Shown: piece after piece, positions 1 to 64,000 of the stretch
How the letters are laid out: each line of letters begins with the position of its first letter
Position numbering within the stretch: position 1 is the stretch's first letter
Source of the DNA: Epilithonimonas zeae
Lineage (GTDB): Bacteria; Bacteroidota; Bacteroidia; Flavobacteriales; Weeksellaceae
DNA: 64,000 nt
Assembly: GCF_023278365.1 (NCBI RefSeq)
Contig: NZ_CP075338.1
Location: 682,001-746,000 of the forward strand
Reading direction: 5' to 3'
Notes under the pieces: model-generated
Seen by the model: the letters and a program-made list of their open reading frames with translations, nothing else
What the model was told of the DNA's origin: nothing
The model's database searches: none
Made by a program: the position numbers and the translations under genes

Positions 1-1318
1 TACTGATCTTTGAAAACTGAATCATCCCGAAATCGGTTGTCATATTTTGAATATGCCCAAGATTGATTTCCGGTAGAGTATAATTGAGTTCTGTTTTATT
101 ATTTTTAAATTTCTGAAATAACAGAGCGTGTAAGATAGATGAATTTTCCCAAGCCGTTGGAGCCATTTTTTCGAGTGATTTTGAACGTAAATTTTCCCGT
201 TTGCTTTCATTTTCTAATAATGTGTTTACAGCAACAGATAACTGCTCCGGAGCTTCAAAATCAATAATAATTCCGGTCTCTTCCTTTAAAACTTCCAAAG
301 CGTGTGGAATTGGAGTGGAAACAACGGCGCATCCACAGCTGATTGCATAGGAAAATGTGCCGCTCACTGCCTGATTTCTGTCTTTTGACGTGAAAAGATA
401 AACATCGGTAAGCTGAAGATATTCTAGTAATTCCGGGAGTGGCAGATAATCATTGATAAAACGGATGTTGTTTTCCAGATGAAGTTTACAAGTGAGATCT
501 TCTAAAAAATCACGATATTTTTCGCCTTCGTGCCTTACTATGGCAGGATGTGTTTTGCCAAGAATTAAAAAAATAACATCAGGATTTTTAGCAATGATTT
601 CCGGTAAGGCTTTCAGTGTCGTTTCAATATTTTTTCCCGAACTTAATAATCCGAAAGTTGAAAGAACCTTTTTGTTTTTAAGATTATACTTTTCTTTCAG
701 AGCAATTTTGTCTGTGAATGGCAAAAGGTGTGTTCCGTGGGGTATTACCGTAATTTTATCGAAAGGAATTTCATAATCATTCGAAAGAATTTCCGCAGAA
801 ATACTAGTCATTACAACAAGAGATTTTGCAAAACCGGCGATTTCTTTCACCTTTTCCTTTAGCTCTTTATCAGGTTTTGGCAGAACAGTGTGAAAAGTGA
901 TAATAACATCTTTTTTTAAGTTCTTGAGAAAAAGATACAAACCATTTCGGGTTTCATTAAAAAAGCCGAATTCGTGTTGAAGCATCACCAACTCAACTGT
1001 ATCGTTTTTATTGATCTTTGCCGCCAATTCCAAATAAGAAACGGCATCTGAGATATTTAATTTATACTCGGTATATTCATTATACTCATAATTTTCCTCT
1101 TCTGTTTCTATCGGGCAAATCATCGCATTGAATGATTCTCCGAATTTCGAATGAAGAGATTTTATAAGATCCTGTGTATAAGTGGCAATTCCGCATACCT
1201 TTGGAGGAAAAGTGCTTACAAAGACAATGTTGGTTTTATTATAGGTTTTGTGCTTTTTGTCATTATAAGATTGTCTAATTGCTTTATCCTCCACGTCTGA
1301 ATTAATATTTTTATTCAT
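1..1318 (-). CDS. GT4-type glycosyltransferase, C-terminus cut by window edge
   Basis: An open minus-strand frame runs from an ATG at 1318 to base 1 without a stop, giving 439 visible codons. The N-terminal part reads as a GT-B Rossmann half: a beta strand followed by FPPKVCGIATYTQDL near residues 39-54, the glycine-containing donor-lobe entry common in GT4 enzymes. The second half has KVLSTFGLLSSGKNIETTL, then LILGKTHPAI and the nucleotide-sugar loop TSKDRNQAVSGTFSYAISCG with VVSTPIPHALEVL, which is the usual E/S-G-x-P region of GT4 enzymes in altered form. It follows the GH130 gene by 39 bp on the same strand, so the two probably act on the same glycan or storage oligosaccharide. Donor and acceptor cannot be read from the sequence. 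More C-terminal sequence lies outside the window. Confidence 0.8.
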   Translation of the reverse strand, partial: MNKNINSDVEDKAIRQSYNDKKHKTYNKTNIVFVSTFPPKVCGIATYTQDLIKSLHSKFGESFNAMICPIETEEENYEYNEYTEYKLNISDAVSYLELAAKINKNDTVELVMLQHEFGFFNETRNGLYLFLKNLKKDVIITFHTVLPKPDKELKEKVKEIAGFAKSLVVMTSISAEILSNDYEIPFDKITVIPHGTHLLPFTDKIALKEKYNLKNKKVLSTFGLLSSGKNIETTLKALPEIIAKNPDVIFLILGKTHPAIVRHEGEKYRDFLEDLTCKLHLENNIRFINDYLPLPELLEYLQLTDVYLFTSKDRNQAVSGTFSYAISCGCAVVSTPIPHALEVLKEETGIIIDFEAPEQLSVAVNTLLENESKRENLRSKSLEKMAPTAWENSSILHALLFQKFKNNKTELNYTLPEINLGHIQNMTTDFGMIQFSKIS

Positions 1319-1357
1319 TTTTAATTTTTTCTTTAACCATATTCTGCCTAATCATCT

Positions 1358-2386
1358 TTATACAGCGTACATCATTAATTCTTTCAAGAGTTTTGAAATA
1401 TTGAGTGATGCAACAGCTATTCTTTCGTCTGCAGCTCCATAATAGATATACAGTCTGTCATTTTCTACAATGGTTCCTGTCGGGAAACAGACATTGTTGA
1501 CTTCACCCTTCAGTTCCCATTCTTCTTCGGGTTTGAAAAGCGGATAGGGAAGTCGGGAAATTTCTTTTTCCGGGTTTTCAAGATCCAATAAAGCTGCACA
1601 GGCGTTGTAAACATAACCGTTAATGGTATCATAAACACCGTGATAAATCATTAGCCAGCCGTATTCTGTTTCTATTGGCGGACATCCGCCTCCGATATAA
1701 CTTGATTCGTGATCATATTTCGGAGATAAAAGAATATGGTCTTTAAAATGTGAAAAGTAATCCTGCCAGAAATCAGAATTGAGATCTTCGATATTTTTTA
1801 CGCTGACGATCTGAATTTCAGGTCTTATCCTGTGAATGAAATAAAATTTATCGTTTATTTTTCTGGGGAAGAAAATCAGATTTTTATCCCATAAAAAGAT
1901 GGGGTCACTGTCAGGATGATTGATTTGAAATTCATTGTATCTTCTATATTTATCAGGGATTGAACCCTCTGATTCCGATAAAAGCTTAAACTCTTTATAA
2001 GAAATTTTCGGAACAATAATTTTTTTGTTTTTAAAGTATTTAAGATCGTTTGAAGTCGTTAATGTTCCTAAGGCATTGATGCCGTCATAACTTGTATAGG
2101 TCAGATAAAATACATCATCTATTTTTACAATTCGGGGATCTTCTACACCGTGTTTTTCGTATTCAGATTCAGGAACAATGATTGGCGTATCTGACCGTTT
2201 TTCTACCGTAAGCGGATCTGACAATATACAATGCCCGACAGTTGAAAAATTACCTTTGGCAACAGCGCGGTAAAATAAATGTATTTTGCCATTTTCCTTA
2301 ATAACAGCAGGATTCAGAACTCCTTCGTTTTCAAAATTTAAGTCGGTTTTTCTGAGTATAATTCCTTCTTTTTTTATTTCTACCAT
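1358..2386 (-). CDS. Glycoside hydrolase/phosphorylase family 130 protein
   Basis: 342-residue protein with the five-bladed propeller signature of GH130 (formerly DUF377): NPAVIKENGKIHLFYRA near residues 25-41, VEDPRI at 81-86 (its Asp is the general acid in characterised members), GGGCPPIETEYGWLMIYHG near 233-251 and YYGAADERIAVASL near the C-terminus. GH130 enzymes phosphorolyse or hydrolyse beta-mannosides, releasing mannose-1-phosphate in the phosphorylase branch; which branch applies here is not visible. No signal peptide, so cytoplasmic. The ATG directly abuts the stop codon of the upstream microprotein gene, and a GT4 glycosyltransferase follows, so this looks like a small glycan operon. 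Length is typical of the family. Confidence 0.85.
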   Translation of the reverse strand: MVEIKKEGIILRKTDLNFENEGVLNPAVIKENGKIHLFYRAVAKGNFSTVGHCILSDPLTVEKRSDTPIIVPESEYEKHGVEDPRIVKIDDVFYLTYTSYDGINALGTLTTSNDLKYFKNKKIIVPKISYKEFKLLSESEGSIPDKYRRYNEFQINHPDSDPIFLWDKNLIFFPRKINDKFYFIHRIRPEIQIVSVKNIEDLNSDFWQDYFSHFKDHILLSPKYDHESSYIGGGCPPIETEYGWLMIYHGVYDTINGYVYNACAALLDLENPEKEISRLPYPLFKPEEEWELKGEVNNVCFPTGTIVENDRLYIYYGAADERIAVASLNISKLLKELMMYAV

Positions 2387-2518
2387 TTAGGTTGTTGCGT
2401 TGCGACTTTCATTTTCTTTGTCTTTCCTTTTGTTTTGTTTGTCTTCCCGCTTCTCTTTTAGTGATTTTGCCGCAGGTGTTTTATCTGTTTTTTTCTTTGT
2501 ATCCTTTTCTTTTGCCAT
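2387..2518 (-). CDS. Lys-rich 43-residue microprotein
   Basis: A short complete frame, ATG at 2518 to TAA at 2387, encodes 43 residues, over a third of them Lys or Arg, starting MAKEKDTKKKTDKTPAAKSL. There is no hydrophobic segment and no Cys. Its TAA is immediately followed by the ATG of the GH130 gene, which argues for translational coupling and for a real gene. Short Lys-rich proteins of this kind are frequent in Bacteroidetes and are usually left unnamed; nucleic-acid or ribosome binding would fit the charge but nothing here proves it. Confidence 0.55.
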   Translation of the reverse strand: MAKEKDTKKKTDKTPAAKSLKEKREDKQNKRKDKENESRNATT

Positions 2519-2624
2519 TTTAAAATATTTTTATTGTATGTAAAGGTCATCCATTAAAAAAAGAAAGGTTTGTAATAGTCTTTCAATTTGTTACATAAAT
2601 CATAGATATTAAAATTTAAAGGAC

Positions 2625-2632
2625 TAACTTTG
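2625..2632 (+). promoter_or_regulatory. -7 promoter element TAACTTTG of the AraC-type gene
   Basis: TAACTTTG matches the Bacteroidetes TAnnTTTG -7 element. It contains the TTG that would otherwise look like an upstream start codon, so translation should begin downstream, at the ATG at 2684. Confidence 0.55.
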
Positions 2633-2683
2633 AAAGAGTGGCTGTCAACATATAGATTGACAAACTCTAAATACGGTAGGATA

Positions 2684-3244
2684 ATGAAGTTATATATAAA
2701 ATATATGGTAAGCCTGCGCTGCAAAATGGTGGTTCATCAGGAGCTTGAAAAACTGAATATAAGAAATGCCGTAGTAGACCTTGGACTTGTAGAAATATTG
2801 GATGATATTACGGATGAACAGCGACAGCTGTTAAAAGAAAATCTCCTCAAAACCGGACTTGAGTTATTGGATGATAAAAAAAGCATTCTGATCGAAAAAA
2901 TAAAAAATGCAGTCACAGAAATGATCCATTATTCCGAATCTCTTCCTAAAGAAAATTTCTCAGATTATATCAGTGAAAAGCTTGGCTACGATTACACTTA
3001 CCTTGCCAATACATTTTCTGAAGTGAAAGGTATGACTTTGCAGCACTTTATCATTATCAATAAAGTGGAAAGGGTAAAAGAGCTCCTTTTGTATGATGAA
3101 CTCAATCTTACTGAAATCTCTTATAAACTCAATTACAGCAGTGTTGCGCATCTTTCCAATCAGTTTAAAAAAATAACAGGACTTTCTCCTTCTTTCTACA
3201 AACAGCTGAAGCAAAAACGGCTGAAAAATTTAGAAGACTTATAA
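2684..3244 (+). CDS. AraC-family helix-turn-helix regulator
   Basis: 186 residues from the ATG at 2684. The reading frame extends upstream to a TTG at 2630, but that codon lies inside a promoter -7 element, and a purine-rich GGTAGG precedes the ATG, so 2684 is preferred. The C-terminal ~95 residues form an AraC/XylS double HTH: SDYISEKLGYDYTYLANTFS, then the linker helix with KVERVKELLLYDELNLTEIS and the second HTH with YSSVAHLSNQFKKITGLSPS. The N-terminal ~75 residues lack the cupin sensor of classical AraC and are mostly helical. Probably a soluble cytoplasmic transcription factor; target genes unknown. The preceding operon is divergent and the next gene is a CsbD-like stress protein. Confidence 0.8.
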   Translation: MKLYIKYMVSLRCKMVVHQELEKLNIRNAVVDLGLVEILDDITDEQRQLLKENLLKTGLELLDDKKSILIEKIKNAVTEMIHYSESLPKENFSDYISEKLGYDYTYLANTFSEVKGMTLQHFIIINKVERVKELLLYDELNLTEISYKLNYSSVAHLSNQFKKITGLSPSFYKQLKQKRLKNLEDL

Positions 3245-3347
3245 AAAGTGTGATATATGCAAATCTACTTTCGAAATGTATAACAGGATAAGATTAAAAT
3301 ATATCACCTTTGGCTTGTAATAATTCTGTTACATATAAATTCGAATT

Positions 3348-3566
3348 ATGAATACAAGTCACAATAAAGCTAATGAGGCTTTTAAAATTACAGGAGATTG
3401 GAAAGAACAATCGAAACAATTAAAAGAAAAATTTTCACAGCTTAAAGATTCAGATTTAGTGCTTGAAAAAGGAAAAGAAAATGAATTGCTGGGAAGATTA
3501 GAAAATAAACTAAGCAAAAGCCGTGAAGAGGTTATTAAGATTCTTAATAATACTCAACTTTCATAA
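3348..3566 (+). CDS. CsbD-like small stress protein
   Basis: 72 residues, highly charged, helical, no signal peptide. Residues ~13-45 (FKITGDWKEQSKQLKEKFSQ and following) match the CsbD/YjbJ pattern of a GxWxxxxGxxKxxxxxLTDxDL-like motif, here with SQLKDSDL, followed by GKENELLGRLENKLSKSREE, the typical second helix. CsbD proteins are general-stress proteins of unknown biochemical role. A terminator hairpin follows at 3619. Start is the only ATG available. Confidence 0.75.
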   Translation: MNTSHNKANEAFKITGDWKEQSKQLKEKFSQLKDSDLVLEKGKENELLGRLENKLSKSREEVIKILNNTQLS

Positions 3567-3618
3567 TGAGCATATTAAATCCAGAGAAATAGTACATATG
3601 TTTTGATGGATTTAATAG

Positions 3619-3656
3619 AAAAAGGGGCAGGTGCTTTTAAAGCCCTGTCCTTTTTT
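3619..3656 (+). terminator. Rho-independent terminator after the CsbD-like gene
   Basis: Arms AAAAAGGGGCAGG and CCTGTCCTTTTT pair with one bulged G, loop of 12 bases, followed by a T-run. It ends just before the next open frame, which makes a TTG at 3659 an unlikely start there. Confidence 0.7.
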
Positions 3657-3703
3657 ATTTGAAAATATCCTACTATGTTATGCTCCATTTAAATAAAAAA
3701 AAT

Positions 3704-3922
3704 ATGAGACCACCGGATAATTTACAGAATCTTACAAGAAAGATTTTTAAAGTGACGGGTAAAATTCAGTCTTCACATCCAGAATTGTATTTCCTGTTGA
3801 ATGAAACGCCTCTGTTTATGTCTATAAATCAGGAAGATATTACGGTTCAGGATCTAAAGCAATATCTTTCGTCTATTAGAATGCAGCTTGTTACCTTTGA
3901 GAAAGAAAAAATAAAAAAATGA
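3704..3922 (+). CDS. Small conserved-looking protein of unknown function
   Basis: 72 residues from the ATG at 3704 (MRPPDNLQNLTRKIFKV...). Alternative starts in frame are an ATG at 3680 and a TTG at 3659; the last sits on the tail of the preceding terminator. No signal peptide, membrane segment or recognised motif; mixed helical composition with a motif SHPELYFLLNETPLF. The last four bases overlap the start of the next gene (ATGA), so the two are translationally coupled and probably work together. Function unknown. Confidence 0.55.
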   Translation: MRPPDNLQNLTRKIFKVTGKIQSSHPELYFLLNETPLFMSINQEDITVQDLKQYLSSIRMQLVTFEKEKIKK

Positions 3923-4188
3923 AAACAATTATATTATATAAATTTAAAAACTCTGTCACGCAGAAAATGCCTCTTCTGAAAGAAAAAAGTCTGCTTAGTT
4001 CACTTAATGATCTGATGGCAATTGATCTTCTGGATACAGAAATATTAACGGAATATACAGTGGATGTTCCAGACGATTTTAATTTTGAATACCACAGCGA
4101 TGAAGAATTGTTAGAATTATGCAAGACTTCTAAAAGTTTTGTTGATTATCATTTTGTAACAACTTTGAACGACTATGATGTTATCTGA
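3919..4188 (+). CDS. Small acidic protein of unknown function
   Basis: 89 residues, acidic in the second half (VDVPDDFNFEYHSDEELLEL), no Cys apart from one near residue 69, no signal peptide. It overlaps the preceding gene by 4 bp. I recognise no family. The next gene, the truncated chaA-type antiporter, starts 43 bp downstream on the same strand. Confidence 0.55.
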   Translation: MKTIILYKFKNSVTQKMPLLKEKSLLSSLNDLMAIDLLDTEILTEYTVDVPDDFNFEYHSDEELLELCKTSKSFVDYHFVTTLNDYDVI

Positions 4189-4231
4189 TTTTACGAACCA
4201 AAGTTTTCAATCATCAGATAATTAAAATGAT

Positions 4232-4798
4232 ATGAAAAAAAAGATCTACCTTTTAGGCTGGACGATAATTGTTCCCATATTGGCTTGGATAGCCTATTTG
4301 CTGCATTATTCGCTAACGGGGCATTTATATTCTTTAATCCTTACATTCTTTCTTATAGGAGCCGTATTAGCGGCGGTTTACCATTCGGAAATCATTGCTT
4401 ATCGGGTAGGCGAGCCTTATGGAACATTACTTTTGGCTTTTGCGATAACCGTGATAGAAGTTTCTCTTATTATTTCGATAATGCTGAGTTCAAAAGGTTT
4501 GGAAACAATCAGTCTTGCGAGAGATACGGTCTTTGCTGCTGTGATGATTATTCTTACAGGGATTATCGGTATTTGTATTGTCGTTGGATCAATACGTTAT
4601 AAACAACAGGTTTTTACGCTGCAGGGTGTGAGTACCGCAATGATTACACTTGTTGTGATTGTTGTATTTATACTTATTCTTCCAAATTACACGACAAGTC
4701 ACAGCGAAGGAGAATATACTTCATTGCAATTGATCTTTATTTCTGTTATCTGTTTGTTATTATATATAGGTTTTACAATGGTTCAAACCATCAGACAC
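4232..4798 (+). pseudogene. chaA: Ca2+/H+ antiporter (ChaA type), truncated by IS insertion
   Basis: 189 codons of an integral membrane antiporter end exactly at the left edge of the IS element at 4799; the frame then runs 115 codons into IS sequence to a stop at 5143. Residues ~48-85 carry the CaCA alpha-1 repeat in ChaA form: HSEIIAYRVGEPYGTLLLAF with the following ITVIEVSLI, including the Glu residues that bind cation in this family. Six hydrophobic segments remain of the eleven expected for ~360 residues. The C-terminal half (alpha-2 repeat) is not found on the far side of either IS copy, so it has been deleted and not merely displaced. No transport activity is expected. Confidence 0.85.
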
Positions 4799-4828
4799 TG
4801 GATATGCAAACAAAATTTCCAGTATAAG

Positions 4829-5656
4829 TTAAGCTACATTTTGATAAATTTTGTTTTGATTGTTAAACTCTTCAATAGTTTGATAATTCAAGGCACTGTG
4901 GCGTCTTTTTTTGTTGTACCATATTTCAATATATTCAAATATTTCCAGCTCCATTTTTTCTTTTGTAATAAGCTTGTTTCCATAAATCAGTTCTGTTTTC
5001 AAAGATTTGAAAAAGCTCTCTGCCACAGCGTTATCCCAACAATTTCCTCTCCGGCTCATGCTTCTTGTAACTCCATAAAATTCCAGAGTATTTGCAAATT
5101 TTCTGCTTGCATATTGAACGCCTCTGTCGCTATGAAAAATTAGACTTTCCCCTATTTTTCTGTTTTTGACAGCCATTTTCCAGGCAGAAAGACTTGTCTC
5201 TTCGGTGCTCATTCCGTTGCTTAAACTCCATCCAATGATTTTCCGATCATACAAATCAATCACTGTTGTCAAGTACAAAAATCCTTCTTTGGTTTGAATG
5301 TAGGTAATATCAGAAACCCAAACTTGCGCAGGTTTTTCGGCTATAAAATTCCTGTCCAGCACATTTTCTACCACCAAATAATTGTGTTTAGAGTTTGTAG
5401 TCACTTTAAATTTCTTGCTCAGTTTACTTCGCAGTCCAAGCTCTTTCATATATTTAGCCACTGTGACTCGGGATATTTTGTAACCCAAGGAATTTAGCTC
5501 AGACGTAATCCTAGGGCTGCCATAGCGCTGTTTTGATGAAAAATATATTGAAGTGATTTGCTGTTTTATTTTTTCCTTCAAAAGCAATTTCTTGCTGCAA
5601 GGCCTGTTTTTCCATTTGTAATAACCACTGGAACATAGTTTTAAAACATTGCACAT
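4829..5656 (-). CDS. IS3-family transposase OrfB (DDE integrase), copy A
   Basis: 275 residues from the internal ATG. Carries the rve/DDE core: VWVSDITYIQTKEGFLYLTT (first Asp), IFHSDRGVQYAS (second Asp) and NAVAESFFKSLKTEL (Glu), with KRRHSALNYQT near the end. In IS3 elements the active enzyme is OrfAB, made by -1 frameshifting from orfA; here the orfB frame is open upstream through CTGAAATATAAATTC to the A7 slippery run, so the fusion can be made. The protein is identical to that of copy B. Confidence 0.93.
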   Translation of the reverse strand: MCNVLKLCSSGYYKWKNRPCSKKLLLKEKIKQQITSIYFSSKQRYGSPRITSELNSLGYKISRVTVAKYMKELGLRSKLSKKFKVTTNSKHNYLVVENVLDRNFIAEKPAQVWVSDITYIQTKEGFLYLTTVIDLYDRKIIGWSLSNGMSTEETSLSAWKMAVKNRKIGESLIFHSDRGVQYASRKFANTLEFYGVTRSMSRRGNCWDNAVAESFFKSLKTELIYGNKLITKEKMELEIFEYIEIWYNKKRRHSALNYQTIEEFNNQNKIYQNVA

Positions 5657-5703
5657 CTTTTCAATCGGGAAAATAGATTCATTATTTTTTATGAATTTAT
5701 ATT

Positions 5704-6003
5704 TCAGCGACCGCTCTTGGAGAAGATGCCGATTGCTTTTTTTAATATATCTCGTTCTAATTCTGCATCCTTCAACTTTTTTTCCAGCTCATGAATCTTT
5801 TCCTGTTCGGGTGTCAGTTTCAGTTTTCCATTCCCTGGAAAACTTCTTTCTCCAAATTCTTCGTACTCCTTACGCCATTTGTAAAGCAGCGTGACTGCGA
5901 TTCCCAGCTCCCTTGCGAGTTCTGACACATTAGTTCGTTCTTTGCTTAGCTCAACAGCTTTGGTTTTAAAAGCAGGATCGTAGATTTTTCGCTCTCCTTT
6001 CAT
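5704..6003 (-). CDS. IS3-family OrfA (HTH protein), copy A
   Basis: 99 residues: an N-terminal HTH of the IS3 OrfA type (YDPAFKTKAVELSKERTNVS, then ELARELGIAVTLLYKWRKEY) followed by a leucine-zipper-like helix (HELEKKLKDAELERDILKKA). Near the 3' end is TTAAAAAAAGC, an A7 slippery site; slipping back one base joins this frame to orfB. Identical to the copy at 6955-7254. Confidence 0.93.
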   Translation of the reverse strand: MKGERKIYDPAFKTKAVELSKERTNVSELARELGIAVTLLYKWRKEYEEFGERSFPGNGKLKLTPEQEKIHELEKKLKDAELERDILKKAIGIFSKSGR

Positions 6004-6060
6004 AGGTTAAAATTAAGGTTTTATGCTTAACTTTAACTGGAAGCTAAATTAGTACATCCA

Positions 6061-6177
6061 AACAAAGAGTTTGACGAAATGGAAGACTATTTTAGTCAGT
6101 TTCCGATTTTTAAAAATTTAGTTGCGCTAGTAACAGACGAAATTCAAGTAAAAAAGTATGCTAAACCGAGCTTGTAA
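6061..6177 (+). pseudogene. 3' fragment of an unidentified gene next to IS copy A
   Basis: The frame is open from the IS boundary for 38 codons (NKEFDEMEDYFSQFPIFKNL and on) to a TAA at 6175. It reads like the tail of a soluble acidic-helical protein whose front was lost with the IS-adjacent deletion. The same frame continues past the TAA for another 35 sense codons to a TAA at 6283. No family recognised. Confidence 0.35.
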
Positions 6178-6291
6178 GCTTACCGATTTAAAACGGGGCT
6201 GATTGCTTCGATCGAATGTTTTCCGAAGTGTCGAGACATCGATGCTAAAATCCTCAACACAAAGCCAAATAAAGTTATTTGTTAAAATAAG

Positions 6292-6702
6292 ATGAATTTT
6301 GAAAAGTTAAACATAGATATTTCTTATCCGCAACGAATAGAAATAATAATTGAATTTTTATTGAAAATATTAGGTAAATACAATGGTTTGGGCAATTTGG
6401 ATAAAACCTGGGACGACAACATAATGCCAATTATTAATCAATCAATAACTGAGAGCGGAGCTTACATAAAAAAAAGTAAATTAGAGATAACCAGAAAATC
6501 AGTCAAAGAAAAACTTTCTTATAACTTATCACTGATTGTTAATGCTCTTTCTTTAAATCTTAGTTGCATTAAAGATGATTTGACAAAGCATAATTTTCAA
6601 ACTAGTTTACGCATTATTAGAGTATATGAAAATGGAAATCTTGAGACACTATATGCTGATACTTATTATATAGACAAACATTATATAGACAAACAATATT
6701 AA
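6292..6702 (+). CDS. Hypothetical protein between the two IS copies
   Basis: 136 residues, ATG at 6292. No signal peptide or membrane helix, no recognised motif. The last 11 codons come from a 15-bp tandem duplication (positions 6665-6694), giving YIDKH-YIDKQ-Y. Base composition is more AT-rich than the flanking genes. It sits alone between inverted IS copies, so it may be horizontally acquired cargo or a leftover of the deleted segment. Function unknown. Confidence 0.5.
   Translation: MNFEKLNIDISYPQRIEIIIEFLLKILGKYNGLGNLDKTWDDNIMPIINQSITESGAYIKKSKLEITRKSVKEKLSYNLSLIVNALSLNLSCIKDDLTKHNFQTSLRIIRVYENGNLETLYADTYYIDKHYIDKQY
6665..6694. repeat. 15-bp tandem repeat, two copies
   Basis: The unit ATTATATAGACAAAC occurs twice in direct succession at the 3' end of the hypothetical gene. 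Fifteen bases keep the frame and duplicate five residues. Confidence 0.8.
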
Positions 6703-6954
6703 AATGTTTAGTTATCAGATTATTTAATGAATTTATTCTCGTTAATAAAAATATTGAAGTAACTAAGAAAATTAATTTTGAAAGATCAGAAAGCTGATCG
6801 GCTAGTAGTTCTAATTGTTCTTTGCATTTCAATCTGATATGAAGTAATCCGAAATGGAATTATATATCGTAAATAACATTTTATGAGATAATGAATGTGG
6901 ATGTACTAATTTAGCTTCCAGTTAAAGTTAAGCATAAAACCTTAATTTTAACCT

Positions 6955-7254
6955 ATGAAAGGAGAGCGAAAAATCTACGATCCTGCTTTTAAAACCAAAG
7001 CTGTTGAGCTAAGCAAAGAACGAACTAATGTGTCAGAACTCGCAAGGGAGCTGGGAATCGCAGTCACGCTGCTTTACAAATGGCGTAAGGAGTACGAAGA
7101 ATTTGGAGAAAGAAGTTTTCCAGGGAATGGAAAACTGAAACTGACACCCGAACAGGAAAAGATTCATGAGCTGGAAAAAAAGTTGAAGGATGCAGAATTA
7201 GAACGAGATATATTAAAAAAAGCAATCGGCATCTTCTCCAAGAGCGGTCGCTGA
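6955..7254 (+). CDS. IS3-family OrfA (HTH protein), copy B
   Basis: Identical 99-residue OrfA to copy A. The A7 slippery run lies at 7215-7221; a -1 slip there continues as SNRHLLQERSLKYKFIKNNE into orfB, giving the OrfAB transposase. Confidence 0.93.
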   Translation: MKGERKIYDPAFKTKAVELSKERTNVSELARELGIAVTLLYKWRKEYEEFGERSFPGNGKLKLTPEQEKIHELEKKLKDAELERDILKKAIGIFSKSGR

Positions 7255-7301
7255 AATATAAATTCATAAAAAATAATGAATCTATTTTCCCGATTGAAAA
7301 G

Positions 7302-8129
7302 ATGTGCAATGTTTTAAAACTATGTTCCAGTGGTTATTACAAATGGAAAAACAGGCCTTGCAGCAAGAAATTGCTTTTGAAGGAAAAAATAAAACAGCAA
7401 ATCACTTCAATATATTTTTCATCAAAACAGCGCTATGGCAGCCCTAGGATTACGTCTGAGCTAAATTCCTTGGGTTACAAAATATCCCGAGTCACAGTGG
7501 CTAAATATATGAAAGAGCTTGGACTGCGAAGTAAACTGAGCAAGAAATTTAAAGTGACTACAAACTCTAAACACAATTATTTGGTGGTAGAAAATGTGCT
7601 GGACAGGAATTTTATAGCCGAAAAACCTGCGCAAGTTTGGGTTTCTGATATTACCTACATTCAAACCAAAGAAGGATTTTTGTACTTGACAACAGTGATT
7701 GATTTGTATGATCGGAAAATCATTGGATGGAGTTTAAGCAACGGAATGAGCACCGAAGAGACAAGTCTTTCTGCCTGGAAAATGGCTGTCAAAAACAGAA
7801 AAATAGGGGAAAGTCTAATTTTTCATAGCGACAGAGGCGTTCAATATGCAAGCAGAAAATTTGCAAATACTCTGGAATTTTATGGAGTTACAAGAAGCAT
7901 GAGCCGGAGAGGAAATTGTTGGGATAACGCTGTGGCAGAGAGCTTTTTCAAATCTTTGAAAACAGAACTGATTTATGGAAACAAGCTTATTACAAAAGAA
8001 AAAATGGAGCTGGAAATATTTGAATATATTGAAATATGGTACAACAAAAAAAGACGCCACAGTGCCTTGAATTATCAAACTATTGAAGAGTTTAACAATC
8101 AAAACAAAATTTATCAAAATGTAGCTTAA
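7302..8129 (+). CDS. IS3-family transposase OrfB, copy B
   Basis: Identical 275-residue DDE integrase domain to copy A, with all three catalytic acidic residues in place. The ATG at 7302 is internal to the open frame; the functional product is probably the OrfAB frameshift fusion starting at 6955. Nothing in the sequence suggests inactivation, so the element may still move. Confidence 0.93.
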   Translation: MCNVLKLCSSGYYKWKNRPCSKKLLLKEKIKQQITSIYFSSKQRYGSPRITSELNSLGYKISRVTVAKYMKELGLRSKLSKKFKVTTNSKHNYLVVENVLDRNFIAEKPAQVWVSDITYIQTKEGFLYLTTVIDLYDRKIIGWSLSNGMSTEETSLSAWKMAVKNRKIGESLIFHSDRGVQYASRKFANTLEFYGVTRSMSRRGNCWDNAVAESFFKSLKTELIYGNKLITKEKMELEIFEYIEIWYNKKRRHSALNYQTIEEFNNQNKIYQNVA

Positions 8130-8248
8130 CTTATACTGGAAATTTTGTTTGCATATCCAATGATGAGAGTTTAGCGAGTTTATCCAAATCTTCAACAAAA
8201 ATGTTCGGAAAATGTACCTCTGCGGTCACAATTTATTTTTTTAAATCA

Positions 8249-8283
8249 AAAATGCCAGATAGCAACAAGCTATCTGGCATTTT
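8249..8283 (-). terminator. Strong bidirectional terminator hairpin downstream of ligD
   Basis: A perfect 15-bp stem, arms AAAATGCCAGATAGC and GCTATCTGGCATTTT with loop AACAA. T-rich sequence follows on both strands (a T5 run on the minus strand). Best read as the terminator of the minus-strand ku-ligD unit. Confidence 0.75.
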
Positions 8284-8441
8284 ATTTGGGTAATTAATAT
8301 GCATTATTAATTTATGTTCATTCCGAATAAAAAATTCGAAGAAATTAAGATCATCCATCAGTCAAAGAAACAGATAAATTTCAGACTTCTTCTAATGATA
8401 GTTTTAAGGCTAAGACATGTGAAAAACGATCTAAATGATGA

Positions 8442-10304
8442 TTAAGCATCCAGTTTCTTAATCACTTTCAACATATCAACACCTTTTCCCAAAATGGGTT
8501 TAAAAAGATCACCTTTTTCTTTCAATCTTTCCAAAGAATTATAAATAGTAAAATCAGTGAGTTTCAATCCATTTTTTACTTCTTCCCATTCCAAAGGCAT
8601 CGAAACGGTTGCTCCTTTTTTTGGTCTCAAGCTGTAAACACTTGCCAAAGTTTGCCCACGACGGTTTTGGAGATAATCGAGATAGATTTTATTCTTATTG
8701 CGTTTCTGTAGACTTCTTTCCAGTGTTGTCAAATCCGGTAATTTCTGCTGAACCATTTGCATCAGAAGGTGTCCAAAATCCTTGACTTGATCATAAGAAT
8801 ATTTGGCATTCATAGGAATATAAATGTGGATTCCAGAACTTCCTGAAGTTTTGGGATAACCTTCAATTTCTGCTAAATCCAAAACTTCTTTCACAGCCTG
8901 AGCCGTTTCTATTACGTCTTCAAAAGTATTTTTTTCAGAAGGATCAAGGTCAAGAACCAAGTAATCCGGATTGTCTGCTTTTTGGATTTTACTTGTCCAG
9001 ATATTCAACTCAATACATCCGAGATTGTTGAGATAGGCTAAGGTTTCTTTATCATTACAGATGATGTAATTGATATATTTATCTGAACTTTCTGAGAAAA
9101 CTTTTTGTGTTTCTATCCAATCGGGTGTTTCTTCAGAAGCATCTTTTTGGAAAAAACTCATTCCATCGATTCCATTGGGATAGCGGTTCATAGATTGTGG
9201 CCGATTTTTCAAATGTGGAAGAATGTATTTTGAAATGCTTTGATAATAATCAATCACATCACCTTTTGTCACGTCATCGTCGGGAAAATAGATTTTATTT
9301 TGATTCGTCAGCTTCAATTCCTGTTTTCCAATTTTCTTTATCAAATCCTCTTTTCCTGCTCTTTTTTTAGGTTCAGCTTTTTTCATAATTTCTTTTTTTA
9401 ATTGATTTTCAGAACTGAATTCAACATCTTTTGGTTCAATATCATCACGAAGCCTAAGAAAAATGGGATGACGATAAACGTGGTCTTTGGTGAGTTCTGT
9501 AAATTTAATTTCGGCAATTAATTCGGGGTTTATCCAAGTCGCTTTGGTATTGGTTTTTGGAGTGATTTTGAAAACAGATTTCGAAGTGATAAGCGGTTGC
9601 ATCTTGTCATACATTTCAGAAAGTGACTTTTCATTAAAACCACCTCCGGTATGACCACAAAAAACCATTTCACCATTGAGATATTTTCCTAAAATCAAAG
9701 CGCCAAATTTTTTCCGTGAGCCTTTTGGGTCGGTAAATCCACAAATAATGGCTTCATCACTTTTATGGATTTTGATTTTCAGCCATTCCGAACTTCTTAG
9801 GTTTTCTTTGTAAAGACTTTCGGTTTTTTTTGCAACAATCCCCTCCAATCCCAAATCTTTTGCGGCTTGGAAAAATTCTTTTCCGTTTTCCAAAATATGG
9901 TCACTGTATTTGAGGATTTCATTTTCCACCAAAGCGTCTTTTAATAATTCTTTTCTTTGCAGATAAGAAAGATTTTCGGTTGAATGGCCGTTAAGCCATA
10001 ACAAATCAAAAACCTGAAAAGTCAAGGCCAGATTTGGATTGTCACCAATTTGTTGAAGCCATTGGAAATTAGGCTTTCCTTTGTCATCATAAGCAACAAT
10101 TTCCCCATCAAGAACCATATTGTGTTCCTGCAACTTGAGCGAATTGGTAACTTTTTTAAATTTCTGAGAAAAATCGATTCCGTTTCTGGAGTACAATCGG
10201 ATTTCGTCTTTGCTCAAATCTGCAATAGCACGATAACCGTCCCATTTGATTTCGAACGCCCAGTCTTTATCATCAAAGGCTTTGTCGGAGACTTTGCAAA
10301 GCAT
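8442..10304 (-). CDS. ligD: DNA ligase D, ligase and polymerase domains (3' part of frameshifted ligD)
   Basis: 620 residues from the first in-frame ATG, but the frame is open further upstream (GIKSFKNYAPALSG precedes the Met) up to the A-run at 10390-10399, so this is not a natural start. Order: ATP-dependent ligase with EIKWDGYRAIAD (adenylated Lys at residue 20, KxDG), OB fold, then an AEP-type polymerase domain (LTNQNKIYFPDDDVTKGDVI; DLDPS at about 451-455; SGSSGIHIYIP). With Ku this enzyme carries out bacterial non-homologous end joining. The phosphoesterase domain sits in the adjoining frame at 10370-10981; with one extra A the two join as a PE-Lig-Pol enzyme of about 840 residues, the usual Bacteroidetes layout. 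Confidence 0.9.
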   Translation of the reverse strand: MLCKVSDKAFDDKDWAFEIKWDGYRAIADLSKDEIRLYSRNGIDFSQKFKKVTNSLKLQEHNMVLDGEIVAYDDKGKPNFQWLQQIGDNPNLALTFQVFDLLWLNGHSTENLSYLQRKELLKDALVENEILKYSDHILENGKEFFQAAKDLGLEGIVAKKTESLYKENLRSSEWLKIKIHKSDEAIICGFTDPKGSRKKFGALILGKYLNGEMVFCGHTGGGFNEKSLSEMYDKMQPLITSKSVFKITPKTNTKATWINPELIAEIKFTELTKDHVYRHPIFLRLRDDIEPKDVEFSSENQLKKEIMKKAEPKKRAGKEDLIKKIGKQELKLTNQNKIYFPDDDVTKGDVIDYYQSISKYILPHLKNRPQSMNRYPNGIDGMSFFQKDASEETPDWIETQKVFSESSDKYINYIICNDKETLAYLNNLGCIELNIWTSKIQKADNPDYLVLDLDPSEKNTFEDVIETAQAVKEVLDLAEIEGYPKTSGSSGIHIYIPMNAKYSYDQVKDFGHLLMQMVQQKLPDLTTLERSLQKRNKNKIYLDYLQNRRGQTLASVYSLRPKKGATVSMPLEWEEVKNGLKLTDFTIYNSLERLKEKGDLFKPILGKGVDMLKVIKKLDA

Positions 10305-10369
10305 CGGCTTAATGAATTCCGAAAGCTTTTTTGCACCCGAAAGAGCAGGTGCATAATTCTTAAAGGACT

Positions 10370-10981
10370 TTATTCCTTCGGATGCGTTATTTTTTTTTTA
10401 CCGTCTTTCTCAGCGAGATAAGCAGTTACTTTAGAAGTTTTGAGCGTGTGTTCTTCAGCATCATAATCATCTTCCACAGCGTATTTATCTTTATGTTTAA
10501 TCAGTAGCCAAGCGTTGTCATCCTTAGGATTTTTAATTTTAACCAATGCAAATTCGCCTTTCAGCTTTTTACCGTGGAGAATAAATTTTAAAGATTGTTT
10601 ATGTAATTCTGCCCGCATTACCAAATCATCACTTTTTCCAGATACCTTTTCAATCGGCTCATAAGTTCCTTCATCCCAAATCTCTACTTCGCCAGCACCA
10701 TAATTACCTTTCGGAATAGAACCTTCGAAAGTTCTGTAAGAATAAGGATGATCTTCCACCATCATCGCTAATCTCTTGTCAGAAGGATTAAGTGACGGAC
10801 CTTTCGGAACCGCCCAGCTTTTCAGAACACCTTCCATCTCTAAACGGAAATCATAGTGAAGCCTAGAAGCTGCATGTCTCTGAATCACGAATTTCAATTT
10901 CTTTCCACTCGCTTTTTCTTTTCCTTCTGGTTCAGCTGTTTGCTTGAAATTCCGTTTTTTATTATAATCCTCGAGTGCCAT
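10370..10981 (-). CDS. ligD: DNA ligase D, 3'-phosphoesterase domain (5' part of frameshifted ligD)
   Basis: 203 residues, ATG at 10981. The LigD phosphoesterase core is complete: FVIQRHAASRLHYDFRLEME, then LKSWAVPKGPS, VEDHPYSYRTFEG and WDEGTYEP, with the His/Asp residues that hold Mn2+ and trim 3' ends. It terminates shortly after GGT-A10-TAACG, where the ligase frame is one base off. The stop follows 5 codons later. Either the gene is frameshifted, the A-run is mis-called (11 A would restore the fusion), or slippage in the run makes some fused product. 60 bp separate it from the upstream ku gene. Confidence 0.9.
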   Translation of the reverse strand: MALEDYNKKRNFKQTAEPEGKEKASGKKLKFVIQRHAASRLHYDFRLEMEGVLKSWAVPKGPSLNPSDKRLAMMVEDHPYSYRTFEGSIPKGNYGAGEVEIWDEGTYEPIEKVSGKSDDLVMRAELHKQSLKFILHGKKLKGEFALVKIKNPKDDNAWLLIKHKDKYAVEDDYDAEEHTLKTSKVTAYLAEKDGKKKITHPKE

Positions 10982-11041
10982 AATATATAAATGATAATTG
11001 ATGAATGATAGTTGATTTTTTTTCTTTTTTCTTAGGTGTTC

Positions 11042-11821
11042 CTAACCAACTTTTTTCTTTCCTTTCTCCAAACTGGCTTTCAGCATTGCCATCAAATCAG
11101 TTGTCTTACCTTCCGGTTCTTTCACTTCTGCCAGCTTGATTTTTTTGCCTTTTGCTTTTTGCTTGATGATTTTAAGAAGATCCGCATTGTAAGTATCTTT
11201 ATATTTTGATGGATCAAATTCTGTTGCAAGAGATTTTATAAGCTGTTCCGCCATTTTCAATTCGGCTGGTTTTGGAGCGCTTCCGGAAGGGATTTTCAGA
11301 TCTTCAAAAGTTCGCATCTCCTCAGGATAACGCATTCTGTTGACCATTAGGATTTTATCTTCGTAAGGTCTTATCAGGCAAAGAATTTCCCTTTCTCTCA
11401 AAACAAAAGAACCAATTCCTGCCATTTTTGTTTTGATTAAAGATTTTAATAATAATTTATAAGCCGCTTCACCGTTTTTCTGAGGTTCAAGAAAGTAAGG
11501 CGTTTCAAAAAGCGCTGTATCCACTTCAGATTCTTTGACGAATTGATTGATACTAAGAATCTTTGATTTCTCAGGACTTGCCGCAGCAAAATCCTCGTCT
11601 TCCAAAACGATATATTTGTCCTCTATTTTAAAGCCTTTCACAATATTTTCCCAAACCACTTCTTTTCCCGTATTAGCATTCACTCTTTTGAATTTGATAT
11701 TACTCAAATCTTTGCTGTCCAGCATATCCAAATCCAATGTGCTAGAGTCTGTCGCCGAATATAATTTGATAGGAATATTTACAAGTCCAAAACCGATGGC
11801 GCCGTTCCAAATTGCTCTCAT
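11042..11821 (-). CDS. ku: Ku protein, non-homologous end joining
   Basis: 259 residues with the prokaryotic Ku core from the first residue: RAIWNGAIGFGLVNIPIKLY, then FKRVNANTGKEV, a Lys-rich C-terminal extension (KGKKIKLAEVKEPEGKTTDL; ends LEKGKKKVG) that in other Ku proteins helps LigD recruitment and DNA threading. Homodimeric DNA-end clamp that recruits LigD. Gene order ku-ligD on one strand, 60 bp apart, supports joint transcription. The start region faces one of the six shared operators (11923-11938), but I see no matching minus-strand -7 element at the spacing used on the plus side. Confidence 0.95.
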   Translation of the reverse strand: MRAIWNGAIGFGLVNIPIKLYSATDSSTLDLDMLDSKDLSNIKFKRVNANTGKEVVWENIVKGFKIEDKYIVLEDEDFAAASPEKSKILSINQFVKESEVDTALFETPYFLEPQKNGEAAYKLLLKSLIKTKMAGIGSFVLREREILCLIRPYEDKILMVNRMRYPEEMRTFEDLKIPSGSAPKPAELKMAEQLIKSLATEFDPSKYKDTYNADLLKIIKQKAKGKKIKLAEVKEPEGKTTDLMAMLKASLEKGKKKVG

Positions 11822-11891
11822 ATTGATGATTTTGATTTGATATTAATAATGCAAAATAATTATCTACTTTCTACAATAAATATTCCATAAG

Positions 11892-11902
11892 TTGATTATC
11901 AA
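11892..11902. promoter_or_regulatory. TTGATTATCAA palindrome between ku and lipoprotein gene
   Basis: An 11-bp palindrome with a single central base, identical to a site upstream of the first crp-type gene at 12311-12321. Spacing differs from the six TATGA-N6-TCATA sites. AT-rich chance occurrence is possible. Confidence 0.3.
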
Positions 11903-11922
11903 TAAAATTTAATTGATTTAAT

Positions 11923-11967
11923 TATGATTCAAATCATAAACTACTTATATGCTTCTCTCTAACTTTG
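11923..11967 (+). promoter_or_regulatory. Operator 1 (TATGATTCAAATCATA) plus -7 element TAACTTTG
   Basis: Palindrome 11923-11938; 21 bp later TAACTTTG at 11960-11967; ATG at 11989. The operator centre falls about 41 bp before the expected transcription start, the class II activator position, and no TTTG is present at the -33 position. Geometry TGA-N6-TCA is that of Crp/Fnr sites. Heads the lipoprotein-crp-NADH dehydrogenase run and faces ku on the other side. Confidence 0.75.
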
Positions 11968-11988
11968 GTCTTACCAAAATAAAATTTT

Positions 11989-12225
11989 ATGAAAAAGTTA
12001 ATCTTTGTCTCGGTAATCGGACTTGTGTTCAGTTGCAAAGACAACAAATCTCAAGAGAACTATAGGTCAGATTCTCTTTCCGTAGCTAATGACCAAAATG
12101 ATTCTTTGGTCACCTCTTCTTCAATAGATAACACTGCGACTCCAGACAGCAGCAATCTCAATTCCAGCACAACAACTCCAATTGACAGTCTTTCCACAAG
12201 AAAAGATTCTGTGAGAAGACGTTAG
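11989..12225 (+). CDS. Small Ser/Thr/Asp-rich lipoprotein
   Basis: 78 residues. Signal peptide with lipobox VFSC (Cys at residue 16) after MKKLIFVSVIGL, so a lipidated envelope protein. The mature part is low-complexity Ser/Asp/Asn/Thr and ends in a basic tail KDSVRRR. Its closest visible relative is the product at 14663-14893, with the same lipobox, composition and tail (RDSVRVR); both are the first gene after the same operator. Function unknown. Confidence 0.75.
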   Translation: MKKLIFVSVIGLVFSCKDNKSQENYRSDSLSVANDQNDSLVTSSSIDNTATPDSSNLNSSTTTPIDSLSTRKDSVRRR

Positions 12226-12308
12226 TTGAAAATAAGATTTTTTTCAATCCGATAGATCATAGCCTTATTAATAATATTTAATGAGGTTATTTTTACGTGT
12301 TTGTATAT

Positions 12309-12323
12309 AATTGATTATCAATT
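12309..12323. promoter_or_regulatory. AATTGATTATCAATT palindrome upstream of the first Crp-type gene
   Basis: Perfect 15-bp palindrome around one central base, 105 bp before the ATG at 12429. Its core TTGATTATCAA repeats the site at 11892-11902. Could be an autoregulatory site; evidence is only the repetition. Confidence 0.3.
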
Positions 12324-12428
12324 TATTGGAATGGTTTTTGTTTTTCTTTCAAAAATGAACTACAACCTTTATTATCATATTTTTCGTGTTTTTAAGAAGA
12401 TGTAAACTTTTAAGTAAAATCATTAATT

Positions 12429-13028
12429 ATGGTCATAGAAGAGTTAATTTTAGAATCGCTGGGAGCTGACACAGAACATCACGCTGCAGGCAATACGATT
12501 TTTTCGGAAGGCAGTACGCCAAATTATTATTTTCAAATCGTAGAGGGCGAAGTTAAACTTAACAATTATAGTGAGGATGGTAAAGAAACGATTCAAGATA
12601 TTTTAGGAAAAGGACAAAGCTTTGGAGAATCTATGTTGTTCACAGATAATTCGTATCCTGTGAATGCCATAGCCTTGTCATCTTGTAAAATTCTGAAATT
12701 ACCTAAACAAAAATTTTTAGAATTGTTGGAGAAACATCCTGAGAATTATTTGGATACAATAAAAAGTATTTCAAACTCTATGTATTTCAGGTATGTGATG
12801 GGACAATATCTCAGTTCTCAAAATCCTGTTTCTAAACTCCGAACTTTTATGGATTATCTGAAGGGTATGCAGACAGATTGTAGAGAACCTTACTCCTTCC
12901 AGATTCCATTGACAAGACAACAAATGGCGAGTTTTACTGGATTGTGTGTAGAAACTACTATCCGAACTTTGAAGGTGATGGAAAAAAATAAAATTGTGAA
13001 AATCAAAAATCATAAGGTTCTTTATTAA
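12429..13028 (+). CDS. Crp/Fnr-family transcriptional regulator 1
   Basis: 199 residues: cNMP-binding-type beta barrel (IFSEGSTPNYYFQIVEGEVK ... GKGQSFGESMLF) at ~20-110, long dimerisation helix, and C-terminal winged HTH at ~150-199 (LTRQQMASFTGLCVETTIRT). No Cys cluster for an Fe-S centre of the Fnr kind, and no complete cAMP pocket of the E. coli Crp kind (the RS/T pair is absent), so the ligand, if any, is unknown. The recognition helix carries V-E-T-T-I-R like the two paralogues but has Cys where they have Arg (GLCVET versus GLRVET). Sits between the operator-1 lipoprotein and the NADH dehydrogenase on the same strand. Confidence 0.92.
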   Translation: MVIEELILESLGADTEHHAAGNTIFSEGSTPNYYFQIVEGEVKLNNYSEDGKETIQDILGKGQSFGESMLFTDNSYPVNAIALSSCKILKLPKQKFLELLEKHPENYLDTIKSISNSMYFRYVMGQYLSSQNPVSKLRTFMDYLKGMQTDCREPYSFQIPLTRQQMASFTGLCVETTIRTLKVMEKNKIVKIKNHKVLY

Positions 13029-13115
13029 GTTTAAAATGGATTTTAGTTTTATCAATAGTCCATAATGAATCTTGTATAAGGCCAATTATTGTGAAATCAA
13101 ACGATAATATTTAAT

Positions 13116-14387
13116 ATGAAAAATCGTCAGACAGTTGTAATTATAGGTGGTGGATTTGCTGGAGTTGAGTTAGCTGAGCGACTTCTAAAGGCTGATATCG
13201 ATGTACACGTCGTATTAGTTGATAAAAATAATTATAATTTTTTTCCACCTTTATTATACCAAGTTGCCACAGGATTTTTGGATGTTTCTAATATCAGTTA
13301 TCCGTTCAGAAAGCATTTCAGGTCAGCTGACAGATTTTCTTTCATTATGGGAAGTCTGGAAGGAATTATTCCTGAAGAAAACAAAATTATCTTGAATAGT
13401 GGAGAAATATCCTACACGAAACTGATTCTCGCAACCGGAACTGTCACGAACTATTTCGGAATTGAAAGCATTCAAAAAAATGCACTTCCAATGAAAACCG
13501 TTACGGATGCTATTAATCTTAAAAATACATTACTGGAAAGGCTGGAAAAAGCTTCTAAAACGGATGACGAAAATCTAAGAAAAAAACTGACGACTTTCGT
13601 TATAGCCGGAGGCGGTCCAACGGGTGTAGAAGTGGCAGGAATGCTGAGTGAGCTGAGAAAAAATATTTTGTTTAAGGATTATCCTGAACTAAAAAAAATA
13701 GCATTTGACATTTATTTAGTCGATGGTTTGCCTAATATTTTGGCGCCGATGAGCAAAGAATCGCAGCAATATGCACAGAAAACTTTAGAAAAAAGTGGTG
13801 TAATTATTAAGCTGGGACAAAATGTAAAAAATTATGTTGATGGCGTTGTTCATCTTGCAGACGGAACTTTTATAGCCAGTGAAAATCTGATTTGGACTGC
13901 TGGCGTAACTGCTCAAAAATTTAAAGGTTTGCCAGATGAGTTTTATGGCAAAGGGAACAGACTGATGGTCAATTCTTTTAATGAACTGATTGGAATAAAA
14001 AATATCTACGCTATTGGTGATACGTCTCTGATGACTTCTGACCCTCATTTTCCACAAGGTCATCCACAGCTGGCTCAGGTGGCTCTGCAACAAGGCAGAT
14101 TATTGGCAAAAAATATTATAAACGAAAACCGAGGAAAAGACAAAAAATCATTCACCTATAATGATAAAGGTTCAATGGCAATTATCAAAAGGAATAGGGC
14201 AGTTGCAGACCTTCCCGCTCCATTCAAACATTTTAATGGATTCTTCGCCTGGCTGATTTGGATATTTGTTCACTTGATGTCGCTCATTAATGTCAGAAAC
14301 AAAATTACAACTTTCTTCAACTGGCTGAATTCCTACATCACCAAAGACCAGCCATTGCGAATGATAATTGACCCATCCAAAAAGTAA
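13116..14387 (+). CDS. Type II NADH dehydrogenase-like FAD oxidoreductase
   Basis: 423 residues. FAD-binding VVIIGGGFAGVELAERL at ~8-24, second Rossmann motif FVIAGGGPTGVEVAGMLSEL at ~162-181 for NAD(P)H, then YAIGDTSLM near 308 (FAD contact) and a hydrophobic/amphipathic C-terminal stretch (FFAWLIWIFVHLMSLINVRN) that anchors NDH-2 enzymes to the membrane. NDH-2 passes electrons from NADH to menaquinone without proton pumping. 87 bp after the Crp-type gene, same strand. In the stress island it may serve low-energy or oxidative conditions, which is inference. Confidence 0.87.
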   Translation: MKNRQTVVIIGGGFAGVELAERLLKADIDVHVVLVDKNNYNFFPPLLYQVATGFLDVSNISYPFRKHFRSADRFSFIMGSLEGIIPEENKIILNSGEISYTKLILATGTVTNYFGIESIQKNALPMKTVTDAINLKNTLLERLEKASKTDDENLRKKLTTFVIAGGGPTGVEVAGMLSELRKNILFKDYPELKKIAFDIYLVDGLPNILAPMSKESQQYAQKTLEKSGVIIKLGQNVKNYVDGVVHLADGTFIASENLIWTAGVTAQKFKGLPDEFYGKGNRLMVNSFNELIGIKNIYAIGDTSLMTSDPHFPQGHPQLAQVALQQGRLLAKNIINENRGKDKKSFTYNDKGSMAIIKRNRAVADLPAPFKHFNGFFAWLIWIFVHLMSLINVRNKITTFFNWLNSYITKDQPLRMIIDPSKK

Positions 14388-14405
14388 TTCAAATAACCAT
14401 TAATT

Positions 14406-14579
14406 ATGTTCATAAAAGTCTATACATCCGTCAACAATTTTATTTTGGTTAATGTCAACCATATTGTTTATATCAACCCGAGTAATGCTAATCGCGGATG
14501 CGCGCTCATTCTTGATACAGGTGTCCGGCTGGATTCTATAGAAGATTATGATGTTTTATTACAGCAAATGATGTATTAA
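14406..14579 (+). CDS. 57-residue small protein with beta-rich pattern
   Basis: ATG at 14406 to TAA at 14577, 57 codons, only 18 bp after the NADH dehydrogenase stop. The sequence MFIKVYTSVNNFILVNVNHI, then VYINPSN and GCALILDTG, has the strand pattern of the small FlbD-like fold (value, hydrophobic strand, Asn-rich turn, acidic helix DSIEDYDVLLQQM). Codon use and composition look like neighbouring genes. No known function here. Confidence 0.6.
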   Translation: MFIKVYTSVNNFILVNVNHIVYINPSNANRGCALILDTGVRLDSIEDYDVLLQQMMY

Positions 14580-14587
14580 ATAAAATC

Positions 14588-14632
14588 TATGACTCAAATC
14601 ATAAACCAGCCATAATCTTCTGGCTAACTTTG
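14588..14632 (+). promoter_or_regulatory. Operator 2 (TATGACTCAAATCATA) plus -7 element TAACTTTG
   Basis: Palindrome 14588-14603, 21 bp gap, TAACTTTG at 14625-14632, ATG at 14663. Same arrangement as operator 1. Heads the second small lipoprotein and possibly the catalase and alcohol dehydrogenase beyond it. Confidence 0.75.
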
Positions 14633-14662
14633 AAAATACCAAATACCAAAAAATAAATTATT

Positions 14663-14893
14663 ATGAAAAAATTATTTTTAATCTTCGCTACGGGATTACT
14701 GTTTAGTTGTAACAGCAATAAATCTTCTGAAAACTCAGAATCTGTATCAATCGACAGTACATCTATGGATACTCAAACTTCTTCATCTATGAACAGCGAC
14801 ACTACAACAGTTTCATCTGGAGCTACCGGAACAACATCTTCTCCAACAGATAGTACTTCTACATCCAATCGGGATTCAGTGAGAGTACGCTAA
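14663..14893 (+). CDS. Small Ser/Thr-rich lipoprotein
   Basis: 76 residues. Signal peptide MKKLFLIFATGLLFSC with lipobox Cys at residue 16, then a Ser/Thr/Asp low-complexity chain and basic end RDSVRVR. Paralogue of the protein at 11989-12225. The flexible, uncharged mature part suggests a surface or periplasmic spacer, but no function is known. First gene after operator 2. Confidence 0.75.
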   Translation: MKKLFLIFATGLLFSCNSNKSSENSESVSIDSTSMDTQTSSSMNSDTTTVSSGATGTTSSPTDSTSTSNRDSVRVR

Positions 14894-14970
14894 GCCGAAT
14901 TAATTACATTAACTCTACATATTTCTAAAGTGAAGTATGTTGACTTGTTTTAATAATTTTTTTCCTAATT

Positions 14971-15007
14971 ATTGATATCAGGAATCAATCCTGATATCAA
15001 TTCTTTC
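14971..15007 (+). terminator. Hairpin between lipoprotein and catalase genes
   Basis: Perfect 13-bp stem, arms ATTGATATCAGGA and TCCTGATATCAAT, loop ATCAA, followed by a mixed TTCTTTCT tail. Probably an attenuating terminator; the catalase may then be partly transcribed from operator 2 by read-through. Confidence 0.55.
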
Positions 15008-15072
15008 TATCAATCTCATTCAATGATTTTTGTGAGAAAGGAAAAGTATACCCATTTACCAAAATTTGCAAT

Positions 15073-17217
15073 ATGAAAAACGATAAAAATTTTAAAAATA
15101 TAAAACTGAACCAGCTTCAAAATCACACAACGGATAATACAGATGAAAAACTCACGACCAACCAAGGTCTGAAAATCAACAACAATCAGGACTCTCTCAA
15201 AGCGGGAGAGCGAGGTCCGAGTTTATTGGAAGATTTCATTCTGAGAGAAAAAATTACACATTTTGACCACGAAAGGATTCCGGAAAGAATTGTCCACGCC
15301 AGAGGTTCCGGCGCACACGGTGTTTTCAAACTGAATCAAAGTCTGGAAAAATATACAAAAGCCAAATTCCTGACAGAAGTTGGAAAAGAAACACCGGTTT
15401 TTGTAAGATTTTCTACCGTTGCAGGATTCAGAGGAAGTACAGACTTGGCCAGAGATGTGAGAGGATTTGCGGTTAAATTTTATACTGAGGAAGGTAATTA
15501 TGACTTGGTTGCGAACAATATGCCCGTGTTTTTTATTCAGGATGCAATTAAATTTCCAGATTTGGTACACGCTGTGAAACCGGAACCGGATACAGAAATT
15601 CCACAAGCTTCTTCGGCGCACGATACTTTTTGGGATTTTATTTCATTGATGCCGGAAAGCATGCATATGATTATGTGGCTGATGAGCGATAGGGCAATTC
15701 CTAGAAGTTACCGAATGATGGAAGGTTTTGGCGTTCATTCTTTTAAGTTTATAAATAGTGAAGGCGATTCTCATTTTGTGAAGTTTCATTTCAAGCCGAA
15801 GTTGGGTATCCATTCTGTTGCTTGGGATGAGGCGACAAAGATTTCGGGTAAAGATCCGGATTTTCATAGGAGAGACCTTTGGGAAGCGATAGAAAGCGGG
15901 GCTTTTCCGGAGTGGGATTTTGGCGTACAATTGATTCCGGAAGAGAATGAGCATGATTTCGATTTTGACCTTCTCGATCCGACTAAGATTGTTCCTGAAG
16001 AATTGGTTCCTGTTCAACTAATAGGAACTTTAACCCTTAATAAAAACCCGGACAATTTCTTTGCTGAAACAGAGCAAGTGGCTTTCCATCCGGGACATTT
16101 AGTTCCTGGAATCGATTTCAGTAATGATCCACTATTACAAGGCCGATTATTTTCCTATACTGATACTCAGTTATCGCGATTGGGTTCACCAAATTTCCAC
16201 GAGATTCCAATCAACAGATCAATCAATACAGTTCATAATAACCAGCGAGATGGACATATGCGTCAGCAAATTGTTAAAGGTAAAGTTAGCTACGAACCGA
16301 ATTCTATCGGTGGCGGATGTCCTTTCCAGGCAATGATGAAAGACGGCGGATTCACATCGCAGGCAGAACGTGTGGACGGAAACAAAGTCCGTGCGAGAAG
16401 CCAAAGTTTTGTAGATCATTATTCTCAAGCCAAATTATTTTACAACAGTCAATCTGAGCCGGAAAAAGTTCACCTTCAAAATGCATTAATATTTGAATTG
16501 TCCAAAGTGACGATTCCAGCCATCAGAGAAAGATTAGTTGGTCAGTTGTTATTCATCAACAAAGATTTAGCTTCAACTGTTGCTAAAAAAGTAGGTGTTG
16601 ATGTAATTAAACTGAAACAACCGAACGCCAGTATTCCCGCAGATGCCGATCCAAAAACTTTACAGAGCAAGGAAAGAGAGCCAAACTTTCCAAGTTCCGA
16701 AGCTTTGAGTATGGCTAATACGGTAAAAGATACCATTAAAAGCAGAGTTGTAGGTTTTATTATGGAAAATGGTGTCAATGGAAAAGAAGTAAGTCAATTA
16801 CAATCCAAATTAGAGAAAGAAGGTGCGATGGTTCAGATAATTTCTGGTAGTCTTGCACACATAAAAGCGGATGATGGAACGGTTTACGAACCAAAGCATA
16901 CTTTGACCAATACAGCCAGTGTTTGCTTCGATGCTTTATATCTCTGTGGTGGAAAAGAATCAGCTAAAAATCTACTGAATCCGGAAAACAAGGCAGGAAC
17001 ATTACTTTTTGTGAATGAAGCTTACAAACATTGTAAGGCAATTTATTTTGGTTCTGATACAGACCAGATTTATATCGAAAGTAATATCAGTCTGAAACAG
17101 CACGAAGACTCTGCTATTGTACACGCTACGGAAAAAGATAGCGATAATCTCTTCATAAAAGCTGTTGCCAATCACAGGGTTTGGGAGTTTGAACAGCAAA
17201 GAAATAATCCTGCTTAA
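15073..17217 (+). CDS. katE: Large-subunit catalase (HPII/KatE type)
   Basis: 714 residues, the size of clade II monofunctional catalases. Heme catalase core: [14 protein letters not shown] with the catalytic His at residue 75, [25 protein letters not shown] with the conserved Asn, and the proximal heme ligand in [14 protein letters not shown] (Tyr 362). The C-terminal ~150 residues form the flavodoxin/class I glutamine amidotransferase-like domain found only in large-subunit catalases ([20 protein letters not shown] onwards). Decomposes hydrogen peroxide in the cytoplasm. 31 bp before the alcohol dehydrogenase gene, so probably co-transcribed with it. Confidence 0.95.
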
Positions 17218-17248
17218 AGTAAAATCAAATCACCAAAATATTAAAGTT

Positions 17249-18415
17249 ATGAAAGCAGCAGTTTTCCATATGCCGGGTAAGATTACCTGCGACACGGTAG
17301 ATGATCCCATTATCGAGGATCCCAATGATATTATTCTTAAAGTGACTTCCACGGCCATTTGTGGCAGCGATCTCCATATGTATTCCGGAGGAATGCCTCA
17401 GCTAAAACCAATGGTTATGGGCCACGAGTTTATGGGAATAGTGGAAGAAGTCGGAGCTAATATTTCTCATCTTCAAAGAGGAGATAGAGTCGTTGTTCCA
17501 TTCCCGATAGCCTGTGGTGGCTGTTATTTTTGCCAGCACGATCTTCCTTCGGCTTGTGAAAACAGCAATCAGGATCATTACGGACCAGAAGGTGGAATAT
17601 TAACAGAAAAAGGCGGTGGAATGTTCGGTTACACAGATTTGTATGGCGGTTACAGTGGCGGACAGGCACAATATGTTCGTGTTCCCTATGCCAATTTTGG
17701 ACCTCGAAAAGTTCCTGATGTTTTAACCGATGAACAAGTTCTTTTCCTGACCGATATTTTTCCCACAGGCTATACCGGTGTAATGTGGGGTGAACTGAAA
17801 GGCGGCGAGTCGGTTGCAATTTTCGGCGCCGGACCCGTCGGATCTATGGCGGTAAAAAGTGCTATTCTTCACAATGCAGGAAAAGTAATTGTAATTGATA
17901 CTTTGCAATACAGACTGGACCAAATCAAAAAATTGACGGGCTGTGAAACGATTCTTTGGGAGGACGCAGAACAAACTGTGGAACAGATCCGGGATTTGAC
18001 AGAAGGCAGAGGTGCAGATCTTTGTATCGATGCGGTCGGGTTTGAACCGGAAAGAAATTTATTGGATAAAGCTAAGGCCGTTCTCAATTTCGAAAAAGGC
18101 TCTATCAAAGTTTTAGAAGCCTGTATGAGCGGTGTTCGTCGTGGTGGAATTGTTTCTATTCTGGGCGTTTATCCAGTGAATTATGATAATTTTAAAGTCG
18201 GACAGATTTTTGACAAAGGAATTACTCTGAAAGCTGGTCAATCACCGGTTCACGCTATCGTTGACAAGCTTCTGAAATATGTAGAAACCGGACAGGTGAA
18301 ACTAGACGATATCATCACGCACAGACTTTCTCTAGACGACGTTGCAAAAGGTTATGAAATTTTCCATAAGAAAGAAGACAATTGCGTTAAAGTTGTGTTG
18401 GATCCTTGGAAATAA
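17249..18415 (+). CDS. Zinc-dependent alcohol/formaldehyde dehydrogenase-like protein
   Basis: 388 residues from the ATG at 17249; the frame extends upstream into katE, but MKAAVFHMPGK is the standard family start. MDR-fold enzyme: catalytic zinc ligands Cys38 (ICGSDLH), His59/Glu60 (MGHEFMG), structural zinc Cys89, Cys92, Cys95, Cys103, and NAD-binding VAIFGAGPVGSMA near residue 190. The long insertion and the pattern GGYSGGQAQYVRVPYAN are typical of the glutathione-independent formaldehyde dehydrogenase branch. The natural substrate cannot be read. Gene pairs of katE and such dehydrogenases recur in stress clusters of other bacteria. Confidence 0.87.
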   Translation: MKAAVFHMPGKITCDTVDDPIIEDPNDIILKVTSTAICGSDLHMYSGGMPQLKPMVMGHEFMGIVEEVGANISHLQRGDRVVVPFPIACGGCYFCQHDLPSACENSNQDHYGPEGGILTEKGGGMFGYTDLYGGYSGGQAQYVRVPYANFGPRKVPDVLTDEQVLFLTDIFPTGYTGVMWGELKGGESVAIFGAGPVGSMAVKSAILHNAGKVIVIDTLQYRLDQIKKLTGCETILWEDAEQTVEQIRDLTEGRGADLCIDAVGFEPERNLLDKAKAVLNFEKGSIKVLEACMSGVRRGGIVSILGVYPVNYDNFKVGQIFDKGITLKAGQSPVHAIVDKLLKYVETGQVKLDDIITHRLSLDDVAKGYEIFHKKEDNCVKVVLDPWK

Positions 18416-18440
18416 ATTTAATTATTAGATATCCAACGAG

Positions 18441-18476
18441 AACAGGAGACCTCAAAAAGTCTCCTGTTTTTTTATT
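18441..18476 (+). terminator. Terminator after the alcohol dehydrogenase gene
   Basis: Perfect 10-bp stem AACAGGAGAC / GTCTCCTGTT, loop CTCAAAAA, followed by a long T-run. Lies between convergent genes. Confidence 0.85.
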
Positions 18477-18490
18477 TGCAATCAAGTCTT

Positions 18491-18946
18491 TTATTTTCTT
18501 AGCTCCAATTTCCCTTTGAATTCGTGGGAAGAATCTTTAATTTTTTTCAGCTGTTCAGATACTACTTCTTTACTTGCTTCATCCAATTCTCCAGTATCAA
18601 GCGCTTCCTGATAAGCTTGTATGGCTGCATTTTCTCCAAACAAAACATTTTCTAAGGTAGCAGATTCCAGACTACTAAGCAAGACAGAATTTTTAATATC
18701 AATCCAAGCTCTGTGGATCGTTCCTGCGACTGATGCAGAATCATCCGGTTTTCCGCCTCGCTCGGTAATTAGATTTATCAATTCATTTTTGAAAACTTTG
18801 GTCTGGGAAGTCATATGCTCATAATCGTCCTGCAGATCGTGATTCATTTCCCATATTTTACCTTCTACTTTTTCAAAACCTTCGAGCCTGTCGTTGCTAA
18901 TATGAAGAAGGTCATTCAGTACTTCAATTGTCTTTTGATTTTCCAT
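18491..18946 (-). CDS. DUF2383/PA2169-type four-helix-bundle protein
   Basis: 151 residues, all helical and acidic. Begins TIEVLNDLLHISNDRLEGFE and contains ERGGKPDDSASVAGTIHRAW and FGENAAIQAYQEALDTGELD, which match the PA2169-type ferritin-like family; Glu and His positions could bind metals. Named after a gene in the P. aeruginosa stress island. Biochemical function unknown. Divergent from the KGG gene across a 400-bp intergenic region. Confidence 0.8.
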   Translation of the reverse strand: MENQKTIEVLNDLLHISNDRLEGFEKVEGKIWEMNHDLQDDYEHMTSQTKVFKNELINLITERGGKPDDSASVAGTIHRAWIDIKNSVLLSSLESATLENVLFGENAAIQAYQEALDTGELDEASKEVVSEQLKKIKDSSHEFKGKLELRK

Positions 18947-19345
18947 TTTAATATTGATTTAGTATAAAGTGAAACTTACAAGAATAATGCCTTTGATTTA
19001 ACATAATATTTTTAATGAAAAATAGATTTTAAATTATTTAATAGAATGTTAAAATGCAATTTATTATGTTAAATGTTTGATTAACAATTGCAATCTAAAT
19101 AGTATTAATTTAATTTTTAATTATCTGATTTGCATACAGTTATTGTTGGTTTGTAAATAATTTTGAAAACTTAATTAATACAAAATTTATAAATGGATTG
19201 ATTAGTATGACTCAAATCATATGCTTACCGATGTCATTGTGTTTAGCTTTGGATTACCACTTTTCACAAACAAAGTTGCTGTTCTAAATACTAGTCACAG
19301 ACCAGCAATTTTATCACTAAATATTAATATAAAAAATTCAAAGTT
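18947..19345. other. Intergenic region with operator 3
   Basis: About 400 bp without a gene. The first 250 bp is very AT-rich (long runs of A and T) with nothing I can name. Operator 3 and its -7 element occupy 19206-19251, followed by a 94-bp leader before the KGG gene, the longest leader among the six operators. Near the minus-strand gene start is a TAAGTTTC-like element that could serve the DUF2383 gene. Confidence 0.5.
19206..19251 (+). promoter_or_regulatory. Operator 3 (TATGACTCAAATCATA) plus -7 element TAGCTTTG
   Basis: Palindrome 19206-19221, 22 bp gap, TAGCTTTG at 19244-19251. Heads the KGG, DUF892 and cyanophycinase-like genes. Confidence 0.75.
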
Positions 19346-20401
19346 ATGAACACTAGAAATTCAAACAGCCGTTCAAACAATTCGTCCAATTCTTCAAACG
19401 ATGCAAAGTCTGTTTTTGAAGAGATTTATCAACTAGGTTACGACCACGGTTTCAATGATGCCTCGGAAGATGAGGATTACGATGATGACTTCTCAGATTA
19501 CGAGGACGAATATGATGATTACGAAATATCAAATTATGATGACGACGATGAAGAAGATTATGATGATGAGGAATATGACGACGAAGAAGACTATGATGAT
19601 GACGAAGAAGATTACGATGACGAGGATGAAGAATATGAGGATGACGACGAGGACGATGAAGATAGTCGTGGCGGCTCACGGGGCGGAAGAGGCAACCAGC
19701 AGCGTGACAGTCAAGGAAGATTTACATCTGGTGGTGGACGTTCTGGAGGATCACAAGGTTCTAGAGGCAGCTCACGGTCTGGTTCACGGGGCGGCAATTC
19801 CGGTTCAGGAAGCGGAACATCCAGAAGAGGTTTTGCATCTATGAGTAAATCAGAACGTACAAGAATCGCAAGAATGGGCGGTGAAGCGTCCCACGGCGGC
19901 GGCAGATCATCCGGCTCAGGAAGATCGGGTTCTAGTTCTTCCAATTCAGGTCGAGGAGGTAACTCCGGGTCTGGTGGAGGAAGATCCAATTCTGGAAGAT
20001 CAGGAAGTAATTCTGGTTCAGGAAACGGAACATCCAGAAGAGGATTTGCATCTATGAGTAAAGCAGAACGTACAAGAATTGCAAGAATGGGTGGTGAAGC
20101 GTCTCACGGTGGCGGCAGATCATCCGGCTCAGGAAGATCGGGTTCTGGTTCTTCTAATTCAGGTCGAGGCGGTAATTCCGGATCAGGTGGAGGAAGATCC
20201 AATTCAGGAAGATCACGCGGAAACTCTGGCTCAGGAAACGGAACATCCAGAAGAGGATTTGCATCTATGAGTAAATCAGAACGTACAAGAATCGCAAGAA
20301 TGGGTGGCGAAGCTTCTCACGGCGGTGGACGATCTTCTGGCTCAGGAAGATCATCAGGATCTGGTAGATCTGGCTTCGGAGGAAGAAGAAACAATTCTTA
20401 A
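19346..20401 (+). CDS. KGG-motif stress protein with acidic N-terminus and 71-residue repeats
   Basis: 351 residues in two contrasting parts. Residues ~20-108 are mostly Asp/Glu/Tyr (EEDYDDEEYDDEEDYDD pattern), strongly acidic. From ~115 on it is Gly/Ser/Arg-rich with three copies of a 71-residue unit whose core GFASMSKSERTRIARMGGEA corresponds to the KGG/GsiB-YciG stress motif (normally GFASMDPEKRREIASKGGKA). The 213-bp DNA repeats begin at 19814, 20027 and 20240. No signal peptide. KGG proteins are hydrophilic, disordered proteins induced in stress and dehydration. Opposite charges of the two halves suggest self-association or condensate formation, which is inference. Confidence 0.85.
   Translation: MNTRNSNSRSNNSSNSSNDAKSVFEEIYQLGYDHGFNDASEDEDYDDDFSDYEDEYDDYEISNYDDDDEEDYDDEEYDDEEDYDDDEEDYDDEDEEYEDDDEDDEDSRGGSRGGRGNQQRDSQGRFTSGGGRSGGSQGSRGSSRSGSRGGNSGSGSGTSRRGFASMSKSERTRIARMGGEASHGGGRSSGSGRSGSSSSNSGRGGNSGSGGGRSNSGRSGSNSGSGNGTSRRGFASMSKAERTRIARMGGEASHGGGRSSGSGRSGSGSSNSGRGGNSGSGGGRSNSGRSRGNSGSGNGTSRRGFASMSKSERTRIARMGGEASHGGGRSSGSGRSSGSGRSGFGGRRNNS
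19814..20398. repeat. 213-bp coding tandem repeat, three copies (last shortened)
   Basis: GGAACATCCAGAAG starts at 19814, 20027 and 20240, exactly 213 bp apart. Differences between copies are mostly third-position changes plus S/G and S/A swaps. The third copy diverges after the GGEASHGGGRSSGSGR segment. Confidence 0.9.
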
Positions 20402-20430
20402 TTTTTAATCCTTCAGTTCATTATATGTTT

Positions 20431-20460
20431 GATTACCTCTCTTGGGAGGTAATCATTTTT
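20431..20460 (+). terminator. Terminator after the KGG gene
   Basis: Stem GATTACCTC / GAGGTAATC, 6-base loop, followed by ATTTTT. The DUF892 gene starts 24 bp later, so this may lower and not stop its transcription. Confidence 0.75.
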
Positions 20461-20483
20461 AAACTCATTAAAAATCAATCATT

Positions 20484-21092
20484 ATGGCTACCAAAACAGA
20501 AAATAATACAAGTTCTACAGTTAAGAAAGATATTGTAGAAAATTTAACTCAAACACCTTTACAATCAGAATCCAAAGATAAAGATCAAAGTATGGCAGAA
20601 TCGCCTTTGCATAAGCTTTTTGTGGATGCTCTGAAAGATATTTATTATGCGGAAAATGCAATTGTGGACGCTTTGGAAAAAATGGAAGCAGCCGCTACAA
20701 CGGAAGAACTGAAAGATGCATTTGAAGATCATCAACTTCAAACCAAAAAACACGTCAGCCGTTTGGAAAAAGTATTCAAACTTATTGGTGAACAACCAGA
20801 AAAAAAAGAATGCAAAGCTATTGTAGGCATCATCAAAGAAGGCGAAGAGATTATCAAATCTACAGAAGAAGGCTCTATGACCCGGGATGTAGGATTGATT
20901 ATCGCTGCTCAGAAAGTGGAACATTATGAGATTGCAACTTACGGTGGTCTTGTTCAATTGGCGATTACAATGGGGCACGACAAAGCTGCTGATCTCTTGG
21001 AAAGAACGTTACAGGAAGAAGAGGATACAGATTTGTTATTGACAGATATTGCAGAGTCTTCTATCAATATCAATGCGGAGCAGGAAGATTAA
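20484..21092 (+). CDS. DUF892 (YciE/YciF-type) ferritin-like protein
   Basis: 202 residues: a 45-residue polar, disordered N-terminal tail, then the DUF892 four-helix bundle: LHKLFVDALKDIYYAENAIV, HQLQTKKHVSRLEKVF, and AAQKVEHYEIATYGGLVQLA, with the Glu/His residues (ExxxH-like) that make the di-metal site in YciF-type proteins. Cytoplasmic. Family members are induced by osmotic and other stress; enzyme activity is not established. A second DUF892 protein is encoded at 29417. Confidence 0.88.
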   Translation: MATKTENNTSSTVKKDIVENLTQTPLQSESKDKDQSMAESPLHKLFVDALKDIYYAENAIVDALEKMEAAATTEELKDAFEDHQLQTKKHVSRLEKVFKLIGEQPEKKECKAIVGIIKEGEEIIKSTEEGSMTRDVGLIIAAQKVEHYEIATYGGLVQLAITMGHDKAADLLERTLQEEEDTDLLLTDIAESSININAEQED

Positions 21093-21113
21093 TTTTAAAT
21101 TTTACAATGTTGA

Positions 21114-21146
21114 GCCATACAAACCTGCTTTTGTATGGCTTTTATT
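21114..21146 (+). terminator. Terminator after the first DUF892 gene
   Basis: Perfect stem GCCATACAAA / TTTGTATGGC, loop CCTGCT, followed by TTTTATTT. The next gene begins about 25 bp further on. Confidence 0.8.
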
Positions 21147-21169
21147 TATCAATTAATTAAATTAAAACT

Positions 21170-22006
21170 ATGGTACCAAGAGGCAGATTAATAATTATTG
21201 GCGGAAAAGAAGACAAAAGCGAAACCGATTCTGAAATGGAGGACGTTAATCACGGTTTTATTCCCAAAGAAATACTTAAACTAATTATTGAATCCAAAGA
21301 TGACCGAATCGAAGTCATAACAACCGCAAGGTCTGATCCGGAAGATATGAAAAAAACATATACGGATACTTTTAAAGGGCTTGGATACACCAATTTTGGA
21401 TTTCTGTATATCACAGATAAAGCAGATGAAGAAAGTTTACAACGCATTGAAGATGCAGAAACGGTTTTCTTTTCAGGTGGAGATCAGTCAAAAATATGTA
21501 ATGTTCTAAAAAAATCTAAGATTATTGAACAGATTCATAAAAAATACTTGAATGAAAAGGATTTCACAATTGCAGGTACGAGCGCTGGTGCAATGTGTCT
21601 GTCATCAATTATGATTTCAGATGCAGTTAACGGAGAAGCTATGGTTGGCTACGATTTGGAATTGGATGAAGGCTTGGGATTTTTGGATTGCATTATTGAT
21701 ACGCATTTTGTTCATCGCGGCCGTTTCGGAAGGTTAGCTCACGCTAATATTTTGCATCCCGAACTTTTAGGAATTGGTCTTGGACAAGATACATCATTGA
21801 TTATAGAACAAGGTAAAATCGCAACATGTAAAGGTTCCGGAATGGTAATGATTATCAATTCAAAGCAAGTCAAACAAACCAATGTAGAAACTGTTAAGAA
21901 AGGTTGTCCAGTCTATGCAGAAAATCTTAAAATTGATATTTTAACAGAAGGTTGTAAAATTAATTTGGTGACACGCAAGATTGAAGTTCCAGAATTCAAT
22001 AATTAG
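21170..22006 (+). CDS. Cyanophycinase-like serine peptidase (S51 family)
   Basis: 278 residues: RLIIIGGKEDK at the N-terminus, FFSGGDQSKI at 100-109 and the nucleophile elbow AGTSAGAMCLS with Ser138, followed by GLGFLDCIIDTHFVHRGRFG (catalytic His region). These are the S51 cyanophycinase hallmarks; the enzyme class cleaves beta-Asp-Arg dipeptides from cyanophycin. No cyanophycin synthetase is encoded here, so the substrate may be imported polymer or another isopeptide. No signal peptide is evident, so intracellular. Lies in the operator-3 gene run behind the DUF892 gene. Confidence 0.87.
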   Translation: MVPRGRLIIIGGKEDKSETDSEMEDVNHGFIPKEILKLIIESKDDRIEVITTARSDPEDMKKTYTDTFKGLGYTNFGFLYITDKADEESLQRIEDAETVFFSGGDQSKICNVLKKSKIIEQIHKKYLNEKDFTIAGTSAGAMCLSSIMISDAVNGEAMVGYDLELDEGLGFLDCIIDTHFVHRGRFGRLAHANILHPELLGIGLGQDTSLIIEQGKIATCKGSGMVMIINSKQVKQTNVETVKKGCPVYAENLKIDILTEGCKINLVTRKIEVPEFNN

Positions 22007-22453
22007 GTTTATAAAATTTTAAAACAAAACCATTTATTATTATCAAATTTCATTGTTTTTATGGCTTATTGTTAATTTGATATTGTGACATTTATTTATT
22101 TTAATAATTTCATTATGACTCAAGTCATAAAATTCTTTAGAAGTTCTGTATAATTTTGAACTCAACAAAAATAGACTATGAAATTATTATCCTTAATTTT
22201 TACAATGCGATTGATTCTTTGAATAAAATTACATTGATGATGCTTAGTTATTTCATTAACAGGCAAATAATACCAATATTTTAAAAGATTTTTATTAAGA
22301 CTAAAAAGTTTTAGTTGCATAAGAATTTGTGAGAGTTTTGGGAAATTAAAATTAAGTAAGATAATAAACGACAAATAGATTATTTCAATTAATTAATTGA
22401 TTTAAAGTGATTTAAAGGTTGTTGGGATTCTTTAGATTACAAGAGAGTAAAAT
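22007..22453. other. Intergenic region with operator 4 and a degenerate leader
   Basis: 447 bp. The operator and promoter are at 22114-22158. A 14-codon frame begins 19 bp later (ATG at 22178; MKLLSLIFTMRLIL, then stop), in the position where other units have a small lipoprotein gene. The remaining ~230 bp to the Crp-type gene is AT-rich with no gene I can support. Confidence 0.5.
22114..22158 (+). promoter_or_regulatory. Operator 4 (TATGACTCAAGTCATA) plus -7 element TAATTTTG
   Basis: Palindrome 22114-22129, the most symmetrical of the six, 21 bp gap, TAATTTTG at 22151-22158. Next complete gene is the second Crp-type regulator at 22454, so this site may give autoregulation or cross-regulation. 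Confidence 0.75.
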
Positions 22454-23050
22454 ATGGTTATAGAAGAAACTATTATAAAATCATTAGGGGCAAAAGTCGA
22501 GGAATACAATATCGGTGATGTTATTTTTTCAGAAGGTGGAACACCATTGTATTATTATCAGATCATTGAGGGTGATGTAAAGCTTAATAATTACAATGAG
22601 GACGGAAAGGAAATGATACAAAGTATTTTGACAACAGGTCAAAGTATTGGTGAGTTTTTGCTTTTTGTGGATAAAACTTACCCTGTTAATGCTATTGCTA
22701 TTTCGCCTTGCAGAGTTCTGAAATTATCCAAATCCAAGTTTCTTCTTGTGTTAGAAAATTACCCTGAAGTTCATTTTGATATCATCCAAAGTCTGTCGGA
22801 CACAATGTACTTCAAATTCGTGATGGGACAGATTTTTTCCACTCAGAACACATCAACAAAATTAAAAGCCTTGATGGATTATTTAAAGAGTTTCCAGAAA
22901 GATCAGACACCATTTTCTTTTCAGGTTCCATTGACCAGGCAACAGATGGCAAGTCTCACAGGTTTGCGTGTGGAGACGACAATCAGGACTTTAAAACAGA
23001 TGGAAAAGGATAATATAGTAAAAATAAAAAATCGTAAGATTTTATATTGA
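22454..23050 (+). CDS. Crp/Fnr-family transcriptional regulator 2
   Basis: 198 residues, clearly paralogous to regulator 1 over the whole length (IFSEGGTPLYYYQIIEGDVK, then the C-terminal LTRQQMASLTGLRVETTIRT). Effector domain at ~15-110, winged HTH at ~150-198. Recognition helix has R-V-E-T-T-I-R; in Fnr the equivalent Glu and the final Arg read the G and A of the half site, in line with the TGA/TCA halves of the local operators. No Fe-S cysteines. Convergent with regulator 3, 7 bp between stops. Confidence 0.92.
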   Translation: MVIEETIIKSLGAKVEEYNIGDVIFSEGGTPLYYYQIIEGDVKLNNYNEDGKEMIQSILTTGQSIGEFLLFVDKTYPVNAIAISPCRVLKLSKSKFLLVLENYPEVHFDIIQSLSDTMYFKFVMGQIFSTQNTSTKLKALMDYLKSFQKDQTPFSFQVPLTRQQMASLTGLRVETTIRTLKQMEKDNIVKIKNRKILY

Positions 23051-23057
23051 TTTTAGA

Positions 23058-23654
23058 TCAATAATAAATTTTCCCTTGAACAATCTTCACTACATTTTGC
23101 TTTTCCAAAACCTTGATTGTTCGTATCGCCGTTTCTACCCTCAAACCGGTTAAAGAAGCTAATTGCTGTCTTGTTAAAGGTATTTCAAAAGAAAACCGGT
23201 CTGTATCGGAAGAAAAACTTTTATGATAATCAAATACTCCTAACAATCTCACATCAGGATGCAATGAGGAGTTATTCTCGAGCATTATGAATTTCTGATA
23301 AAGCCTTTCTGACAAAAATTTATTGAGATCTCGTGATACATCGGGGTTTTCATCCAGCATTTTAACAAAGTTTGATTTCGAAAGTTTGATAACTTCACTC
23401 GGTTCAAAAACTATAGCGTTCACAGGATAAGTTTTATCTATGAAGAGTAGTAATTCGCAAACGCTGAGACCGTGATGTAAAATAGCCAAAATCAGTTCTT
23501 TTCCTTCTTCATTGTAGTGATTCAGTTTTATTCTTCCGGAAATAATTTGATAATAGTATTTCGGTTTTTCATCTTCTCGGAAAATGATATCTCCGGCTTC
23601 ATAATATTCGATTTTTGCACCATAGGATAGTAGCAGATCTTCAGCAATTATCAT
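23058..23654 (-). CDS. Crp/Fnr-family transcriptional regulator 3
   Basis: 198 residues, more diverged than regulators 1 and 2 but with the same layout: GDIIFREDEKPKYYYQIISG, then LTRQQLASLTGLRVETAIRT in the HTH. The barrel motif GQSxGE of the paralogues is changed to GLSVCE, and a charged SSLHPDVRL loop replaces the corresponding linker, so it may sense something else or nothing. Convergent with regulator 2 and divergent from the six-gene run that starts after operator 5. A minus-strand -7 element lies at 23692-23699. Confidence 0.9.
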   Translation of the reverse strand: MIIAEDLLLSYGAKIEYYEAGDIIFREDEKPKYYYQIISGRIKLNHYNEEGKELILAILHHGLSVCELLLFIDKTYPVNAIVFEPSEVIKLSKSNFVKMLDENPDVSRDLNKFLSERLYQKFIMLENNSSLHPDVRLLGVFDYHKSFSSDTDRFSFEIPLTRQQLASLTGLRVETAIRTIKVLEKQNVVKIVQGKIYY

Positions 23655-23691
23655 AATGTTAATTTTATATTGTTACAATAATTTCTGTATA

Positions 23692-23699
23692 CAAACTTA
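23692..23699 (-). promoter_or_regulatory. -7 element TAAGTTTG of Crp-type gene 3
   Basis: Reverse strand TAAGTTTG, 38 bp upstream of the ATG at 23654. Operator 5 lies 57 bp further upstream, too far for the spacing seen at the six plus-strand promoters. Confidence 0.5.
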
Positions 23700-23755
23700 A
23701 AACCAATTTTTAGAATTGATAATTTTATAGAGTTTAATAGAGTTTTTAAAGGCTT

Positions 23756-23801
23756 TATGATTCAAATCATATAATGACAGAAGTCAGTTTGCGTAATTTT
23801 G
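23756..23801 (+). promoter_or_regulatory. Operator 5 (TATGATTCAAATCATA) plus -7 element TAATTTTG
   Basis: Palindrome 23756-23771, 22 bp gap, TAATTTTG at 23794-23801, ATG at 23832. Heads a run of six same-strand genes with short gaps up to 29228. Confidence 0.75.
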
Positions 23802-23831
23802 GTTTAATCCAAATCGAAAAAGTAGCAAAAA

Positions 23832-24131
23832 ATGAATATTGAAAAACTATTAAAATCATTGCCTGGTTATGACTTTAAAAAATTGATCAATAAAAGTCAA
23901 AGGTTTGAACCGGGATCTACCATTTATGCAAAAGAAATAGAAAATGAGATTTTCCTTCTTTTCGTGGTTTTGAAAGATAAAAATCCAAAAGACATCCATT
24001 CTTTTATCGCTTATTTTGACAGCTTTGAACATATCGGAGTCCAGGAACCTAAAGAAATAATGTTTTATCAATTGATATCCAAAATTCAGGATTTTCATTA
24101 TTTCGAGAAATATCTAAATGTTTATCATTAA
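23832..24131 (+). CDS. Small hypothetical protein, first gene after operator 5
   Basis: 99 residues, no signal peptide, mixed charge, no motif I recognise. Begins MNIEKLLKSLPGYDFKKLIN and has a central hydrophobic strand IFLLFVVLKDKNPKDIHSF. As the leader gene of the operator-5 run it takes the place of the lipoproteins in other units but is not one. Function unknown. Confidence 0.6.
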   Translation: MNIEKLLKSLPGYDFKKLINKSQRFEPGSTIYAKEIENEIFLLFVVLKDKNPKDIHSFIAYFDSFEHIGVQEPKEIMFYQLISKIQDFHYFEKYLNVYH

Positions 24132-24209
24132 TAATCAACTGGAAAAGTGAAATTGTTGGACCGAAGTTATAAGGTTCTTTTATCCAATAACATTTAAAAA
24201 AATTAACTT

Positions 24210-24716
24210 ATGGAATTTCCTAAAATACTATTGGACAAGATCAGCTATAATCTGAGAGAAAAAAATGAGTCCATTTCCATTGCAGAAAGCGTAACATCGG
24301 GATTTGTACAGATGGCGTTTTCTCAAATGCCATGTGCAGAACAATTTTTCAAAGGCGGAATTACAGCCTACACAATCGAGGAAAAAGTCAAACATCTAAA
24401 CATTGATTTTGATGAAGCCAAGGCCACAAACTGCGTGTCCAGAAACATCAGCGAAATGATGGCTCTTAATGTTGCTTCGTTATTCGATTCGGATTGGTCG
24501 ATTGCTACAACCGGTTATGCTACGCCGGTAAAAGAATCGGATAATCAGATATTTGCTTATTACTGCATCGCTTATCGGGGAACAATTATTAGAAGTGATA
24601 AAATAGAACTTCATCCGTTGACTAAGGCGTTTGATGCACAAAAATACTTTATGGAGTACATTTTAGGATGTCTCCGTTGCGAGGTCAAAAGAGACCATTC
24701 TAAAGTTACAATTTAA
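24210..24716 (+). CDS. CinA C-terminal-family protein (NMN amidase-like)
   Basis: 168 residues corresponding to the CinA C-terminal domain alone: SIAESVTSGFVQMAFSQMPC near residues 22-41, then FFKGGITAYTIEEKVKHL and SIATTGYATPV. The family includes nicotinamide mononucleotide deamidases that recycle NAD. The usual SxGG in the first loop of PncC (ESCTGG) reads ESVTSG here, so activity is uncertain. Gap of 78 bp from the preceding gene, 45 bp to the next, same strand. Confidence 0.82.
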   Translation: MEFPKILLDKISYNLREKNESISIAESVTSGFVQMAFSQMPCAEQFFKGGITAYTIEEKVKHLNIDFDEAKATNCVSRNISEMMALNVASLFDSDWSIATTGYATPVKESDNQIFAYYCIAYRGTIIRSDKIELHPLTKAFDAQKYFMEYILGCLRCEVKRDHSKVTI

Positions 24717-24761
24717 GTTTATCCACTATAAAAATGATGTAAAACCATTAAATAAAATTAT

Positions 24762-25523
24762 ATGGCTGGGGAAGATTTTTTACAATTGAAAAACAAATCA
24801 GTTTTAATTTCGGGAGCGGACAGCGGTATCGGAAAGGCGGTTGCATTGCTTTTTGCAAAAGAAGGTGCTGATATTGCGATTATCTATCACAGCGATGATA
24901 AAGATGCTGAAGAGACCAAAGAGGAGATCGAGCAATTAGGCAGAAAGGTTTTATTGTTTTCAGGAGATGTTAATAATTCTCAATTCTGTAAGGTTTGTGT
25001 CAATAAAACTATTTCCGAATTTGGAAAACTGGATATTCTGATTAATAATGCAGGCGTTCAGTTTCCCGCGGATAATATTTTGGATCTTGAGGAAGAAAAT
25101 ATCAGAACAACTTTCAATGCTAACATTATCGGAATGATATTACTGACGAAAGCGGCATTTCCTCATCTTAAACAAGGTGATTGTATCATCAATACAACTT
25201 CTGCGACAGCTTATCAGGGACATAAACAATTGTTGGATTATTCTGCCACCAAAGGAGCGATTGTTTCTTTCACAAGATCGTTGGCTTTACAGTCCAGAAA
25301 AAAAGGAATTCGTGTGAATGCTGTTGCGCCAGGTCCGGTTGCAACACCTCTCACCAAAGAAACTTTTGATGAGGAAGAAGAAGACCCGAACAAACCACCA
25401 TTCGAAAGAAATGCAACGCCCGAGGAAGTTGCCGGAAGTTTCCTATTCTTGGCAACAGATGCTTCGGCTCAGATTACGGGGCAGGTTTTGCATCCAAACG
25501 GCGGATTAATTGTAAATGGTTAA
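24762..25523 (+). CDS. Short-chain dehydrogenase/reductase (YghA/glucose-dehydrogenase-like)
   Basis: 253 residues of a classical SDR: VLISGADSGIGKAVALLFA at 14-32 (TGxxxGxG equivalent), NNAG at 96-99, catalytic Ser147, Tyr160 and Lys164 (YSATK), and the C-terminal PEEVAGSFLFLATDASAQIT. The acidic DEEEEDPNKPPFERNATPEE insertion is typical of stress-island SDRs of the YghA/GsiB-associated type. NAD(P)-dependent; substrate unknown. 17 bp before the amylase gene. Confidence 0.87.
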   Translation: MAGEDFLQLKNKSVLISGADSGIGKAVALLFAKEGADIAIIYHSDDKDAEETKEEIEQLGRKVLLFSGDVNNSQFCKVCVNKTISEFGKLDILINNAGVQFPADNILDLEEENIRTTFNANIIGMILLTKAAFPHLKQGDCIINTTSATAYQGHKQLLDYSATKGAIVSFTRSLALQSRKKGIRVNAVAPGPVATPLTKETFDEEEEDPNKPPFERNATPEEVAGSFLFLATDASAQITGQVLHPNGGLIVNG

Positions 25524-25540
25524 CTAATTGATTTTTAAAT

Positions 25541-27013
25541 ATGAATGGGACTATTTTACAGTTTTTCCATTGGTATCATCCGGGGAAACTATGGAATGAA
25601 TTTATTGATAGGGCGGAGTACTTAAAAAGTTTAGGTTTTACTGCAGTTTGGTTTCCGCCGGCAATCAAATGTGCTCTGGGTACGGAAGGTCGAGGTTATG
25701 ATGTTTATGATTTGTATGATTTGGGAGAATTTGACCAGAAAGGAACTGTTTCTACAAGATACGGAACTAAGGAAGAATATCTGAAAGCGATTGAAAAAGC
25801 TCACGAGTTTGGGATGAAAGTTTATGCCGATATTGTTCTTAACCACAGAATGGGAGCGGATGAAAAGCAAACCATAACTGTCCATCAAGTCAATGACGAG
25901 AATAGAAATGAAATTGTAAAAGAAGCTTTCGAAGCTGAAGCAATGACAAAGTTTACATTCCCGGGGAGAAATGGAAAATATTCTGATTTTGTTTGGGATT
26001 CTCGATGTTTTAGTGGCATCGATAAAGTTAAAACCGGCGACGAAGAATTGGAAGGCATTTTCAAAATCTATAATGAATATGGTACGGATTGGAATGACAG
26101 TGTGAGCCATCAATTCGGAAACTATGATTATTTGATGGGTGCTGATGTCGAATTCCGAAATCCTTATGTTGTAGAAGAACTGAAACGTTGGATTAAATGG
26201 TATATTGAAACAACCAAAGTAGACGGTTTGAGAATGGATGCTTTGAAACACATCTCAACCGAATTTCTGAAAGAATGGATAGATTACATCAAATCCGATA
26301 TTGATGAAAACTTCTTTATGGTTGGCGAGTTCTGGAAAGATAATGTTGAAAAAATCAAAGATTTTTCCGAAAAGATGGATCATCGGATTTGTTCGTTTGA
26401 TGTGCCTTTGCATTATAATTTCTTCCAAGCTTCACAGGAAAAGCAGAGTTATAACCTGAGCGAAATTTTAAAGGGAACTTTTCTGGATTGCAATCCGGAG
26501 TGCTCAGTTTCATTCGTCGGGAACCACGACACACAACAGCTTCAGGCTTTGGAATCCACAGTGGAAAACTGGTTCAGACCAATCGCTTATGCGATTATTT
26601 TGTTGTCAGAAAATGCTTATCCGTGCGTGTTTTATCCGGATTTGTTCGGGGTAGAATATGTTGATAAAAATGAACAGGGCGAAGATGAAAAGATTGTAAT
26701 GCCAAAAGTCGAGATTCTTCCACGTTTGATGCAGGCTCGTTTGGAACTGGCTTACGGAGAGCAGATTAATTATTTTGACCATCCCAATTGTATCGCCTGG
26801 ATAAGAAAAGGAGATGACAATCACGAAGCTTGTGTGGTTATCATTTCTAATAGCAAGGAAGGCTACAAAGAAATGGATTTAGGAAAAGAAAATGCTTTCG
26901 CAAAGTTTACAGACTTTCTGGGATTCCGAAAAGAAATAGTTGAGCTGGATTATAATGGAAAAGGAACTTTTTGGGTTAATCCGGAATCAGTAAGTGTTTG
27001 GCAAAAAAAATAA
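25541..27013 (+). CDS. Cytoplasmic alpha-amylase, GH13
   Basis: 490 residues without a signal peptide, so intracellular. GH13 barrel with FTAVWFPPA, ADIVLNHRMGADEK (region I), GLRMDALKHIS with the nucleophile Asp233 (region II), MVGEFWKDN with the acid/base Glu263 (region III) and FVGNHDTQ with Asp330 (region IV). The length and the insertion between regions I and II fit the cytoplasmic AmyA/BSU subfamily. Would split internal glycogen or maltodextrins, giving carbon in starvation. 17 bp after the SDR and 24 bp before the FAD/Rieske gene. Confidence 0.92.
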   Translation: MNGTILQFFHWYHPGKLWNEFIDRAEYLKSLGFTAVWFPPAIKCALGTEGRGYDVYDLYDLGEFDQKGTVSTRYGTKEEYLKAIEKAHEFGMKVYADIVLNHRMGADEKQTITVHQVNDENRNEIVKEAFEAEAMTKFTFPGRNGKYSDFVWDSRCFSGIDKVKTGDEELEGIFKIYNEYGTDWNDSVSHQFGNYDYLMGADVEFRNPYVVEELKRWIKWYIETTKVDGLRMDALKHISTEFLKEWIDYIKSDIDENFFMVGEFWKDNVEKIKDFSEKMDHRICSFDVPLHYNFFQASQEKQSYNLSEILKGTFLDCNPECSVSFVGNHDTQQLQALESTVENWFRPIAYAIILLSENAYPCVFYPDLFGVEYVDKNEQGEDEKIVMPKVEILPRLMQARLELAYGEQINYFDHPNCIAWIRKGDDNHEACVVIISNSKEGYKEMDLGKENAFAKFTDFLGFRKEIVELDYNGKGTFWVNPESVSVWQKK

Positions 27014-27037
27014 AAATTAATAATCAAAATTAAAGTT

Positions 27038-28555
27038 ATGAACAGAGACGGCGTTAGAAAAAGTATTTGGCAGGAAGAGATCAAGTCTTTTCCTGCAACC
27101 ATCAATTTCGAAGGCGAATATGATATTGCCATTGTTGGTGGCGGAATTACAGGCGTTTCTACGGCTTACGAACTTCAAAAATCCGGTAAGAAATGTATCC
27201 TGATCGAGGCTTCGAATATCGGATTTGGAACAACTGGCGGAACAACGGCTCATATCAATAATTTTCTGGACACGACTTATTCTCAGGCTATCAGCAAATA
27301 CGGTTTGGAAGATGCTAAACTTCTCTTCGAATCGGTGAATGATGCTATTGGAATTATTGAAAAAAACATCAATGACAATAATATAGATTGTGATTTTGAG
27401 AAGAAAACGGCGCAACTTTTTGCGTTGGATGAGAAACAAGTAAAACAATTGGATGATATTTTAAAAGGTGCTGAAAAAGTTGGTTGCGAAATGAATTTGA
27501 TTAATGATATTTCGTTCCCGATTCCTTTTATGAAAGCTGTAGGAATTCCTGGTCAGGCTCAGTTTCATCCAATCAAATATATCAGCGCACTTTGTCAAAG
27601 CTTTTTGAATTCCGGTGGAATAATTGTCGAAAATTGTTTCTGCCAAAGTCATTCGGAGGAAAAGGATTGGATTGTAATCGATACTTCAAAAGGAATTGTC
27701 AAAGCTAAAAATTTGGTTTATGCAACCCATATTCCGCCTGGAATCAATATGCTGCATTTTACCAATGCGCCTTACCGAAGTTATGCAATGGCTTTCACTC
27801 TTAAGAGTCAAAACTATCCTCAGGAATTGGGTTATGACTTGATGGATCCGTATCATTATTACAGAATTCAGGAAATCAATGAAGAAACTTTATTGATTGC
27901 CGGCGGAGAAGACCACAAAACCGGACATTCCGACGATACAGGTCTTTGCTTTACCAATTTGGAAAATTATGTCCGTCAATATTTTGATGTTGATTTGGTG
28001 AGATACAGTTGGTCCAGTCAATATTACGAACCTGTGGACGGTTTGCCATATATTGGGAAAATGCCCGAAACTTCCAAGATTTACTCCGCAACAGGTTTCC
28101 GTGGAAATGGGATGATATTCGGAACATTGTCTTCGAGAATTATTTCGGATTTAATTCTGGAAGGAAAAACCAAATATCGAAATTTATTCAGTCCTTCTCG
28201 TATTATGCCGATTGCCGGTTTTTCAGAATTTGTAAAAGAAACAGCAACCGTTGCCACAGATTTTATCAAAGACAAATTGTTTGTTGAGAAAGTTTCGTCT
28301 TTGGTAGAAATCCATGAAGGTGAAGGAAAAGTCGTAAAATATGAAGGTGAATCTTACGCAGTTTACAAGGAAAAGGGTGGAGATGTTCATCTTTTAAAAA
28401 GTACTTGTCCGCACGCCAAATGTGAAGTTCGGTGGAATAGTGCGGAGATTTCTTGGGATTGTCCTTGCCACGGTTCTCGTTTCGATGTCAACGGAAAAGT
28501 TCTCACAGCGCCTTCTGTGACCAATCTTACAAGGGTTAGAGAGAAGGATTTATAA
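27038..28555 (+). CDS. FAD-dependent oxidoreductase with C-terminal Rieske domain
   Basis: 505 residues. DAO-type FAD domain: DIAIVGGGITGVSTAYELQK near residues 29-48, then GFGTTGGTTAHINN; C-terminal ~100 residues hold a Rieske [2Fe-2S] domain with CPH and CPCHGSRFDVNG supplying the two Cys and two His ligands. Such fusions (YhfW type) occur in stress clusters next to SDRs and are thought to be cytoplasmic; the substrate is unknown. The combination suggests electron transfer from FAD to the cluster. 7 bp before the next gene. Confidence 0.88.
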   Translation: MNRDGVRKSIWQEEIKSFPATINFEGEYDIAIVGGGITGVSTAYELQKSGKKCILIEASNIGFGTTGGTTAHINNFLDTTYSQAISKYGLEDAKLLFESVNDAIGIIEKNINDNNIDCDFEKKTAQLFALDEKQVKQLDDILKGAEKVGCEMNLINDISFPIPFMKAVGIPGQAQFHPIKYISALCQSFLNSGGIIVENCFCQSHSEEKDWIVIDTSKGIVKAKNLVYATHIPPGINMLHFTNAPYRSYAMAFTLKSQNYPQELGYDLMDPYHYYRIQEINEETLLIAGGEDHKTGHSDDTGLCFTNLENYVRQYFDVDLVRYSWSSQYYEPVDGLPYIGKMPETSKIYSATGFRGNGMIFGTLSSRIISDLILEGKTKYRNLFSPSRIMPIAGFSEFVKETATVATDFIKDKLFVEKVSSLVEIHEGEGKVVKYEGESYAVYKEKGGDVHLLKSTCPHAKCEVRWNSAEISWDCPCHGSRFDVNGKVLTAPSVTNLTRVREKDL

Positions 28556-28562
28556 TTAAAAT

Positions 28563-29228
28563 TTGAAAGTGATGTCTAAGAATAATTTCTTTTACCGTAA
28601 CAGCTTGAGCATTGTTTTGATTGCGTTAATGCTGATTTTCTGGGTTGGTCAATTTTTTACAGGTTGGAAAACTGAAAATAAGGAACTGGCGGAAGAAGGT
28701 CAAGCTTTATTGAATTTTGGTCAATACATCCAGAGCGGACATTTTATTCAGGCGACTTTTGAGAATTGGGAAAGCGAATTTTTGCAGATGATGCTTTATA
28801 TTTTGCTTACAGTTTCACTCAGGCAAAAAGGTTCCAGTGAATCTAAGTCTCTGACCGAAAAAGAAGATGTTGATGAAGAGCCGAAACCACATTCCAATGC
28901 GCCTTGGCCAGTGAAAAAAGGTGGCATTTGGCTGAAGATTTACAAGCATTCTCTGTCTTTGGTTTTCGGGGTTTTGTTTCTAATCAGTTTTGTGCTTCAC
29001 TTTTTTGGTAGTTACAAAGATTATAATTCAGAACAGATGATAAAAAATAAAACAACAATTGGTGTCTATGATTATCTATTCGAGTCCAGATTTTGGTTTG
29101 AATCTTTTCAGAATTGGCAAAGCGAGTTTCTGGCAGTAGCATCTATTGTTCTCCTTTCTATCTGGTTAAGAGAAAAAGGTTCACCCGAATCCAAACCTGT
29201 CGATATGGCTCACGACGAAACGCCTTAG
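28563..29228 (+). CDS. Four-helix membrane protein, DUF6766-like
   Basis: 221 residues. GTG and ATG codons close to the start; the frame beginning MKVMSKNNFFYRN is used. Four hydrophobic segments in two pairs: SLSIVLIALMLIFWVGQFFT, then FLQMMLYILLTVSL; and SLVFGVLFLISFVLHFFGSY, then EFLAVASIVLLSIWL. Each half also contains FxNWxSEF and an LRxKGSxESK segment, so the protein is an internal duplication. I associate this pattern with DUF6766. Function unknown. Last gene of the operator-5 run. Confidence 0.72.
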   Translation: MKVMSKNNFFYRNSLSIVLIALMLIFWVGQFFTGWKTENKELAEEGQALLNFGQYIQSGHFIQATFENWESEFLQMMLYILLTVSLRQKGSSESKSLTEKEDVDEEPKPHSNAPWPVKKGGIWLKIYKHSLSLVFGVLFLISFVLHFFGSYKDYNSEQMIKNKTTIGVYDYLFESRFWFESFQNWQSEFLAVASIVLLSIWLREKGSPESKPVDMAHDETP

Positions 29229-29416
29229 TGTGTTTTATTGAGCAAATTTTCCTCGGTTTTCTTTAGAAGTTGTTTTAAAATGACTTCCAATATGTCATGT
29301 ATAATAATTAGTAGTTTAATTTATTTATAATTTATATATAAATAAATATTGTTAATTTATTTTGGTATAATGATTGTAATAATTGATTTATTCACATTAA
29401 TTAATATTAAAAAATT

Positions 29417-29992
29417 ATGGCAACTACAAAATCGGCACCAGCAACAAAAACAAAGACTGCTGCAAAAAGTACAACCGCAACAAAAAAAACACCTGCTAAA
29501 AAAGATGCTGCTAAGGATTTGAGCGATCTTTTCGAAGACAGTTTAAAAGACATCTATTGGGCAGAAAAAGCATTGGTAAAAGCTTTACCGAAAATGATGA
29601 AAAATGCGACCAATGAAAAATTGAAAACTGCTATCGAAAAGCATTTGGCCGAGACAGAAACACATGTTACTCGCCTGGAAGAGATTTTCGAATCTATGGG
29701 TAAAAAAGCTCAGGCTAAAAAATGCGATGCAATGCAAGGTTTGCTGGATGAGGCAGACAGTATAGTTGAGGAAACAGAGCCAGGAACTGTGAGAGATGCA
29801 GGAATCATTGCGGCAGCACAGAAAGTGGAACATTATGAGATTGCTACTTACGGAACATTGGCGGCGTTTGCCAAGATTTTAAAAGAATCTACACCATTGA
29901 AGCATCTGCTTAAAACTTTGGAAGAAGAGAAAACCTGTGATGAGTCTTTGACACAGCTTACGGACGTTAATCTTAATTCTAAAGCAAAATAG
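29417..29992 (+). CDS. DUF892 ferritin-like protein with histone-H1-like N-terminal tail
   Basis: 191 residues. Residues 1-34 are almost only Ala, Lys, Thr and Pro (MATTKSAPATKTKTAAKSTT and on), a basic tail like that of bacterial histone H1-like proteins. The DUF892 bundle follows: LSDLFEDSLKDIYWAEKALV, HLAETETHVTRLEEIFESMG and AAQKVEHYEIATYGTLAAFA. Paralogue of the protein at 20484, which has no such basic tail. The tail could place a metal-binding bundle on DNA, as in Dps-type protection; this is inference. Confidence 0.88.
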   Translation: MATTKSAPATKTKTAAKSTTATKKTPAKKDAAKDLSDLFEDSLKDIYWAEKALVKALPKMMKNATNEKLKTAIEKHLAETETHVTRLEEIFESMGKKAQAKKCDAMQGLLDEADSIVEETEPGTVRDAGIIAAAQKVEHYEIATYGTLAAFAKILKESTPLKHLLKTLEEEKTCDESLTQLTDVNLNSKAK

Positions 29993-30070
29993 AAGTATAG
30001 GAATTTAGATTTTACAATAAAATGATACCAGTAGTTCATTTTGTACTCACGTAAAAAATAATTAAGAGTG

Positions 30071-30098
30071 GAGAGCAATCAATTGCTCTCTTCTTTTC
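30071..30098 (+). terminator. Terminator after the second DUF892 gene
   Basis: Stem GAGAGCAAT / ATTGCTCTC with a short loop, followed by TTCTTTTC. Directly before operator 6. Confidence 0.7.
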
Positions 30099-30106
30099 AT
30101 CTGATG

Positions 30107-30151
30107 TATGACTCAAATCATAATCCAAGACCTATGTAATTTATAGATTTG
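30107..30151 (+). promoter_or_regulatory. Operator 6 (TATGACTCAAATCATA) plus -7 element TAGATTTG
   Basis: Palindrome 30107-30122, 21 bp gap, TAGATTTG at 30144-30151. Heads a small lipoprotein gene and two hypothetical genes. Confidence 0.72.
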
Positions 30152-30184
30152 AGGATATTCTAATTATTGTATGAAAAAATTGGA

Positions 30185-30313
30185 ATGATTTTTATCCCTG
30201 TATTAGTATCTGGTTGTTCAAAGAATAATGATTTCATAGACTCTAATGATTCGGATATAAACGGAATTTATTATGATAAAGTTATGGTTCCGGTAAATCA
30301 TGGTAATTTATAA
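30185..30313 (+). CDS. Tiny lipoprotein, probably frameshifted at its start
   Basis: 42 codons from the ATG at 30185: MIFIPVLVSGC has a good lipobox (LVSGC, Cys at residue 11) but lacks the basic n-region. Fourteen bases upstream ATG-A6-TTGG starts a second frame; one extra A would give MKKIGMIFIPVLVSGC, a perfect lipoprotein signal. The mature part is Asn/Asp/Ser-rich. It stands first after operator 6, as the lipoproteins at 11989 and 14663 do after theirs. Function unknown. Confidence 0.5.
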   Translation: MIFIPVLVSGCSKNNDFIDSNDSDINGIYYDKVMVPVNHGNL

Positions 30314-30322
30314 GGAATATCT

Positions 30323-30979
30323 GTGCATCAGCTTTTTAAAAAGAAAATAAATAGTATTAACCAAGACATGAAACCTAAGAAAGTCCCTGGCGTTCCGGAG
30401 CATTATAAAGGAGCTCATTTCGATACAGAAAGTGATCGGGTTTTTGATGATCCAATGCTCGCAGCTCAGCAATTCCAATATCTTAAAGAACGCTTTTTCA
30501 ATATCAATCACTGGCAAGAATACTGTGGTAAGATGTCTGCGGAGTTCAAGCTTTGTGATAAACACGGTTTTTATGTAGATAGAATACCGAGGATGGGCGA
30601 TTTTTTTAGAATTGATATTCCGGGACCTGGCAATCCGGAAACCAAAGGTTACGACTGGGTAGAAATAGTTGCTATGGATGATCATTGTTTTGGTGATGAA
30701 TTAGAACGGCATTTGATTTCCTGCAGACCATCAAAACCACCTGGCAGCAGGGGCGACAATATTGCACATTTTTATTCTCCGGAAGCTTCATCAACATTCA
30801 TTATTTCACGAGGACCGAATTATATCAAGGTGGGAATTTATGGAAGGAATGAAGTTGCCAATTTTTCCAGAACCGGAATTATTGGTAAAATAAGAAACAC
30901 TTTCATTACAATCGGAGGATTTTTGAACGCTACAAAATTCCAGTGGAAAGGTCTTGCAGAAGGTTTTCTTGATTTTTAA
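30323..30979 (+). CDS. Conserved-looking hypothetical protein
   Basis: 218 residues from a GTG at 30323; an ATG at 30368 (MKPKKVPGVPEHYKG) is the alternative. The charged N-terminal helix FKKKINSINQD looks like part of the protein, so the GTG is slightly preferred. Motifs: GAHFDTESDRVFDDP, GDFFRIDIPGPGNP with GYDWVEI, HLISCRPSKPPGS and IAHFYSPEASSTFIISR. No signal peptide or membrane helix. I do not recognise a family with known function; the conserved-looking CRPS, HFYS and STF strings suggest a beta-rich domain. Confidence 0.7.
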   Translation: MHQLFKKKINSINQDMKPKKVPGVPEHYKGAHFDTESDRVFDDPMLAAQQFQYLKERFFNINHWQEYCGKMSAEFKLCDKHGFYVDRIPRMGDFFRIDIPGPGNPETKGYDWVEIVAMDDHCFGDELERHLISCRPSKPPGSRGDNIAHFYSPEASSTFIISRGPNYIKVGIYGRNEVANFSRTGIIGKIRNTFITIGGFLNATKFQWKGLAEGFLDF

Positions 30980-30994
30980 ACTTTAAATATTGTA

Positions 30995-31528
30995 ATGATG
31001 TTAAATACGGCTTTCTGTTTTCTTGTTTGTGGGTCGTTTTGCTTTGGACAAACCTATGAACAGCTGATGTCCTATTCTTATTATTACAGAAAGGATATCG
31101 ATGATTTTAAAGAATTTATTAATAAAGAGCCTGCAGCAACCCATTCAAATTACGGTATTCAGCAAGTAGTCTATGAATTTCATAATCATAGTGTGGGTTT
31201 GGAAGAGCATAAAAGTGATAATGGTAAAATTGGAGAAATCTATGTTTTCCAAACCAATGAAAATCATACAAAAGCTAATTATGAATGGAAGAAATACTTC
31301 GATTTTCTGAATAATAATCAATCATTTCAATTCGTCAAAGCTATTTTCGATAATGGAGTCATAAAAGATAATAATCTTTCTCTCGACGATTTTACAACTT
31401 TATTAAATTCAAAAAATATAAATTCTGATAGCAGCTACGGCGTTCGATATAAAAAATCCGATGCCTATTATTCTCTTTTCGTAATAAAGGGTAAGCTGGT
31501 TTTTACTGTGGATGATAAGAATTTTTGA
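30995..31528 (+). CDS. Exported hypothetical protein
   Basis: 177 residues with an N-terminal signal peptide (MMLNTAFCFLVCGSFCFGQ, cleavage probably after FGQ or just before). Mature part rich in Tyr, Asp and Asn, no Cys, no recognised domain. Starts 15 bp after the preceding gene, so probably co-expressed with it. Confidence 0.65.
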   Translation: MMLNTAFCFLVCGSFCFGQTYEQLMSYSYYYRKDIDDFKEFINKEPAATHSNYGIQQVVYEFHNHSVGLEEHKSDNGKIGEIYVFQTNENHTKANYEWKKYFDFLNNNQSFQFVKAIFDNGVIKDNNLSLDDFTTLLNSKNINSDSSYGVRYKKSDAYYSLFVIKGKLVFTVDDKNF

Positions 31529-31601
31529 TTAAGTTTTTGTTATATTTTAAATTTTGAAAGTCCTCAAACAATCAAGAAGCAAATTAAACGTTTAATTAAC
31601 G

Positions 31602-31609
31602 TAAATTTG
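31602..31609 (+). promoter_or_regulatory. -7 element TAAATTTG of the TonB receptor gene
   Basis: TAAATTTG fits TAnnTTTG; the ATG at 31614 is only 4 bp after it, so the transcript would have almost no leader. Confidence 0.45.
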
Positions 31610-31613
31610 TTCA

Positions 31614-33950
31614 ATGCAGACATTATCCCTGAAAACTGCTACCTCCGTAGCGGCGATTTGTTTTAGTTCCATTGTTTTTGCACAGCAGAAATATTCGGTA
31701 AGCGGAATAGTAAAAGATCAGAAAAACGGTGAATTGCTCATCGGTGTTTCTGTAAAAGTTGCAGAAGATCCTACCATTTCTGTTGTCGCCAACGAATACG
31801 GATTTTACTCACTTTCACTTCCGAAAGGCTCTTATACTTTGGTCGTTTCCAATCCGGGGTTTAAAGATTTTCAGCAGATTGTGAATGTTGAGGATGATGT
31901 GAAGCTTAATTTACAGCTCAATCAGGAAGGAAGTGATGAAAGAGTAAAAGAAATAGATGAAGTCGTCATTTCCGCAGTGAAAAAAGACAAAAATCTTTCA
32001 TCGGCACAAATGGGAACGGAAACCTTGAGCATTAAACAGATTGACAAACTTCCTGTTTTGTTTGGTGAAAAAGATGTGATGAAAACCATTCAGCTTTTGC
32101 CAGGAATTAAAAGCAACGGAGAAGGAAGCAGCGGATTTTCGGTAAGAGGTGGTGCAACCGATCAGAATTTGATTTTACTGGATGAAGCGGCAGTTTACAA
32201 TGCATCGCATTTGCTTGGATTCTTCAGTACCTTTAATAGCGATGCTTTGAAAGATGTAAGTATCATCAAAGGAAACAGTCCTGCTCAATACGGAGGTCGA
32301 CTTTCATCTGTTCTGGATGTCAAAATGAAAGACGGAAACAACAAAGATTACAACGTCAACGGAGGAATTGGTTTAATCAGCAGCAGATTGAGCGTGGAAG
32401 GGCCAATTCAGAAAGAAAAATCATCATTTATCGTTTCGGGAAGAAGAACGTACGCTGATTTATTTTTAAAAGCTACCGATGATTTTAAAGACAGCAAACT
32501 GTATTTTTATGATTTAAACTTAAAAGCCAATTATCAGATTAATGACAACAACCGTTTGTATTTGTCGGTATATTTTGGAAGAGATGTTTTAGGTTTGGGT
32601 GATACTTTCTCGACAGATTGGGGAAATACCACGGCAACTTTGCGCTGGAACAGTATTATCAACAGTAAATTATTTTCAAATACTTCATTTATCTACAGCA
32701 ACTACAATTATAATGTAAGTTTAAGCAGCAACAACAATACTTTCGGATTGGATTCGGAGATTGAAGACTGGAATTTGAAGCAGGATTTCTCTTGGTTTGC
32801 AGGAAATAAGCATAATGTAAAATTTGGTTTTCAGTCGATTTATCATACGATTACTCCAAGCAGTGCTTCCGGAACGAGTGTAAGCAGCTTTCCGAGAAAC
32901 CCGAGATATTCTTGGGAAAATGCAATTTATATTAATGATGATTTTAAAGCAACAGAAAAGCTGACCATCAATTACGGGGCAAGACTTTCAATATTCAGTG
33001 TTTTGGGTGGCGATACTTTTAATACTTACGAAAACGGAATTTTAACGAATTCTGAATATTTAGAAAAAGGAAAATTTGGTAAAACCTACATAAATCTTGA
33101 ACCGAGAATTACTGCGAATTACAGAATTAACGAAGTAAGCAGTGTGAAAGGTGGTTATTCCCGAAACACGCAGAATTTACACCTTTTAAGTAACAGCGGA
33201 AGTGGAAATCCAACCGATCAGTGGATTGGAAGCAGCTACACGGTAAAACCTGAAATTGCAGACCAGATCAGTGCAGGTTACAGCCGAAATTTCAACAACA
33301 ATAATTATGAATTGAATGCTGAGATTTATTACAAATCGATGCAGAATCAGATTGATTATAAAAACGGTGCGCAAATCAGTTTTGATACGGCAGCAGACGT
33401 AGAAAGCGAATTGTTGTTCGGAAAAGGAAGAGCGTACGGTTTGGAATTAATTGCCAAAAAGAAAAGCGGAAAACTAACGGGCTGGATTTCTTATACTTTA
33501 TCTAAAACCGAGAGGAAAATCGAAGGAATCAACGACAATCAATGGTATAATGCGAGACAGGATAAAACGCACGATCTTTCTGTTGTCGCAACTTATCAGT
33601 TAAATCCAAAGTGGTCTTTTTCCGGATTATTCCTTTACAGCACAGGAAATGCTGTGACTTTCCCAACCGGGAAATATGAACTGAACGGACAAACAGTTTT
33701 CCAGTACAGCAACAGAAACGCAGACAGAATGCCTGCTTATCACCGAATGGATCTGAGTGCAACCTATGAACCGGTTTCTACTAAACGCTGGAAAGGCTCC
33801 TGGTCATTCGGAATTTACAATGTATATGGCAGACAAAATGCGTACACCATTAATTTTGAAGACAATCCAGACAAGCCGGGAACGACGAGAGCAATGCAGA
33901 CTTCGTTATTCCGCTGGGTTCCGAACATTACGTATAACTTCAAATTTTAA
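31614..33950 (+). CDS. TonB-dependent outer-membrane receptor
   Basis: 778 residues. Signal peptide (cleavage after VFA at ~23), then a CarboxypepD-regulatory-like domain (YSVSGIVKDQKNGELLIGVS, ~27-110), a TonB plug (GSSGFSVRGGATDQNLILLD, then NPAQYGG-like SPAQYGGRLSSVLDVK) and a beta-barrel ending with WVPNITYNFKF, with the terminal aromatic required for barrel assembly. No SusD gene follows; a small lipoprotein does. This receptor-lipoprotein pair is common in flavobacteria, with substrates mostly unknown (siderophore, peptide or cofactor). Confidence 0.9.
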   Translation: MQTLSLKTATSVAAICFSSIVFAQQKYSVSGIVKDQKNGELLIGVSVKVAEDPTISVVANEYGFYSLSLPKGSYTLVVSNPGFKDFQQIVNVEDDVKLNLQLNQEGSDERVKEIDEVVISAVKKDKNLSSAQMGTETLSIKQIDKLPVLFGEKDVMKTIQLLPGIKSNGEGSSGFSVRGGATDQNLILLDEAAVYNASHLLGFFSTFNSDALKDVSIIKGNSPAQYGGRLSSVLDVKMKDGNNKDYNVNGGIGLISSRLSVEGPIQKEKSSFIVSGRRTYADLFLKATDDFKDSKLYFYDLNLKANYQINDNNRLYLSVYFGRDVLGLGDTFSTDWGNTTATLRWNSIINSKLFSNTSFIYSNYNYNVSLSSNNNTFGLDSEIEDWNLKQDFSWFAGNKHNVKFGFQSIYHTITPSSASGTSVSSFPRNPRYSWENAIYINDDFKATEKLTINYGARLSIFSVLGGDTFNTYENGILTNSEYLEKGKFGKTYINLEPRITANYRINEVSSVKGGYSRNTQNLHLLSNSGSGNPTDQWIGSSYTVKPEIADQISAGYSRNFNNNNYELNAEIYYKSMQNQIDYKNGAQISFDTAADVESELLFGKGRAYGLELIAKKKSGKLTGWISYTLSKTERKIEGINDNQWYNARQDKTHDLSVVATYQLNPKWSFSGLFLYSTGNAVTFPTGKYELNGQTVFQYSNRNADRMPAYHRMDLSATYEPVSTKRWKGSWSFGIYNVYGRQNAYTINFEDNPDKPGTTRAMQTSLFRWVPNITYNFKF

Positions 33951-33957
33951 TTTAGCT

Positions 33958-34761
33958 ATGAAAAATATATTTTTAATTATACTTTCATTATTTCTGGTCA
34001 CATCTTGCGAAAAAGAAATCGATCTCGATCTGGAAGATCAAAGTGGGAATATTGTGATTGAAGGAAATGTAACCGATCAGGCTGGTCCGTATTACGTCAA
34101 AATCACAAAATCTGTTGCATTTACTCAGGCGAATCAATATCCAGCAATAGAAAATGCACAGGTTGTTTTAAGCGACAATACCGGACAAACCGAAACTTTA
34201 CAATACATTGGAAACGGAAGATACCAAACATCAACTTTTGTAGGACAATCCGGAAGAACATACACTTTAAAAATTCAGGCAGAAGGAAAAGAATACACTT
34301 CAACAAGTACAATGCCTGAAGCGGTAACTTTTGATGGTCTTGAACAGGATTCTTTTATCGTTGGAGGTGAAACAAGTTATACGCTTTTACCCATTTTTAC
34401 AGATCCGCAAGCCCTAGGAAACCGTTATCTTTTTATTTATAATGTCAACAATCGCTCTAAGAGTAACTTTCAGGAATTTTCAGATAACATCAACAATGGA
34501 TTACCCAATCAAAGACCTTTGATATTACCCAATGATGACGAAGATGGAAGTGTGAAAGTTAAGGTGGGCGATACCATTAATGTAGAAATGCAGTGTATCG
34601 ACCAAAACGTTTATACTTTTTACTCTGCGCTTTTACAGCTTTCAAACGGTGGAGCCAATGGTGGCGTTACACCAGCAAATCCACCAAGTAATGTCAGCAA
34701 TGGTGCGTTGGGTTACTTTTCTGCACATACAGTAAGAAAAAGAAGTGCTATTATTAAATGA
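33958..34761 (+). CDS. DUF4249-type lipoprotein paired with the TonB receptor
   Basis: 267 residues from the ATG at 33958; an open frame reaches back into the receptor gene but the lipoprotein signal MKNIFLIILSLFLVTSC (Cys 17) fixes the start. Mature part begins EKEIDLDLEDQSGNIVIEGN, then VTDQAGPYYVKITKS, IENAQVVLSDN and YTLKIQAEGKEYTSTSTMPE, the order of strands seen in DUF4249 proteins. Probably a surface or periplasmic lipoprotein assisting the receptor. 7 bp after the receptor stop. Confidence 0.8.
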   Translation: MKNIFLIILSLFLVTSCEKEIDLDLEDQSGNIVIEGNVTDQAGPYYVKITKSVAFTQANQYPAIENAQVVLSDNTGQTETLQYIGNGRYQTSTFVGQSGRTYTLKIQAEGKEYTSTSTMPEAVTFDGLEQDSFIVGGETSYTLLPIFTDPQALGNRYLFIYNVNNRSKSNFQEFSDNINNGLPNQRPLILPNDDEDGSVKVKVGDTINVEMQCIDQNVYTFYSALLQLSNGGANGGVTPANPPSNVSNGALGYFSAHTVRKRSAIIK

Positions 34762-35469
34762 TTATTCTCCCAAATAAGCCTCTTCCAATACATCTATTTT
34801 AAACTTTTCAAAGAAAAAAAGATTCCAAATAATTAATTCAAAACCATAGAAGAAATCTTCTATCGGGATGGTTATAATTCTAAAACCAATGAAATCTTGA
34901 GGATTATAATTGACGATTGGGTTTTCCAAACCTGAACCTGTCAATATCCCATTGACAAGTAGAAATCCAGGCAAAAGAATCAAATAAATTGTAAACGCTT
35001 TTCCTATCCACTGCACATTTAAAACAAATCTTAATACAATCATACTGACTGCTAAAGTCAAAAATGTGATGAATGTATAGATCTTATCATAAAATAATAT
35101 AGCAAAAAAAATCGAAATTATTACAAATCCTAAAACAAAAACTTTATCACGCAAAGAATCCCAATCCATTGGGAAAAATTTAGTTAAACAATGATAAGTA
35201 AATATACAGGAAAAAGGAATACAGATAAAAAAAAGTAGTTCTTCAAGAGGTAATCCTAAAAATCTTATTCCAATCAAATAATCATTATTGAACCACCAAA
35301 CGCCCATTTTTGTAAACCATGCATCCCAAATTACAAATACGATTGCTACTAAAAGGGATGAAAGTAGAAAGGCACGGAAATGTTTGTGGAAGTTAATTTT
35401 TGGATGAAAAGAGAATATAAAGCAGATAATAACGGTGAAGAAATCAATCAGCAAATAGGTAAATTGCAT
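34762..35469 (-). CDS. Lycopene cyclase domain membrane protein (CrtYcd type)
   Basis: 235 residues from the ATG at 35469; the open frame reaches further upstream into crtZ, but the Met before QFTYLLIDFF is the usual start. About seven membrane helices. Two PxE-E/D motifs, LPLEE near 72-77 and IPIEDFF near 205, are the conserved acidic pairs of the heterodimeric-type lycopene cyclase, here fused in one chain. Converts lycopene to beta-carotene. Last gene of the carotenoid operon; its stop touches the stop of the convergent lipoprotein gene. Confidence 0.85.
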   Translation of the reverse strand: MQFTYLLIDFFTVIICFIFSFHPKINFHKHFRAFLLSSLLVAIVFVIWDAWFTKMGVWWFNNDYLIGIRFLGLPLEELLFFICIPFSCIFTYHCLTKFFPMDWDSLRDKVFVLGFVIISIFFAILFYDKIYTFITFLTLAVSMIVLRFVLNVQWIGKAFTIYLILLPGFLLVNGILTGSGLENPIVNYNPQDFIGFRIITIPIEDFFYGFELIIWNLFFFEKFKIDVLEEAYLGE

Positions 35470-35479
35470 TATATAATGG

Positions 35480-35935
35480 TTATTTTTTTTTATTGAAATA
35501 CATTTTGAAGTATTTGACAGGAACCCAAAGGAAACCGAAACATTCTCCGTGATCTTTTCCAAGATGTTTATGATGCTGTTTGTGAGCTCTTCTGATTGCA
35601 AGAAGATATGGATTTTGAGTGTTTTTTAAGATCTTAAATCTTTGGTGGATGAAGATATCATGGACAAAAAAATACGACATTCCATACAATGTTATTCCGA
35701 TGCCGATATAAAAGTAATAATTGAAATTTTGTGTACTTCCATAGTACATTAAAGCTATTGCCGGAATTGCAAAGATCACAAAAAAGTAATCGTTTTTTTC
35801 CAAAGGCGGATCTGTAGAATGATCGTGATGATCTCTGTGGAGTGACCAAAGAAAGCCGTGCATCACATATTTGTGAACACACCAGGTAAAGCCTTCCATC
35901 AAAAGAAAAGTTGCTAAAACAATCAGAAAATTCAT
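35480..35935 (-). CDS. crtZ: Beta-carotene hydroxylase
   Basis: 151 residues of the fatty-acid-hydroxylase/CrtZ type. His motifs for the di-iron site: HKYVMH (21-26), HRDHHDH (33-39), HDIFIHQR (~92-99) and HKQHHKH (~116-122), with four hydrophobic stretches. Adds the 3,3'-hydroxyls to give zeaxanthin. Overlaps the upstream SRPBCC gene by 4 bp and is 10 bp from the cyclase gene. Confidence 0.9.
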   Translation of the reverse strand: MNFLIVLATFLLMEGFTWCVHKYVMHGFLWSLHRDHHDHSTDPPLEKNDYFFVIFAIPAIALMYYGSTQNFNYYFYIGIGITLYGMSYFFVHDIFIHQRFKILKNTQNPYLLAIRRAHKQHHKHLGKDHGECFGFLWVPVKYFKMYFNKKK

Positions 35936-36405
35936 GAAGCTTCTCTTTTTTGATTGAATAATAATTCTAAAACCTCTTTCCTATAATCAAAAATGTGATG
36001 TAGCTTTTTCTTTACAAAAAGGTTGTGAGCGATTTCTCCAAGAAAACCAAAAGGCAACTCATAATCCACCACATCTTTTACAAGAACACCTTCATCATTT
36101 TCTACAAACTCGTGGTAATGATGCCACAATTTATAAGGACCTTTTACCTGAAAATCTATGAAACTCTTCAAATAATCTACTTTTATAATTTCTGTCTGCC
36201 AATCCATTTTTATATTGAACAAAGGAGAAACGTGATAATCTATTATCATTCCTTCAAAAATATCATCGTTCTCTAATTGTGTAAGCACAGTGAAGTTCAT
36301 ATCTTTGGGAGTGATTACAGAAAGATTATTAGCGGAGGAAAAAAAGTCCCAGGCTTTCTCAATATTACAATTCAGTTGTTGTTCTCTTTTCAATTGGTGT
36401 TTCAT
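35932..36405 (-). CDS. SRPBCC-fold lipid-binding-like protein in the carotenoid operon
   Basis: 157 residues with the START/Bet v1-like pattern: REQQLNCNIEKAWDFFSSAN, then LSVITPKDMNFTV and VDYELPFGFLGEIAHNLFVK. Helix-grip folds bind hydrophobic ligands. Location between crtB and crtZ with overlapping ends suggests carotenoid or pigment-lipid handling, which is inference. Similar genes sit in other flavobacterial carotenoid clusters. Confidence 0.8.
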   Translation of the reverse strand: MKHQLKREQQLNCNIEKAWDFFSSANNLSVITPKDMNFTVLTQLENDDIFEGMIIDYHVSPLFNIKMDWQTEIIKVDYLKSFIDFQVKGPYKLWHHYHEFVENDEGVLVKDVVDYELPFGFLGEIAHNLFVKKKLHHIFDYRKEVLELLFNQKREAS

Positions 36406-36484
36406 TTTCTTTCATTTAATTTACAATATCAGGATTGATAAAGTAATATTTGTGCATTTTTGACTAAACAAAATCAGTTCCAAA

Positions 36485-37318
36485 TTATATGGAAAACTTA
36501 TATTCTACATAACAGCCCATCATTAATGATATTTTCCGACTGTTAGAAATTCGGATTCTTTGATTAATAATCTTATTGGCTGATGTTTTTTTGATTTTAT
36601 TGAATAACGAAACATAATATCTGTAAGCTAAGTAAACCCCAAATCTGGAAGAGTTAGGCAGTTTTTTAATCCCTTCTAAAGCTTGGGAAAATTCGTGTTC
36701 TATTTCTTTTTCAATTTCCGATTTTACATTTTGGTCAAAAGAAGTAATATCAACATTTGGGAAATAAGTTCTTCCCAAGATTTCATAATCGTCCTTCATA
36801 TCTCGCAGGAAATTCACTTTTTGGAAAGCAGAACCCAAAATCATTGCAGAAGGTTTCAATTTTTCAAATTCTTCTTTATCACCATCAACAAAAATCTGGA
36901 GACACATCAAACCAACAACTTCTGCCGAGCCAAGAATATATTCTTTATACAAATCAGAATTATAATCAATCTTGTGAAGATCCATCTCCATACTTCTGAG
37001 AAACTGATTGATTAACTGATAATCAATTTCATATTTGTGAACTGTTTCCTGAAACGACTGCAGAATAGGATTAAGAGAAATTTTTTCTTCCAAAGCTAAC
37101 ATTGTTTCATCTCGAAATCTGGAAAGTAATTTTTGTTTATCAAAACCGTGAAAGCTATCGACAATCTCGTCTGCCAGTCGAACGTAACCATAAATGGCGT
37201 AAATACAATTTCTAATTTTTGGTGACAATGCCAAAATACCCAACGAAAAACTGGTGCTGTATTGTTTTGTGGTCGTTTTGCTTACTTTGTAAGAAAGTTC
37301 GTCAAATAATTTTTTCAT
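36485..37318 (-). CDS. crtB: Phytoene synthase
   Basis: 277 residues. Both Asp-rich signatures of squalene/phytoene synthases are present: RLADEIVDSFHGFD (DxxxD, ~46-59) and LRDMKDDYEILGRTYFP (~167-184), plus YCxxS-like SFSLGILALS at the start. Condenses two geranylgeranyl diphosphates to phytoene. Starts 5 bp after the crtI stop. Confidence 0.92.
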   Translation of the reverse strand: MKKLFDELSYKVSKTTTKQYSTSFSLGILALSPKIRNCIYAIYGYVRLADEIVDSFHGFDKQKLLSRFRDETMLALEEKISLNPILQSFQETVHKYEIDYQLINQFLRSMEMDLHKIDYNSDLYKEYILGSAEVVGLMCLQIFVDGDKEEFEKLKPSAMILGSAFQKVNFLRDMKDDYEILGRTYFPNVDITSFDQNVKSEIEKEIEHEFSQALEGIKKLPNSSRFGVYLAYRYYVSLFNKIKKTSANKIINQRIRISNSRKISLMMGCYVEYKFSI

Positions 37319-37323
37319 AGTAG

Positions 37324-38793
37324 TTATTTTTTGTTGGCTTCTATTGCTGCTATTTTTCCTGAAATTATCGATGGTGGAACACCGGGTCCCGGAACTGTCA
37401 ATTGCCCTGTGTAAAAGAGATTCTTGATCTTTTTATTTTTTAAAGATGGTTTTAAAACTGCTGTTTGCGACAAAGTGTTTGCTAAACCATAAGCATTCCC
37501 TTCATAAGCATTGTAGTCATTAACAAAATCATTTATGCAGTAACTTCTTTTATAATCTATTATGGATAGAAGATTAATAGTCTTTGTGTGTTTTTCCAAT
37601 CGTGCTATCATCTCCAGAAAATATTTTTCTCTCATTTCCTCAGAATCTTTGATTCCCGTTGCGATTGGCATTAGTAAAAAAACATTCTCGCCATTTTCAG
37701 GTGCCAGATTATTATCCGTTTTAGATGGGCAACAAACATAGAATAGTGGTTTTGATGGCCATTTTTTATCATCATAGATTTCTTTGGTGTGGAGATCCAA
37801 TTCGTTTTCAAAGAACAATGTATGATGTTTAAGATTCGGGATTTTTCCTTTGAAACCGAGATAAAATATCAAACAAGAAGGCGCAAAAGTCTTCTTTTTC
37901 CAATATTTCTCATCGTAATTTCTGTATTCTTTGGGGATTAGTTTTGATTCTGTGTGATGATAATCAGAGGAAGCAATAATTGTGTCAAACTTCAAGGTTT
38001 TTCCATTAACAATGATTCCGGAAGCTTTTTTATCTTCAATAATGATTTGTTCCACATTAGAATTAAGATGAAATTTCACACCTTGATCAGTAGCAATTTC
38101 AGACATCGCTTCAATCACTTTGATGAAACCGCCCATCGGATACCAAGTTCCTAATTTATATCCTCCATAATTCATCAGGCTATACAAAGCCGGAATATCT
38201 TTTGGTGCTGCACCTAAAAAAATTACAGGAAATTCCATCAAAGTAATCAGTTTCGGATTAGAAAAATATTTTCTTACGAATTGATGGAAATTTGACAATA
38301 AATCCAATTTCAAAGCACTTTTTGCAATCTTCGGAGAAACAAATTCAAACCAAGAAAAACAGGGCTTGTTTACGAAATCCTTCATCCCAACTTCATATTT
38401 ATATTGGGCGTCTTTCATAAAATCATCCAGTTTCTCTCCGGCACCTTTTTCAGTTTGTTCAAAAAGGATTTTCATCTCTTCATAACTTTCCGGAATAGCC
38501 ATCAAACCATCTGAAAAAACCATTTCGAATTGTGGATTAAGTGGAATCAATTCATAAAAATCAGACGCTTTTTTTGCAAAATCATTAAAAAAATTTTCGA
38601 TAATATCAGGCATCCAATACCAACTCGGGCCCATATCGAAAGTATATCCATTTTCTGTCTGGAAACTTCTTGCACGTCCGCCCAAACTGTTGTTCTTCTC
38701 AAAAACGTGAACTTCATTCCCCATTTTCGAAGCATAAGCAGCAGCAGATAAGCCTGAAAATCCCGAACCGATAATTGCTATTTTTTTCTTCAT
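37324..38793 (-). CDS. crtI: Phytoene desaturase (CrtI type)
   Basis: 489 residues. FAD motif IAIIGSGFSGLSAAAYASKM near residue 5, then VFEKNNSLGGRARSF; C-terminal FYTGQLTVPGPGVPPSIISG is the bacterial-type phytoene desaturase signature. Converts phytoene to lycopene in four steps. Overlaps the marR-type gene by 4 bp. Confidence 0.93.
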   Translation of the reverse strand: MKKKIAIIGSGFSGLSAAAYASKMGNEVHVFEKNNSLGGRARSFQTENGYTFDMGPSWYWMPDIIENFFNDFAKKASDFYELIPLNPQFEMVFSDGLMAIPESYEEMKILFEQTEKGAGEKLDDFMKDAQYKYEVGMKDFVNKPCFSWFEFVSPKIAKSALKLDLLSNFHQFVRKYFSNPKLITLMEFPVIFLGAAPKDIPALYSLMNYGGYKLGTWYPMGGFIKVIEAMSEIATDQGVKFHLNSNVEQIIIEDKKASGIIVNGKTLKFDTIIASSDYHHTESKLIPKEYRNYDEKYWKKKTFAPSCLIFYLGFKGKIPNLKHHTLFFENELDLHTKEIYDDKKWPSKPLFYVCCPSKTDNNLAPENGENVFLLMPIATGIKDSEEMREKYFLEMIARLEKHTKTINLLSIIDYKRSYCINDFVNDYNAYEGNAYGLANTLSQTAVLKPSLKNKKIKNLFYTGQLTVPGPGVPPSIISGKIAAIEANKK

Positions 38794-39470
38794 AATTTAT
38801 CTTTACCCAAAAAATAATCTTTGTAAACCGTGTCCAAAAGTTTCTGACTTTCAATATTTCTGGAAAAAATAGGATGATGGAATTTATCAAGTTTATCCAA
38901 AATTTTTATCAGTTCAATCTTTTCCTGATAATTAAGATTTCCAGTAACAATATTGGTAGCGTTCCGGATTTTATCCATTTGTAATTCCAGAGTATATAAA
39001 CCTTTTTCAGTAATTTTCAGAACTTTGGTTCTTTTGTCGGTTGGTGAATTAGTTTGCTCCACCCAGCCTTGTTTTATAAGTCTGTTGATAATAAGAATAC
39101 CTGTTGACTTGTCCTGAATATTCTTCTTAATCAATTCCATTTTCGTCATGGTTCCGGACGCTTTGAGATTGATTAAATAAATAAATTCTTCCTGAGTGTT
39201 GAATTCCGAATCGGAAATAGCAGATTTGGAATAGGTTTTAGCGTATCGGTTAAGATGAACCAGCAAAGTGCTGATAACACTTTCCGGCGTTCTTCCGTTT
39301 TCTTTACCTTCCCAAACTGGTTCATCGTTAACTGACTGTATTCTGCTGACCTCCTTATCGTAAATCCAATGTTTAAATCCATCGATATCATTAGAATAAC
39401 TCTCTTTTGTGTTTTCAGAATCAAATTTTTCTAGAAGTTGAATAGTGTCTTTTATTATTTTAAAATTCAT
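38790..39470 (-). CDS. MarR-family regulator at the head of the carotenoid operon
   Basis: 226 residues from the ATG at 39470; an upstream in-frame TTG-type start at 39503 is possible but unneeded. Winged-helix core FIYLINLKASGTMTKMELIK, then STGILIINRLIKQGWVEQTN and SPTDKRTKVLKITEKG with the wing D-R residues. The N-terminal ~95 residues are longer than in classic MarR. Being the first gene of a tight operon, it probably controls carotenoid genes and itself. Confidence 0.87.
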   Translation of the reverse strand: MNFKIIKDTIQLLEKFDSENTKESYSNDIDGFKHWIYDKEVSRIQSVNDEPVWEGKENGRTPESVISTLLVHLNRYAKTYSKSAISDSEFNTQEEFIYLINLKASGTMTKMELIKKNIQDKSTGILIINRLIKQGWVEQTNSPTDKRTKVLKITEKGLYTLELQMDKIRNATNIVTGNLNYQEKIELIKILDKLDKFHHPIFSRNIESQKLLDTVYKDYFLGKDKL

Positions 39471-39684
39471 ATTTGCATTTATAATAGTTAAAAAAAATAC
39501 CAATAATCATACCTAAATACTATATAAATACACTTTATTTGGTTCTCTTTTATAGATTATTTTAAAATTTCTTAAATCATAAATTCATTTTCTTAAAAAA
39601 GTATTAAAAACTTTAAAGTTTTAAAATTTTTTGTATTTGTGGAATTGTACTTGCGATATACTTCACAACTTAAAATAAAAGGTT

Positions 39685-40194
39685 ATGAAAACGAATATGA
39701 AAATTAAGGGACTATTATTAGGGTTCTCATTAATGACAGTAGGAATGATTAGTGCCCAAACTAGTCCGGCAACCAATGCAGAGATAGAAACGCTTAATCA
39801 AAAAATAGTTACAAATCCAAGTGATACAGAAGCTTTGGTAGGGTTGGCAACAGCTTATCAAAATGCAAATGATTGGACATCTGCTATTGCAACCTGGAAC
39901 AAAATCACAGCAATCTTACCAGATTGGGCTCCTGCATATTACAGTATAGGTTATGCCAATCAATCAGCTAAAAATAATGCTGGTGCAAAAGCTGCTTACG
40001 AGCAATATATTGCTAAAGTTAAACCAGAAGAAGTGGATGCTGCGAAGCAAAACTTAGCTTATGCATATTTCTTCATCGCTTTCCAAGACAAGGATACAGA
40101 TAAGGAAAAAGCAAAACAATATGTCGCAAAATCTTTGCAGTATGACAGCTCAAACCAAGATGCGCTTAACCTAAGCAAAAGCTTGATGAACTAG
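39685..40194 (+). CDS. Exported TPR protein
   Basis: 169 residues: signal peptide (cleaved near ISAQ, residue ~25), then three TPR units: NPSDTEALVGLATAYQNAND, LPDWAPAYYSIGYANQSAKN with GAKAAYEQYIAK, and AAKQNLAYAYFFIAFQDKDT with SLQYDSSNQDAL. Periplasmic protein-protein interaction module. Divergent from the carotenoid operon; partner unknown. Confidence 0.82.
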   Translation: MKTNMKIKGLLLGFSLMTVGMISAQTSPATNAEIETLNQKIVTNPSDTEALVGLATAYQNANDWTSAIATWNKITAILPDWAPAYYSIGYANQSAKNNAGAKAAYEQYIAKVKPEEVDAAKQNLAYAYFFIAFQDKDTDKEKAKQYVAKSLQYDSSNQDALNLSKSLMN

Positions 40195-40216
40195 GAATCA
40201 AATTTTTCAATCATAG

Positions 40217-40249
40217 AAAAGACGCTTATTATAAGCGTCTTTTTATTTT
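40217..40249. terminator. Bidirectional terminator between convergent genes
   Basis: Stem AAAAGACGCTTA / TAAGCGTCTTTT with a tiny loop and T/A runs on both sides. Serves the TPR gene and, on the minus strand, lies within reach of the next gene's 3' end at 40248. Confidence 0.8.
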
Positions 40250-41174
40250 ATAAGTTCTCTGCAGAATCTTTGTTTGGTGGGTTATGATTTCCGTTACCAT
40301 ATTTCTTTTTATATAAATAATAACCAATGCCGCCAATCAGGAAAACCGGCCAAAAGGGTAGAAGGAAGAGTAAAATATCTCCAATAACTTTCCAACCGGA
40401 AGAAATCGCATCTGCAGATTTTTCTCCAAAACTTTGATTTGCAGATTCTTTTGGCTTCAGATGATTATCGTACAAAGTGATGTCCAGGCTGCAAAGTTTA
40501 TTAGGATTGTAAGAATCACCTTTGACTTCTAAATTTTTGTTATGGAGACTACCCAACATTGATAAATCTTCTACCAAATAATCGAACTTATCATAAGGAA
40601 CTTTTGTCGTCAGATATAAAGTCTGAAACTCATCATTGCTCACCAGATTTTCTGTATTGATGATTCCATCATATTTTCTGATAATATCTCTCACCGATTG
40701 TTTTGCCAGAGAAATATCGTCTACATTTAGTTCTACAGAACCATTTTTCACCATTGCGTTAACTGGCGCAACTGGTTCTTTTTTTACGGGTTTGTCTTTG
40801 TAGATAACTTTGGTGACGGTTTTCGGTTTTGGGATTTCTTTTTTGATTTTCTCTTGAATAGAATCAATCGTTGTTGCCACTTTTTTATCTTCGATATCTT
40901 TTTTGAATTTTTCAACATTTTCAGAAATAGAATCGATTTTATTTTTGCTATTCTCGAATGCTTTTTCGATTTCCTCTTTATTTTTAATCAAATCTTTAGC
41001 TTTCAAATTCACTGAATCCAAAACGGAATTGGTATCAAGATTATTTACAGTTTCAGAAGCTTTATCAATCAAAGAATCTGCACTGGCGATTGTATTATTA
41101 GCTTCCTGTAAATCTGCTTTTTTACACATCGTAAGTGTGCTCAAAATAACGGCGGTCAATATTAATTTTTTCAT
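40248..41174 (-). CDS. DUF4349-type lipoprotein with C-terminal membrane segment
   Basis: 308 residues. Lipobox STLTMC (Cys 17) after MKKLILTAVIL. A Lys/Glu/Asp-rich coiled-coil region (~25-115), a Pro-rich linker, then a domain with VKNGSVELNVDDISLAKQSV and KVPYDKFDYLVEDLSMLG, which is the DUF4349 pattern, and one membrane helix (ILLFLLPFWPVFLIGGIGYY) near the end followed by basic residues. Both ends membrane-bound, coiled coil outside; function unknown. Confidence 0.78.
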   Translation of the reverse strand: MKKLILTAVILSTLTMCKKADLQEANNTIASADSLIDKASETVNNLDTNSVLDSVNLKAKDLIKNKEEIEKAFENSKNKIDSISENVEKFKKDIEDKKVATTIDSIQEKIKKEIPKPKTVTKVIYKDKPVKKEPVAPVNAMVKNGSVELNVDDISLAKQSVRDIIRKYDGIINTENLVSNDEFQTLYLTTKVPYDKFDYLVEDLSMLGSLHNKNLEVKGDSYNPNKLCSLDITLYDNHLKPKESANQSFGEKSADAISSGWKVIGDILLFLLPFWPVFLIGGIGYYLYKKKYGNGNHNPPNKDSAENL

Positions 41175-41381
41175 TGGGATAATTTTATGATGTAAAGCTA
41201 TCCAACAACGAAAAGAATGATTTGTAAATGAATCCGAAACTTTTTGTAATTTTTTAAGTGGATGAAAATCAGATATTTAAATTGATTTTACAAATGATTT
41301 ACAAAAGTTAAGAATGAAATTTTAAAGTTTAAAAGAGGATTTTACCGAATTAATTCTAAATTGCTTCTCAAACTAAATGTG

Positions 41382-42182
41382 ATGATAAAATATTTCAAAT
41401 ACTTTCTGATATTGACAATTGCAGTTTCCTGTAAAAAGAAACAAGAAGTTCAAGAAGCTCAACCAATTAAAAAAGATTCTGTTATTGTTGAATCAAAAGC
41501 TGTAATTGAAAATCCAAGAGACCAAGTTCAGCATCTTTTCACAGCTAACGGCGGTTCTATTCTGTATCTAAAAAATGGAGATGTCAAAGGACAGGCGAGA
41601 TTTGATACCGACGGCGATTTCATTACAGAACTGATGAAAACCGAAACGTATTCGCATTACACAGATTATGATGATTATTTGATAGATAAGAAAAATAAGG
41701 ACACCACTTTTTTCTTTAATGACTTTGGGAGAATAGACGAAGGTTGGCGCATCTTAAAAGGTATCTCTATAGACAATCCAATGCAGGTCGTTTCTTACCA
41801 ATCGCCGAAAAAACCAAATCCTTCGCAAACAGAAAACATTTCAGAAACCAGACTTATCATTTTTGATATAGAAACCAAGACTTTTGCGGATGAAAATTCA
41901 CCAGAAGCAGAAACTTATTTCACAGTAATGGATGATTGGGGTTACTATTCACTAGAACTGAATGAGAGTTTTGAAAAGTTGGGCATAAAAACCCACTATA
42001 TGAAAAAACGGTTTCTGAATCTTGATTTACCAAATCATAAAAGCATAACAATTGATACAAAATCAAAAATCAATGGAGATAATGTCTTGGCATTACTTTA
42101 TAAAAAAGGTAAAATGCCGATTATCATTTCTTTGATTTTTGGTGATAATAATTTGGATGAAGTGAAGGAGTATTTGAAGTAG
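41382..42182 (+). CDS. Hypothetical lipoprotein
   Basis: 266 residues from the ATG at 41382 (a TTG 21 bp earlier is in frame). Signal MIKYFKYFLILTIAVSC with Cys 17, then a charged linker and a beta-rich mature domain (SILYLKNGDVKGQARFDTDG, DTTFFFNDFGRIDEGWRIL). No family recognised. Upstream 200 bp separates it from the divergent DUF4349 gene. Confidence 0.65.
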   Translation: MIKYFKYFLILTIAVSCKKKQEVQEAQPIKKDSVIVESKAVIENPRDQVQHLFTANGGSILYLKNGDVKGQARFDTDGDFITELMKTETYSHYTDYDDYLIDKKNKDTTFFFNDFGRIDEGWRILKGISIDNPMQVVSYQSPKKPNPSQTENISETRLIIFDIETKTFADENSPEAETYFTVMDDWGYYSLELNESFEKLGIKTHYMKKRFLNLDLPNHKSITIDTKSKINGDNVLALLYKKGKMPIIISLIFGDNNLDEVKEYLK

Positions 42183-42213
42183 AAATTTTTTAATAATATT
42201 TTACGAATAAAAA

Positions 42214-42239
42214 AATCCGCAGAATTTTCTGCGGATTAT
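42214..42239 (-). terminator. Terminator of prfC (works on both strands)
   Basis: Stem AATCCGCAGA / TCTGCGGATT with loop ATTT; on the minus strand a T7 run follows. Lies 6 bp past the prfC stop. Confidence 0.8.
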
Positions 42240-42244
42240 ATATT

Positions 42245-43837
42245 TTAATGATTCTGAAACTCACTAATAAAATGCAGTTTCACATTCGGAAACTTCTCCT
42301 GAGTCATCGTAATCGTAAAAGAAGAATCGGCTAAGAAAACCAATTGGTCATATTTGTCTCTTGCTAAGAAACGCTGTTTCAATCTCGCAAATTCTTTGAA
42401 TTCCTCAGACTTTTCATCCGCTTCAACCCAACACGCTTTGTGAATACTAATTGGCTCATAAGAACATTTCGCACCATATTCGTGTTCCAAACGATATTGA
42501 ATAACCTCGTACTGAAGTGCACCAACCGTTCCGATAATCTTTCTGCCATTCATTTCCAGCGTAAATAACTGAGCTACACCTTCATCCATCAGCTGGTCAA
42601 CACCTTTCGCTAACTGTTTCGCTTTCAGTGGGTCATTGTTATTGATGTAACGGAAATGCTCCGGAGAGAAACTTGGGATTCCTTTGAAATTCAGTTTTTC
42701 GCCGGCTGTCAAAGTATCACCAATTCTGAAACTTCCCGTATCGTGAAGTCCGACAATATCGCCAGGGAAACTCTCATCAACAACTTCTTTTTTATCCGCA
42801 AAGAACGCGTTAGGAGAGGAGAACTTCATTTTTTTACCTTCTCTTACAAGGAGATAATTTTCATTTCTTTTGAAAGTTCCGGACACGATTTTCACAAATG
42901 CCAGACGGTCTCTGTGCTTCGGGTCCATATTCGCGTGGATTTTGAACACAAACCCTGTAAAATTTTGTTCTTCCGGCTTTACCAATCTCGTTTCACTTTC
43001 TTTCGGCTGAGGCATTGGTGCGATATCAATGAAAGCATTCAGTAACTCACGAACACCAAAATTATTAAGAGCAGAACCAAAGAAAACAGGCTGTAAATCA
43101 CCATTCATATAATCTTCACGATTAAACTCAGGATAAACAGACTGTATCAAATCCAGTTCTTCACGCAGCGTTGTTGCCGCTTTTTCACCAACCAGTTCAT
43201 CAATTTGAGAATCGTTGATATCATCAATTTTAAGAGATTCGCCAACTTTTTGTTTTTTCTCTTCCAAAAACAATTGGATGTTATTTTCCCAAATATTATA
43301 AATTCCTTGAAAGTTGCTACCCATACCAATCGGAAGAGAAAGCGGACAAACTGTCAAACCTAATTTCTGTTCCACTTCATCTAGCAAATCGAAGGCGTCT
43401 TTACCTTCACGGTCCAGTTTATTGATGAAAACAATCATCGGAATGTTTCTCATTCTACAAACCTGAACCAGTTTCTCCGTCTGTTCCTCAACCCCCTTTG
43501 CAACGTCAATTACAACAATTACAGAGTCAACCGCGGTCAGCGTTCGATAAGTATCTTCCGCAAAATCTTTGTGACCGGGCGTATCTAGAATATTGATCTT
43601 GTGGTCACGGTATTCAAAAGCCAAAACAGAAGTCGCCACAGAAATCCCTCTTTGTCGCTCGATTTCCATAAAGTCGGAGGTCGCTCCTTTTTTGATTTTG
43701 TTTGATTTTACAGCTCCGGCTTCCTGAATCGCACCTCCGAAAAGCAGGAGTTTTTCCGTAAGCGTGGTTTTTCCCGCATCGGGGTGGGAGATGATTCCGA
43801 AAGTTTTTCTTTTGCTGATTTCTTGTTGTAAAGACAT
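42245..43837 (-). CDS. prfC: Peptide chain release factor 3
   Basis: 530 residues, the normal RF3 length. GTPase motifs: HPDAGKTTLTEKLL (G1, ~18-31), RGISVATSV (G2), DTPGHKDFAEDT (G3) and NKLDREGKD (G4), then the EF-Tu-like domain 2 and the RF3 C-terminal domain (FPNVKLHFISEFQN). Translational GTPase that removes RF1/RF2 from the ribosome after peptide release. Stands alone. Confidence 0.96.
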   Translation of the reverse strand: MSLQQEISKRKTFGIISHPDAGKTTLTEKLLLFGGAIQEAGAVKSNKIKKGATSDFMEIERQRGISVATSVLAFEYRDHKINILDTPGHKDFAEDTYRTLTAVDSVIVVIDVAKGVEEQTEKLVQVCRMRNIPMIVFINKLDREGKDAFDLLDEVEQKLGLTVCPLSLPIGMGSNFQGIYNIWENNIQLFLEEKKQKVGESLKIDDINDSQIDELVGEKAATTLREELDLIQSVYPEFNREDYMNGDLQPVFFGSALNNFGVRELLNAFIDIAPMPQPKESETRLVKPEEQNFTGFVFKIHANMDPKHRDRLAFVKIVSGTFKRNENYLLVREGKKMKFSSPNAFFADKKEVVDESFPGDIVGLHDTGSFRIGDTLTAGEKLNFKGIPSFSPEHFRYINNNDPLKAKQLAKGVDQLMDEGVAQLFTLEMNGRKIIGTVGALQYEVIQYRLEHEYGAKCSYEPISIHKACWVEADEKSEEFKEFARLKQRFLARDKYDQLVFLADSSFTITMTQEKFPNVKLHFISEFQNH

Positions 43838-43943
43838 AATAAAATTTGAGACTGCAAAAATCGTGATTTTAGTTGGATTTTGAAAATCGAGTTTTTCTCA
43901 AAGAAAATTTTTAAATAATAATTTAAACATCCCGAAGATTACT

Positions 43944-43999
43944 CAGATTTAGCAGATTGAAAACTCAATAGAAAAAAAATGCTTAATTTGCTAAATCTG
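43944..43999. repeat. Inverted intergenic repeat (CAGATTTAGCAGATT)
   Basis: Arms CAGATTTAGCAGATT (43944-43958) and AATTTGCTAAATCTG (43985-43999), one mismatch. Similar words occur at 46031-46103 and 53582-53649. Confidence 0.6.
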
Positions 44000-44028
44000 C
44001 AAGAGAACTATTTCAAGCTTTTATTTTA

Positions 44029-44122
44029 GGAGCTTAATCCCGCTTTTCGCTATATCTTTTTTGTCTCAGAAGTTTTGTCATCAAAACAAAGTTTTCAGCT
44101 AAGACAAAAAAGGATGCCGCCG
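44029..44122. repeat. Dispersed hairpin repeat with CCCGCTTTTCGC core
   Basis: Contains CCCGCTTTTCGCTATATC and arms CTTTTTTGTCTCAG (44056-44069) / CTAAGACAAAAAAG (44099-44112), ending GGATGCCGCC. I know this type as a repeated intergenic element in Chryseobacterium genomes. A related copy is at 58541-58625. Confidence 0.55.
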
Positions 44123-44250
44123 CAAAACGAAGTTTCGACGATTCAAATTATAAATAAAAAACTCAGAGTCAATAGGGGAATAGAGGCTATGGGTTTGGTC
44201 ATCCAATCGAGTTTCTAAATAAAAAGCTCACAGGTAATCCTTTAAGAAAA

Positions 44251-44276
44251 ACACTTCGACTTCGCTCAGTGTGACA
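44251..44276. repeat. Short dispersed element CACTTCGACTTCGCTCAGTG
   Basis: GC-richer than the surroundings, with CACT/AGTG ends. This phrase recurs in intergenic DNA of many Bacteroidetes; only one copy is in the window. Confidence 0.45.
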
Positions 44277-44443
44277 TCTCTAATACGAAAATCAATAGTA
44301 AGACATTATCAGTCTGAGGTAATCGAAGACATATAAAAATAAAATTCCTCATAAAATCCACTTCAGACTTAACAACTTTAAAAGCATTTTAATAAAAAAC
44401 TTATACCTTCAACTTTATCGAATCTTTGATTTGCGATTAAATA

Positions 44444-45970
44444 TTAATTCTTCAAAATGTTATATTCTGAGTCTTCAATAATATTAATATCCACAACATT
44501 CTCCGCATTCTTTATCAAGCGTTTGCATCTACGGCTCAGATTTATTAAACTAAGTTTTTTCCCTTGGTTTTTATAACGTTCAGTCAGTTTATGCAGAATA
44601 TCAATAGCAGACATATCCACAACACGACTTTCTTTAAAATCGATAACGACTTCTTTCGGGTCATTCATTACATCGAATTTCTCAGCAAAAACTGTCGTAG
44701 AACCAAAGAACAACGGTCCAAAAATCTCGTAATGCTTCACTCCATTTTCATCAACAAACTTCCTTGCCCGAATTCTTTTCGCACTTTCCCATGCAAAAAC
44801 TAAAGCCGAAATAATCACACCAATCAAAACTGCCAAAGCCAGATTATGAAGGAAAACGGTAATCAATGTAACAATTACCATCACAAAAATATCAGACTTC
44901 GGAAATCGCTTGACAGCTTTAAAACTTGCCCATTCAAACGTACCGACAGAAACCATAATCATTACACCAACTAAAGCTGCAACAGGCATTTTTCCAATAA
45001 CTGGCGCACCAAAAAGAATGATAAAAAGAATGACCAAAGCCGCAATGATTCCGGATAATCTGGCTCTTGCTCCGGCTGATAAATTAACTAAAGTCTGTGC
45101 GATCATCGGACAACCGCCCATTCCGAAAAAGAAACCGTTCAGAATGTTGGCAGTTCCTTGAGCGAGACATTCTCGGTTGCTGTTTCCTTTGGTATTTGTG
45201 ATTTCGTCAACGAGATTCAGAGTCAGCAAACCTTCTGTTAATCCAACGGTTGACATAATCAAAGCAAATGGAAAAATCACTTTCAAAACGTCAAAAGATA
45301 AAGCAACATTCGGAATGTGAAAAGGAGGAAAACCTCCCGCAATATTAGCAATATCATTCACGGTTTTAGTTTGAATCCCAAAGATCATTACTAAAGCAAA
45401 AGTGACAGCAATCGCTACCAAAGAAGCCGGAATTTTCTTTGTGAATTTTGGAAATATTAATACGACAGAAATCGTCAGTGCAACCAAACCAATCATTGTA
45501 TAAAGTGGATTTCCTGACAGCCAATTCTCAGTTCCTTGAACTTTAAACTGATTAATCTGTGACATAAAAATCACAATTGACAATCCGTTGACAAAACCAT
45601 ACATCACAGGCTGCGGAACCAATCTAATGAATTTGCCGAGTTTAAAGATTCCGATAATGATTTGAATAATTCCGGCTAAGACAACGGTTGCAAAAACATA
45701 TTCGATGCCGTGGGAGATCATTAATGGAATCAAAACGATAACCGTTGCACCAGCTCCACCGGAAATCAACCCTGGTCTTCCTCCTAAAATTGCCGTTACC
45801 AATCCCATTATGAAAGCGGCGTACAAGCCTGTCAATGGAGAAAATCCCGCAAGAATAGCAAACGACAAAGATTCCGGAATCATAGTCATTGCAACGGTCA
45901 ATCCCGCAAAAATTTCGTTTTTATAATTTACTTTTTGAGAGAAATCAAAAAGATTGAGAACTTTCTGCAT
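44444..45970 (-). CDS. SulP-family anion transporter with STAS domain
   Basis: 508 residues. SLC26/SulP membrane core: AGLTVAMTMIPESLSFAILA (signature, ~22-41), GLYAAFIMGLVTAILGGRPG, then NGFFFGMGGCPMIAQTLVN and about twelve hydrophobic segments; cytoplasmic STAS domain from ~400 (VVIDFKESRVVDMSAIDILH). Moves sulfate, bicarbonate or dicarboxylates; the ion cannot be read. A promoter element lies at 45996. Confidence 0.93.
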   Translation of the reverse strand: MQKVLNLFDFSQKVNYKNEIFAGLTVAMTMIPESLSFAILAGFSPLTGLYAAFIMGLVTAILGGRPGLISGGAGATVIVLIPLMISHGIEYVFATVVLAGIIQIIIGIFKLGKFIRLVPQPVMYGFVNGLSIVIFMSQINQFKVQGTENWLSGNPLYTMIGLVALTISVVLIFPKFTKKIPASLVAIAVTFALVMIFGIQTKTVNDIANIAGGFPPFHIPNVALSFDVLKVIFPFALIMSTVGLTEGLLTLNLVDEITNTKGNSNRECLAQGTANILNGFFFGMGGCPMIAQTLVNLSAGARARLSGIIAALVILFIILFGAPVIGKMPVAALVGVMIMVSVGTFEWASFKAVKRFPKSDIFVMVIVTLITVFLHNLALAVLIGVIISALVFAWESAKRIRARKFVDENGVKHYEIFGPLFFGSTTVFAEKFDVMNDPKEVVIDFKESRVVDMSAIDILHKLTERYKNQGKKLSLINLSRRCKRLIKNAENVVDINIIEDSEYNILKN

Positions 45971-45995
45971 ACCAATTAAAATGCGAAAATAGAAA

Positions 45996-46003
45996 CAAAC
46001 TTA
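45996..46003 (-). promoter_or_regulatory. -7 element TAAGTTTG of the SulP gene
   Basis: Reverse-strand TAAGTTTG, 25 bp upstream of the ATG at 45970; fits TAnnTTTG. Confidence 0.55.
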
Positions 46004-46030
46004 ATAGAATAAAAGATTTTTTATGTTTAT

Positions 46031-46103
46031 CTCGCAGATTGATATGATTTTGAAGATTCATTTTTACATATAAAATTTGCATGATTTGCAAAATCAGCGT
46101 GAG
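46031..46103. repeat. Imperfect inverted repeat CTCGCAGATT ... AATCAGCGTGAG
   Basis: Same end words as the element at 53582-53649, in the gap between two minus-strand transporter genes. Long loop. Confidence 0.5.
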
Positions 46104-46128
46104 TTTAAAAATCTAATAATTCATTTCA

Positions 46129-47313
46129 TTATTTGCTTTGATTCATTTTTAAATAATAAGCAAGAGCCAGACCAAGCATCACAATCCCAATACTGAAAGG
46201 GAAAATATAGGGCAGACCAAACGTATCGGCAATGCCACCAATCAATGGACCTGTAACACCAAGAGAAATATCGATAAACAAACCATAACCTGCCAAAGCC
46301 GAGCCCTGATTAGAAGATGGAACCATTTTCATCGCCATTACGCCCAAAGCCGGAAAAATCAATGAAAATCCCAAACCTGTGATTCCTGCACCAATCAATG
46401 CAAAATAGGGATGGTAAGCCAATGTGATGATTATTAATCCTAATGTTTCAACAGCCAGACTTGCAATAGCAACATTGATTCCGCCAAATCTATTTATCGC
46501 ATTACTGAAAACCAATCTGCCAGCAACGAACAAAATCCCAAAAACAGACAAACACATTGCACCATTTTGCCAGTGATAATAATCGTAATAAAGTGTTATA
46601 AAAGTAGAAATAGTCGCAAATCCTAAACCTCCCAAAGCCAGACAAAGTCCGAAAGGCGCTACTTTCCCAAGCACATCCCAGAAGGATTTCTGTTCTTCTT
46701 CAGATTGTTTTCCTGTTCGGTTTTCTTTGTTTTTTGCAATGAAAAATCCGATTAATCCTAAAAAAATAATTAGAATCCCTAAGCCATAAAAATTGAAGTG
46801 TTTAACAATCGTTACTCCTAGAGATGCACCTAAAGCTAAAGCGCCGTAGCACGCCACACCGTTATAAGAAATGATTTTGGCTGTATGTTTTTCACCTAAC
46901 GCCATAATACCCCAGTTAATAGGACTTGCGCCAATCATGCCTTCGGCACAGCCTGTAAAAAATCTCGTGATAATCAAAAATGATAAACTGATGATAGGAG
47001 AGAATCTGAAATAGTAAGCCATTATCAGTATTAATCCTGTAAAAGCAAAACTTAACATACTTGCTAAGACAGCTGGCTTCGGGCCTTTGCTGTCAATTAT
47101 TTTTCCGGAATAAGCCCGCATCAAAAATGTCATTGCATATTGCAAACTAATCACAATTCCCGCAACCAGCATACTAAAACCAAGACCTTTGTTAATAAAA
47201 ATCGGCAACACAGATAATGATAATCCGATAATAAAATAGCCTATAAATGTGAAAAATACATAGGAAATAATAGAATATGAAAAGTTTTTGCTCTGCTCAA
47301 TCGTTGCATCCAT
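46129..47313 (-). CDS. MFS transporter
   Basis: 394 residues with twelve hydrophobic segments. MFS motif A-like RAYSGKIIDSKGPKPA at the loop between helices 2 and 3; GAGITGLGFSLIFPALGVMA in the second half. Resembles the YfcJ/YhhS branch of putative drug or arabinose exporters. Substrate unknown. -7 element TAATTTTG on the minus strand 20 bp upstream. Confidence 0.88.
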   Translation of the reverse strand: MDATIEQSKNFSYSIISYVFFTFIGYFIIGLSLSVLPIFINKGLGFSMLVAGIVISLQYAMTFLMRAYSGKIIDSKGPKPAVLASMLSFAFTGLILIMAYYFRFSPIISLSFLIITRFFTGCAEGMIGASPINWGIMALGEKHTAKIISYNGVACYGALALGASLGVTIVKHFNFYGLGILIIFLGLIGFFIAKNKENRTGKQSEEEQKSFWDVLGKVAPFGLCLALGGLGFATISTFITLYYDYYHWQNGAMCLSVFGILFVAGRLVFSNAINRFGGINVAIASLAVETLGLIIITLAYHPYFALIGAGITGLGFSLIFPALGVMAMKMVPSSNQGSALAGYGLFIDISLGVTGPLIGGIADTFGLPYIFPFSIGIVMLGLALAYYLKMNQSK

Positions 47314-47332
47314 AACATTAAAATCAAAGATG

Positions 47333-47340
47333 CAAAATTA
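47333..47340 (-). promoter_or_regulatory. -7 element TAATTTTG of the MFS gene
   Basis: Reverse-strand TAATTTTG, 19 bp before the ATG at 47313. Confidence 0.5.
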
Positions 47341-47471
47341 CTTCTTATATATTTCTGAATAGGAATCTTTATGGTTAATTAAACAATAATTTTTTTATAG
47401 ACGAAATCAATAATCATCAGAAATATTAGAAAAATCTGTAACTTTCGGCTTCTTAAATTTTTAAATCTAGT

Positions 47472-48383
47472 TTGAAATTTCTTATCATCATTCCTGCGCA
47501 TAACGAAGAAAAAAACATTTCTCAATGTTTGGAATCTCTAAAAAATCAAAGTTTTCAAGATTTTGTTTGTGTTGTTGTGAATGATGGCTCAACAGACAAG
47601 ACTGCAGAAATTGTCGAAAATTTTAAACTCCAAACTTCAAACTTCCAATTAGAAAATCTTCAAATTTCAGAGCATCAACCAGGTGCAAAAGTCGTCCGGA
47701 CTTTTAATAAGGGTTTGGAAACTGTTGATTGGAAGAGTTTTGATGTGATTTGCAAATACGATGCAGATATTGTTTTTCCTCAGAATTATTTACAAAAGAT
47801 CAATCAGACTTTCGAGTCAAATCCAAAAGCAGGAATAGTTTCTGGTTTGGTTTATATCAAAAATTACAAGCAAAATCCTGAAATCAAAAATCTGAGAAAT
47901 CCGAATGAAAATTGGGCAGATTTTAGCAATAAAAATCAAGAATGGGTTTTCGAAAATCTATCTTCCAAAAATCACGTTCGTGGTCCTATAAAAGCTTATA
48001 GAAAAGAATGTTTCGAAGATATGAATGGCTTAAGAGCTGTTTTGGGCTGGGACAATTTGGATATTTTGTTAGCAAAAAAAAGTAATTGGCAAGTAGTCAC
48101 AATTAAAGACCTTTGGGTAAAACATCTGCGCCCAACTGCTTATAAATACAAAGACCAAAAAGCAGAAAAATTGGGTCAATACTTTTATAATATTGGATTA
48201 AGTTTGCCTTTGGCAATGATTTCTTCTGCTAAATCCAGCTTTAAAAACCGTTCTGCGAAAGAGTTTTTCATTACAATCAATTCTTTTCTTGAGCAAAAAG
48301 ATAAACGAAATCTCAGTAAAGAAGAAATCAAATTTATCCGAAATCTGCGTTGGAAAGAATTTTTCAAAAACTTTGGTTTATGA
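47472..48383 (+). CDS. Glycosyltransferase family 2 protein
   Basis: 303 residues; start is a TTG at 47472, with no ATG nearby that keeps the catalytic strand. GT-A signature: LIIIPAHNEEKNISQCLESL at the N-terminus, VVVNDGSTDKTAEI (nucleotide-binding Asp), and YDADIVFP (DxD type, metal) near ~95; acceptor-side GPIKAYRKECFEDMNGL. Adds one sugar to a surface polysaccharide or lipid. Overlaps the next gene by 4 bp. Confidence 0.88.
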   Translation: MKFLIIIPAHNEEKNISQCLESLKNQSFQDFVCVVVNDGSTDKTAEIVENFKLQTSNFQLENLQISEHQPGAKVVRTFNKGLETVDWKSFDVICKYDADIVFPQNYLQKINQTFESNPKAGIVSGLVYIKNYKQNPEIKNLRNPNENWADFSNKNQEWVFENLSSKNHVRGPIKAYRKECFEDMNGLRAVLGWDNLDILLAKKSNWQVVTIKDLWVKHLRPTAYKYKDQKAEKLGQYFYNIGLSLPLAMISSAKSSFKNRSAKEFFITINSFLEQKDKRNLSKEEIKFIRNLRWKEFFKNFGL

Positions 48384-49438
48384 AAAAAATCGCTTACATA
48401 GAACTTGATACGCACGCAGAATTAGCAAATAATTTCTATGAACTCACCAAAGATTCTGATGAGATTTCAACGGATTTTTATTTCTCTGAAAAGATTTTCA
48501 AATTCCTAAATCTTCACGAAAAAAATGTTTTCCTGACGGATTATTCTCAACTTTTGGAAATTCTTGAAAAGAAAAAATATGATTTGATTATTATTGGAAC
48601 TGTTCATCGACATTTCATTTTCTACAAAGCGATTGTAAAGAAATTCAATACGGCAATTCTTGTTCATAATCTTAATTTCATTAGAGCTTCAAAATGGGAA
48701 TTGTTTAAGAGTATTTTCAAAAAAGATTTTAAATATCGGCTGAAATTATTCCTGAAAGAAGGACTTTTGGAAGCTCCAAAAGTTTATCAACAATCAAAAC
48801 ATCTTTTAGGAATAGACGAATTTGTTTCTCAAAAAAATAATCTCGAATTTTCACCGATTTATTTTAATCAATTCAATTCTCAAAATTCAGAAAAAGAAAT
48901 AATCAGAATTGTGATTCCTGGTGCTGTTTCGCAAAGTAGAAGAGATTATGACTCGTTTCTTGACAAATTAAAAAACTTTGAAAATACCGGAATCAATTAT
49001 GAAATTATTTTCTTAGGAAAAGCAATTGGAATAGAATTAGAAAAATTAAAGTCAATTGTAAATAAACTTCCGCAATTCATTAAAATACATTTTTTTGAAA
49101 ATAAAATTCCTCAGCAAGAATTTGATAGTTGGATGAAAAAAGCAGATGTTTTATATTGCCCTATTCAAAATGAAACTGAATTTTTCTCTATCAAAGAAAT
49201 CTACGGAAAAACTAAAATAAGTGGTAATATTGGTGACGCAATTAAATATGGAAAACTGGCTATTTTTCCAGAAGCATATGACTCTGATTTAGAATTTATC
49301 ATCAAAGAAAAAAAGGATCTACAAACTCAATTTTCGGAAGTTAGAAATCAGGAATTTGATTTTCAATTATATTCATTGGAGAATGTTTCAAAAAAATTAG
49401 CGATATTAGTTGAAAGATTAACTACTAAAAATATTTAG
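48380..49438 (+). CDS. Putative glycosyltransferase, GT-B-like, partner of the GT2 gene
   Basis: 352 residues from the ATG at 48380, which overlaps the GT2 stop (ATGA). Two Rossmann-like halves: KKIAYIELDTHAELANNFYE with DLIIIGTVHRHFIFYKAI, then RIVIPGAVSQSRRDYDSFLD and KKADVLYCPIQNETEFFSIK with YGKTKISGNIGDAIKYGKL. The second half resembles GT4-type donor lobes. No transmembrane segment. Overlap with the GT2 gene suggests they act on the same glycan. Confidence 0.68.
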   Translation: MKKIAYIELDTHAELANNFYELTKDSDEISTDFYFSEKIFKFLNLHEKNVFLTDYSQLLEILEKKKYDLIIIGTVHRHFIFYKAIVKKFNTAILVHNLNFIRASKWELFKSIFKKDFKYRLKLFLKEGLLEAPKVYQQSKHLLGIDEFVSQKNNLEFSPIYFNQFNSQNSEKEIIRIVIPGAVSQSRRDYDSFLDKLKNFENTGINYEIIFLGKAIGIELEKLKSIVNKLPQFIKIHFFENKIPQQEFDSWMKKADVLYCPIQNETEFFSIKEIYGKTKISGNIGDAIKYGKLAIFPEAYDSDLEFIIKEKKDLQTQFSEVRNQEFDFQLYSLENVSKKLAILVERLTTKNI

Positions 49439-49621
49439 ATGAAAAACCACACACTAATAGCCATTATTTCTTTAGCAATTCTGACATTGACGCATTTGTT
49501 TTATATATTTCCTCAAGTTGGTTTTTCACAAAATACCTATATGATAACTAGTATGTTACAGGTTCTGGGTTATGCGGGATTAACCGCTTTTTTCATTAAA
49601 TTATATCAAAAACAGAAGTAA
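49439..49621 (+). CDS. Small two-helix membrane protein
   Basis: 60 residues, ATG directly after the previous stop. Two hydrophobic helices: LIAIISLAILTLTHLFYIF and MLQVLGYAGLTAFFI, with a basic end YQKQK. Immediately followed by another membrane protein gene (1-bp gap). Function unknown. Confidence 0.6.
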   Translation: MKNHTLIAIISLAILTLTHLFYIFPQVGFSQNTYMITSMLQVLGYAGLTAFFIKLYQKQK

Positions 49622-49622
49622 T

Positions 49623-49967
49623 ATGAATGAAGAATTTAATGAATTATTCGATATAAAGGAGGACGAAGCTGAAAAACCAAATGTGCATATTAACACTCAA
49701 AAAGTTGTAATTCACACCTTGATTAGAGCTGTGATTCTGCTAGTTGGTGCGGCAATAACTTGTGTACTTTTGTTTATTGCAGCTTACGATTCACAAATTA
49801 TGTTGGGAGTTTTAGCGCTTGTAATGGTTGTAGGTTGGTTTATTTTGATGATAATGGAATCAGTTAGATTGAAGAAGAGTAATAAAATTCAACTATATCA
49901 AGCTAATTCTGTTTTAATAGGAATAGCAACATTGATGATTTTGATACTGATTGTAGGTATAAGATAA
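49623..49967 (+). CDS. Small membrane protein, three helices
   Basis: 114 residues: acidic 25-residue N-terminal part (ELFDIKEDEAEKPNVH), then LIRAVILLVGAAITCVLLFI, LGVLALVMVVGWFILMIM and VLIGIATLMILILIVGI. No motif recognised. Coupled to the 60-residue protein before it. Confidence 0.6.
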   Translation: MNEEFNELFDIKEDEAEKPNVHINTQKVVIHTLIRAVILLVGAAITCVLLFIAAYDSQIMLGVLALVMVVGWFILMIMESVRLKKSNKIQLYQANSVLIGIATLMILILIVGIR

Positions 49968-49968
49968 A

Positions 49969-51063
49969 TTATTTCTTCATCTTTTCTCTTTTAAAGCCTT
50001 TTCTCAAAACAACTTTTGATTTTCTCAGATGTTTGATGGAATTAAATCTAATTCTTTCATTGTATAAAAACCAGCCTCCGATACAACCAATTGCGCTTCC
50101 AATTAAAATTTCTAATAACCTCATTTGTAAAAGATAATCAGGATTAAGTGAAGTAGAACTTCCGGTTTCAGCCAGGAGAATTCCCATTGGTGTTAGGAAC
50201 ATTACAGCTAATGCATAATGTCTTGTAATCAACATTTCTACAATGATTTGAAGAATGATAATACAAACACAAATCAACAATGGAGAAGTGACGAAAGAGA
50301 AAATCACCCAAGCAATCCCAAGTCCGATTGTAGTTCCAATAATCCTGTGTAGACCCCGTTTCCAAATATGATAACTATTCACCCCCTGCAAAACTGCTAA
50401 ACTGGAAATCGGAATCCAATATGGATAATCGAGATTAAAAAACTTTCCAATAAAAACAGAAACCAGCATACAAATCCCAATAATAAAAGATTCTACAAGA
50501 TTGACGTAAGGATTGATATGGAAGGTCGTCAGGTTTTTCTTTGTTTCTTTTTTAGAATTTAAAACACAATAAATTAAACAAATAAGACAAGCATTAACCG
50601 TTCCGATGGTGAAAATCCCAATTCGTTTCGGAATCAATTCAGGATGATGCGGAAGCCCAATTGCCATAGAAGCCATCATAATAAAGAAAAAACTTCCTGG
50701 TGCTTTCAGATTAAAATATCTTGCAATATAATAAGCAATTGCCGAAAAAATCCCGAAAATCAAAGATGCAATCCAAAGATTAAAACTAAAAGTCAATCCT
50801 AAACCATAAGAAATAATCATCCCAAAAGAGCAGACAAACATTTTCATCATCGTCTCAATAAAATCATTACTTGTTGGAATATAAATAATTACTAGACCTG
50901 CCAAACTAGCTGTGAGAGAAGATTTGATATCGCCCAAAAAGTAGCCGAATATCAACGGAATTCCAACTGCTAATCCAGCCAAAAATGGAATATGCCAGCT
51001 TCTAGGCGAAGGTTTCAATTTGAAAAAAGAAAGAATTTCTTTCTTGATATAGTCAGATTTCAA
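49969..51063 (-). CDS. FUSC-family membrane protein
   Basis: 364 residues with about ten hydrophobic segments in two sets, each set followed by a conserved loop: YWIPISSLAVLQGVNSYHIW, then KRGLHRIIGTTIGLGIAW is the FUSC/aromatic-acid-exporter signature with the HR...GT pattern. Putative exporter of aromatic acids or similar solutes. Convergent with the small membrane protein gene. -7 element on the minus strand at 51113. Confidence 0.85.
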   Translation of the reverse strand: MKSDYIKKEILSFFKLKPSPRSWHIPFLAGLAVGIPLIFGYFLGDIKSSLTASLAGLVIIYIPTSNDFIETMMKMFVCSFGMIISYGLGLTFSFNLWIASLIFGIFSAIAYYIARYFNLKAPGSFFFIMMASMAIGLPHHPELIPKRIGIFTIGTVNACLICLIYCVLNSKKETKKNLTTFHINPYVNLVESFIIGICMLVSVFIGKFFNLDYPYWIPISSLAVLQGVNSYHIWKRGLHRIIGTTIGLGIAWVIFSFVTSPLLICVCIIILQIIVEMLITRHYALAVMFLTPMGILLAETGSSTSLNPDYLLQMRLLEILIGSAIGCIGGWFLYNERIRFNSIKHLRKSKVVLRKGFKREKMKK

Positions 51064-51112
51064 GATTACTTTGATTGATTTTTAGAGTATATTAGATTCA
51101 ATATTTTATTTG

Positions 51113-51120
51113 CAAAATTA
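51113..51120 (-). promoter_or_regulatory. -7 element TAATTTTG of the FUSC gene
   Basis: Reverse-strand TAATTTTG, 49 bp before the ATG at 51063. Confidence 0.45.
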
Positions 51121-51207
51121 CCTATAAATGTTGAATTTCAAACTTTCAGTAAATGAGAAATTGCATAAAAAACGCTATTTTTGTTACCTTAAAATTTTGA
51201 GAATAGA

Positions 51208-53535
51208 ATGGATTATCTGAAAGGACTGAATGAGCCTCAGTTAGAAGCAGTTACCACCTTGCAAGGACCTCTGATGGTTTTGGCTGGTGCAGGTTCTGGC
51301 AAAACGCGTGTGCTCACGATGAGAATTGCGCATCTGATTACGAATGGAGTAGACCCTTTCAATATTTTGTCTTTGACTTTTACCAACAAAGCGGCGAAGG
51401 AAATGAAGGAACGTATTGCGAAACTCGTTGGAGACAGTAATGCACGCTCGCTTTGGATGGGAACTTTTCACTCGGTTTTTGCGAGAATTTTGAGAAGCGA
51501 AGGTCATCATCTCGGCTATCCTTCAAACTTTACGATTTATGATATGCAGGATGCTCTGAATGTGATGAAGAAAGTCATCAAGGATATGAACATCGATTCA
51601 GAAATCTATAAAGCCAAGAAAGTTTTATCAAGAATCTCTCAGTATAAAAACAATCTAATAACGGTCAATGCTTATTTCAACAATCCTGACCTGATGGAAG
51701 CTGATGAAAAAGCGAATATGAGATTGATGGGTGATATTTATCGTAAATACGTTGAAGCTTGTTTCAAAAACGGTGCAATGGATTTCGATGATTTATTATT
51801 AAAAACCAATGAATTACTAACTCGCTTCCCTGAAGTTTTAGCAAAATACCAAGACAGATTCAGATATATTTTGGTGGATGAGTATCAAGATACGAACCAT
51901 TCTCAGTATTTGATTGTGAAAGCTTTAGCATCTAAATTTGAAAATATTTGTGTGGTTGGAGATGATGCACAATCGATTTACTCTTTTCGTGGCGCAAATA
52001 TCCACAACATTCTGAATTTCAAAAAGGATTATCCAGATGCAGTGACGGTTTCTTTGGAACAAAATTACCGTTCAACTCAAAATATCGTGGATGCGGCGAA
52101 TGTTGTGATTTCGAAAAACTTACAGCAGTTCAAGAAAAATGTTTTCAGTGAGAATGAAATTGGAGACAAAATAAAAGTTTACCGAAGTCTTTCCGATGCG
52201 GACGAAGCGAATTTCGTTTCTGCCAACATCTTCGAATTACACAATACGCAACAGCGTCATTTCTCAGATTTTGCAATTCTTTACAGAACCAATTCGCAGA
52301 CTAGAGCATTTGAAGATGCATTACGAAAAAAGAATATTCCGTACAAAGTTTATGGCGGACTGTCTTTCTACCAAAGGAAAGAAGTGAAGGATTTGCTCGC
52401 TTATCTTAGGATTTTGGTTAATGAAAATGACTCCGAAGCGTTGTCAAGAATCATCAATTATCCGGCAAGAGGAATCGGCGAAACTACCCAAAATAAGCTA
52501 GTTGTTTTTGCAGATTCTCAGAATGTTCCTGTTGCTCAAGTTCTTGATAATCTCGGTTTTTATGCACCACAATTAGGATTAAATAATGGCGTTCTTACCA
52601 AGTTAGGTGATTTCTGGGCAATGATAAAAGCGTTCCAAGTGATGTTGAAAACAGAAAATGTTTATGATGTAGCGATGGAAGTAGCAAAGCGAAGCGGACT
52701 AATCAAATTTCTGAAAGAAGATGCAACACCGGAAGGTATTTCCCGAGTAGAGAATATTCAGGAATTGCTGAACTCAATGCAAGGTTTCATCGAGGAGCAA
52801 ATTCAGATTGAAGGTGGTGACCCAAGTTTGTCCAATTTTATGGAAAATATTGCGTTGTCTGCAGATACTCAAACTGATAAAGAAGATGACGGAGATAAAG
52901 TATCGTTGATGACCATCCACTTATCAAAAGGTTTGGAATTTCCTGTGGTTCACTTAGTTGGACTCGAGGAAAATCTTTTTCCAAGCTTTATGAGTTCATC
53001 AACAAGAGAAGAATTGGAGGAAGAAAGACGTCTGTTTTATGTAGCATTGACGAGAGCTGAAAAACAAGTATTTTTCACTTACGCCGTTTCCAGATTCCAA
53101 TGGGGGAAAATCACTGACGCTGAACCTTCAAGGTTTTTAAGCGAAATAGATGACAAATATGTAGAAATGATAAATCCTGTAACGGAATTGAAATTCATCA
53201 ACCGTTCGGGAATCAATTCTAATATCTTTGATGATACACCTTCAGAGCCTCGATTTTTCAAGAAAAAAGAAGAAAAGAAAACAATTGAACGGAATATAAA
53301 CACTCCAGTCCCTAAACAATTAAAACCAATTGCTACTGCAAGAATCATCAATCCAAGTGGTTCTTCTTCAGAAGATATTCAGGTAGGAGACAATGTGAGA
53401 CACGACCGTTTCGGGATTGGAAAAGTGGAATTTTTGGACGGAACAGACCCGCAAAATATCAAAGCAAAAGTTATTTTTGCCAACGAAGGTGAGAAAAATC
53501 TTATCCTGAAATTTGCTAAATTGACGAAGATTTAA
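51208..53535 (+). CDS. uvrD: UvrD/PcrA-type ATP-dependent DNA helicase
   Basis: 775 residues, full SF1A helicase. Motif I LAGAGSGKTRVL (~25-36), Ia LTFTNKAAKEMKERI, motif II LVDEYQDTNHSQY, III VVGDDAQSIYSFRGA, IV EQNYRSTQNIVDAA, V MTIHLSKGLEFPVV and VI VALTRAEKQVFF. The C-terminal end DNVRHDRFGIGKVEFLDG is the RNA-polymerase-binding Tudor-like tail of PcrA/UvrD. Unwinds 3'-5' in excision and mismatch repair and clears stalled polymerase. Monocistronic. Confidence 0.96.
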   Translation: MDYLKGLNEPQLEAVTTLQGPLMVLAGAGSGKTRVLTMRIAHLITNGVDPFNILSLTFTNKAAKEMKERIAKLVGDSNARSLWMGTFHSVFARILRSEGHHLGYPSNFTIYDMQDALNVMKKVIKDMNIDSEIYKAKKVLSRISQYKNNLITVNAYFNNPDLMEADEKANMRLMGDIYRKYVEACFKNGAMDFDDLLLKTNELLTRFPEVLAKYQDRFRYILVDEYQDTNHSQYLIVKALASKFENICVVGDDAQSIYSFRGANIHNILNFKKDYPDAVTVSLEQNYRSTQNIVDAANVVISKNLQQFKKNVFSENEIGDKIKVYRSLSDADEANFVSANIFELHNTQQRHFSDFAILYRTNSQTRAFEDALRKKNIPYKVYGGLSFYQRKEVKDLLAYLRILVNENDSEALSRIINYPARGIGETTQNKLVVFADSQNVPVAQVLDNLGFYAPQLGLNNGVLTKLGDFWAMIKAFQVMLKTENVYDVAMEVAKRSGLIKFLKEDATPEGISRVENIQELLNSMQGFIEEQIQIEGGDPSLSNFMENIALSADTQTDKEDDGDKVSLMTIHLSKGLEFPVVHLVGLEENLFPSFMSSSTREELEEERRLFYVALTRAEKQVFFTYAVSRFQWGKITDAEPSRFLSEIDDKYVEMINPVTELKFINRSGINSNIFDDTPSEPRFFKKKEEKKTIERNINTPVPKQLKPIATARIINPSGSSSEDIQVGDNVRHDRFGIGKVEFLDGTDPQNIKAKVIFANEGEKNLILKFAKLTKI

Positions 53536-53581
53536 TAATAAACAAGAATCAAGCAAAAGATTCAAAATGATGAGTTTTTAA

Positions 53582-53649
53582 TCTCGCAGATTTAGCAGAT
53601 CAGGCAAATTTTAGTAAAATAATCTGCAAAATCTTTTTAATCAGCGAGA
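53582..53649. repeat. Imperfect inverted repeat TCTCGCAGATT ... AATCAGCGAGA
   Basis: Outer arms TCTCGC (53582-53587) and GCGAGA (53644-53649), inner arms GCAGAT / ATCTGC. Shares words with the repeats at 43944 and 46031. Located after uvrD and may act as a weak hairpin at the 3' end of its transcript. Confidence 0.55.
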
Positions 53650-53715
53650 GAAATTTACTAAAAATGTTTAAAATAAAAAGCTGAAAGCAAATTGCCAGAA
53701 GCCAAAAGCCAAACT

Positions 53716-54384
53716 ATGATTCGAGCAAAAAACATACACAAATCTTATGGAACTTTAGAAGTTCTAAAAGGTGTTGATATTCATATAAAACCAAGTGAAG
53801 TAATTTCTATTGTTGGAGAATCCGGAGCCGGAAAATCAACTTTGCTTCAAATTTTGGGAACATTAGACCATCCTTCTAATATTGATAAATATGGAACAGA
53901 AATCAGTCTGGATGGTAATTCTTTCTTGAAAATGAAAGATAAAGAATTGTCGAAATTCCGTAATAAAAATATCGGTTTTGTATTTCAGAATCATCAATTG
54001 TTACCAGAATTCACGGCTTTAGAAAATGTTTTGTTGCCTACAAAAATTGGTGGAATTGCTGAAAAAGAAGTTATTGAAAAAGCGTATTCTCTTTTCGAAG
54101 ATTTGAATATCGCTAGCCGATTGCATCACAAACCATCAGAACTATCCGGTGGAGAAGCACAAAGAGTTGCTGTTGCAAGAGCCTTGATCAATTCTCCAAA
54201 AATTATTTTTGCAGATGAGCCAACAGGAAACCTCGATTCCAAAAATGCGGACGCACTTCATCAGTTATTTTTTGACTTGAGGGACAAATACCAACAGACC
54301 TTTGTAATTGTCACGCACAATTCTGTTTTGGCGGAAAGTACTGATAGAAAGCTGGTTATGAAAGATGGGCAGATTGTTTTGTGA
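53716..54384 (+). CDS. ABC transporter ATPase of the LolD/MacB type
   Basis: 222 residues from the ATG at 53716 (an upstream TTG at 53692 is in frame). Walker [10 protein letters not shown] (~35-43), Q-loop [11 protein letters not shown], signature [15 protein letters not shown], Walker [17 protein letters not shown]-loop IVTHNSVLA. LolD-like ATPase that powers lipoprotein release or a MacB-type export; no permease gene is adjacent, so the partner is encoded elsewhere. Confidence 0.92.
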
Positions 54385-54448
54385 TTTATAAATTAAGAAA
54401 TATTATTTTCCTTAATTTATACGTTTAGATTGGTAAGACACATTTTCC

Positions 54449-55048
54449 TTGAAAACATTTCTATTATTAATTTTATCTTTTTTTCTTATTTCCTGCGAAG
54501 TAAAATCTCAGGAAAGTCAATCTGTTCATTTTACTAATTCACAAGATAAATTAGCTAATAAAATATATGAAATAAAGGATTTTATAAAAGATTCAGATTA
54601 CAATTCGGATAAAGCTTTTCTAATTGATTTTTCAATTGCATCTTCCAAGTTTCGATTTTTTGTCATTGATGTTAAGACTGGAAAAGTTCTGCAAAAAGCT
54701 TTGGTGGCACACGGAGATGGCTCAGAAAATGGAAAAACAAAGAATGGTTTGAAATTCAGTAATCTTGATGGTTCGCATTGTTCGTCATTAGGAAAATATG
54801 TAGTTTCGGAGAAGTATAAAGGAAAATTTGGTTTATCTTACAGATTGGATGGACTCGATGAAACCAATAGCAATGCTAGAAATAGAGCTATTGTTCTTCA
54901 CAGATTGAGTTGCGTTCCAGATATCGAGCAAAAAGATGATATTTGTTTAAGTTTTGGCTGTCCAATGGTTTCTGATGATTTTTTTAAAATTTTGGAGCAG
55001 CATATTGATAAATCGAATAAAAAAATAATACTTTACGCTTATCATTAA
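54449..55048 (+). CDS. Murein L,D-transpeptidase catalytic-domain lipoprotein
   Basis: 199 residues from a TTG at 54449; the lipoprotein signal MKTFLLLILSFFLISC (Cys 16) requires this start. Domain of the L,D-transpeptidase-like 2 type: LIDFSIASSKFRFFVIDVKT, then LVAHGDGSENGKT, LDGSHCSSLGKYVVSEKYKG and IVLHRLSC; catalytic Cys in FGCPMVSDDFF. Acts in the periplasm on peptidoglycan or a related polymer. Followed 12 bp later by a hypothetical gene. Confidence 0.85.
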   Translation: MKTFLLLILSFFLISCEVKSQESQSVHFTNSQDKLANKIYEIKDFIKDSDYNSDKAFLIDFSIASSKFRFFVIDVKTGKVLQKALVAHGDGSENGKTKNGLKFSNLDGSHCSSLGKYVVSEKYKGKFGLSYRLDGLDETNSNARNRAIVLHRLSCVPDIEQKDDICLSFGCPMVSDDFFKILEQHIDKSNKKIILYAYH

Positions 55049-55060
55049 TCTTGACAAAGT

Positions 55061-55702
55061 ATGAAAATATTTCTTCAAATCTTAAAATGGATTTCGATTT
55101 CAATTCTTGGGATATTTGTTATTCTTGTAATTACATTTTTTGTGTATGAAGGATTTTTCTATAAGAGAGAAATGAATCAAATAAAAAAAGATTTAAATAA
55201 AATTGAAAATGTAGAAGTTTTAGAAATTTGGGGACACGAAGATATAACTTTGGAAGAAATTTCTACACGTCTAAGAATTAAAGATAAAGGAGAAATTGTT
55301 TTATACGGCTTAAGTAAAGATGCTTTTAATTATCCTAAAAATATACAAATAACTGAAATTGGAGGTTACTCATTTACAACATTTTCTTGCAATGGTGAAA
55401 TAGGCTCAAATATAAATATTGGAAATGAGAGTGAATTATTTCTATTAATTAATAAAGAATTTAAAACTGTGAAAGATGTAGTTGAGAATTATGATCTTAT
55501 TTTAGAAAAAATCAAAAATTTAAAAAAGTCTCCAGAAATAAACTATTTTGAATCACAAAATTCCGAAAATTACATTTTGGTACATAACAAAAAGTCAGTT
55601 GATCAAGATCCAATTTTTAATTTAGTTGGTATTGAAAGCTTGTTTGATTATGCAAAGACATTGACATGGAATAATCCTAATTGTTATTATAATAAAAATT
55701 AA
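55061..55702 (+). CDS. Hypothetical protein with N-terminal membrane anchor
   Basis: 213 residues. One helix near the N-terminus (ISILGIFVILVITFFVY), rest probably outside the membrane. Very AT-rich, Asn/Ile/Lys-rich. No motif recognised. Sits between the L,D-transpeptidase and radC genes on the same strand. Confidence 0.6.
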   Translation: MKIFLQILKWISISILGIFVILVITFFVYEGFFYKREMNQIKKDLNKIENVEVLEIWGHEDITLEEISTRLRIKDKGEIVLYGLSKDAFNYPKNIQITEIGGYSFTTFSCNGEIGSNINIGNESELFLLINKEFKTVKDVVENYDLILEKIKNLKKSPEINYFESQNSENYILVHNKKSVDQDPIFNLVGIESLFDYAKTLTWNNPNCYYNKN

Positions 55703-55717
55703 TAAAAACTTTAAACT

Positions 55718-56395
55718 TTGAGTATCAAATCCCTTGCGGAAGACGACCGCCCAAGAGAAAAATTCCTGTTGAAAGGAAAAGCCTCGGTTTCGGATTCGGA
55801 ACTGCTGGCCATTATTATGGGAAGCGGAAATCGTGAGGAATCTGCTGTAGAATTGGCAAGAAGAATTTTGAATTCGGTTGAAAACAATTGGCACAGGTTA
55901 AGTCAATTATCAATAAAAGATTTGATGAAATTCAAAGGTGTAGGCGAAGCAAAAGCCATTTCCATCGCAACAGCTTTGGAAATCGGTAATAGAAAATCGC
56001 AGCAGGAAGTTTTGGAAAGACAACAAATCAGCAGTAGCAAAGATATTTTTGAAGTTTTACAACCACATCTTTCAGATTTGTCAACAGAGGAATTTTGGGC
56101 GATTTTCCTGAATCACCAAAACAAGATTTTATATAAAACCTGCCTTTTCAGAGGTGGAATTGCAAATTCTGTAGCGGATGTAAGAGTGATTTTCAAAACA
56201 GCTTTGGAACATTTTTCTACTAGAATCATTGTTGCGCACAATCATCCTGCAGGAAGTCTAAAGCCAAGTCAGGAAGATATTAGTATTACAAATAGGATTA
56301 ATGAAGCCGGAAATTTGTTGGACATAGAATTACTAGACCACATTATTATTGCTCAAAATAAATTTTATAGTTTCAAAGAAGAAGGGATTTTATGA
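55718..56395 (+). CDS. radC: RadC-family JAB-domain protein
   Basis: 225 residues from a TTG at 55718, preceded by the family start SIKSLAEDDRPREKFLLKG. Helical N-terminal part with LMKFKGVGEAKAISIATALE (helix-hairpin-helix), then an MPN/JAMM domain with the complete metal motif HNHPAGSLKPSQED (HxH, Ser, Asp). Despite the name, a role in DNA repair is not established. Overlaps the next gene by 4 bp. Confidence 0.92.
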   Translation: MSIKSLAEDDRPREKFLLKGKASVSDSELLAIIMGSGNREESAVELARRILNSVENNWHRLSQLSIKDLMKFKGVGEAKAISIATALEIGNRKSQQEVLERQQISSSKDIFEVLQPHLSDLSTEEFWAIFLNHQNKILYKTCLFRGGIANSVADVRVIFKTALEHFSTRIIVAHNHPAGSLKPSQEDISITNRINEAGNLLDIELLDHIIIAQNKFYSFKEEGIL

Positions 56396-57297
56396 TTAAA
56401 CGACTGAAATATCAAGAAATTGATTTTGAAAAATACAACAGATGTATTGAAAATTCTGTTCAGAAAAAATTTTACGCTGAACGTATTTTCTTAGACATTA
56501 GCACAGATAAAAATTGGGAATTATTGGTTTATAAAGATTATGAAGCGGTGATGCCTGTGCCTTTAATAAAAAAGTATGGTTCTCAAATTGTGCACAACCC
56601 GAAACTTTGTCAACAATTAGGTGTTTTTTCTAAAATTGATTCATTACAAATCAATGATTTATTTTATCATTTTCTTACAAAAAATTATGCTATTAGATAT
56701 TACACCTTTAATGATATTAACGCTCTGTCAGAATCATTAATAACGAGAAAAAATTTTTTAATTTTTCCGGATAAATATGAAACTGTAAGACAAAAATATT
56801 CACCAAAAAGAAAAAGAAAACTTAGATTGGATCAAGAGGTTTTGGATAATTCTGAAATTGTTAAAAATTTTGATTTAGAAACTGTTAAAAATTTTATCCG
56901 AAGTACAGGTTTAGGTGCAGATGCTAAAGATTTGGAAGAGTTTATTAATCTTTTATCAAAATTTTACCTCAATGATAAGCTAGATTTCTACGGTTTTTTC
57001 TATCATCAAAAGCTAATCAATATGATTGCTGTTTATCGTGAAAAGTATTCTTTAGCTCTTTTAGGAACTTTTAATGACAGAAACTATGTAAAATTGAGCG
57101 GATCGTCTTATTTAATTGATAAAGTAATTTCTGAAAATATAGAGACTAAAATTTTTGATTTTGAAGGAAGTGAAGTACCTGCTGTAGAAGAATTTTTCAG
57201 AGGATTTCGTCCTGAGTTGAGACCTTACTCATGTATTCAGGTTAGCAAAAAGGACCTAATCTTGAAGATTACTAAGAAATTATTCTTTCTAAATTAA
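56392..57297 (+). CDS. FemAB/GNAT-like acyltransferase-fold protein
   Basis: 301 residues. Weak overall pattern of the GNAT-like FemAB fold: WELLVYKDYEAVMPVPLIKK at the start, SPKRKRKLRLDQEVL in the middle and FDFEGSEVPAVEEFFRGFRP near the C-terminus, which is typical of this Bacteroidetes group. Might attach amino acids to cell-wall or lipid precursors; substrate unknown. Coupled with radC by a 4-bp overlap. Confidence 0.62.
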   Translation: MIKRLKYQEIDFEKYNRCIENSVQKKFYAERIFLDISTDKNWELLVYKDYEAVMPVPLIKKYGSQIVHNPKLCQQLGVFSKIDSLQINDLFYHFLTKNYAIRYYTFNDINALSESLITRKNFLIFPDKYETVRQKYSPKRKRKLRLDQEVLDNSEIVKNFDLETVKNFIRSTGLGADAKDLEEFINLLSKFYLNDKLDFYGFFYHQKLINMIAVYREKYSLALLGTFNDRNYVKLSGSSYLIDKVISENIETKIFDFEGSEVPAVEEFFRGFRPELRPYSCIQVSKKDLILKITKKLFFLN

Positions 57298-57322
57298 AGT
57301 TCTATATTAAGTCAAAAAGTAT

Positions 57323-57330
57323 TAATTTTG
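57323..57330 (+). promoter_or_regulatory. -7 element TAATTTTG before the gene at 57347
   Basis: TAATTTTG, 16 bp before the ATG at 57347; fits the TAnnTTTG rule and suggests a separate promoter for the two-gene unit with ppa. Confidence 0.5.
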
Positions 57331-57346
57331 CAATCCGATTTCAGAT

Positions 57347-57856
57347 ATGTTTGATTCAGATTATTTCCCTTACGCTGTTGCAGTTATCATCTCATTGCCA
57401 TTCTTGGTTTTTGCGAAACAATTCGTGAACAGTTTTGTCAGACTCAAAAAACAGGAAATTAATTTTCTGGCAACCAAGTCCAATAGCGAAATCAAACTTC
57501 AGGCATTGGAAAGAATGACTTTGTTTTTGGAAAGATTGAAACCATCCAATCTTGTAATGAAATTTGATAAAGGCCTTCAACCTCATGAATTCGTTTTTCT
57601 TACTGAAAAAAATATCACAGAAGAGTTTGAATACAATGCATCTCAACAACTTTACATTTCGAAATCTTCTTGGCAAGATATCTTGACAAGTAAAAATAAT
57701 GTTATTCAAGCACTTCATAAGACGTATGAAGAATTGAATGAAAACTCAAAATTAGAAGACTTTAAAACTGTTTTCCTGATGAGTTATCTTAACTCCGAAG
57801 ATTATATTTCGGACACGATTGAGAATCTTAGAAAAGAACTTAACAAAATAATATAA
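57347..57856 (+). CDS. Bacteroidetes hypothetical protein upstream of ppa
   Basis: 169 residues, one N-terminal membrane helix (YAVAVIISLPFLVFAKQFVN), then a cytoplasmic helical domain with ALERMTLFLERLKPSNLVMK and LQPHEFVFLTEKNITEEFEY. Seven bases before ppa. I recognise the gene type from flavobacterial genomes but no function is known. Confidence 0.7.
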   Translation: MFDSDYFPYAVAVIISLPFLVFAKQFVNSFVRLKKQEINFLATKSNSEIKLQALERMTLFLERLKPSNLVMKFDKGLQPHEFVFLTEKNITEEFEYNASQQLYISKSSWQDILTSKNNVIQALHKTYEELNENSKLEDFKTVFLMSYLNSEDYISDTIENLRKELNKII

Positions 57857-57863
57857 AATAAAC

Positions 57864-58484
57864 ATGATTCCTAGTTTTAAAGCACATCCTTGGCACGGGA
57901 TTTCTGCTGGAGAAAATTCTCCGGAAGTGGTCAACGTTTTTGTAGAAATCGTTCCAACGGACACTATAAAATATGAAGTAGATAAAGAAAGTGGTTATCT
58001 GAAAGTGGATCGTCCACAGAAATTCTCCAACATTATTCCTGCGATGTACGGTTTCGTTCCAAGAACTTATTGTGAGGATGAAGTTAAGAATCTAGCGGTT
58101 TCAACTGGCGCAACAGACGTTACAGAAGGCGATCACGACCCTTTGGACATCTGCGTTCTTAGCTCGCACAACTTCACTTCTGGTAACATTCTTTTGCAGG
58201 CTATTCCAATTGGTGGTTTCCAAATGATTGACAAAGGAGAGGCTGACGACAAAATTATCGCAGTTTTGGTAGAAGATCAGGTTTATGGTCACATCAGAGA
58301 TATTTCTGAGTTGCCAAAAGCAGAAGTTAACCGTTTGTTGCACTATTTCTTGAGTTACAAAAACTTGCCAACAGAACCTGCAAAAGTTAAAATCGATTTG
58401 GTTTACGGCGCAGATCAGGCAAAACAAGTCATTGTTGCTTCACAAAAAGACTATACAGATAATTTCGTTGAAAAATTGAAATAA
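57864..58484 (+). CDS. ppa: Inorganic pyrophosphatase, family I
   Basis: 206 residues, slightly longer than the E. coli enzyme. Metal-binding core EGDHDPLDICVLS (DxDPxD), VPRTYCEDE, GGFQMIDKGEADDKIIAV with the active-site D-x-x-D-x-K region. Hydrolyses pyrophosphate to phosphate in the cytoplasm. Terminator hairpin follows at 58496. Confidence 0.95.
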   Translation: MIPSFKAHPWHGISAGENSPEVVNVFVEIVPTDTIKYEVDKESGYLKVDRPQKFSNIIPAMYGFVPRTYCEDEVKNLAVSTGATDVTEGDHDPLDICVLSSHNFTSGNILLQAIPIGGFQMIDKGEADDKIIAVLVEDQVYGHIRDISELPKAEVNRLLHYFLSYKNLPTEPAKVKIDLVYGADQAKQVIVASQKDYTDNFVEKLK

Positions 58485-58495
58485 TCAAAAATACC

Positions 58496-58530
58496 AAATG
58501 CCATCTTTTATAAGGTGGCATTTTATTTAA
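58496..58530 (+). terminator. Terminator after ppa
   Basis: Stem AAATGCCA / TGGCATTT, loop of 12 bases (extended pairing C-G next to it), followed by TTATTT. Confidence 0.75.
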
Positions 58531-58540
58531 TATTAATTTG

Positions 58541-58625
58541 GGCGCCTTTATCCGTCCTCCGTTCCCGCTTTTTTCTTTCCAAGAAAAAGAGCTCCACTCA
58601 GGCCGGGGCGCGCTTCGCCAACGTC
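58541..58625. repeat. GC-rich dispersed repeat related to that at 44029
   Basis: Contains GGCGCCTTTATCCG, GTTCCCGCTTTTTTCTTTCC and a hairpin CTTTTTTCTT ... AAGAAAAAG, then GCCGGGGCGCGCTTCGCC. GC content is far above the neighbourhood. Lies between convergent ppa and mgtE. Confidence 0.5.
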
Positions 58626-58658
58626 GAAGATTTCCCTACAATTAGAAATTTAAACAAA

Positions 58659-59921
58659 TTATAGAAGTTTCCCCGTAAGGAACAATCCTGCAACAGAGAA
58701 ATAGATAATCAATCCTGTAACATCCACAAGTGTTGCGACAAAAGGAGCAGAAGAAGTCGCTGGATCAAGTTTTAATTTTTTAAGAACAAAAGGAACCATA
58801 GATCCGGAAATTGTTCCCCAAAGAACAATCAACATCAAGGAAACGCCGATGCTTAATCCAACAAAAGTCCAATGTTCTCCATAATTAAATAATCCGACTT
58901 GTTGCCAAAAAGCAATTCTCATAAATCCTATAATTCCAAGAATACTTCCCAAGAAAATCCCTGTGAAGATTTCTTTTTTCATTACATACCACCAATCCTT
59001 CAGTCCAATTTCTTGAAGAGCCATTGCACGGATAATCAAAGTTGCAGCTTGCGAACCCGTATTTCCTCCACTCGAAATAATTAATGGAACAAACAAAGCC
59101 AAAACAACAGCTTTCTGAATTTCATCTTCAAAATGTCCCATCGCAGAAGCGGTCAACATCTCGGAAAAGAAAAGCACAACTAGCCAAAATCCTCTTTTCT
59201 TTACCATTTCGAAAACCGAAGTTTGAGTATAAGGAAGGTCCAATGCATCCAAACCTCCAAATTTTTGGATATCCTCTGTATTTTGAGATTCAATTTGATC
59301 CAAGATATCATCAATGGTTACAATTCCCACCAAAACTCCATTTTCTGTAATAATTGGCAATGCACTTCTATCATATTTCTCAAAATATGGAACCGCATTT
59401 TCTTTGGAAGTTGTTGTCTTAATCGCAACAAAATGATCGTCACAAAGCTCAGAAATCAATTGCTCTTCATCAGCCAATAGGAGAGAGCCAATTGTAATAT
59501 CATCTATCAAACGATTTCTTTCATCAACAACATAGAGGAAATTGAGCGTTTCAACTTTCTTACCCACTTTTTTTATTTGCTGAAAACATCTTTTAACGGT
59601 CCATTCTTTTCGGATCTGAACATAATAAGGCGTCATCAAACGTGCGATTGAATCCGCTTCATAACCTAAAAGTTTTAAGGCAACTCTGCGTTCTTGCGGA
59701 TTAAGAAGATTGATAGAATATTTGATTAGTTCATCCGGAAAATCCTCAAAAAGTTGAGTTCTGTCGTCAGGCGACATTTCGTTCAGGATGTCAGAAACCT
59801 CGTGACTTGCAATACTTCTGATAGTATCTTCTTGAAAATCAGGATCAAGATGCGAGAAAACTTCTGCCTTCTCAGATCTTTGCAATTTCAAAAACTGCAA
59901 AATACGTTCTTCCGCTGGCAA
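58659..59921 (-). CDS. mgtE: Magnesium transporter MgtE
   Basis: 420 residues counted from the TTG at 59921 ([17 protein letters not shown]). Order: N domain, two CBS domains ([40 protein letters not shown]), then five membrane helices with [20 protein letters not shown] (the SGGN ion gate) and [15 protein letters not shown]. Cytoplasmic Mg2+ sensing and Mg2+ uptake. The frame is open upstream with family-like residues ([17 protein letters not shown]), but contains no in-frame ATG/GTG/TTG; an ATG at 59995 would be in frame only if the A6 run at 59986-59991 had seven bases. The annotated start is therefore only the minimum. Confidence 0.9.
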
Positions 59922-59997
59922 TTTGCTCAGGGATTCGGCAATATCCGCAGGATTTAATATGATTTCTTGATTCTCGATATTTAACTTTTTTGCATTG

Positions 59998-60005
59998 CAA
60001 AAGTA
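59998..60005 (-). promoter_or_regulatory. -7 element TACTTTTG of mgtE
   Basis: Reverse-strand TACTTTTG immediately before the ATG at 59995; consistent with a near-leaderless transcript. Confidence 0.5.
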
Positions 60006-60044
60006 TTAAAATCTTAAGAAAAAAAGTATTAAGATTACGTAAAA

Positions 60045-60620
60045 TTAAGATGCTTTTCTTAGGATTACTTGTCGGTTTCTCAGTTCTTTTTCCATTTTTC
60101 GGATGGCTCCTTTTGTACCGATTATTACAGAGTTTTCTGCACTTCCCAACAATCTGGCATTTCCTTTATAAGTATCGTAGGAAGTTTCCATCACAAAATC
60201 ACCATTAGCATCATAAAGCTTCAAACTTACAACCACTTGATTAGAAAACACATACTTTCCAAAGCCAACTTTGAAATATTTTACTTTTGGTATAACGGCC
60301 ACATCTGCATTATTGTTTTTACAGATTTCTTTTACTGTTTTAGAATCAACTTCGTCAAAAGGAATAGAAGTGTTTACTTGTAGATATTTTACATTTCCTA
60401 TAGCTTTCATCTTGTCAGAAGTTGCATTATAGAAAGCAGAAAATGTAGGATCTTTAATCTCAGTAATATCAGGAAACACCTCTGGTTCAAAGTAAAGAAC
60501 AGTTTTTATAGCATTGATTTTTGCATCTTTATTAAAATAAAGAAGACTATCCCCATAACTGGCACAGGAAACAAAAAAACAAAGGATAAAAACAGAATAA
60601 AAAGAGTAGTTTTTCTTCAT
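60045..60620 (-). CDS. Lipoprotein of unknown function (CsgG/GNA1162-like pattern)
   Basis: 191 residues from the ATG at 60620 (the frame runs 8 codons further upstream). Signal MKKNYSFYSVFILCFFVSC, lipobox FVSC (Cys 19). The mature part has EICKNNNADVAVIPKVKYFK and VVVSLKLYDANGDFVMETSY, a pattern seen in outer-membrane lipoproteins of the CsgG/GNA1162 sort. Function not known. Divergent from polA. Confidence 0.68.
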   Translation of the reverse strand: MKKNYSFYSVFILCFFVSCASYGDSLLYFNKDAKINAIKTVLYFEPEVFPDITEIKDPTFSAFYNATSDKMKAIGNVKYLQVNTSIPFDEVDSKTVKEICKNNNADVAVIPKVKYFKVGFGKYVFSNQVVVSLKLYDANGDFVMETSYDTYKGNARLLGSAENSVIIGTKGAIRKMEKELRNRQVILRKAS

Positions 60621-60633
60621 CGTATTGATGTTG

Positions 60634-60641
60634 CAAAAATA
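60634..60641 (-). promoter_or_regulatory. -7 element TATTTTTG of the lipoprotein gene
   Basis: Reverse-strand TATTTTTG, 13 bp before the ATG at 60620. Confidence 0.5.
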
Positions 60642-60741
60642 CAACCAAATTTCCTTATTCGTAATAAAAATTTAAGATTTTTTAACAGACACATTTTTTA
60701 TTTTTTCGATGTAACCATTCACAAAATCGATAACAATTGAT

Positions 60742-60749
60742 TACTTTTG
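60742..60749 (+). promoter_or_regulatory. -7 element TACTTTTG of polA
   Basis: TACTTTTG lies 5 bp before the ATG at 60755, so the polA message would be leaderless or nearly so. This excludes the upstream in-frame alternative start at 60737. Confidence 0.55.
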
Positions 60750-60754
60750 TTTCT

Positions 60755-63589
60755 ATGACTTCTACAGACAAAAGATTATACCTTATAGATGCTTATGCTA
60801 TGATTTTTCGTGGCTATTTTGCATTCATCAAGAATCCGAGAATTACTACAAAAGGGATTAATACTTCAGCAATCTTCGGATTTACCAATTCATTGATTGA
60901 ACTTATCAAAAGAGACCGACCAACACATCTGGCAGTGGTTTTTGATGTTGGAAGAACCAATGTTCGTCATGATGATTATGCAGAATATAAAGCCAATCGT
61001 TTGGAAACGCCTGAACCGATTTTGTTGGCGAAACCTTACATCAATAGTATTTTGGAAGCGATGCATATTCCTATTTTGGGAGTTGAGGGTTATGAGGCAG
61101 ATGATGTTATCGGAACCATTGCCTGCAAAGCGGAAAAGCAAGGTTATCAGGTTTTTATGGTGACACCGGACAAAGATTTTGCGCAATTGGTAACAGAAAA
61201 TATCAAAATCTATAAACCTGGATTGAAAGGTGGCGACATCGAAATCTTAGGTGTTGAAGAAGTTAAAGCTAAGTATGAGATTAGTGACCCAAAACAAATC
61301 ATTGATTATCTTGGAATGATGGGCGATGCTGTGGATAATATCCCAGGTCTGGAAGGTGTTGGAGAAAAGACTGCCAAGAAGTTTATACAGGAATTTGGAT
61401 CGATGGAAAATCTTTTGGCTAACACACATACATTAAAAGGAAAGCTTAAAGAAAAAGTTGAAGCCAGTGCAGAAAGAGGTTTATTATCCAAAAAGTTAGC
61501 AACAATACTTTGTGATGCTCCCATAGAGTTTTTGGAAGAACAATATGACCTTGATGTTCCGGATTTTGAGAAAGTAAAAGAAATTTTTGATGAATTGGAA
61601 TTCCGAAGACTTTATGAAAATCTTTACCGCGCATTCTCCAATAAAGAATATGTGGAAGAATTGATGGAAGTAGACAATCCTGTCGGTGGAAAAATTGAAA
61701 CAAAAGTTGCTTCTCATAAAAACGGGACAATGGATCTTTTTGCAAGTTTCGAACAATTGGAACAAGCAACAACGACTAAAACGAATATAGAAGAGAATGA
61801 TCACCTTTATCAATACATTGATTCTCCAAAAGCTCAGAAAATCCTTGTAGAAAATCTTATCAAACAAAAAGCGGTGTGTTTTGATACAGAAACAACTTCT
61901 CTTAATGAGCTGGAAGCTGAATTGATCGGGATGAGTTTTTCATACAAAAAAGGCTTGGCTTATTATATTCCGATTTCTGAAAATCAGGAAGAAGCGCAGG
62001 GAACGGTTGAGATTTTCCGTCCGTTTTTTGAAAATCAAAATGTTCTGAAAATTGCTCATAATATGAAATATGATGCTAAAGTTCTTCAGAATTATAATAT
62101 AGATGTGACTGGCAAATTGTTCGATACGATGATTGCCCATTATCTTCTGAATCCAGATGGCAGACACGGAATGGATTATCTTTCCGAAATGTATCTGGAC
62201 TACAAACCTGTTTCCATCGAGACTTTGATTGGAAAAAAAGGGAAGAATCAATTGACACTTCGTGAAGTTGATTTGGTAACTCAAACCAATTATGCAGCAG
62301 AAGATGCTGATGTAACATTTCAACTATATGAATTGTTTGCGCCACAATTAGTCAAAGAAAATTTGGAAGAATTGTTTTATAATGTCGAAATGCCGTTGAT
62401 GAAAGTTCTTGCCAAAATCGAATTGACAGGTGTTAAACTTGATGAAAAATGGTTGGCTCAGGAAAGTGTTGATCTCGAAAATGATTTAAGAATTCTTGAA
62501 TCAAAAATATTCGAATTATCTGGAGAAGAGTTCAATATGAATTCGCCGAAGCAATTGGGTGAGATTTTATTTGATAAAATGCAATTGGATCCGAAAGCTA
62601 AAAAAACCAAAACCGGACAATATGCAACCTCTGAAGATGTATTGCAAAAATTATCCTCGAAACACGAAATTATCACTTCAATTCTGGAATACAGGACTTT
62701 ACAGAAGCTGAAATCGACTTACGTTGATGCTTTGCCAGGCCAGATTGATAAAAAAGATAATCGTGTTCATACAACTTTTGCCCAAACGGTTGCCGCAACA
62801 GGCCGTTTGGCGAGTGTGAATCCGAATCTTCAAAATATCCCAATCCGAACTTTGAGAGGACAACAAATCCGTGGTGCTTTTGTTTCTGATGAAGGAAAAA
62901 AAATCATTTCTGCCGATTATTCTCAAATTGAATTAAGATTGATTGCAGAAATTTCCGGCGAACAAAATATGATAAAAGCGTTCCAAAATGGCGAAGATAT
63001 TCACGTTTCAACGGCGGCAAAATTGTTTGATATTCCTCTTGAAGAAGTGACGAAAACTCAGAGAGGTCAGGCAAAAACCGTGAATTTTGGAATTATCTAT
63101 GGTCAAGGCGCATTTGCTTTAGCAGAACAAACCGGACTTTCCAGATCGGAAGCTAAAAAAATGATCGATTCTTATTATGAGAATTATCCAAGACTGAAAG
63201 AATATATGGCAGAGCAAGTCAAAAAAGCTCAGGATTTTGGTTATGTAGAAACCATTCTCGGTAGAAAACGCCATTTAAAAGATATTAATTCCAGCAATTT
63301 TGTAGTTAAGGCTCACGCCGAAAGAAATGCCGTGAATGCACCAATACAGGGAAGTGCAGCAGATATCATTAAACTTGCAATGATAAAAATTGACCAAGAA
63401 CTGGAAGCTCAAAATCTTGAAACAAAAATGCTTTTACAGGTTCATGATGAATTACTTTTCGAAGTTCCTATCGTTGAAATAGAAACCGCAAAATCTTTAA
63501 TCAAAAAAGAAATGGAATCTGCATTTGCTACAAGCGTTCCGCTTTTGGTGGAAGTTGGCGTTGGCGATAATTGGTTGGAAGCACATTAA
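60755..63589 (+). CDS. polA: DNA polymerase I
   Basis: 944 residues from the ATG at 60755. Three domains: 5' nuclease (LYLIDAYAMIFRGYFAF; VEGYEADDVIGTIA; GVGEKTAKKFIQEFG), 3'-5' exonuclease with intact DxE (FDTETTSLNELEAELIGMSF) and the second Asp in AHNMKYDAKVLQ, and family A polymerase: motif A DYSQIELRL, motif B RGQAKTVNFGIIYGQGAFAL, motif C VHDELLFEVP. Repair and Okazaki-fragment processing. Unlike many bacterial PolI enzymes, proofreading residues are kept. Confidence 0.97.
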   Translation: MTSTDKRLYLIDAYAMIFRGYFAFIKNPRITTKGINTSAIFGFTNSLIELIKRDRPTHLAVVFDVGRTNVRHDDYAEYKANRLETPEPILLAKPYINSILEAMHIPILGVEGYEADDVIGTIACKAEKQGYQVFMVTPDKDFAQLVTENIKIYKPGLKGGDIEILGVEEVKAKYEISDPKQIIDYLGMMGDAVDNIPGLEGVGEKTAKKFIQEFGSMENLLANTHTLKGKLKEKVEASAERGLLSKKLATILCDAPIEFLEEQYDLDVPDFEKVKEIFDELEFRRLYENLYRAFSNKEYVEELMEVDNPVGGKIETKVASHKNGTMDLFASFEQLEQATTTKTNIEENDHLYQYIDSPKAQKILVENLIKQKAVCFDTETTSLNELEAELIGMSFSYKKGLAYYIPISENQEEAQGTVEIFRPFFENQNVLKIAHNMKYDAKVLQNYNIDVTGKLFDTMIAHYLLNPDGRHGMDYLSEMYLDYKPVSIETLIGKKGKNQLTLREVDLVTQTNYAAEDADVTFQLYELFAPQLVKENLEELFYNVEMPLMKVLAKIELTGVKLDEKWLAQESVDLENDLRILESKIFELSGEEFNMNSPKQLGEILFDKMQLDPKAKKTKTGQYATSEDVLQKLSSKHEIITSILEYRTLQKLKSTYVDALPGQIDKKDNRVHTTFAQTVAATGRLASVNPNLQNIPIRTLRGQQIRGAFVSDEGKKIISADYSQIELRLIAEISGEQNMIKAFQNGEDIHVSTAAKLFDIPLEEVTKTQRGQAKTVNFGIIYGQGAFALAEQTGLSRSEAKKMIDSYYENYPRLKEYMAEQVKKAQDFGYVETILGRKRHLKDINSSNFVVKAHAERNAVNAPIQGSAADIIKLAMIKIDQELEAQNLETKMLLQVHDELLFEVPIVEIETAKSLIKKEMESAFATSVPLLVEVGVGDNWLEAH

Positions 63590-63641
63590 TATAAATTATG
63601 AATTATAAGTTATAAATGATTAATTATAAAAACATAAAAAT

Positions 63642-63911
63642 ATGAAAGCAGTAGTATTTTACGAGCACGCAACGGATAAATCAATGGATGAGTTTATGGC
63701 TGTTTTTCCTCGTCACGAAGAGTTTGAAGCGGAATTTATAAAGTCCGGAAGAGTTTTGGGAACAGGCGCTTTTGCCAATCCTGGAGAAGGTGCAATGGCA
63801 ATTTTTGTAGACAGACAAGCTGCAGAAGATTTTGTAAATGGTGATCCTTTTGTTCAGGAAGGTTTGATTGCAAAAACAACTATCAGGGAATGGAATGATG
63901 AATTGGCATAA
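63642..63911 (+). CDS. YciI-family protein
   Basis: 89 residues of the dimeric alpha/beta YciI fold: KAVVFYEHATDKSMDEFMAV, FPRHEEFEAEFIKSGRVLGTG and EGAMAIFVDRQAAEDFVNGD with PFVQEGL, including the conserved His and Asp. Enzymatic role unknown; relatives act in aromatic breakdown. Same strand as polA, 52 bp later. Confidence 0.85.
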   Translation: MKAVVFYEHATDKSMDEFMAVFPRHEEFEAEFIKSGRVLGTGAFANPGEGAMAIFVDRQAAEDFVNGDPFVQEGLIAKTTIREWNDELA

Positions 63912-63953
63912 TTTGTTCTGTTTAATTGACTTTAAACATTAAAATTCAATATT

Positions 63954-64000
63954 ATGATTTCACAAATAATTCCAAAATTACCTTTTATCGACAAAGAGAA
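63954..64000 (+). CDS. Start of a further gene, cut by window end
   Basis: ATG at 63954 begins an open frame of 15 codons (MISQIIPKLPFIDKE) up to the last base. The opening resembles that of glyoxalase/bleomycin-resistance (VOC) proteins, which often begin with a short K-L-P phrase, but 15 residues cannot settle it. Confidence 0.4.
   Translation, partial: MISQIIPKLPFIDKE

Follow-up and report, generated by a model that had tools for sequence, protein, structure and literature searches.

The putative transcription units of a stress gene island in Epilithonimonas zeae are headed by six copies of a 16-bp palindrome which, judging from sequence, are quite likely operators for Crp/Fnr activators of a Weeksellaceae subfamily that would include the three such proteins encoded in the island, placed for class II activation. 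As proposed here, a regulator homodimer would recognise TATGAY-N4-RTCATA, whose centre lies 41.5 or 42.5 bp before the predicted start, would occupy the place of a missing -33 element and would contact the RNA polymerase holding the -7 box TANNTTTG. Targets activated in this way would be catalase, KGG, DUF892, CinA-like and NDH-2 stress genes together with the regulator genes, so that the stress regulon would be under positive autoregulation; it would include another small cluster some 170 kb from the island. The system is probably a new stress regulon of Crp/Fnr class II type; a literature search, whose terms were partly generic, found no published description of the operator.

Putative operators and genes of the island

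The DNA analyzed (the window) comprises 64,000 nt of the 3.94-Mb E. zeae genome (GCF_023278365.1, NZ_CP075338.1, positions 682,001-746,000, forward strand). The six 16-mers that the first-pass annotation had placed at 11923, 14588, 19206, 22114, 23756 and 30107 are all exact copies of TATGAYTCAARTCATA on the + strand (0 mismatches), and the TGA-N6-TCA geometry claimed for them is present in each: they are the six exact TATGA-N6-TCATA palindromes of the window, and every one has a YTCAAR centre (6/6). Allowing up to 3 mismatches gave 17 matches in the window, each palindrome being counted on both strands, versus a shuffle mean of 5.53, and 0 of 100 shuffles reached 17. Genome-wide, eight exact copies and two with one mismatch formed two clusters, the window island and 508.6-519.7 kb, with no random scatter. 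None of the six window operators lies inside an ORF of at least 120 aa, and the next sizeable gene after each is on the + strand; among centre-free operator/-7 units, 3 of 193 lay inside an ORF of at least 150 aa.

The operators, their -7 boxes and, regulator 3 excepted, all genes named below are on the + strand. Operator 1 (TATGATTCAAATCATA, 11923..11938; predicted centre -41.5) and the -7 box TAACTTTG of promoter 1 (11960..11967) precede a small Ser/Thr/Asp-rich lipoprotein-like ORF of 78 aa (11989..12225; no Pfam match), the first gene of unit 1, then Crp/Fnr regulator 1 (12429..13028; 199 aa, helix CVETTIR) and, 3' of it, an NDH-2-like pyridine nucleotide-disulphide oxidoreductase (13116..14387). 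Operator 2 (TATGACTCAAATCATA, 14588..14603; predicted centre -41.5) and its -7 box, again TAACTTTG (14625..14632), are followed by a second small lipoprotein-like ORF (14663..14893; 76 aa), a long catalase (15073..17217; PF00199) and a zinc alcohol dehydrogenase-like protein (17252..18415). Downstream of operator 3 (TATGACTCAAATCATA, 19206..19221; predicted centre -42.5), a weaker possible degenerate second operator (19224-19237) and the -7 box TAGCTTTG (19244..19251) lie genes for a KGG-repeat (YciG-type) acidic protein (19346..20401; PF10685), a DUF892 (YciF-type) protein (20484..21092; PF05974) and a cyanophycinase-like protein of the peptidase S51 family (21170..22006; PF03575).

Operator 4 (TATGACTCAAGTCATA, 22114..22129; predicted centre -41.5), which is conserved in five related crp2 promoters, and the -7 box TAATTTTG (22151..22158) stand before Crp/Fnr regulator 2 (22454..23050; 198 aa, helix RVETTIR), which is probably autoregulated. 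Regulator 3 (23058..23654, - strand; 198 aa, helix RVETAIR) is divergent from operator 5 (TATGATTCAAATCATA, 23756..23771; predicted centre -42.5), and no operator is oriented toward it: the site at 23756 is 102 nt from its start, and the associated -7 box (TAATTTTG, 23794..23801) faces away. Between operator 5 and this box is a possible second, degenerate operator (23774..23787, +). Unit 5 begins with a 99-aa protein (23832..24131; no Pfam match) and a CinA-like protein (24210..24716; PF02464); SDR oxidoreductase, alpha-amylase, FAD/Rieske oxidoreductase, DUF6766 and DUF892 genes (24762..29992) may also be part of this putative operon. Operator 6 (TATGACTCAAATCATA, 30107..30122; predicted centre -41.5) and the -7 box TAGATTTG (30144..30151) precede a 218-aa protein (30323..30979; no Pfam match for a shorter reading, 30368-30976). 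By eye, similar proteins lie 3' of the operator at loci L182 and L188 of the same genus.

Promoter geometry

The Bacteroidota -7 box TANNTTTG begins 21 or 22 nt after the operator in all six window copies and is found on the opposite side, within 60 nt, in 0/6; its background in the window is 0.0006-0.0007 per base and strand. Experimental work on F. johnsoniae and F. psychrophilum places the -7 element at -12 to -5, according to excerpts of these reports (PMC6847099, PMC9723704). A box at this distance puts the operator centre at -41.5 or -42.5 from the predicted start in 6/6, which is the position of a class II Crp/Fnr activator, over the -35/-33 element; these positions all derive from predicted starts. 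No -33 TTTG was found at the six window promoters.

Across the window and 79 fetched loci, with 20-23 nt allowed, spacing was 21 or 22 nt in 94/94 operator/-7 pairs (21 in 56, 22 in 38). Exact 16-mers outside this genome, picked regardless of a -7 box, had one at 21 or 22 nt in 15 of 29 cases, five of the 15 representing a single homologous nosZ promoter from genus g10, and lacked one in 14; in E. zeae itself, two of the eight exact copies (517957 and 519702) have no full -7 box at this distance. A tandem second operator was rejected as a general feature: it occurs at one fixed place in 9 of the 73 promoters spaced at 22 nt, eight of the nine being in the E. zeae genus (g1), and is not enriched in the 119 spaced at 21 nt.

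Regulators and their occurrence with the operator

All three island regulators match PF00027 and PF13545 above cut-off, placing them in the Crp/Fnr superfamily. A regulator profile matched CRP in the PDB (E 4.4e-20), and the top Foldseek matches were also CRP; the structure model, of medium quality (mean pLDDT 73; TM about 0.4 to CRP), was used for fold class alone. The VET(T/A)IR helix attributed to the three regulators is indeed in each, but five proteins of the genome have it, two of them close paralogs outside the island (genome 1221396 and 673837), and the acting protein would be one or more of these five. In an alignment using the CRP residue numbering, the Arg-Ser pair of CRP falls on Pro-Val and R180 on Val, unlike in cAMP-dependent CRP, and Glu occupies position 181 in 9/9 aligned proteins. 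In the recognition helix, the position linked to A6 is occupied by E and the one linked to G3 by V instead of R, matching an operator in which TGA is kept and G3 is replaced by A under the base-residue rules for positions 180/181 of Crp/Fnr family helices, as far as excerpts of their description go (PMC1274295).

A search of the genome for PF00211, covering this cyclase class only, found no cyclase. O2-sensing FNR carries a four-cysteine Fe-S cluster, with three of the cysteines N-terminal, whereas regulators 1-3 have 3, 1 and 1 cysteines, respectively, and their first 65 residues contain none. Sensing by these regulators probably involves no cAMP and no Fnr-type Fe-S cluster.

The TCAR-centred operator/-7 pair (20-23 nt allowed) was present in 68 of 320 family genomes (reversed control, 0), and the centre-free unit occurred 873 times in 243 of the 320 (reversed control, 3). 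Calling island-type regulators at an arbitrary profile threshold of E 1e-30, we found the unit in 221/239 genomes with regulators versus 22/81 without (p 8e-30), genome counts being phylogenetically non-independent. Within g1, it was in 17/17 regulator-positive and 0/6 regulator-free genomes (p 9.9e-6; Spearman 0.88), within g20 in 154/166 and 0/7 (p 6.2e-8; Spearman 0.62) and within g21 in 4/4 and 0/10. A rule that the unit occurs only where the regulator does therefore holds in g1, g20 and g21 but fails family-wide, given the 22/81 exceptions; 11 of these 22 genomes are in g26, whose few sites seem part of nosZ control. Conversely, a full unit is missing from 18 of the 239 genomes with regulators, and 12 of these 18 belong to g20. 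A regulator gene lay within 1 kb of 38/88 sites outside this genome, and 39/88 had no such regulator in the fetched 10 kb. The commonest families among 132 first downstream proteins were cNMP-binding (28), KGG (10), CinA (6) and catalase (5).

The first-pass claim that a Crp/Fnr-type operator heads stress units is supported by the -7 spacing, the regulator co-occurrence and the repeated placement adjoining regulator genes. Its description as one operator of this island is too narrow, since other Flavobacteriales have the same half site and promoter geometry. Confinement to the stress island was rejected: the operator occurs order-wide in Flavobacteriales and is not stress-specific, being found before nosZ operons too. 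An asymmetric centre as a universal rule was likewise rejected, with forward TCAR in 0 and reversed in 3 of 53 centre-free g20 units, from loci picked to complement the TCAR loci. The YTCARR centre marks genus g1 and this genome (6/6), the TCAA centre alone being peculiar to this genome.

Alternative readings and known systems

Binding chiefly by the paralogs at 1221396 or 673837, with other or overlapping targets for the island regulators, seems unlikely: both keep the VET.IR helix, and nosZ operons in genera with merely distant regulators are also fronted by the half site, but the operators stand before or beside the island regulators and their relatives, and no operator with a -7 box was found within about 1.5 kb of either outside paralog. 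We consider it improbable that the regulators act at these sites as repressors, with the stress genes silent until a signal lifts the block. The rigid spacing fits polymerase contact rather than occlusion, and a -33 TTTG is absent, even if the site overlaps the -33 region and a second degenerate site lies between operator and -7 box at two window promoters.

Genes for catalase and ferritin-like DUF892 proteins are typically controlled in response to oxidative stress, and this, with the 22/81 unit-bearing genomes below the regulator threshold, could point to a reader from another family (e.g. Fur/PerR or an ECF sigma factor), the Crp genes being mere neighbours. That is very improbable, as TGA-N6-TCA is the geometry of Crp/Fnr, 23 regulator-free genomes of g1, g20 and g21 have no units, and the -7 box is of the primary sigma factor type, as far as excerpts of the literature describe it. 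Still harder to credit is a duplicated promoter segment with no regulatory meaning: the centre is near-identical in the six copies, but their operator/-7 spacers appear unrelated, and in a comparative footprint of the crp2 promoter in six genomes conservation between species extends over the operator and -7 region but not over the leader. A conserved crp2 leader was therefore rejected.

Read as Crp/Fnr activator sites, the operators resemble E. coli FNR/CRP class II promoters, which have a TGA-N6-TCA core in an operator that covers the -35 region with its centre at -41.5 (here, a predicted position). They differ in the half site, TATGA rather than TTGAT/TGTGA, and in the -7 box, and the island regulators have neither the Fe-S cysteine set of FNR nor the cAMP-type Arg-Ser pair of CRP. 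The Bacteroidota Crp-family regulator BT4338 (Cur/MalR/Crp) of Bacteroides thetaiotaomicron likewise has a palindrome located 5' of a putative -7 box, has been suggested to regulate itself and has an unknown non-cAMP signal, according to excerpts of PMC3878776 and PMC6989115. Its operator, wwwTATGTTnTAnAACATAwww with a TATGTT-n-TA-n-AACATA core, matches none of the six copies, all TATGA-N6-TCATA, and serves carbohydrate genes, unlike the stress genes and several co-resident paralogs here. HcpR, DNR and NnrR are also Crp/Fnr proteins without FNR cysteines, and in other genera the operator described here is found before nosZ; the HcpR, DNR and NnrR motifs are of GTAAC, TTGAC or TGTGA type in the portions consulted (PMC1274295), and the scanned island units have no nitrogen-oxide gene. 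HcpR2 has Pro or Ser/Gln for E181 and mostly a GTAAC half site, in contrast to Glu and TATGA here.

The grouping of KGG (YciG), DUF892 (YciF) and catalase under one control resembles that of yciGFE-katN in the enterobacterial RpoS regulon. In Salmonella, YciG and KGG paralogs depend on sigma-S, according to an excerpt of PMC5437024. In contrast, control here is apparently by an activator acting at the primary sigma factor, and no RpoS was found in this genome above the curated cut-off.

The rule of operator, 21 or 22 nt and TANNTTTG is computable and could find likely Crp/Fnr-activated promoters across Flavobacteriales. To our knowledge, little is known of the way in which Bacteroidota, lacking RpoS, organise a general stress response. 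The present work yields a fixed promoter geometry around a defined operator, as well as a few candidate regulators and a target list for culturable Chryseobacterium or Epilithonimonas, and points to one DNA specificity common to an expanding paralog family. Tentatively, the general stress response of RpoS-less Weeksellaceae might be run by this family, with up to ten close paralogs per genome that may compete or heterodimerise at the sites they share, one class II operator, own-gene activation, co-regulated small Ser/Thr/Asp-rich lipoproteins and, in YTCAAR, a tuned sub-regulon of the genus. Putative self-regulating Crp/Fnr activators may fill the role that a stress sigma factor has elsewhere.

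Copies of the putative operator and predicted promoter geometry

The six copies of the 16-bp palindrome placed in the window by the first-pass annotation (11923, 14588, 19206, 22114, 23756 and 30107) are all exact and on the + strand, and they are the window's only exact TATGA-N6-TCATA palindromes. A Bacteroidota -7 box, TANNTTTG, begins 21 nt past the operator's last base at 11923, 14588, 22114 and 30107 and 22 nt past it at 19206 and 23756, against a window background of 0.0006-0.0007 per base and strand; on the other side of these operators, no such box lies within 60 nt. A looser scan of the window (TGA-N6-TCA, spacing 20-23) recovered these six plus a seventh site at 53187, spaced at 20 nt, and gave zero matches when the window was read backwards. 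Across the window and 79 fetched loci, all 94 pairs were spaced at 21 (56) or 22 nt (38), with 20-23 permitted. Since published work places the -7 box at -12 to -5, 4-5 nt ahead of the start, in F. johnsoniae (PMC6847099) and likewise at -12 to -5 in F. psychrophilum (PMC9723704), the operator centres are predicted to lie at -41.5 or -42.5. TTTG near -33 is absent from the six window operator promoters. Centres at -41.5 or -42.5 are the class II position of Crp/Fnr proteins.

A second, weaker palindrome, ATGAY-N4-RTCAT, is found at a constant distance, 17 bp downstream from the operator centre, in nine of 73 promoters with 22-nt spacing (window 19224-19237 and 23774-23787; loci L183, L188, L190, L194, L195, L197 and L173). 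Eight of the nine belong to the organism's own genus (g1) and several precede KGG or CinA-type genes; this palindrome may serve repression or autoregulation.

Random scatter and location inside genes, which the first-pass annotation had named as results that would refute its reading, did not occur. In the genome (one contig, 3.94 Mb), the operators (eight exact, two with one mismatch) all group into two clusters: one is the window island, the other a second stretch, at 508.6-519.7 kb. Among the loci examined, 3 of 193 distinct centre-free units (operator with its six centre bases left free, plus -7 box) lie within an ORF of at least 150 aa. By eye, the CinA-like, alpha-amylase and DUF2383 proteins of the second stretch look like relatives of island genes, and the surrounding locus (503000-522999) holds a smaller cluster containing apparent island-gene paralogs and genes for PAS histidine kinases, along with four operator-like sites. 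There, the full -7 box at 21 nt is found only for the one-mismatch site at 512873; 519702 has TAATTTTA in its place (by eye), and 517957 has no -7 box at the expected place.

Occurrence across the family and the candidate regulators

The pair TATGANTCARNTCATA + TANNTTTG at 20-23 nt occurs in 68 of 320 Weeksellaceae genomes, and its reversed pattern in none; the centre-free unit occurs in 243 of the 320 (873 units, with three matches to the reversed control). In a sample of the phylum, the unit was found in 25 of 198 genomes and the control in none; the 25 comprise three of the same family, 13 of 18 sampled from a sister family of the same order, and nine others with one match each. The TCAR-centred form was present in 4 of 296 genomes, three belonging to the family. 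When exact 16-mers outside the organism's own genome were taken regardless of any -7 box, 29 of the 32 had a locus, and 15 of these 29 carried the box at 21 or 22 nt (five of them one homologous promoter of genus g10) while 14 did not.

The three island regulators said to share a recognition helix (12429, 22454 and, on the - strand, 23058) do so, but the genome encodes five such proteins, two of them elsewhere; the helix, VET(T/A)IR, is missing from the genome's five other HTH_Crp_2 matches. The closest named relative found, from Epilithonimonas arachidiradicis, is 86% identical to the regulator at 22454. In a profile alignment the helix falls opposite RETVGR of CRP. In the work of Rodionov and colleagues (PMC1274295), base A6 goes with residue 181 and base G3 with residue 180; relative to CRP, the Glu and the A of TGA are both retained here, while Arg is replaced by Val and G3 by A.

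A profile built from nine regulators identified 239 of the 320 family genomes as regulator-positive (E 1e-30 or better). The unit was present in 17/17 positive versus 0/6 negative genomes of g1 (p 9.9e-6), in 154/166 versus 0/7 of g20 (p 6.2e-8) and in 4/4 versus 0/10 of g21, and site count climbed with regulator count (Spearman 0.88 in g1, 0.62 in g20). Family-wide the figures were 221/239 and 22/81 (p 8e-30), leaving 18 positive genomes without a full unit; all these tests ignore phylogeny and depend on an arbitrary regulator threshold. A strict rule that the unit occurs solely where the regulator does therefore holds in three genera and fails across the family. Genus g26 supplies 11 of the 22 exceptions, with the unit in 20/20 genomes over and 11/16 under the threshold. 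Of 88 TCAR-type sites outside the organism's own genome, a regulator gene is found within 300 nt for 26, within 1 kb for 38 and within 10 kb for 49; this repeated placement beside regulator genes favours the operator reading, and the many sites far from any such gene count against it. The regulator-negative genomes with a unit leave the likelihood of the Crp/Fnr operator reading as it was: across the family the association remains strong, and these genomes are concentrated in g26, a genus whose sites appear to belong to nosZ.

Genes behind the operator

In a g10 locus (L176, 10079-12606), the operator stands ahead of two genes, one cytochrome c-like and one for a Sec-dependent nitrous-oxide reductase (nosZ, TIGR04246), and a pair similar in length and start follows it in other g10, g11 and g26 loci (L122, L177-L181). 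The specificity is therefore common to other functions. The window units comprise a lipoprotein, the regulator at 12429 and NDH-2; a lipoprotein, catalase and alcohol dehydrogenase; a KGG protein, DUF892 and peptidase S51; the regulator at 22454; a 99-aa protein, a CinA-like protein and perhaps more genes; and a 218-aa protein, with multigene extents predicted from strand and spacing. After units inside ORFs, without an ORF within 600 nt or duplicated were removed from the 193, the 132 first downstream proteins included 28 cNMP-binding, 10 KGG, 6 CinA, 5 catalase, 4 cytochrome c, 3 response regulator and 2 DUF892 proteins.

At two places in the window (11989-12225, 14663-14893) and in many relatives, the operator is immediately followed by a small, lipoprotein-like ORF rich in Ser, Thr and Asp, which at times stands just before a regulator gene. 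Such an ORF lies within 200 nt downstream of at least 32 of 191 units, an undercount since the rule missed the window's two clear cases. Past the sixth operator (about 30156-30230), a small lipoprotein resembling the one in L182 appears, by eye, to be disrupted or restarted near its beginning. Divergent beside the first operator, the - strand at 8442-11821 encodes Ku (TIGR02772) and DNA ligase D (TIGR02776), while a separate ORF carries the LigD phosphoesterase part (TIGR02777), so the stress island may also house end-joining repair.

Signal and possible place in the stress response

The regulators contain 3, 1 and 1 cysteines, none ahead of residue 66, and so are probably not FNR-type Fe-S sensors. 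In CRP, an Arg-Ser pair holds cAMP; Pro-Val aligns with it in the regulators. A search of the genome for PF00211-class cyclases found none.

In the literature searched, we found no description of this operator. The nearest system there is BT4338 of Bacteroides, which differs in its operator and has carbohydrate targets; in a bioreactor study, Crp/Fnr homologs of Flavobacteriales were attributed to MalR (PMC8510549). The first-pass description of a Crp/Fnr-type operator heading stress units captured a real feature and was mostly right in its reading: these sites probably form a class II Crp/Fnr operator family under its own control, and for this genome the main cluster is the stress island.

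In Salmonella, YciG and its KGG paralogs are described as sigma-S dependent (PMC5437024). No protein of the present genome exceeds the curated RpoS cut-off; the primary sigma factor presumably accounts for the single match (264 bits versus 378.7). The operator system can fairly be put forward as a candidate substitute, open to testing, for an RpoS-type stress response.
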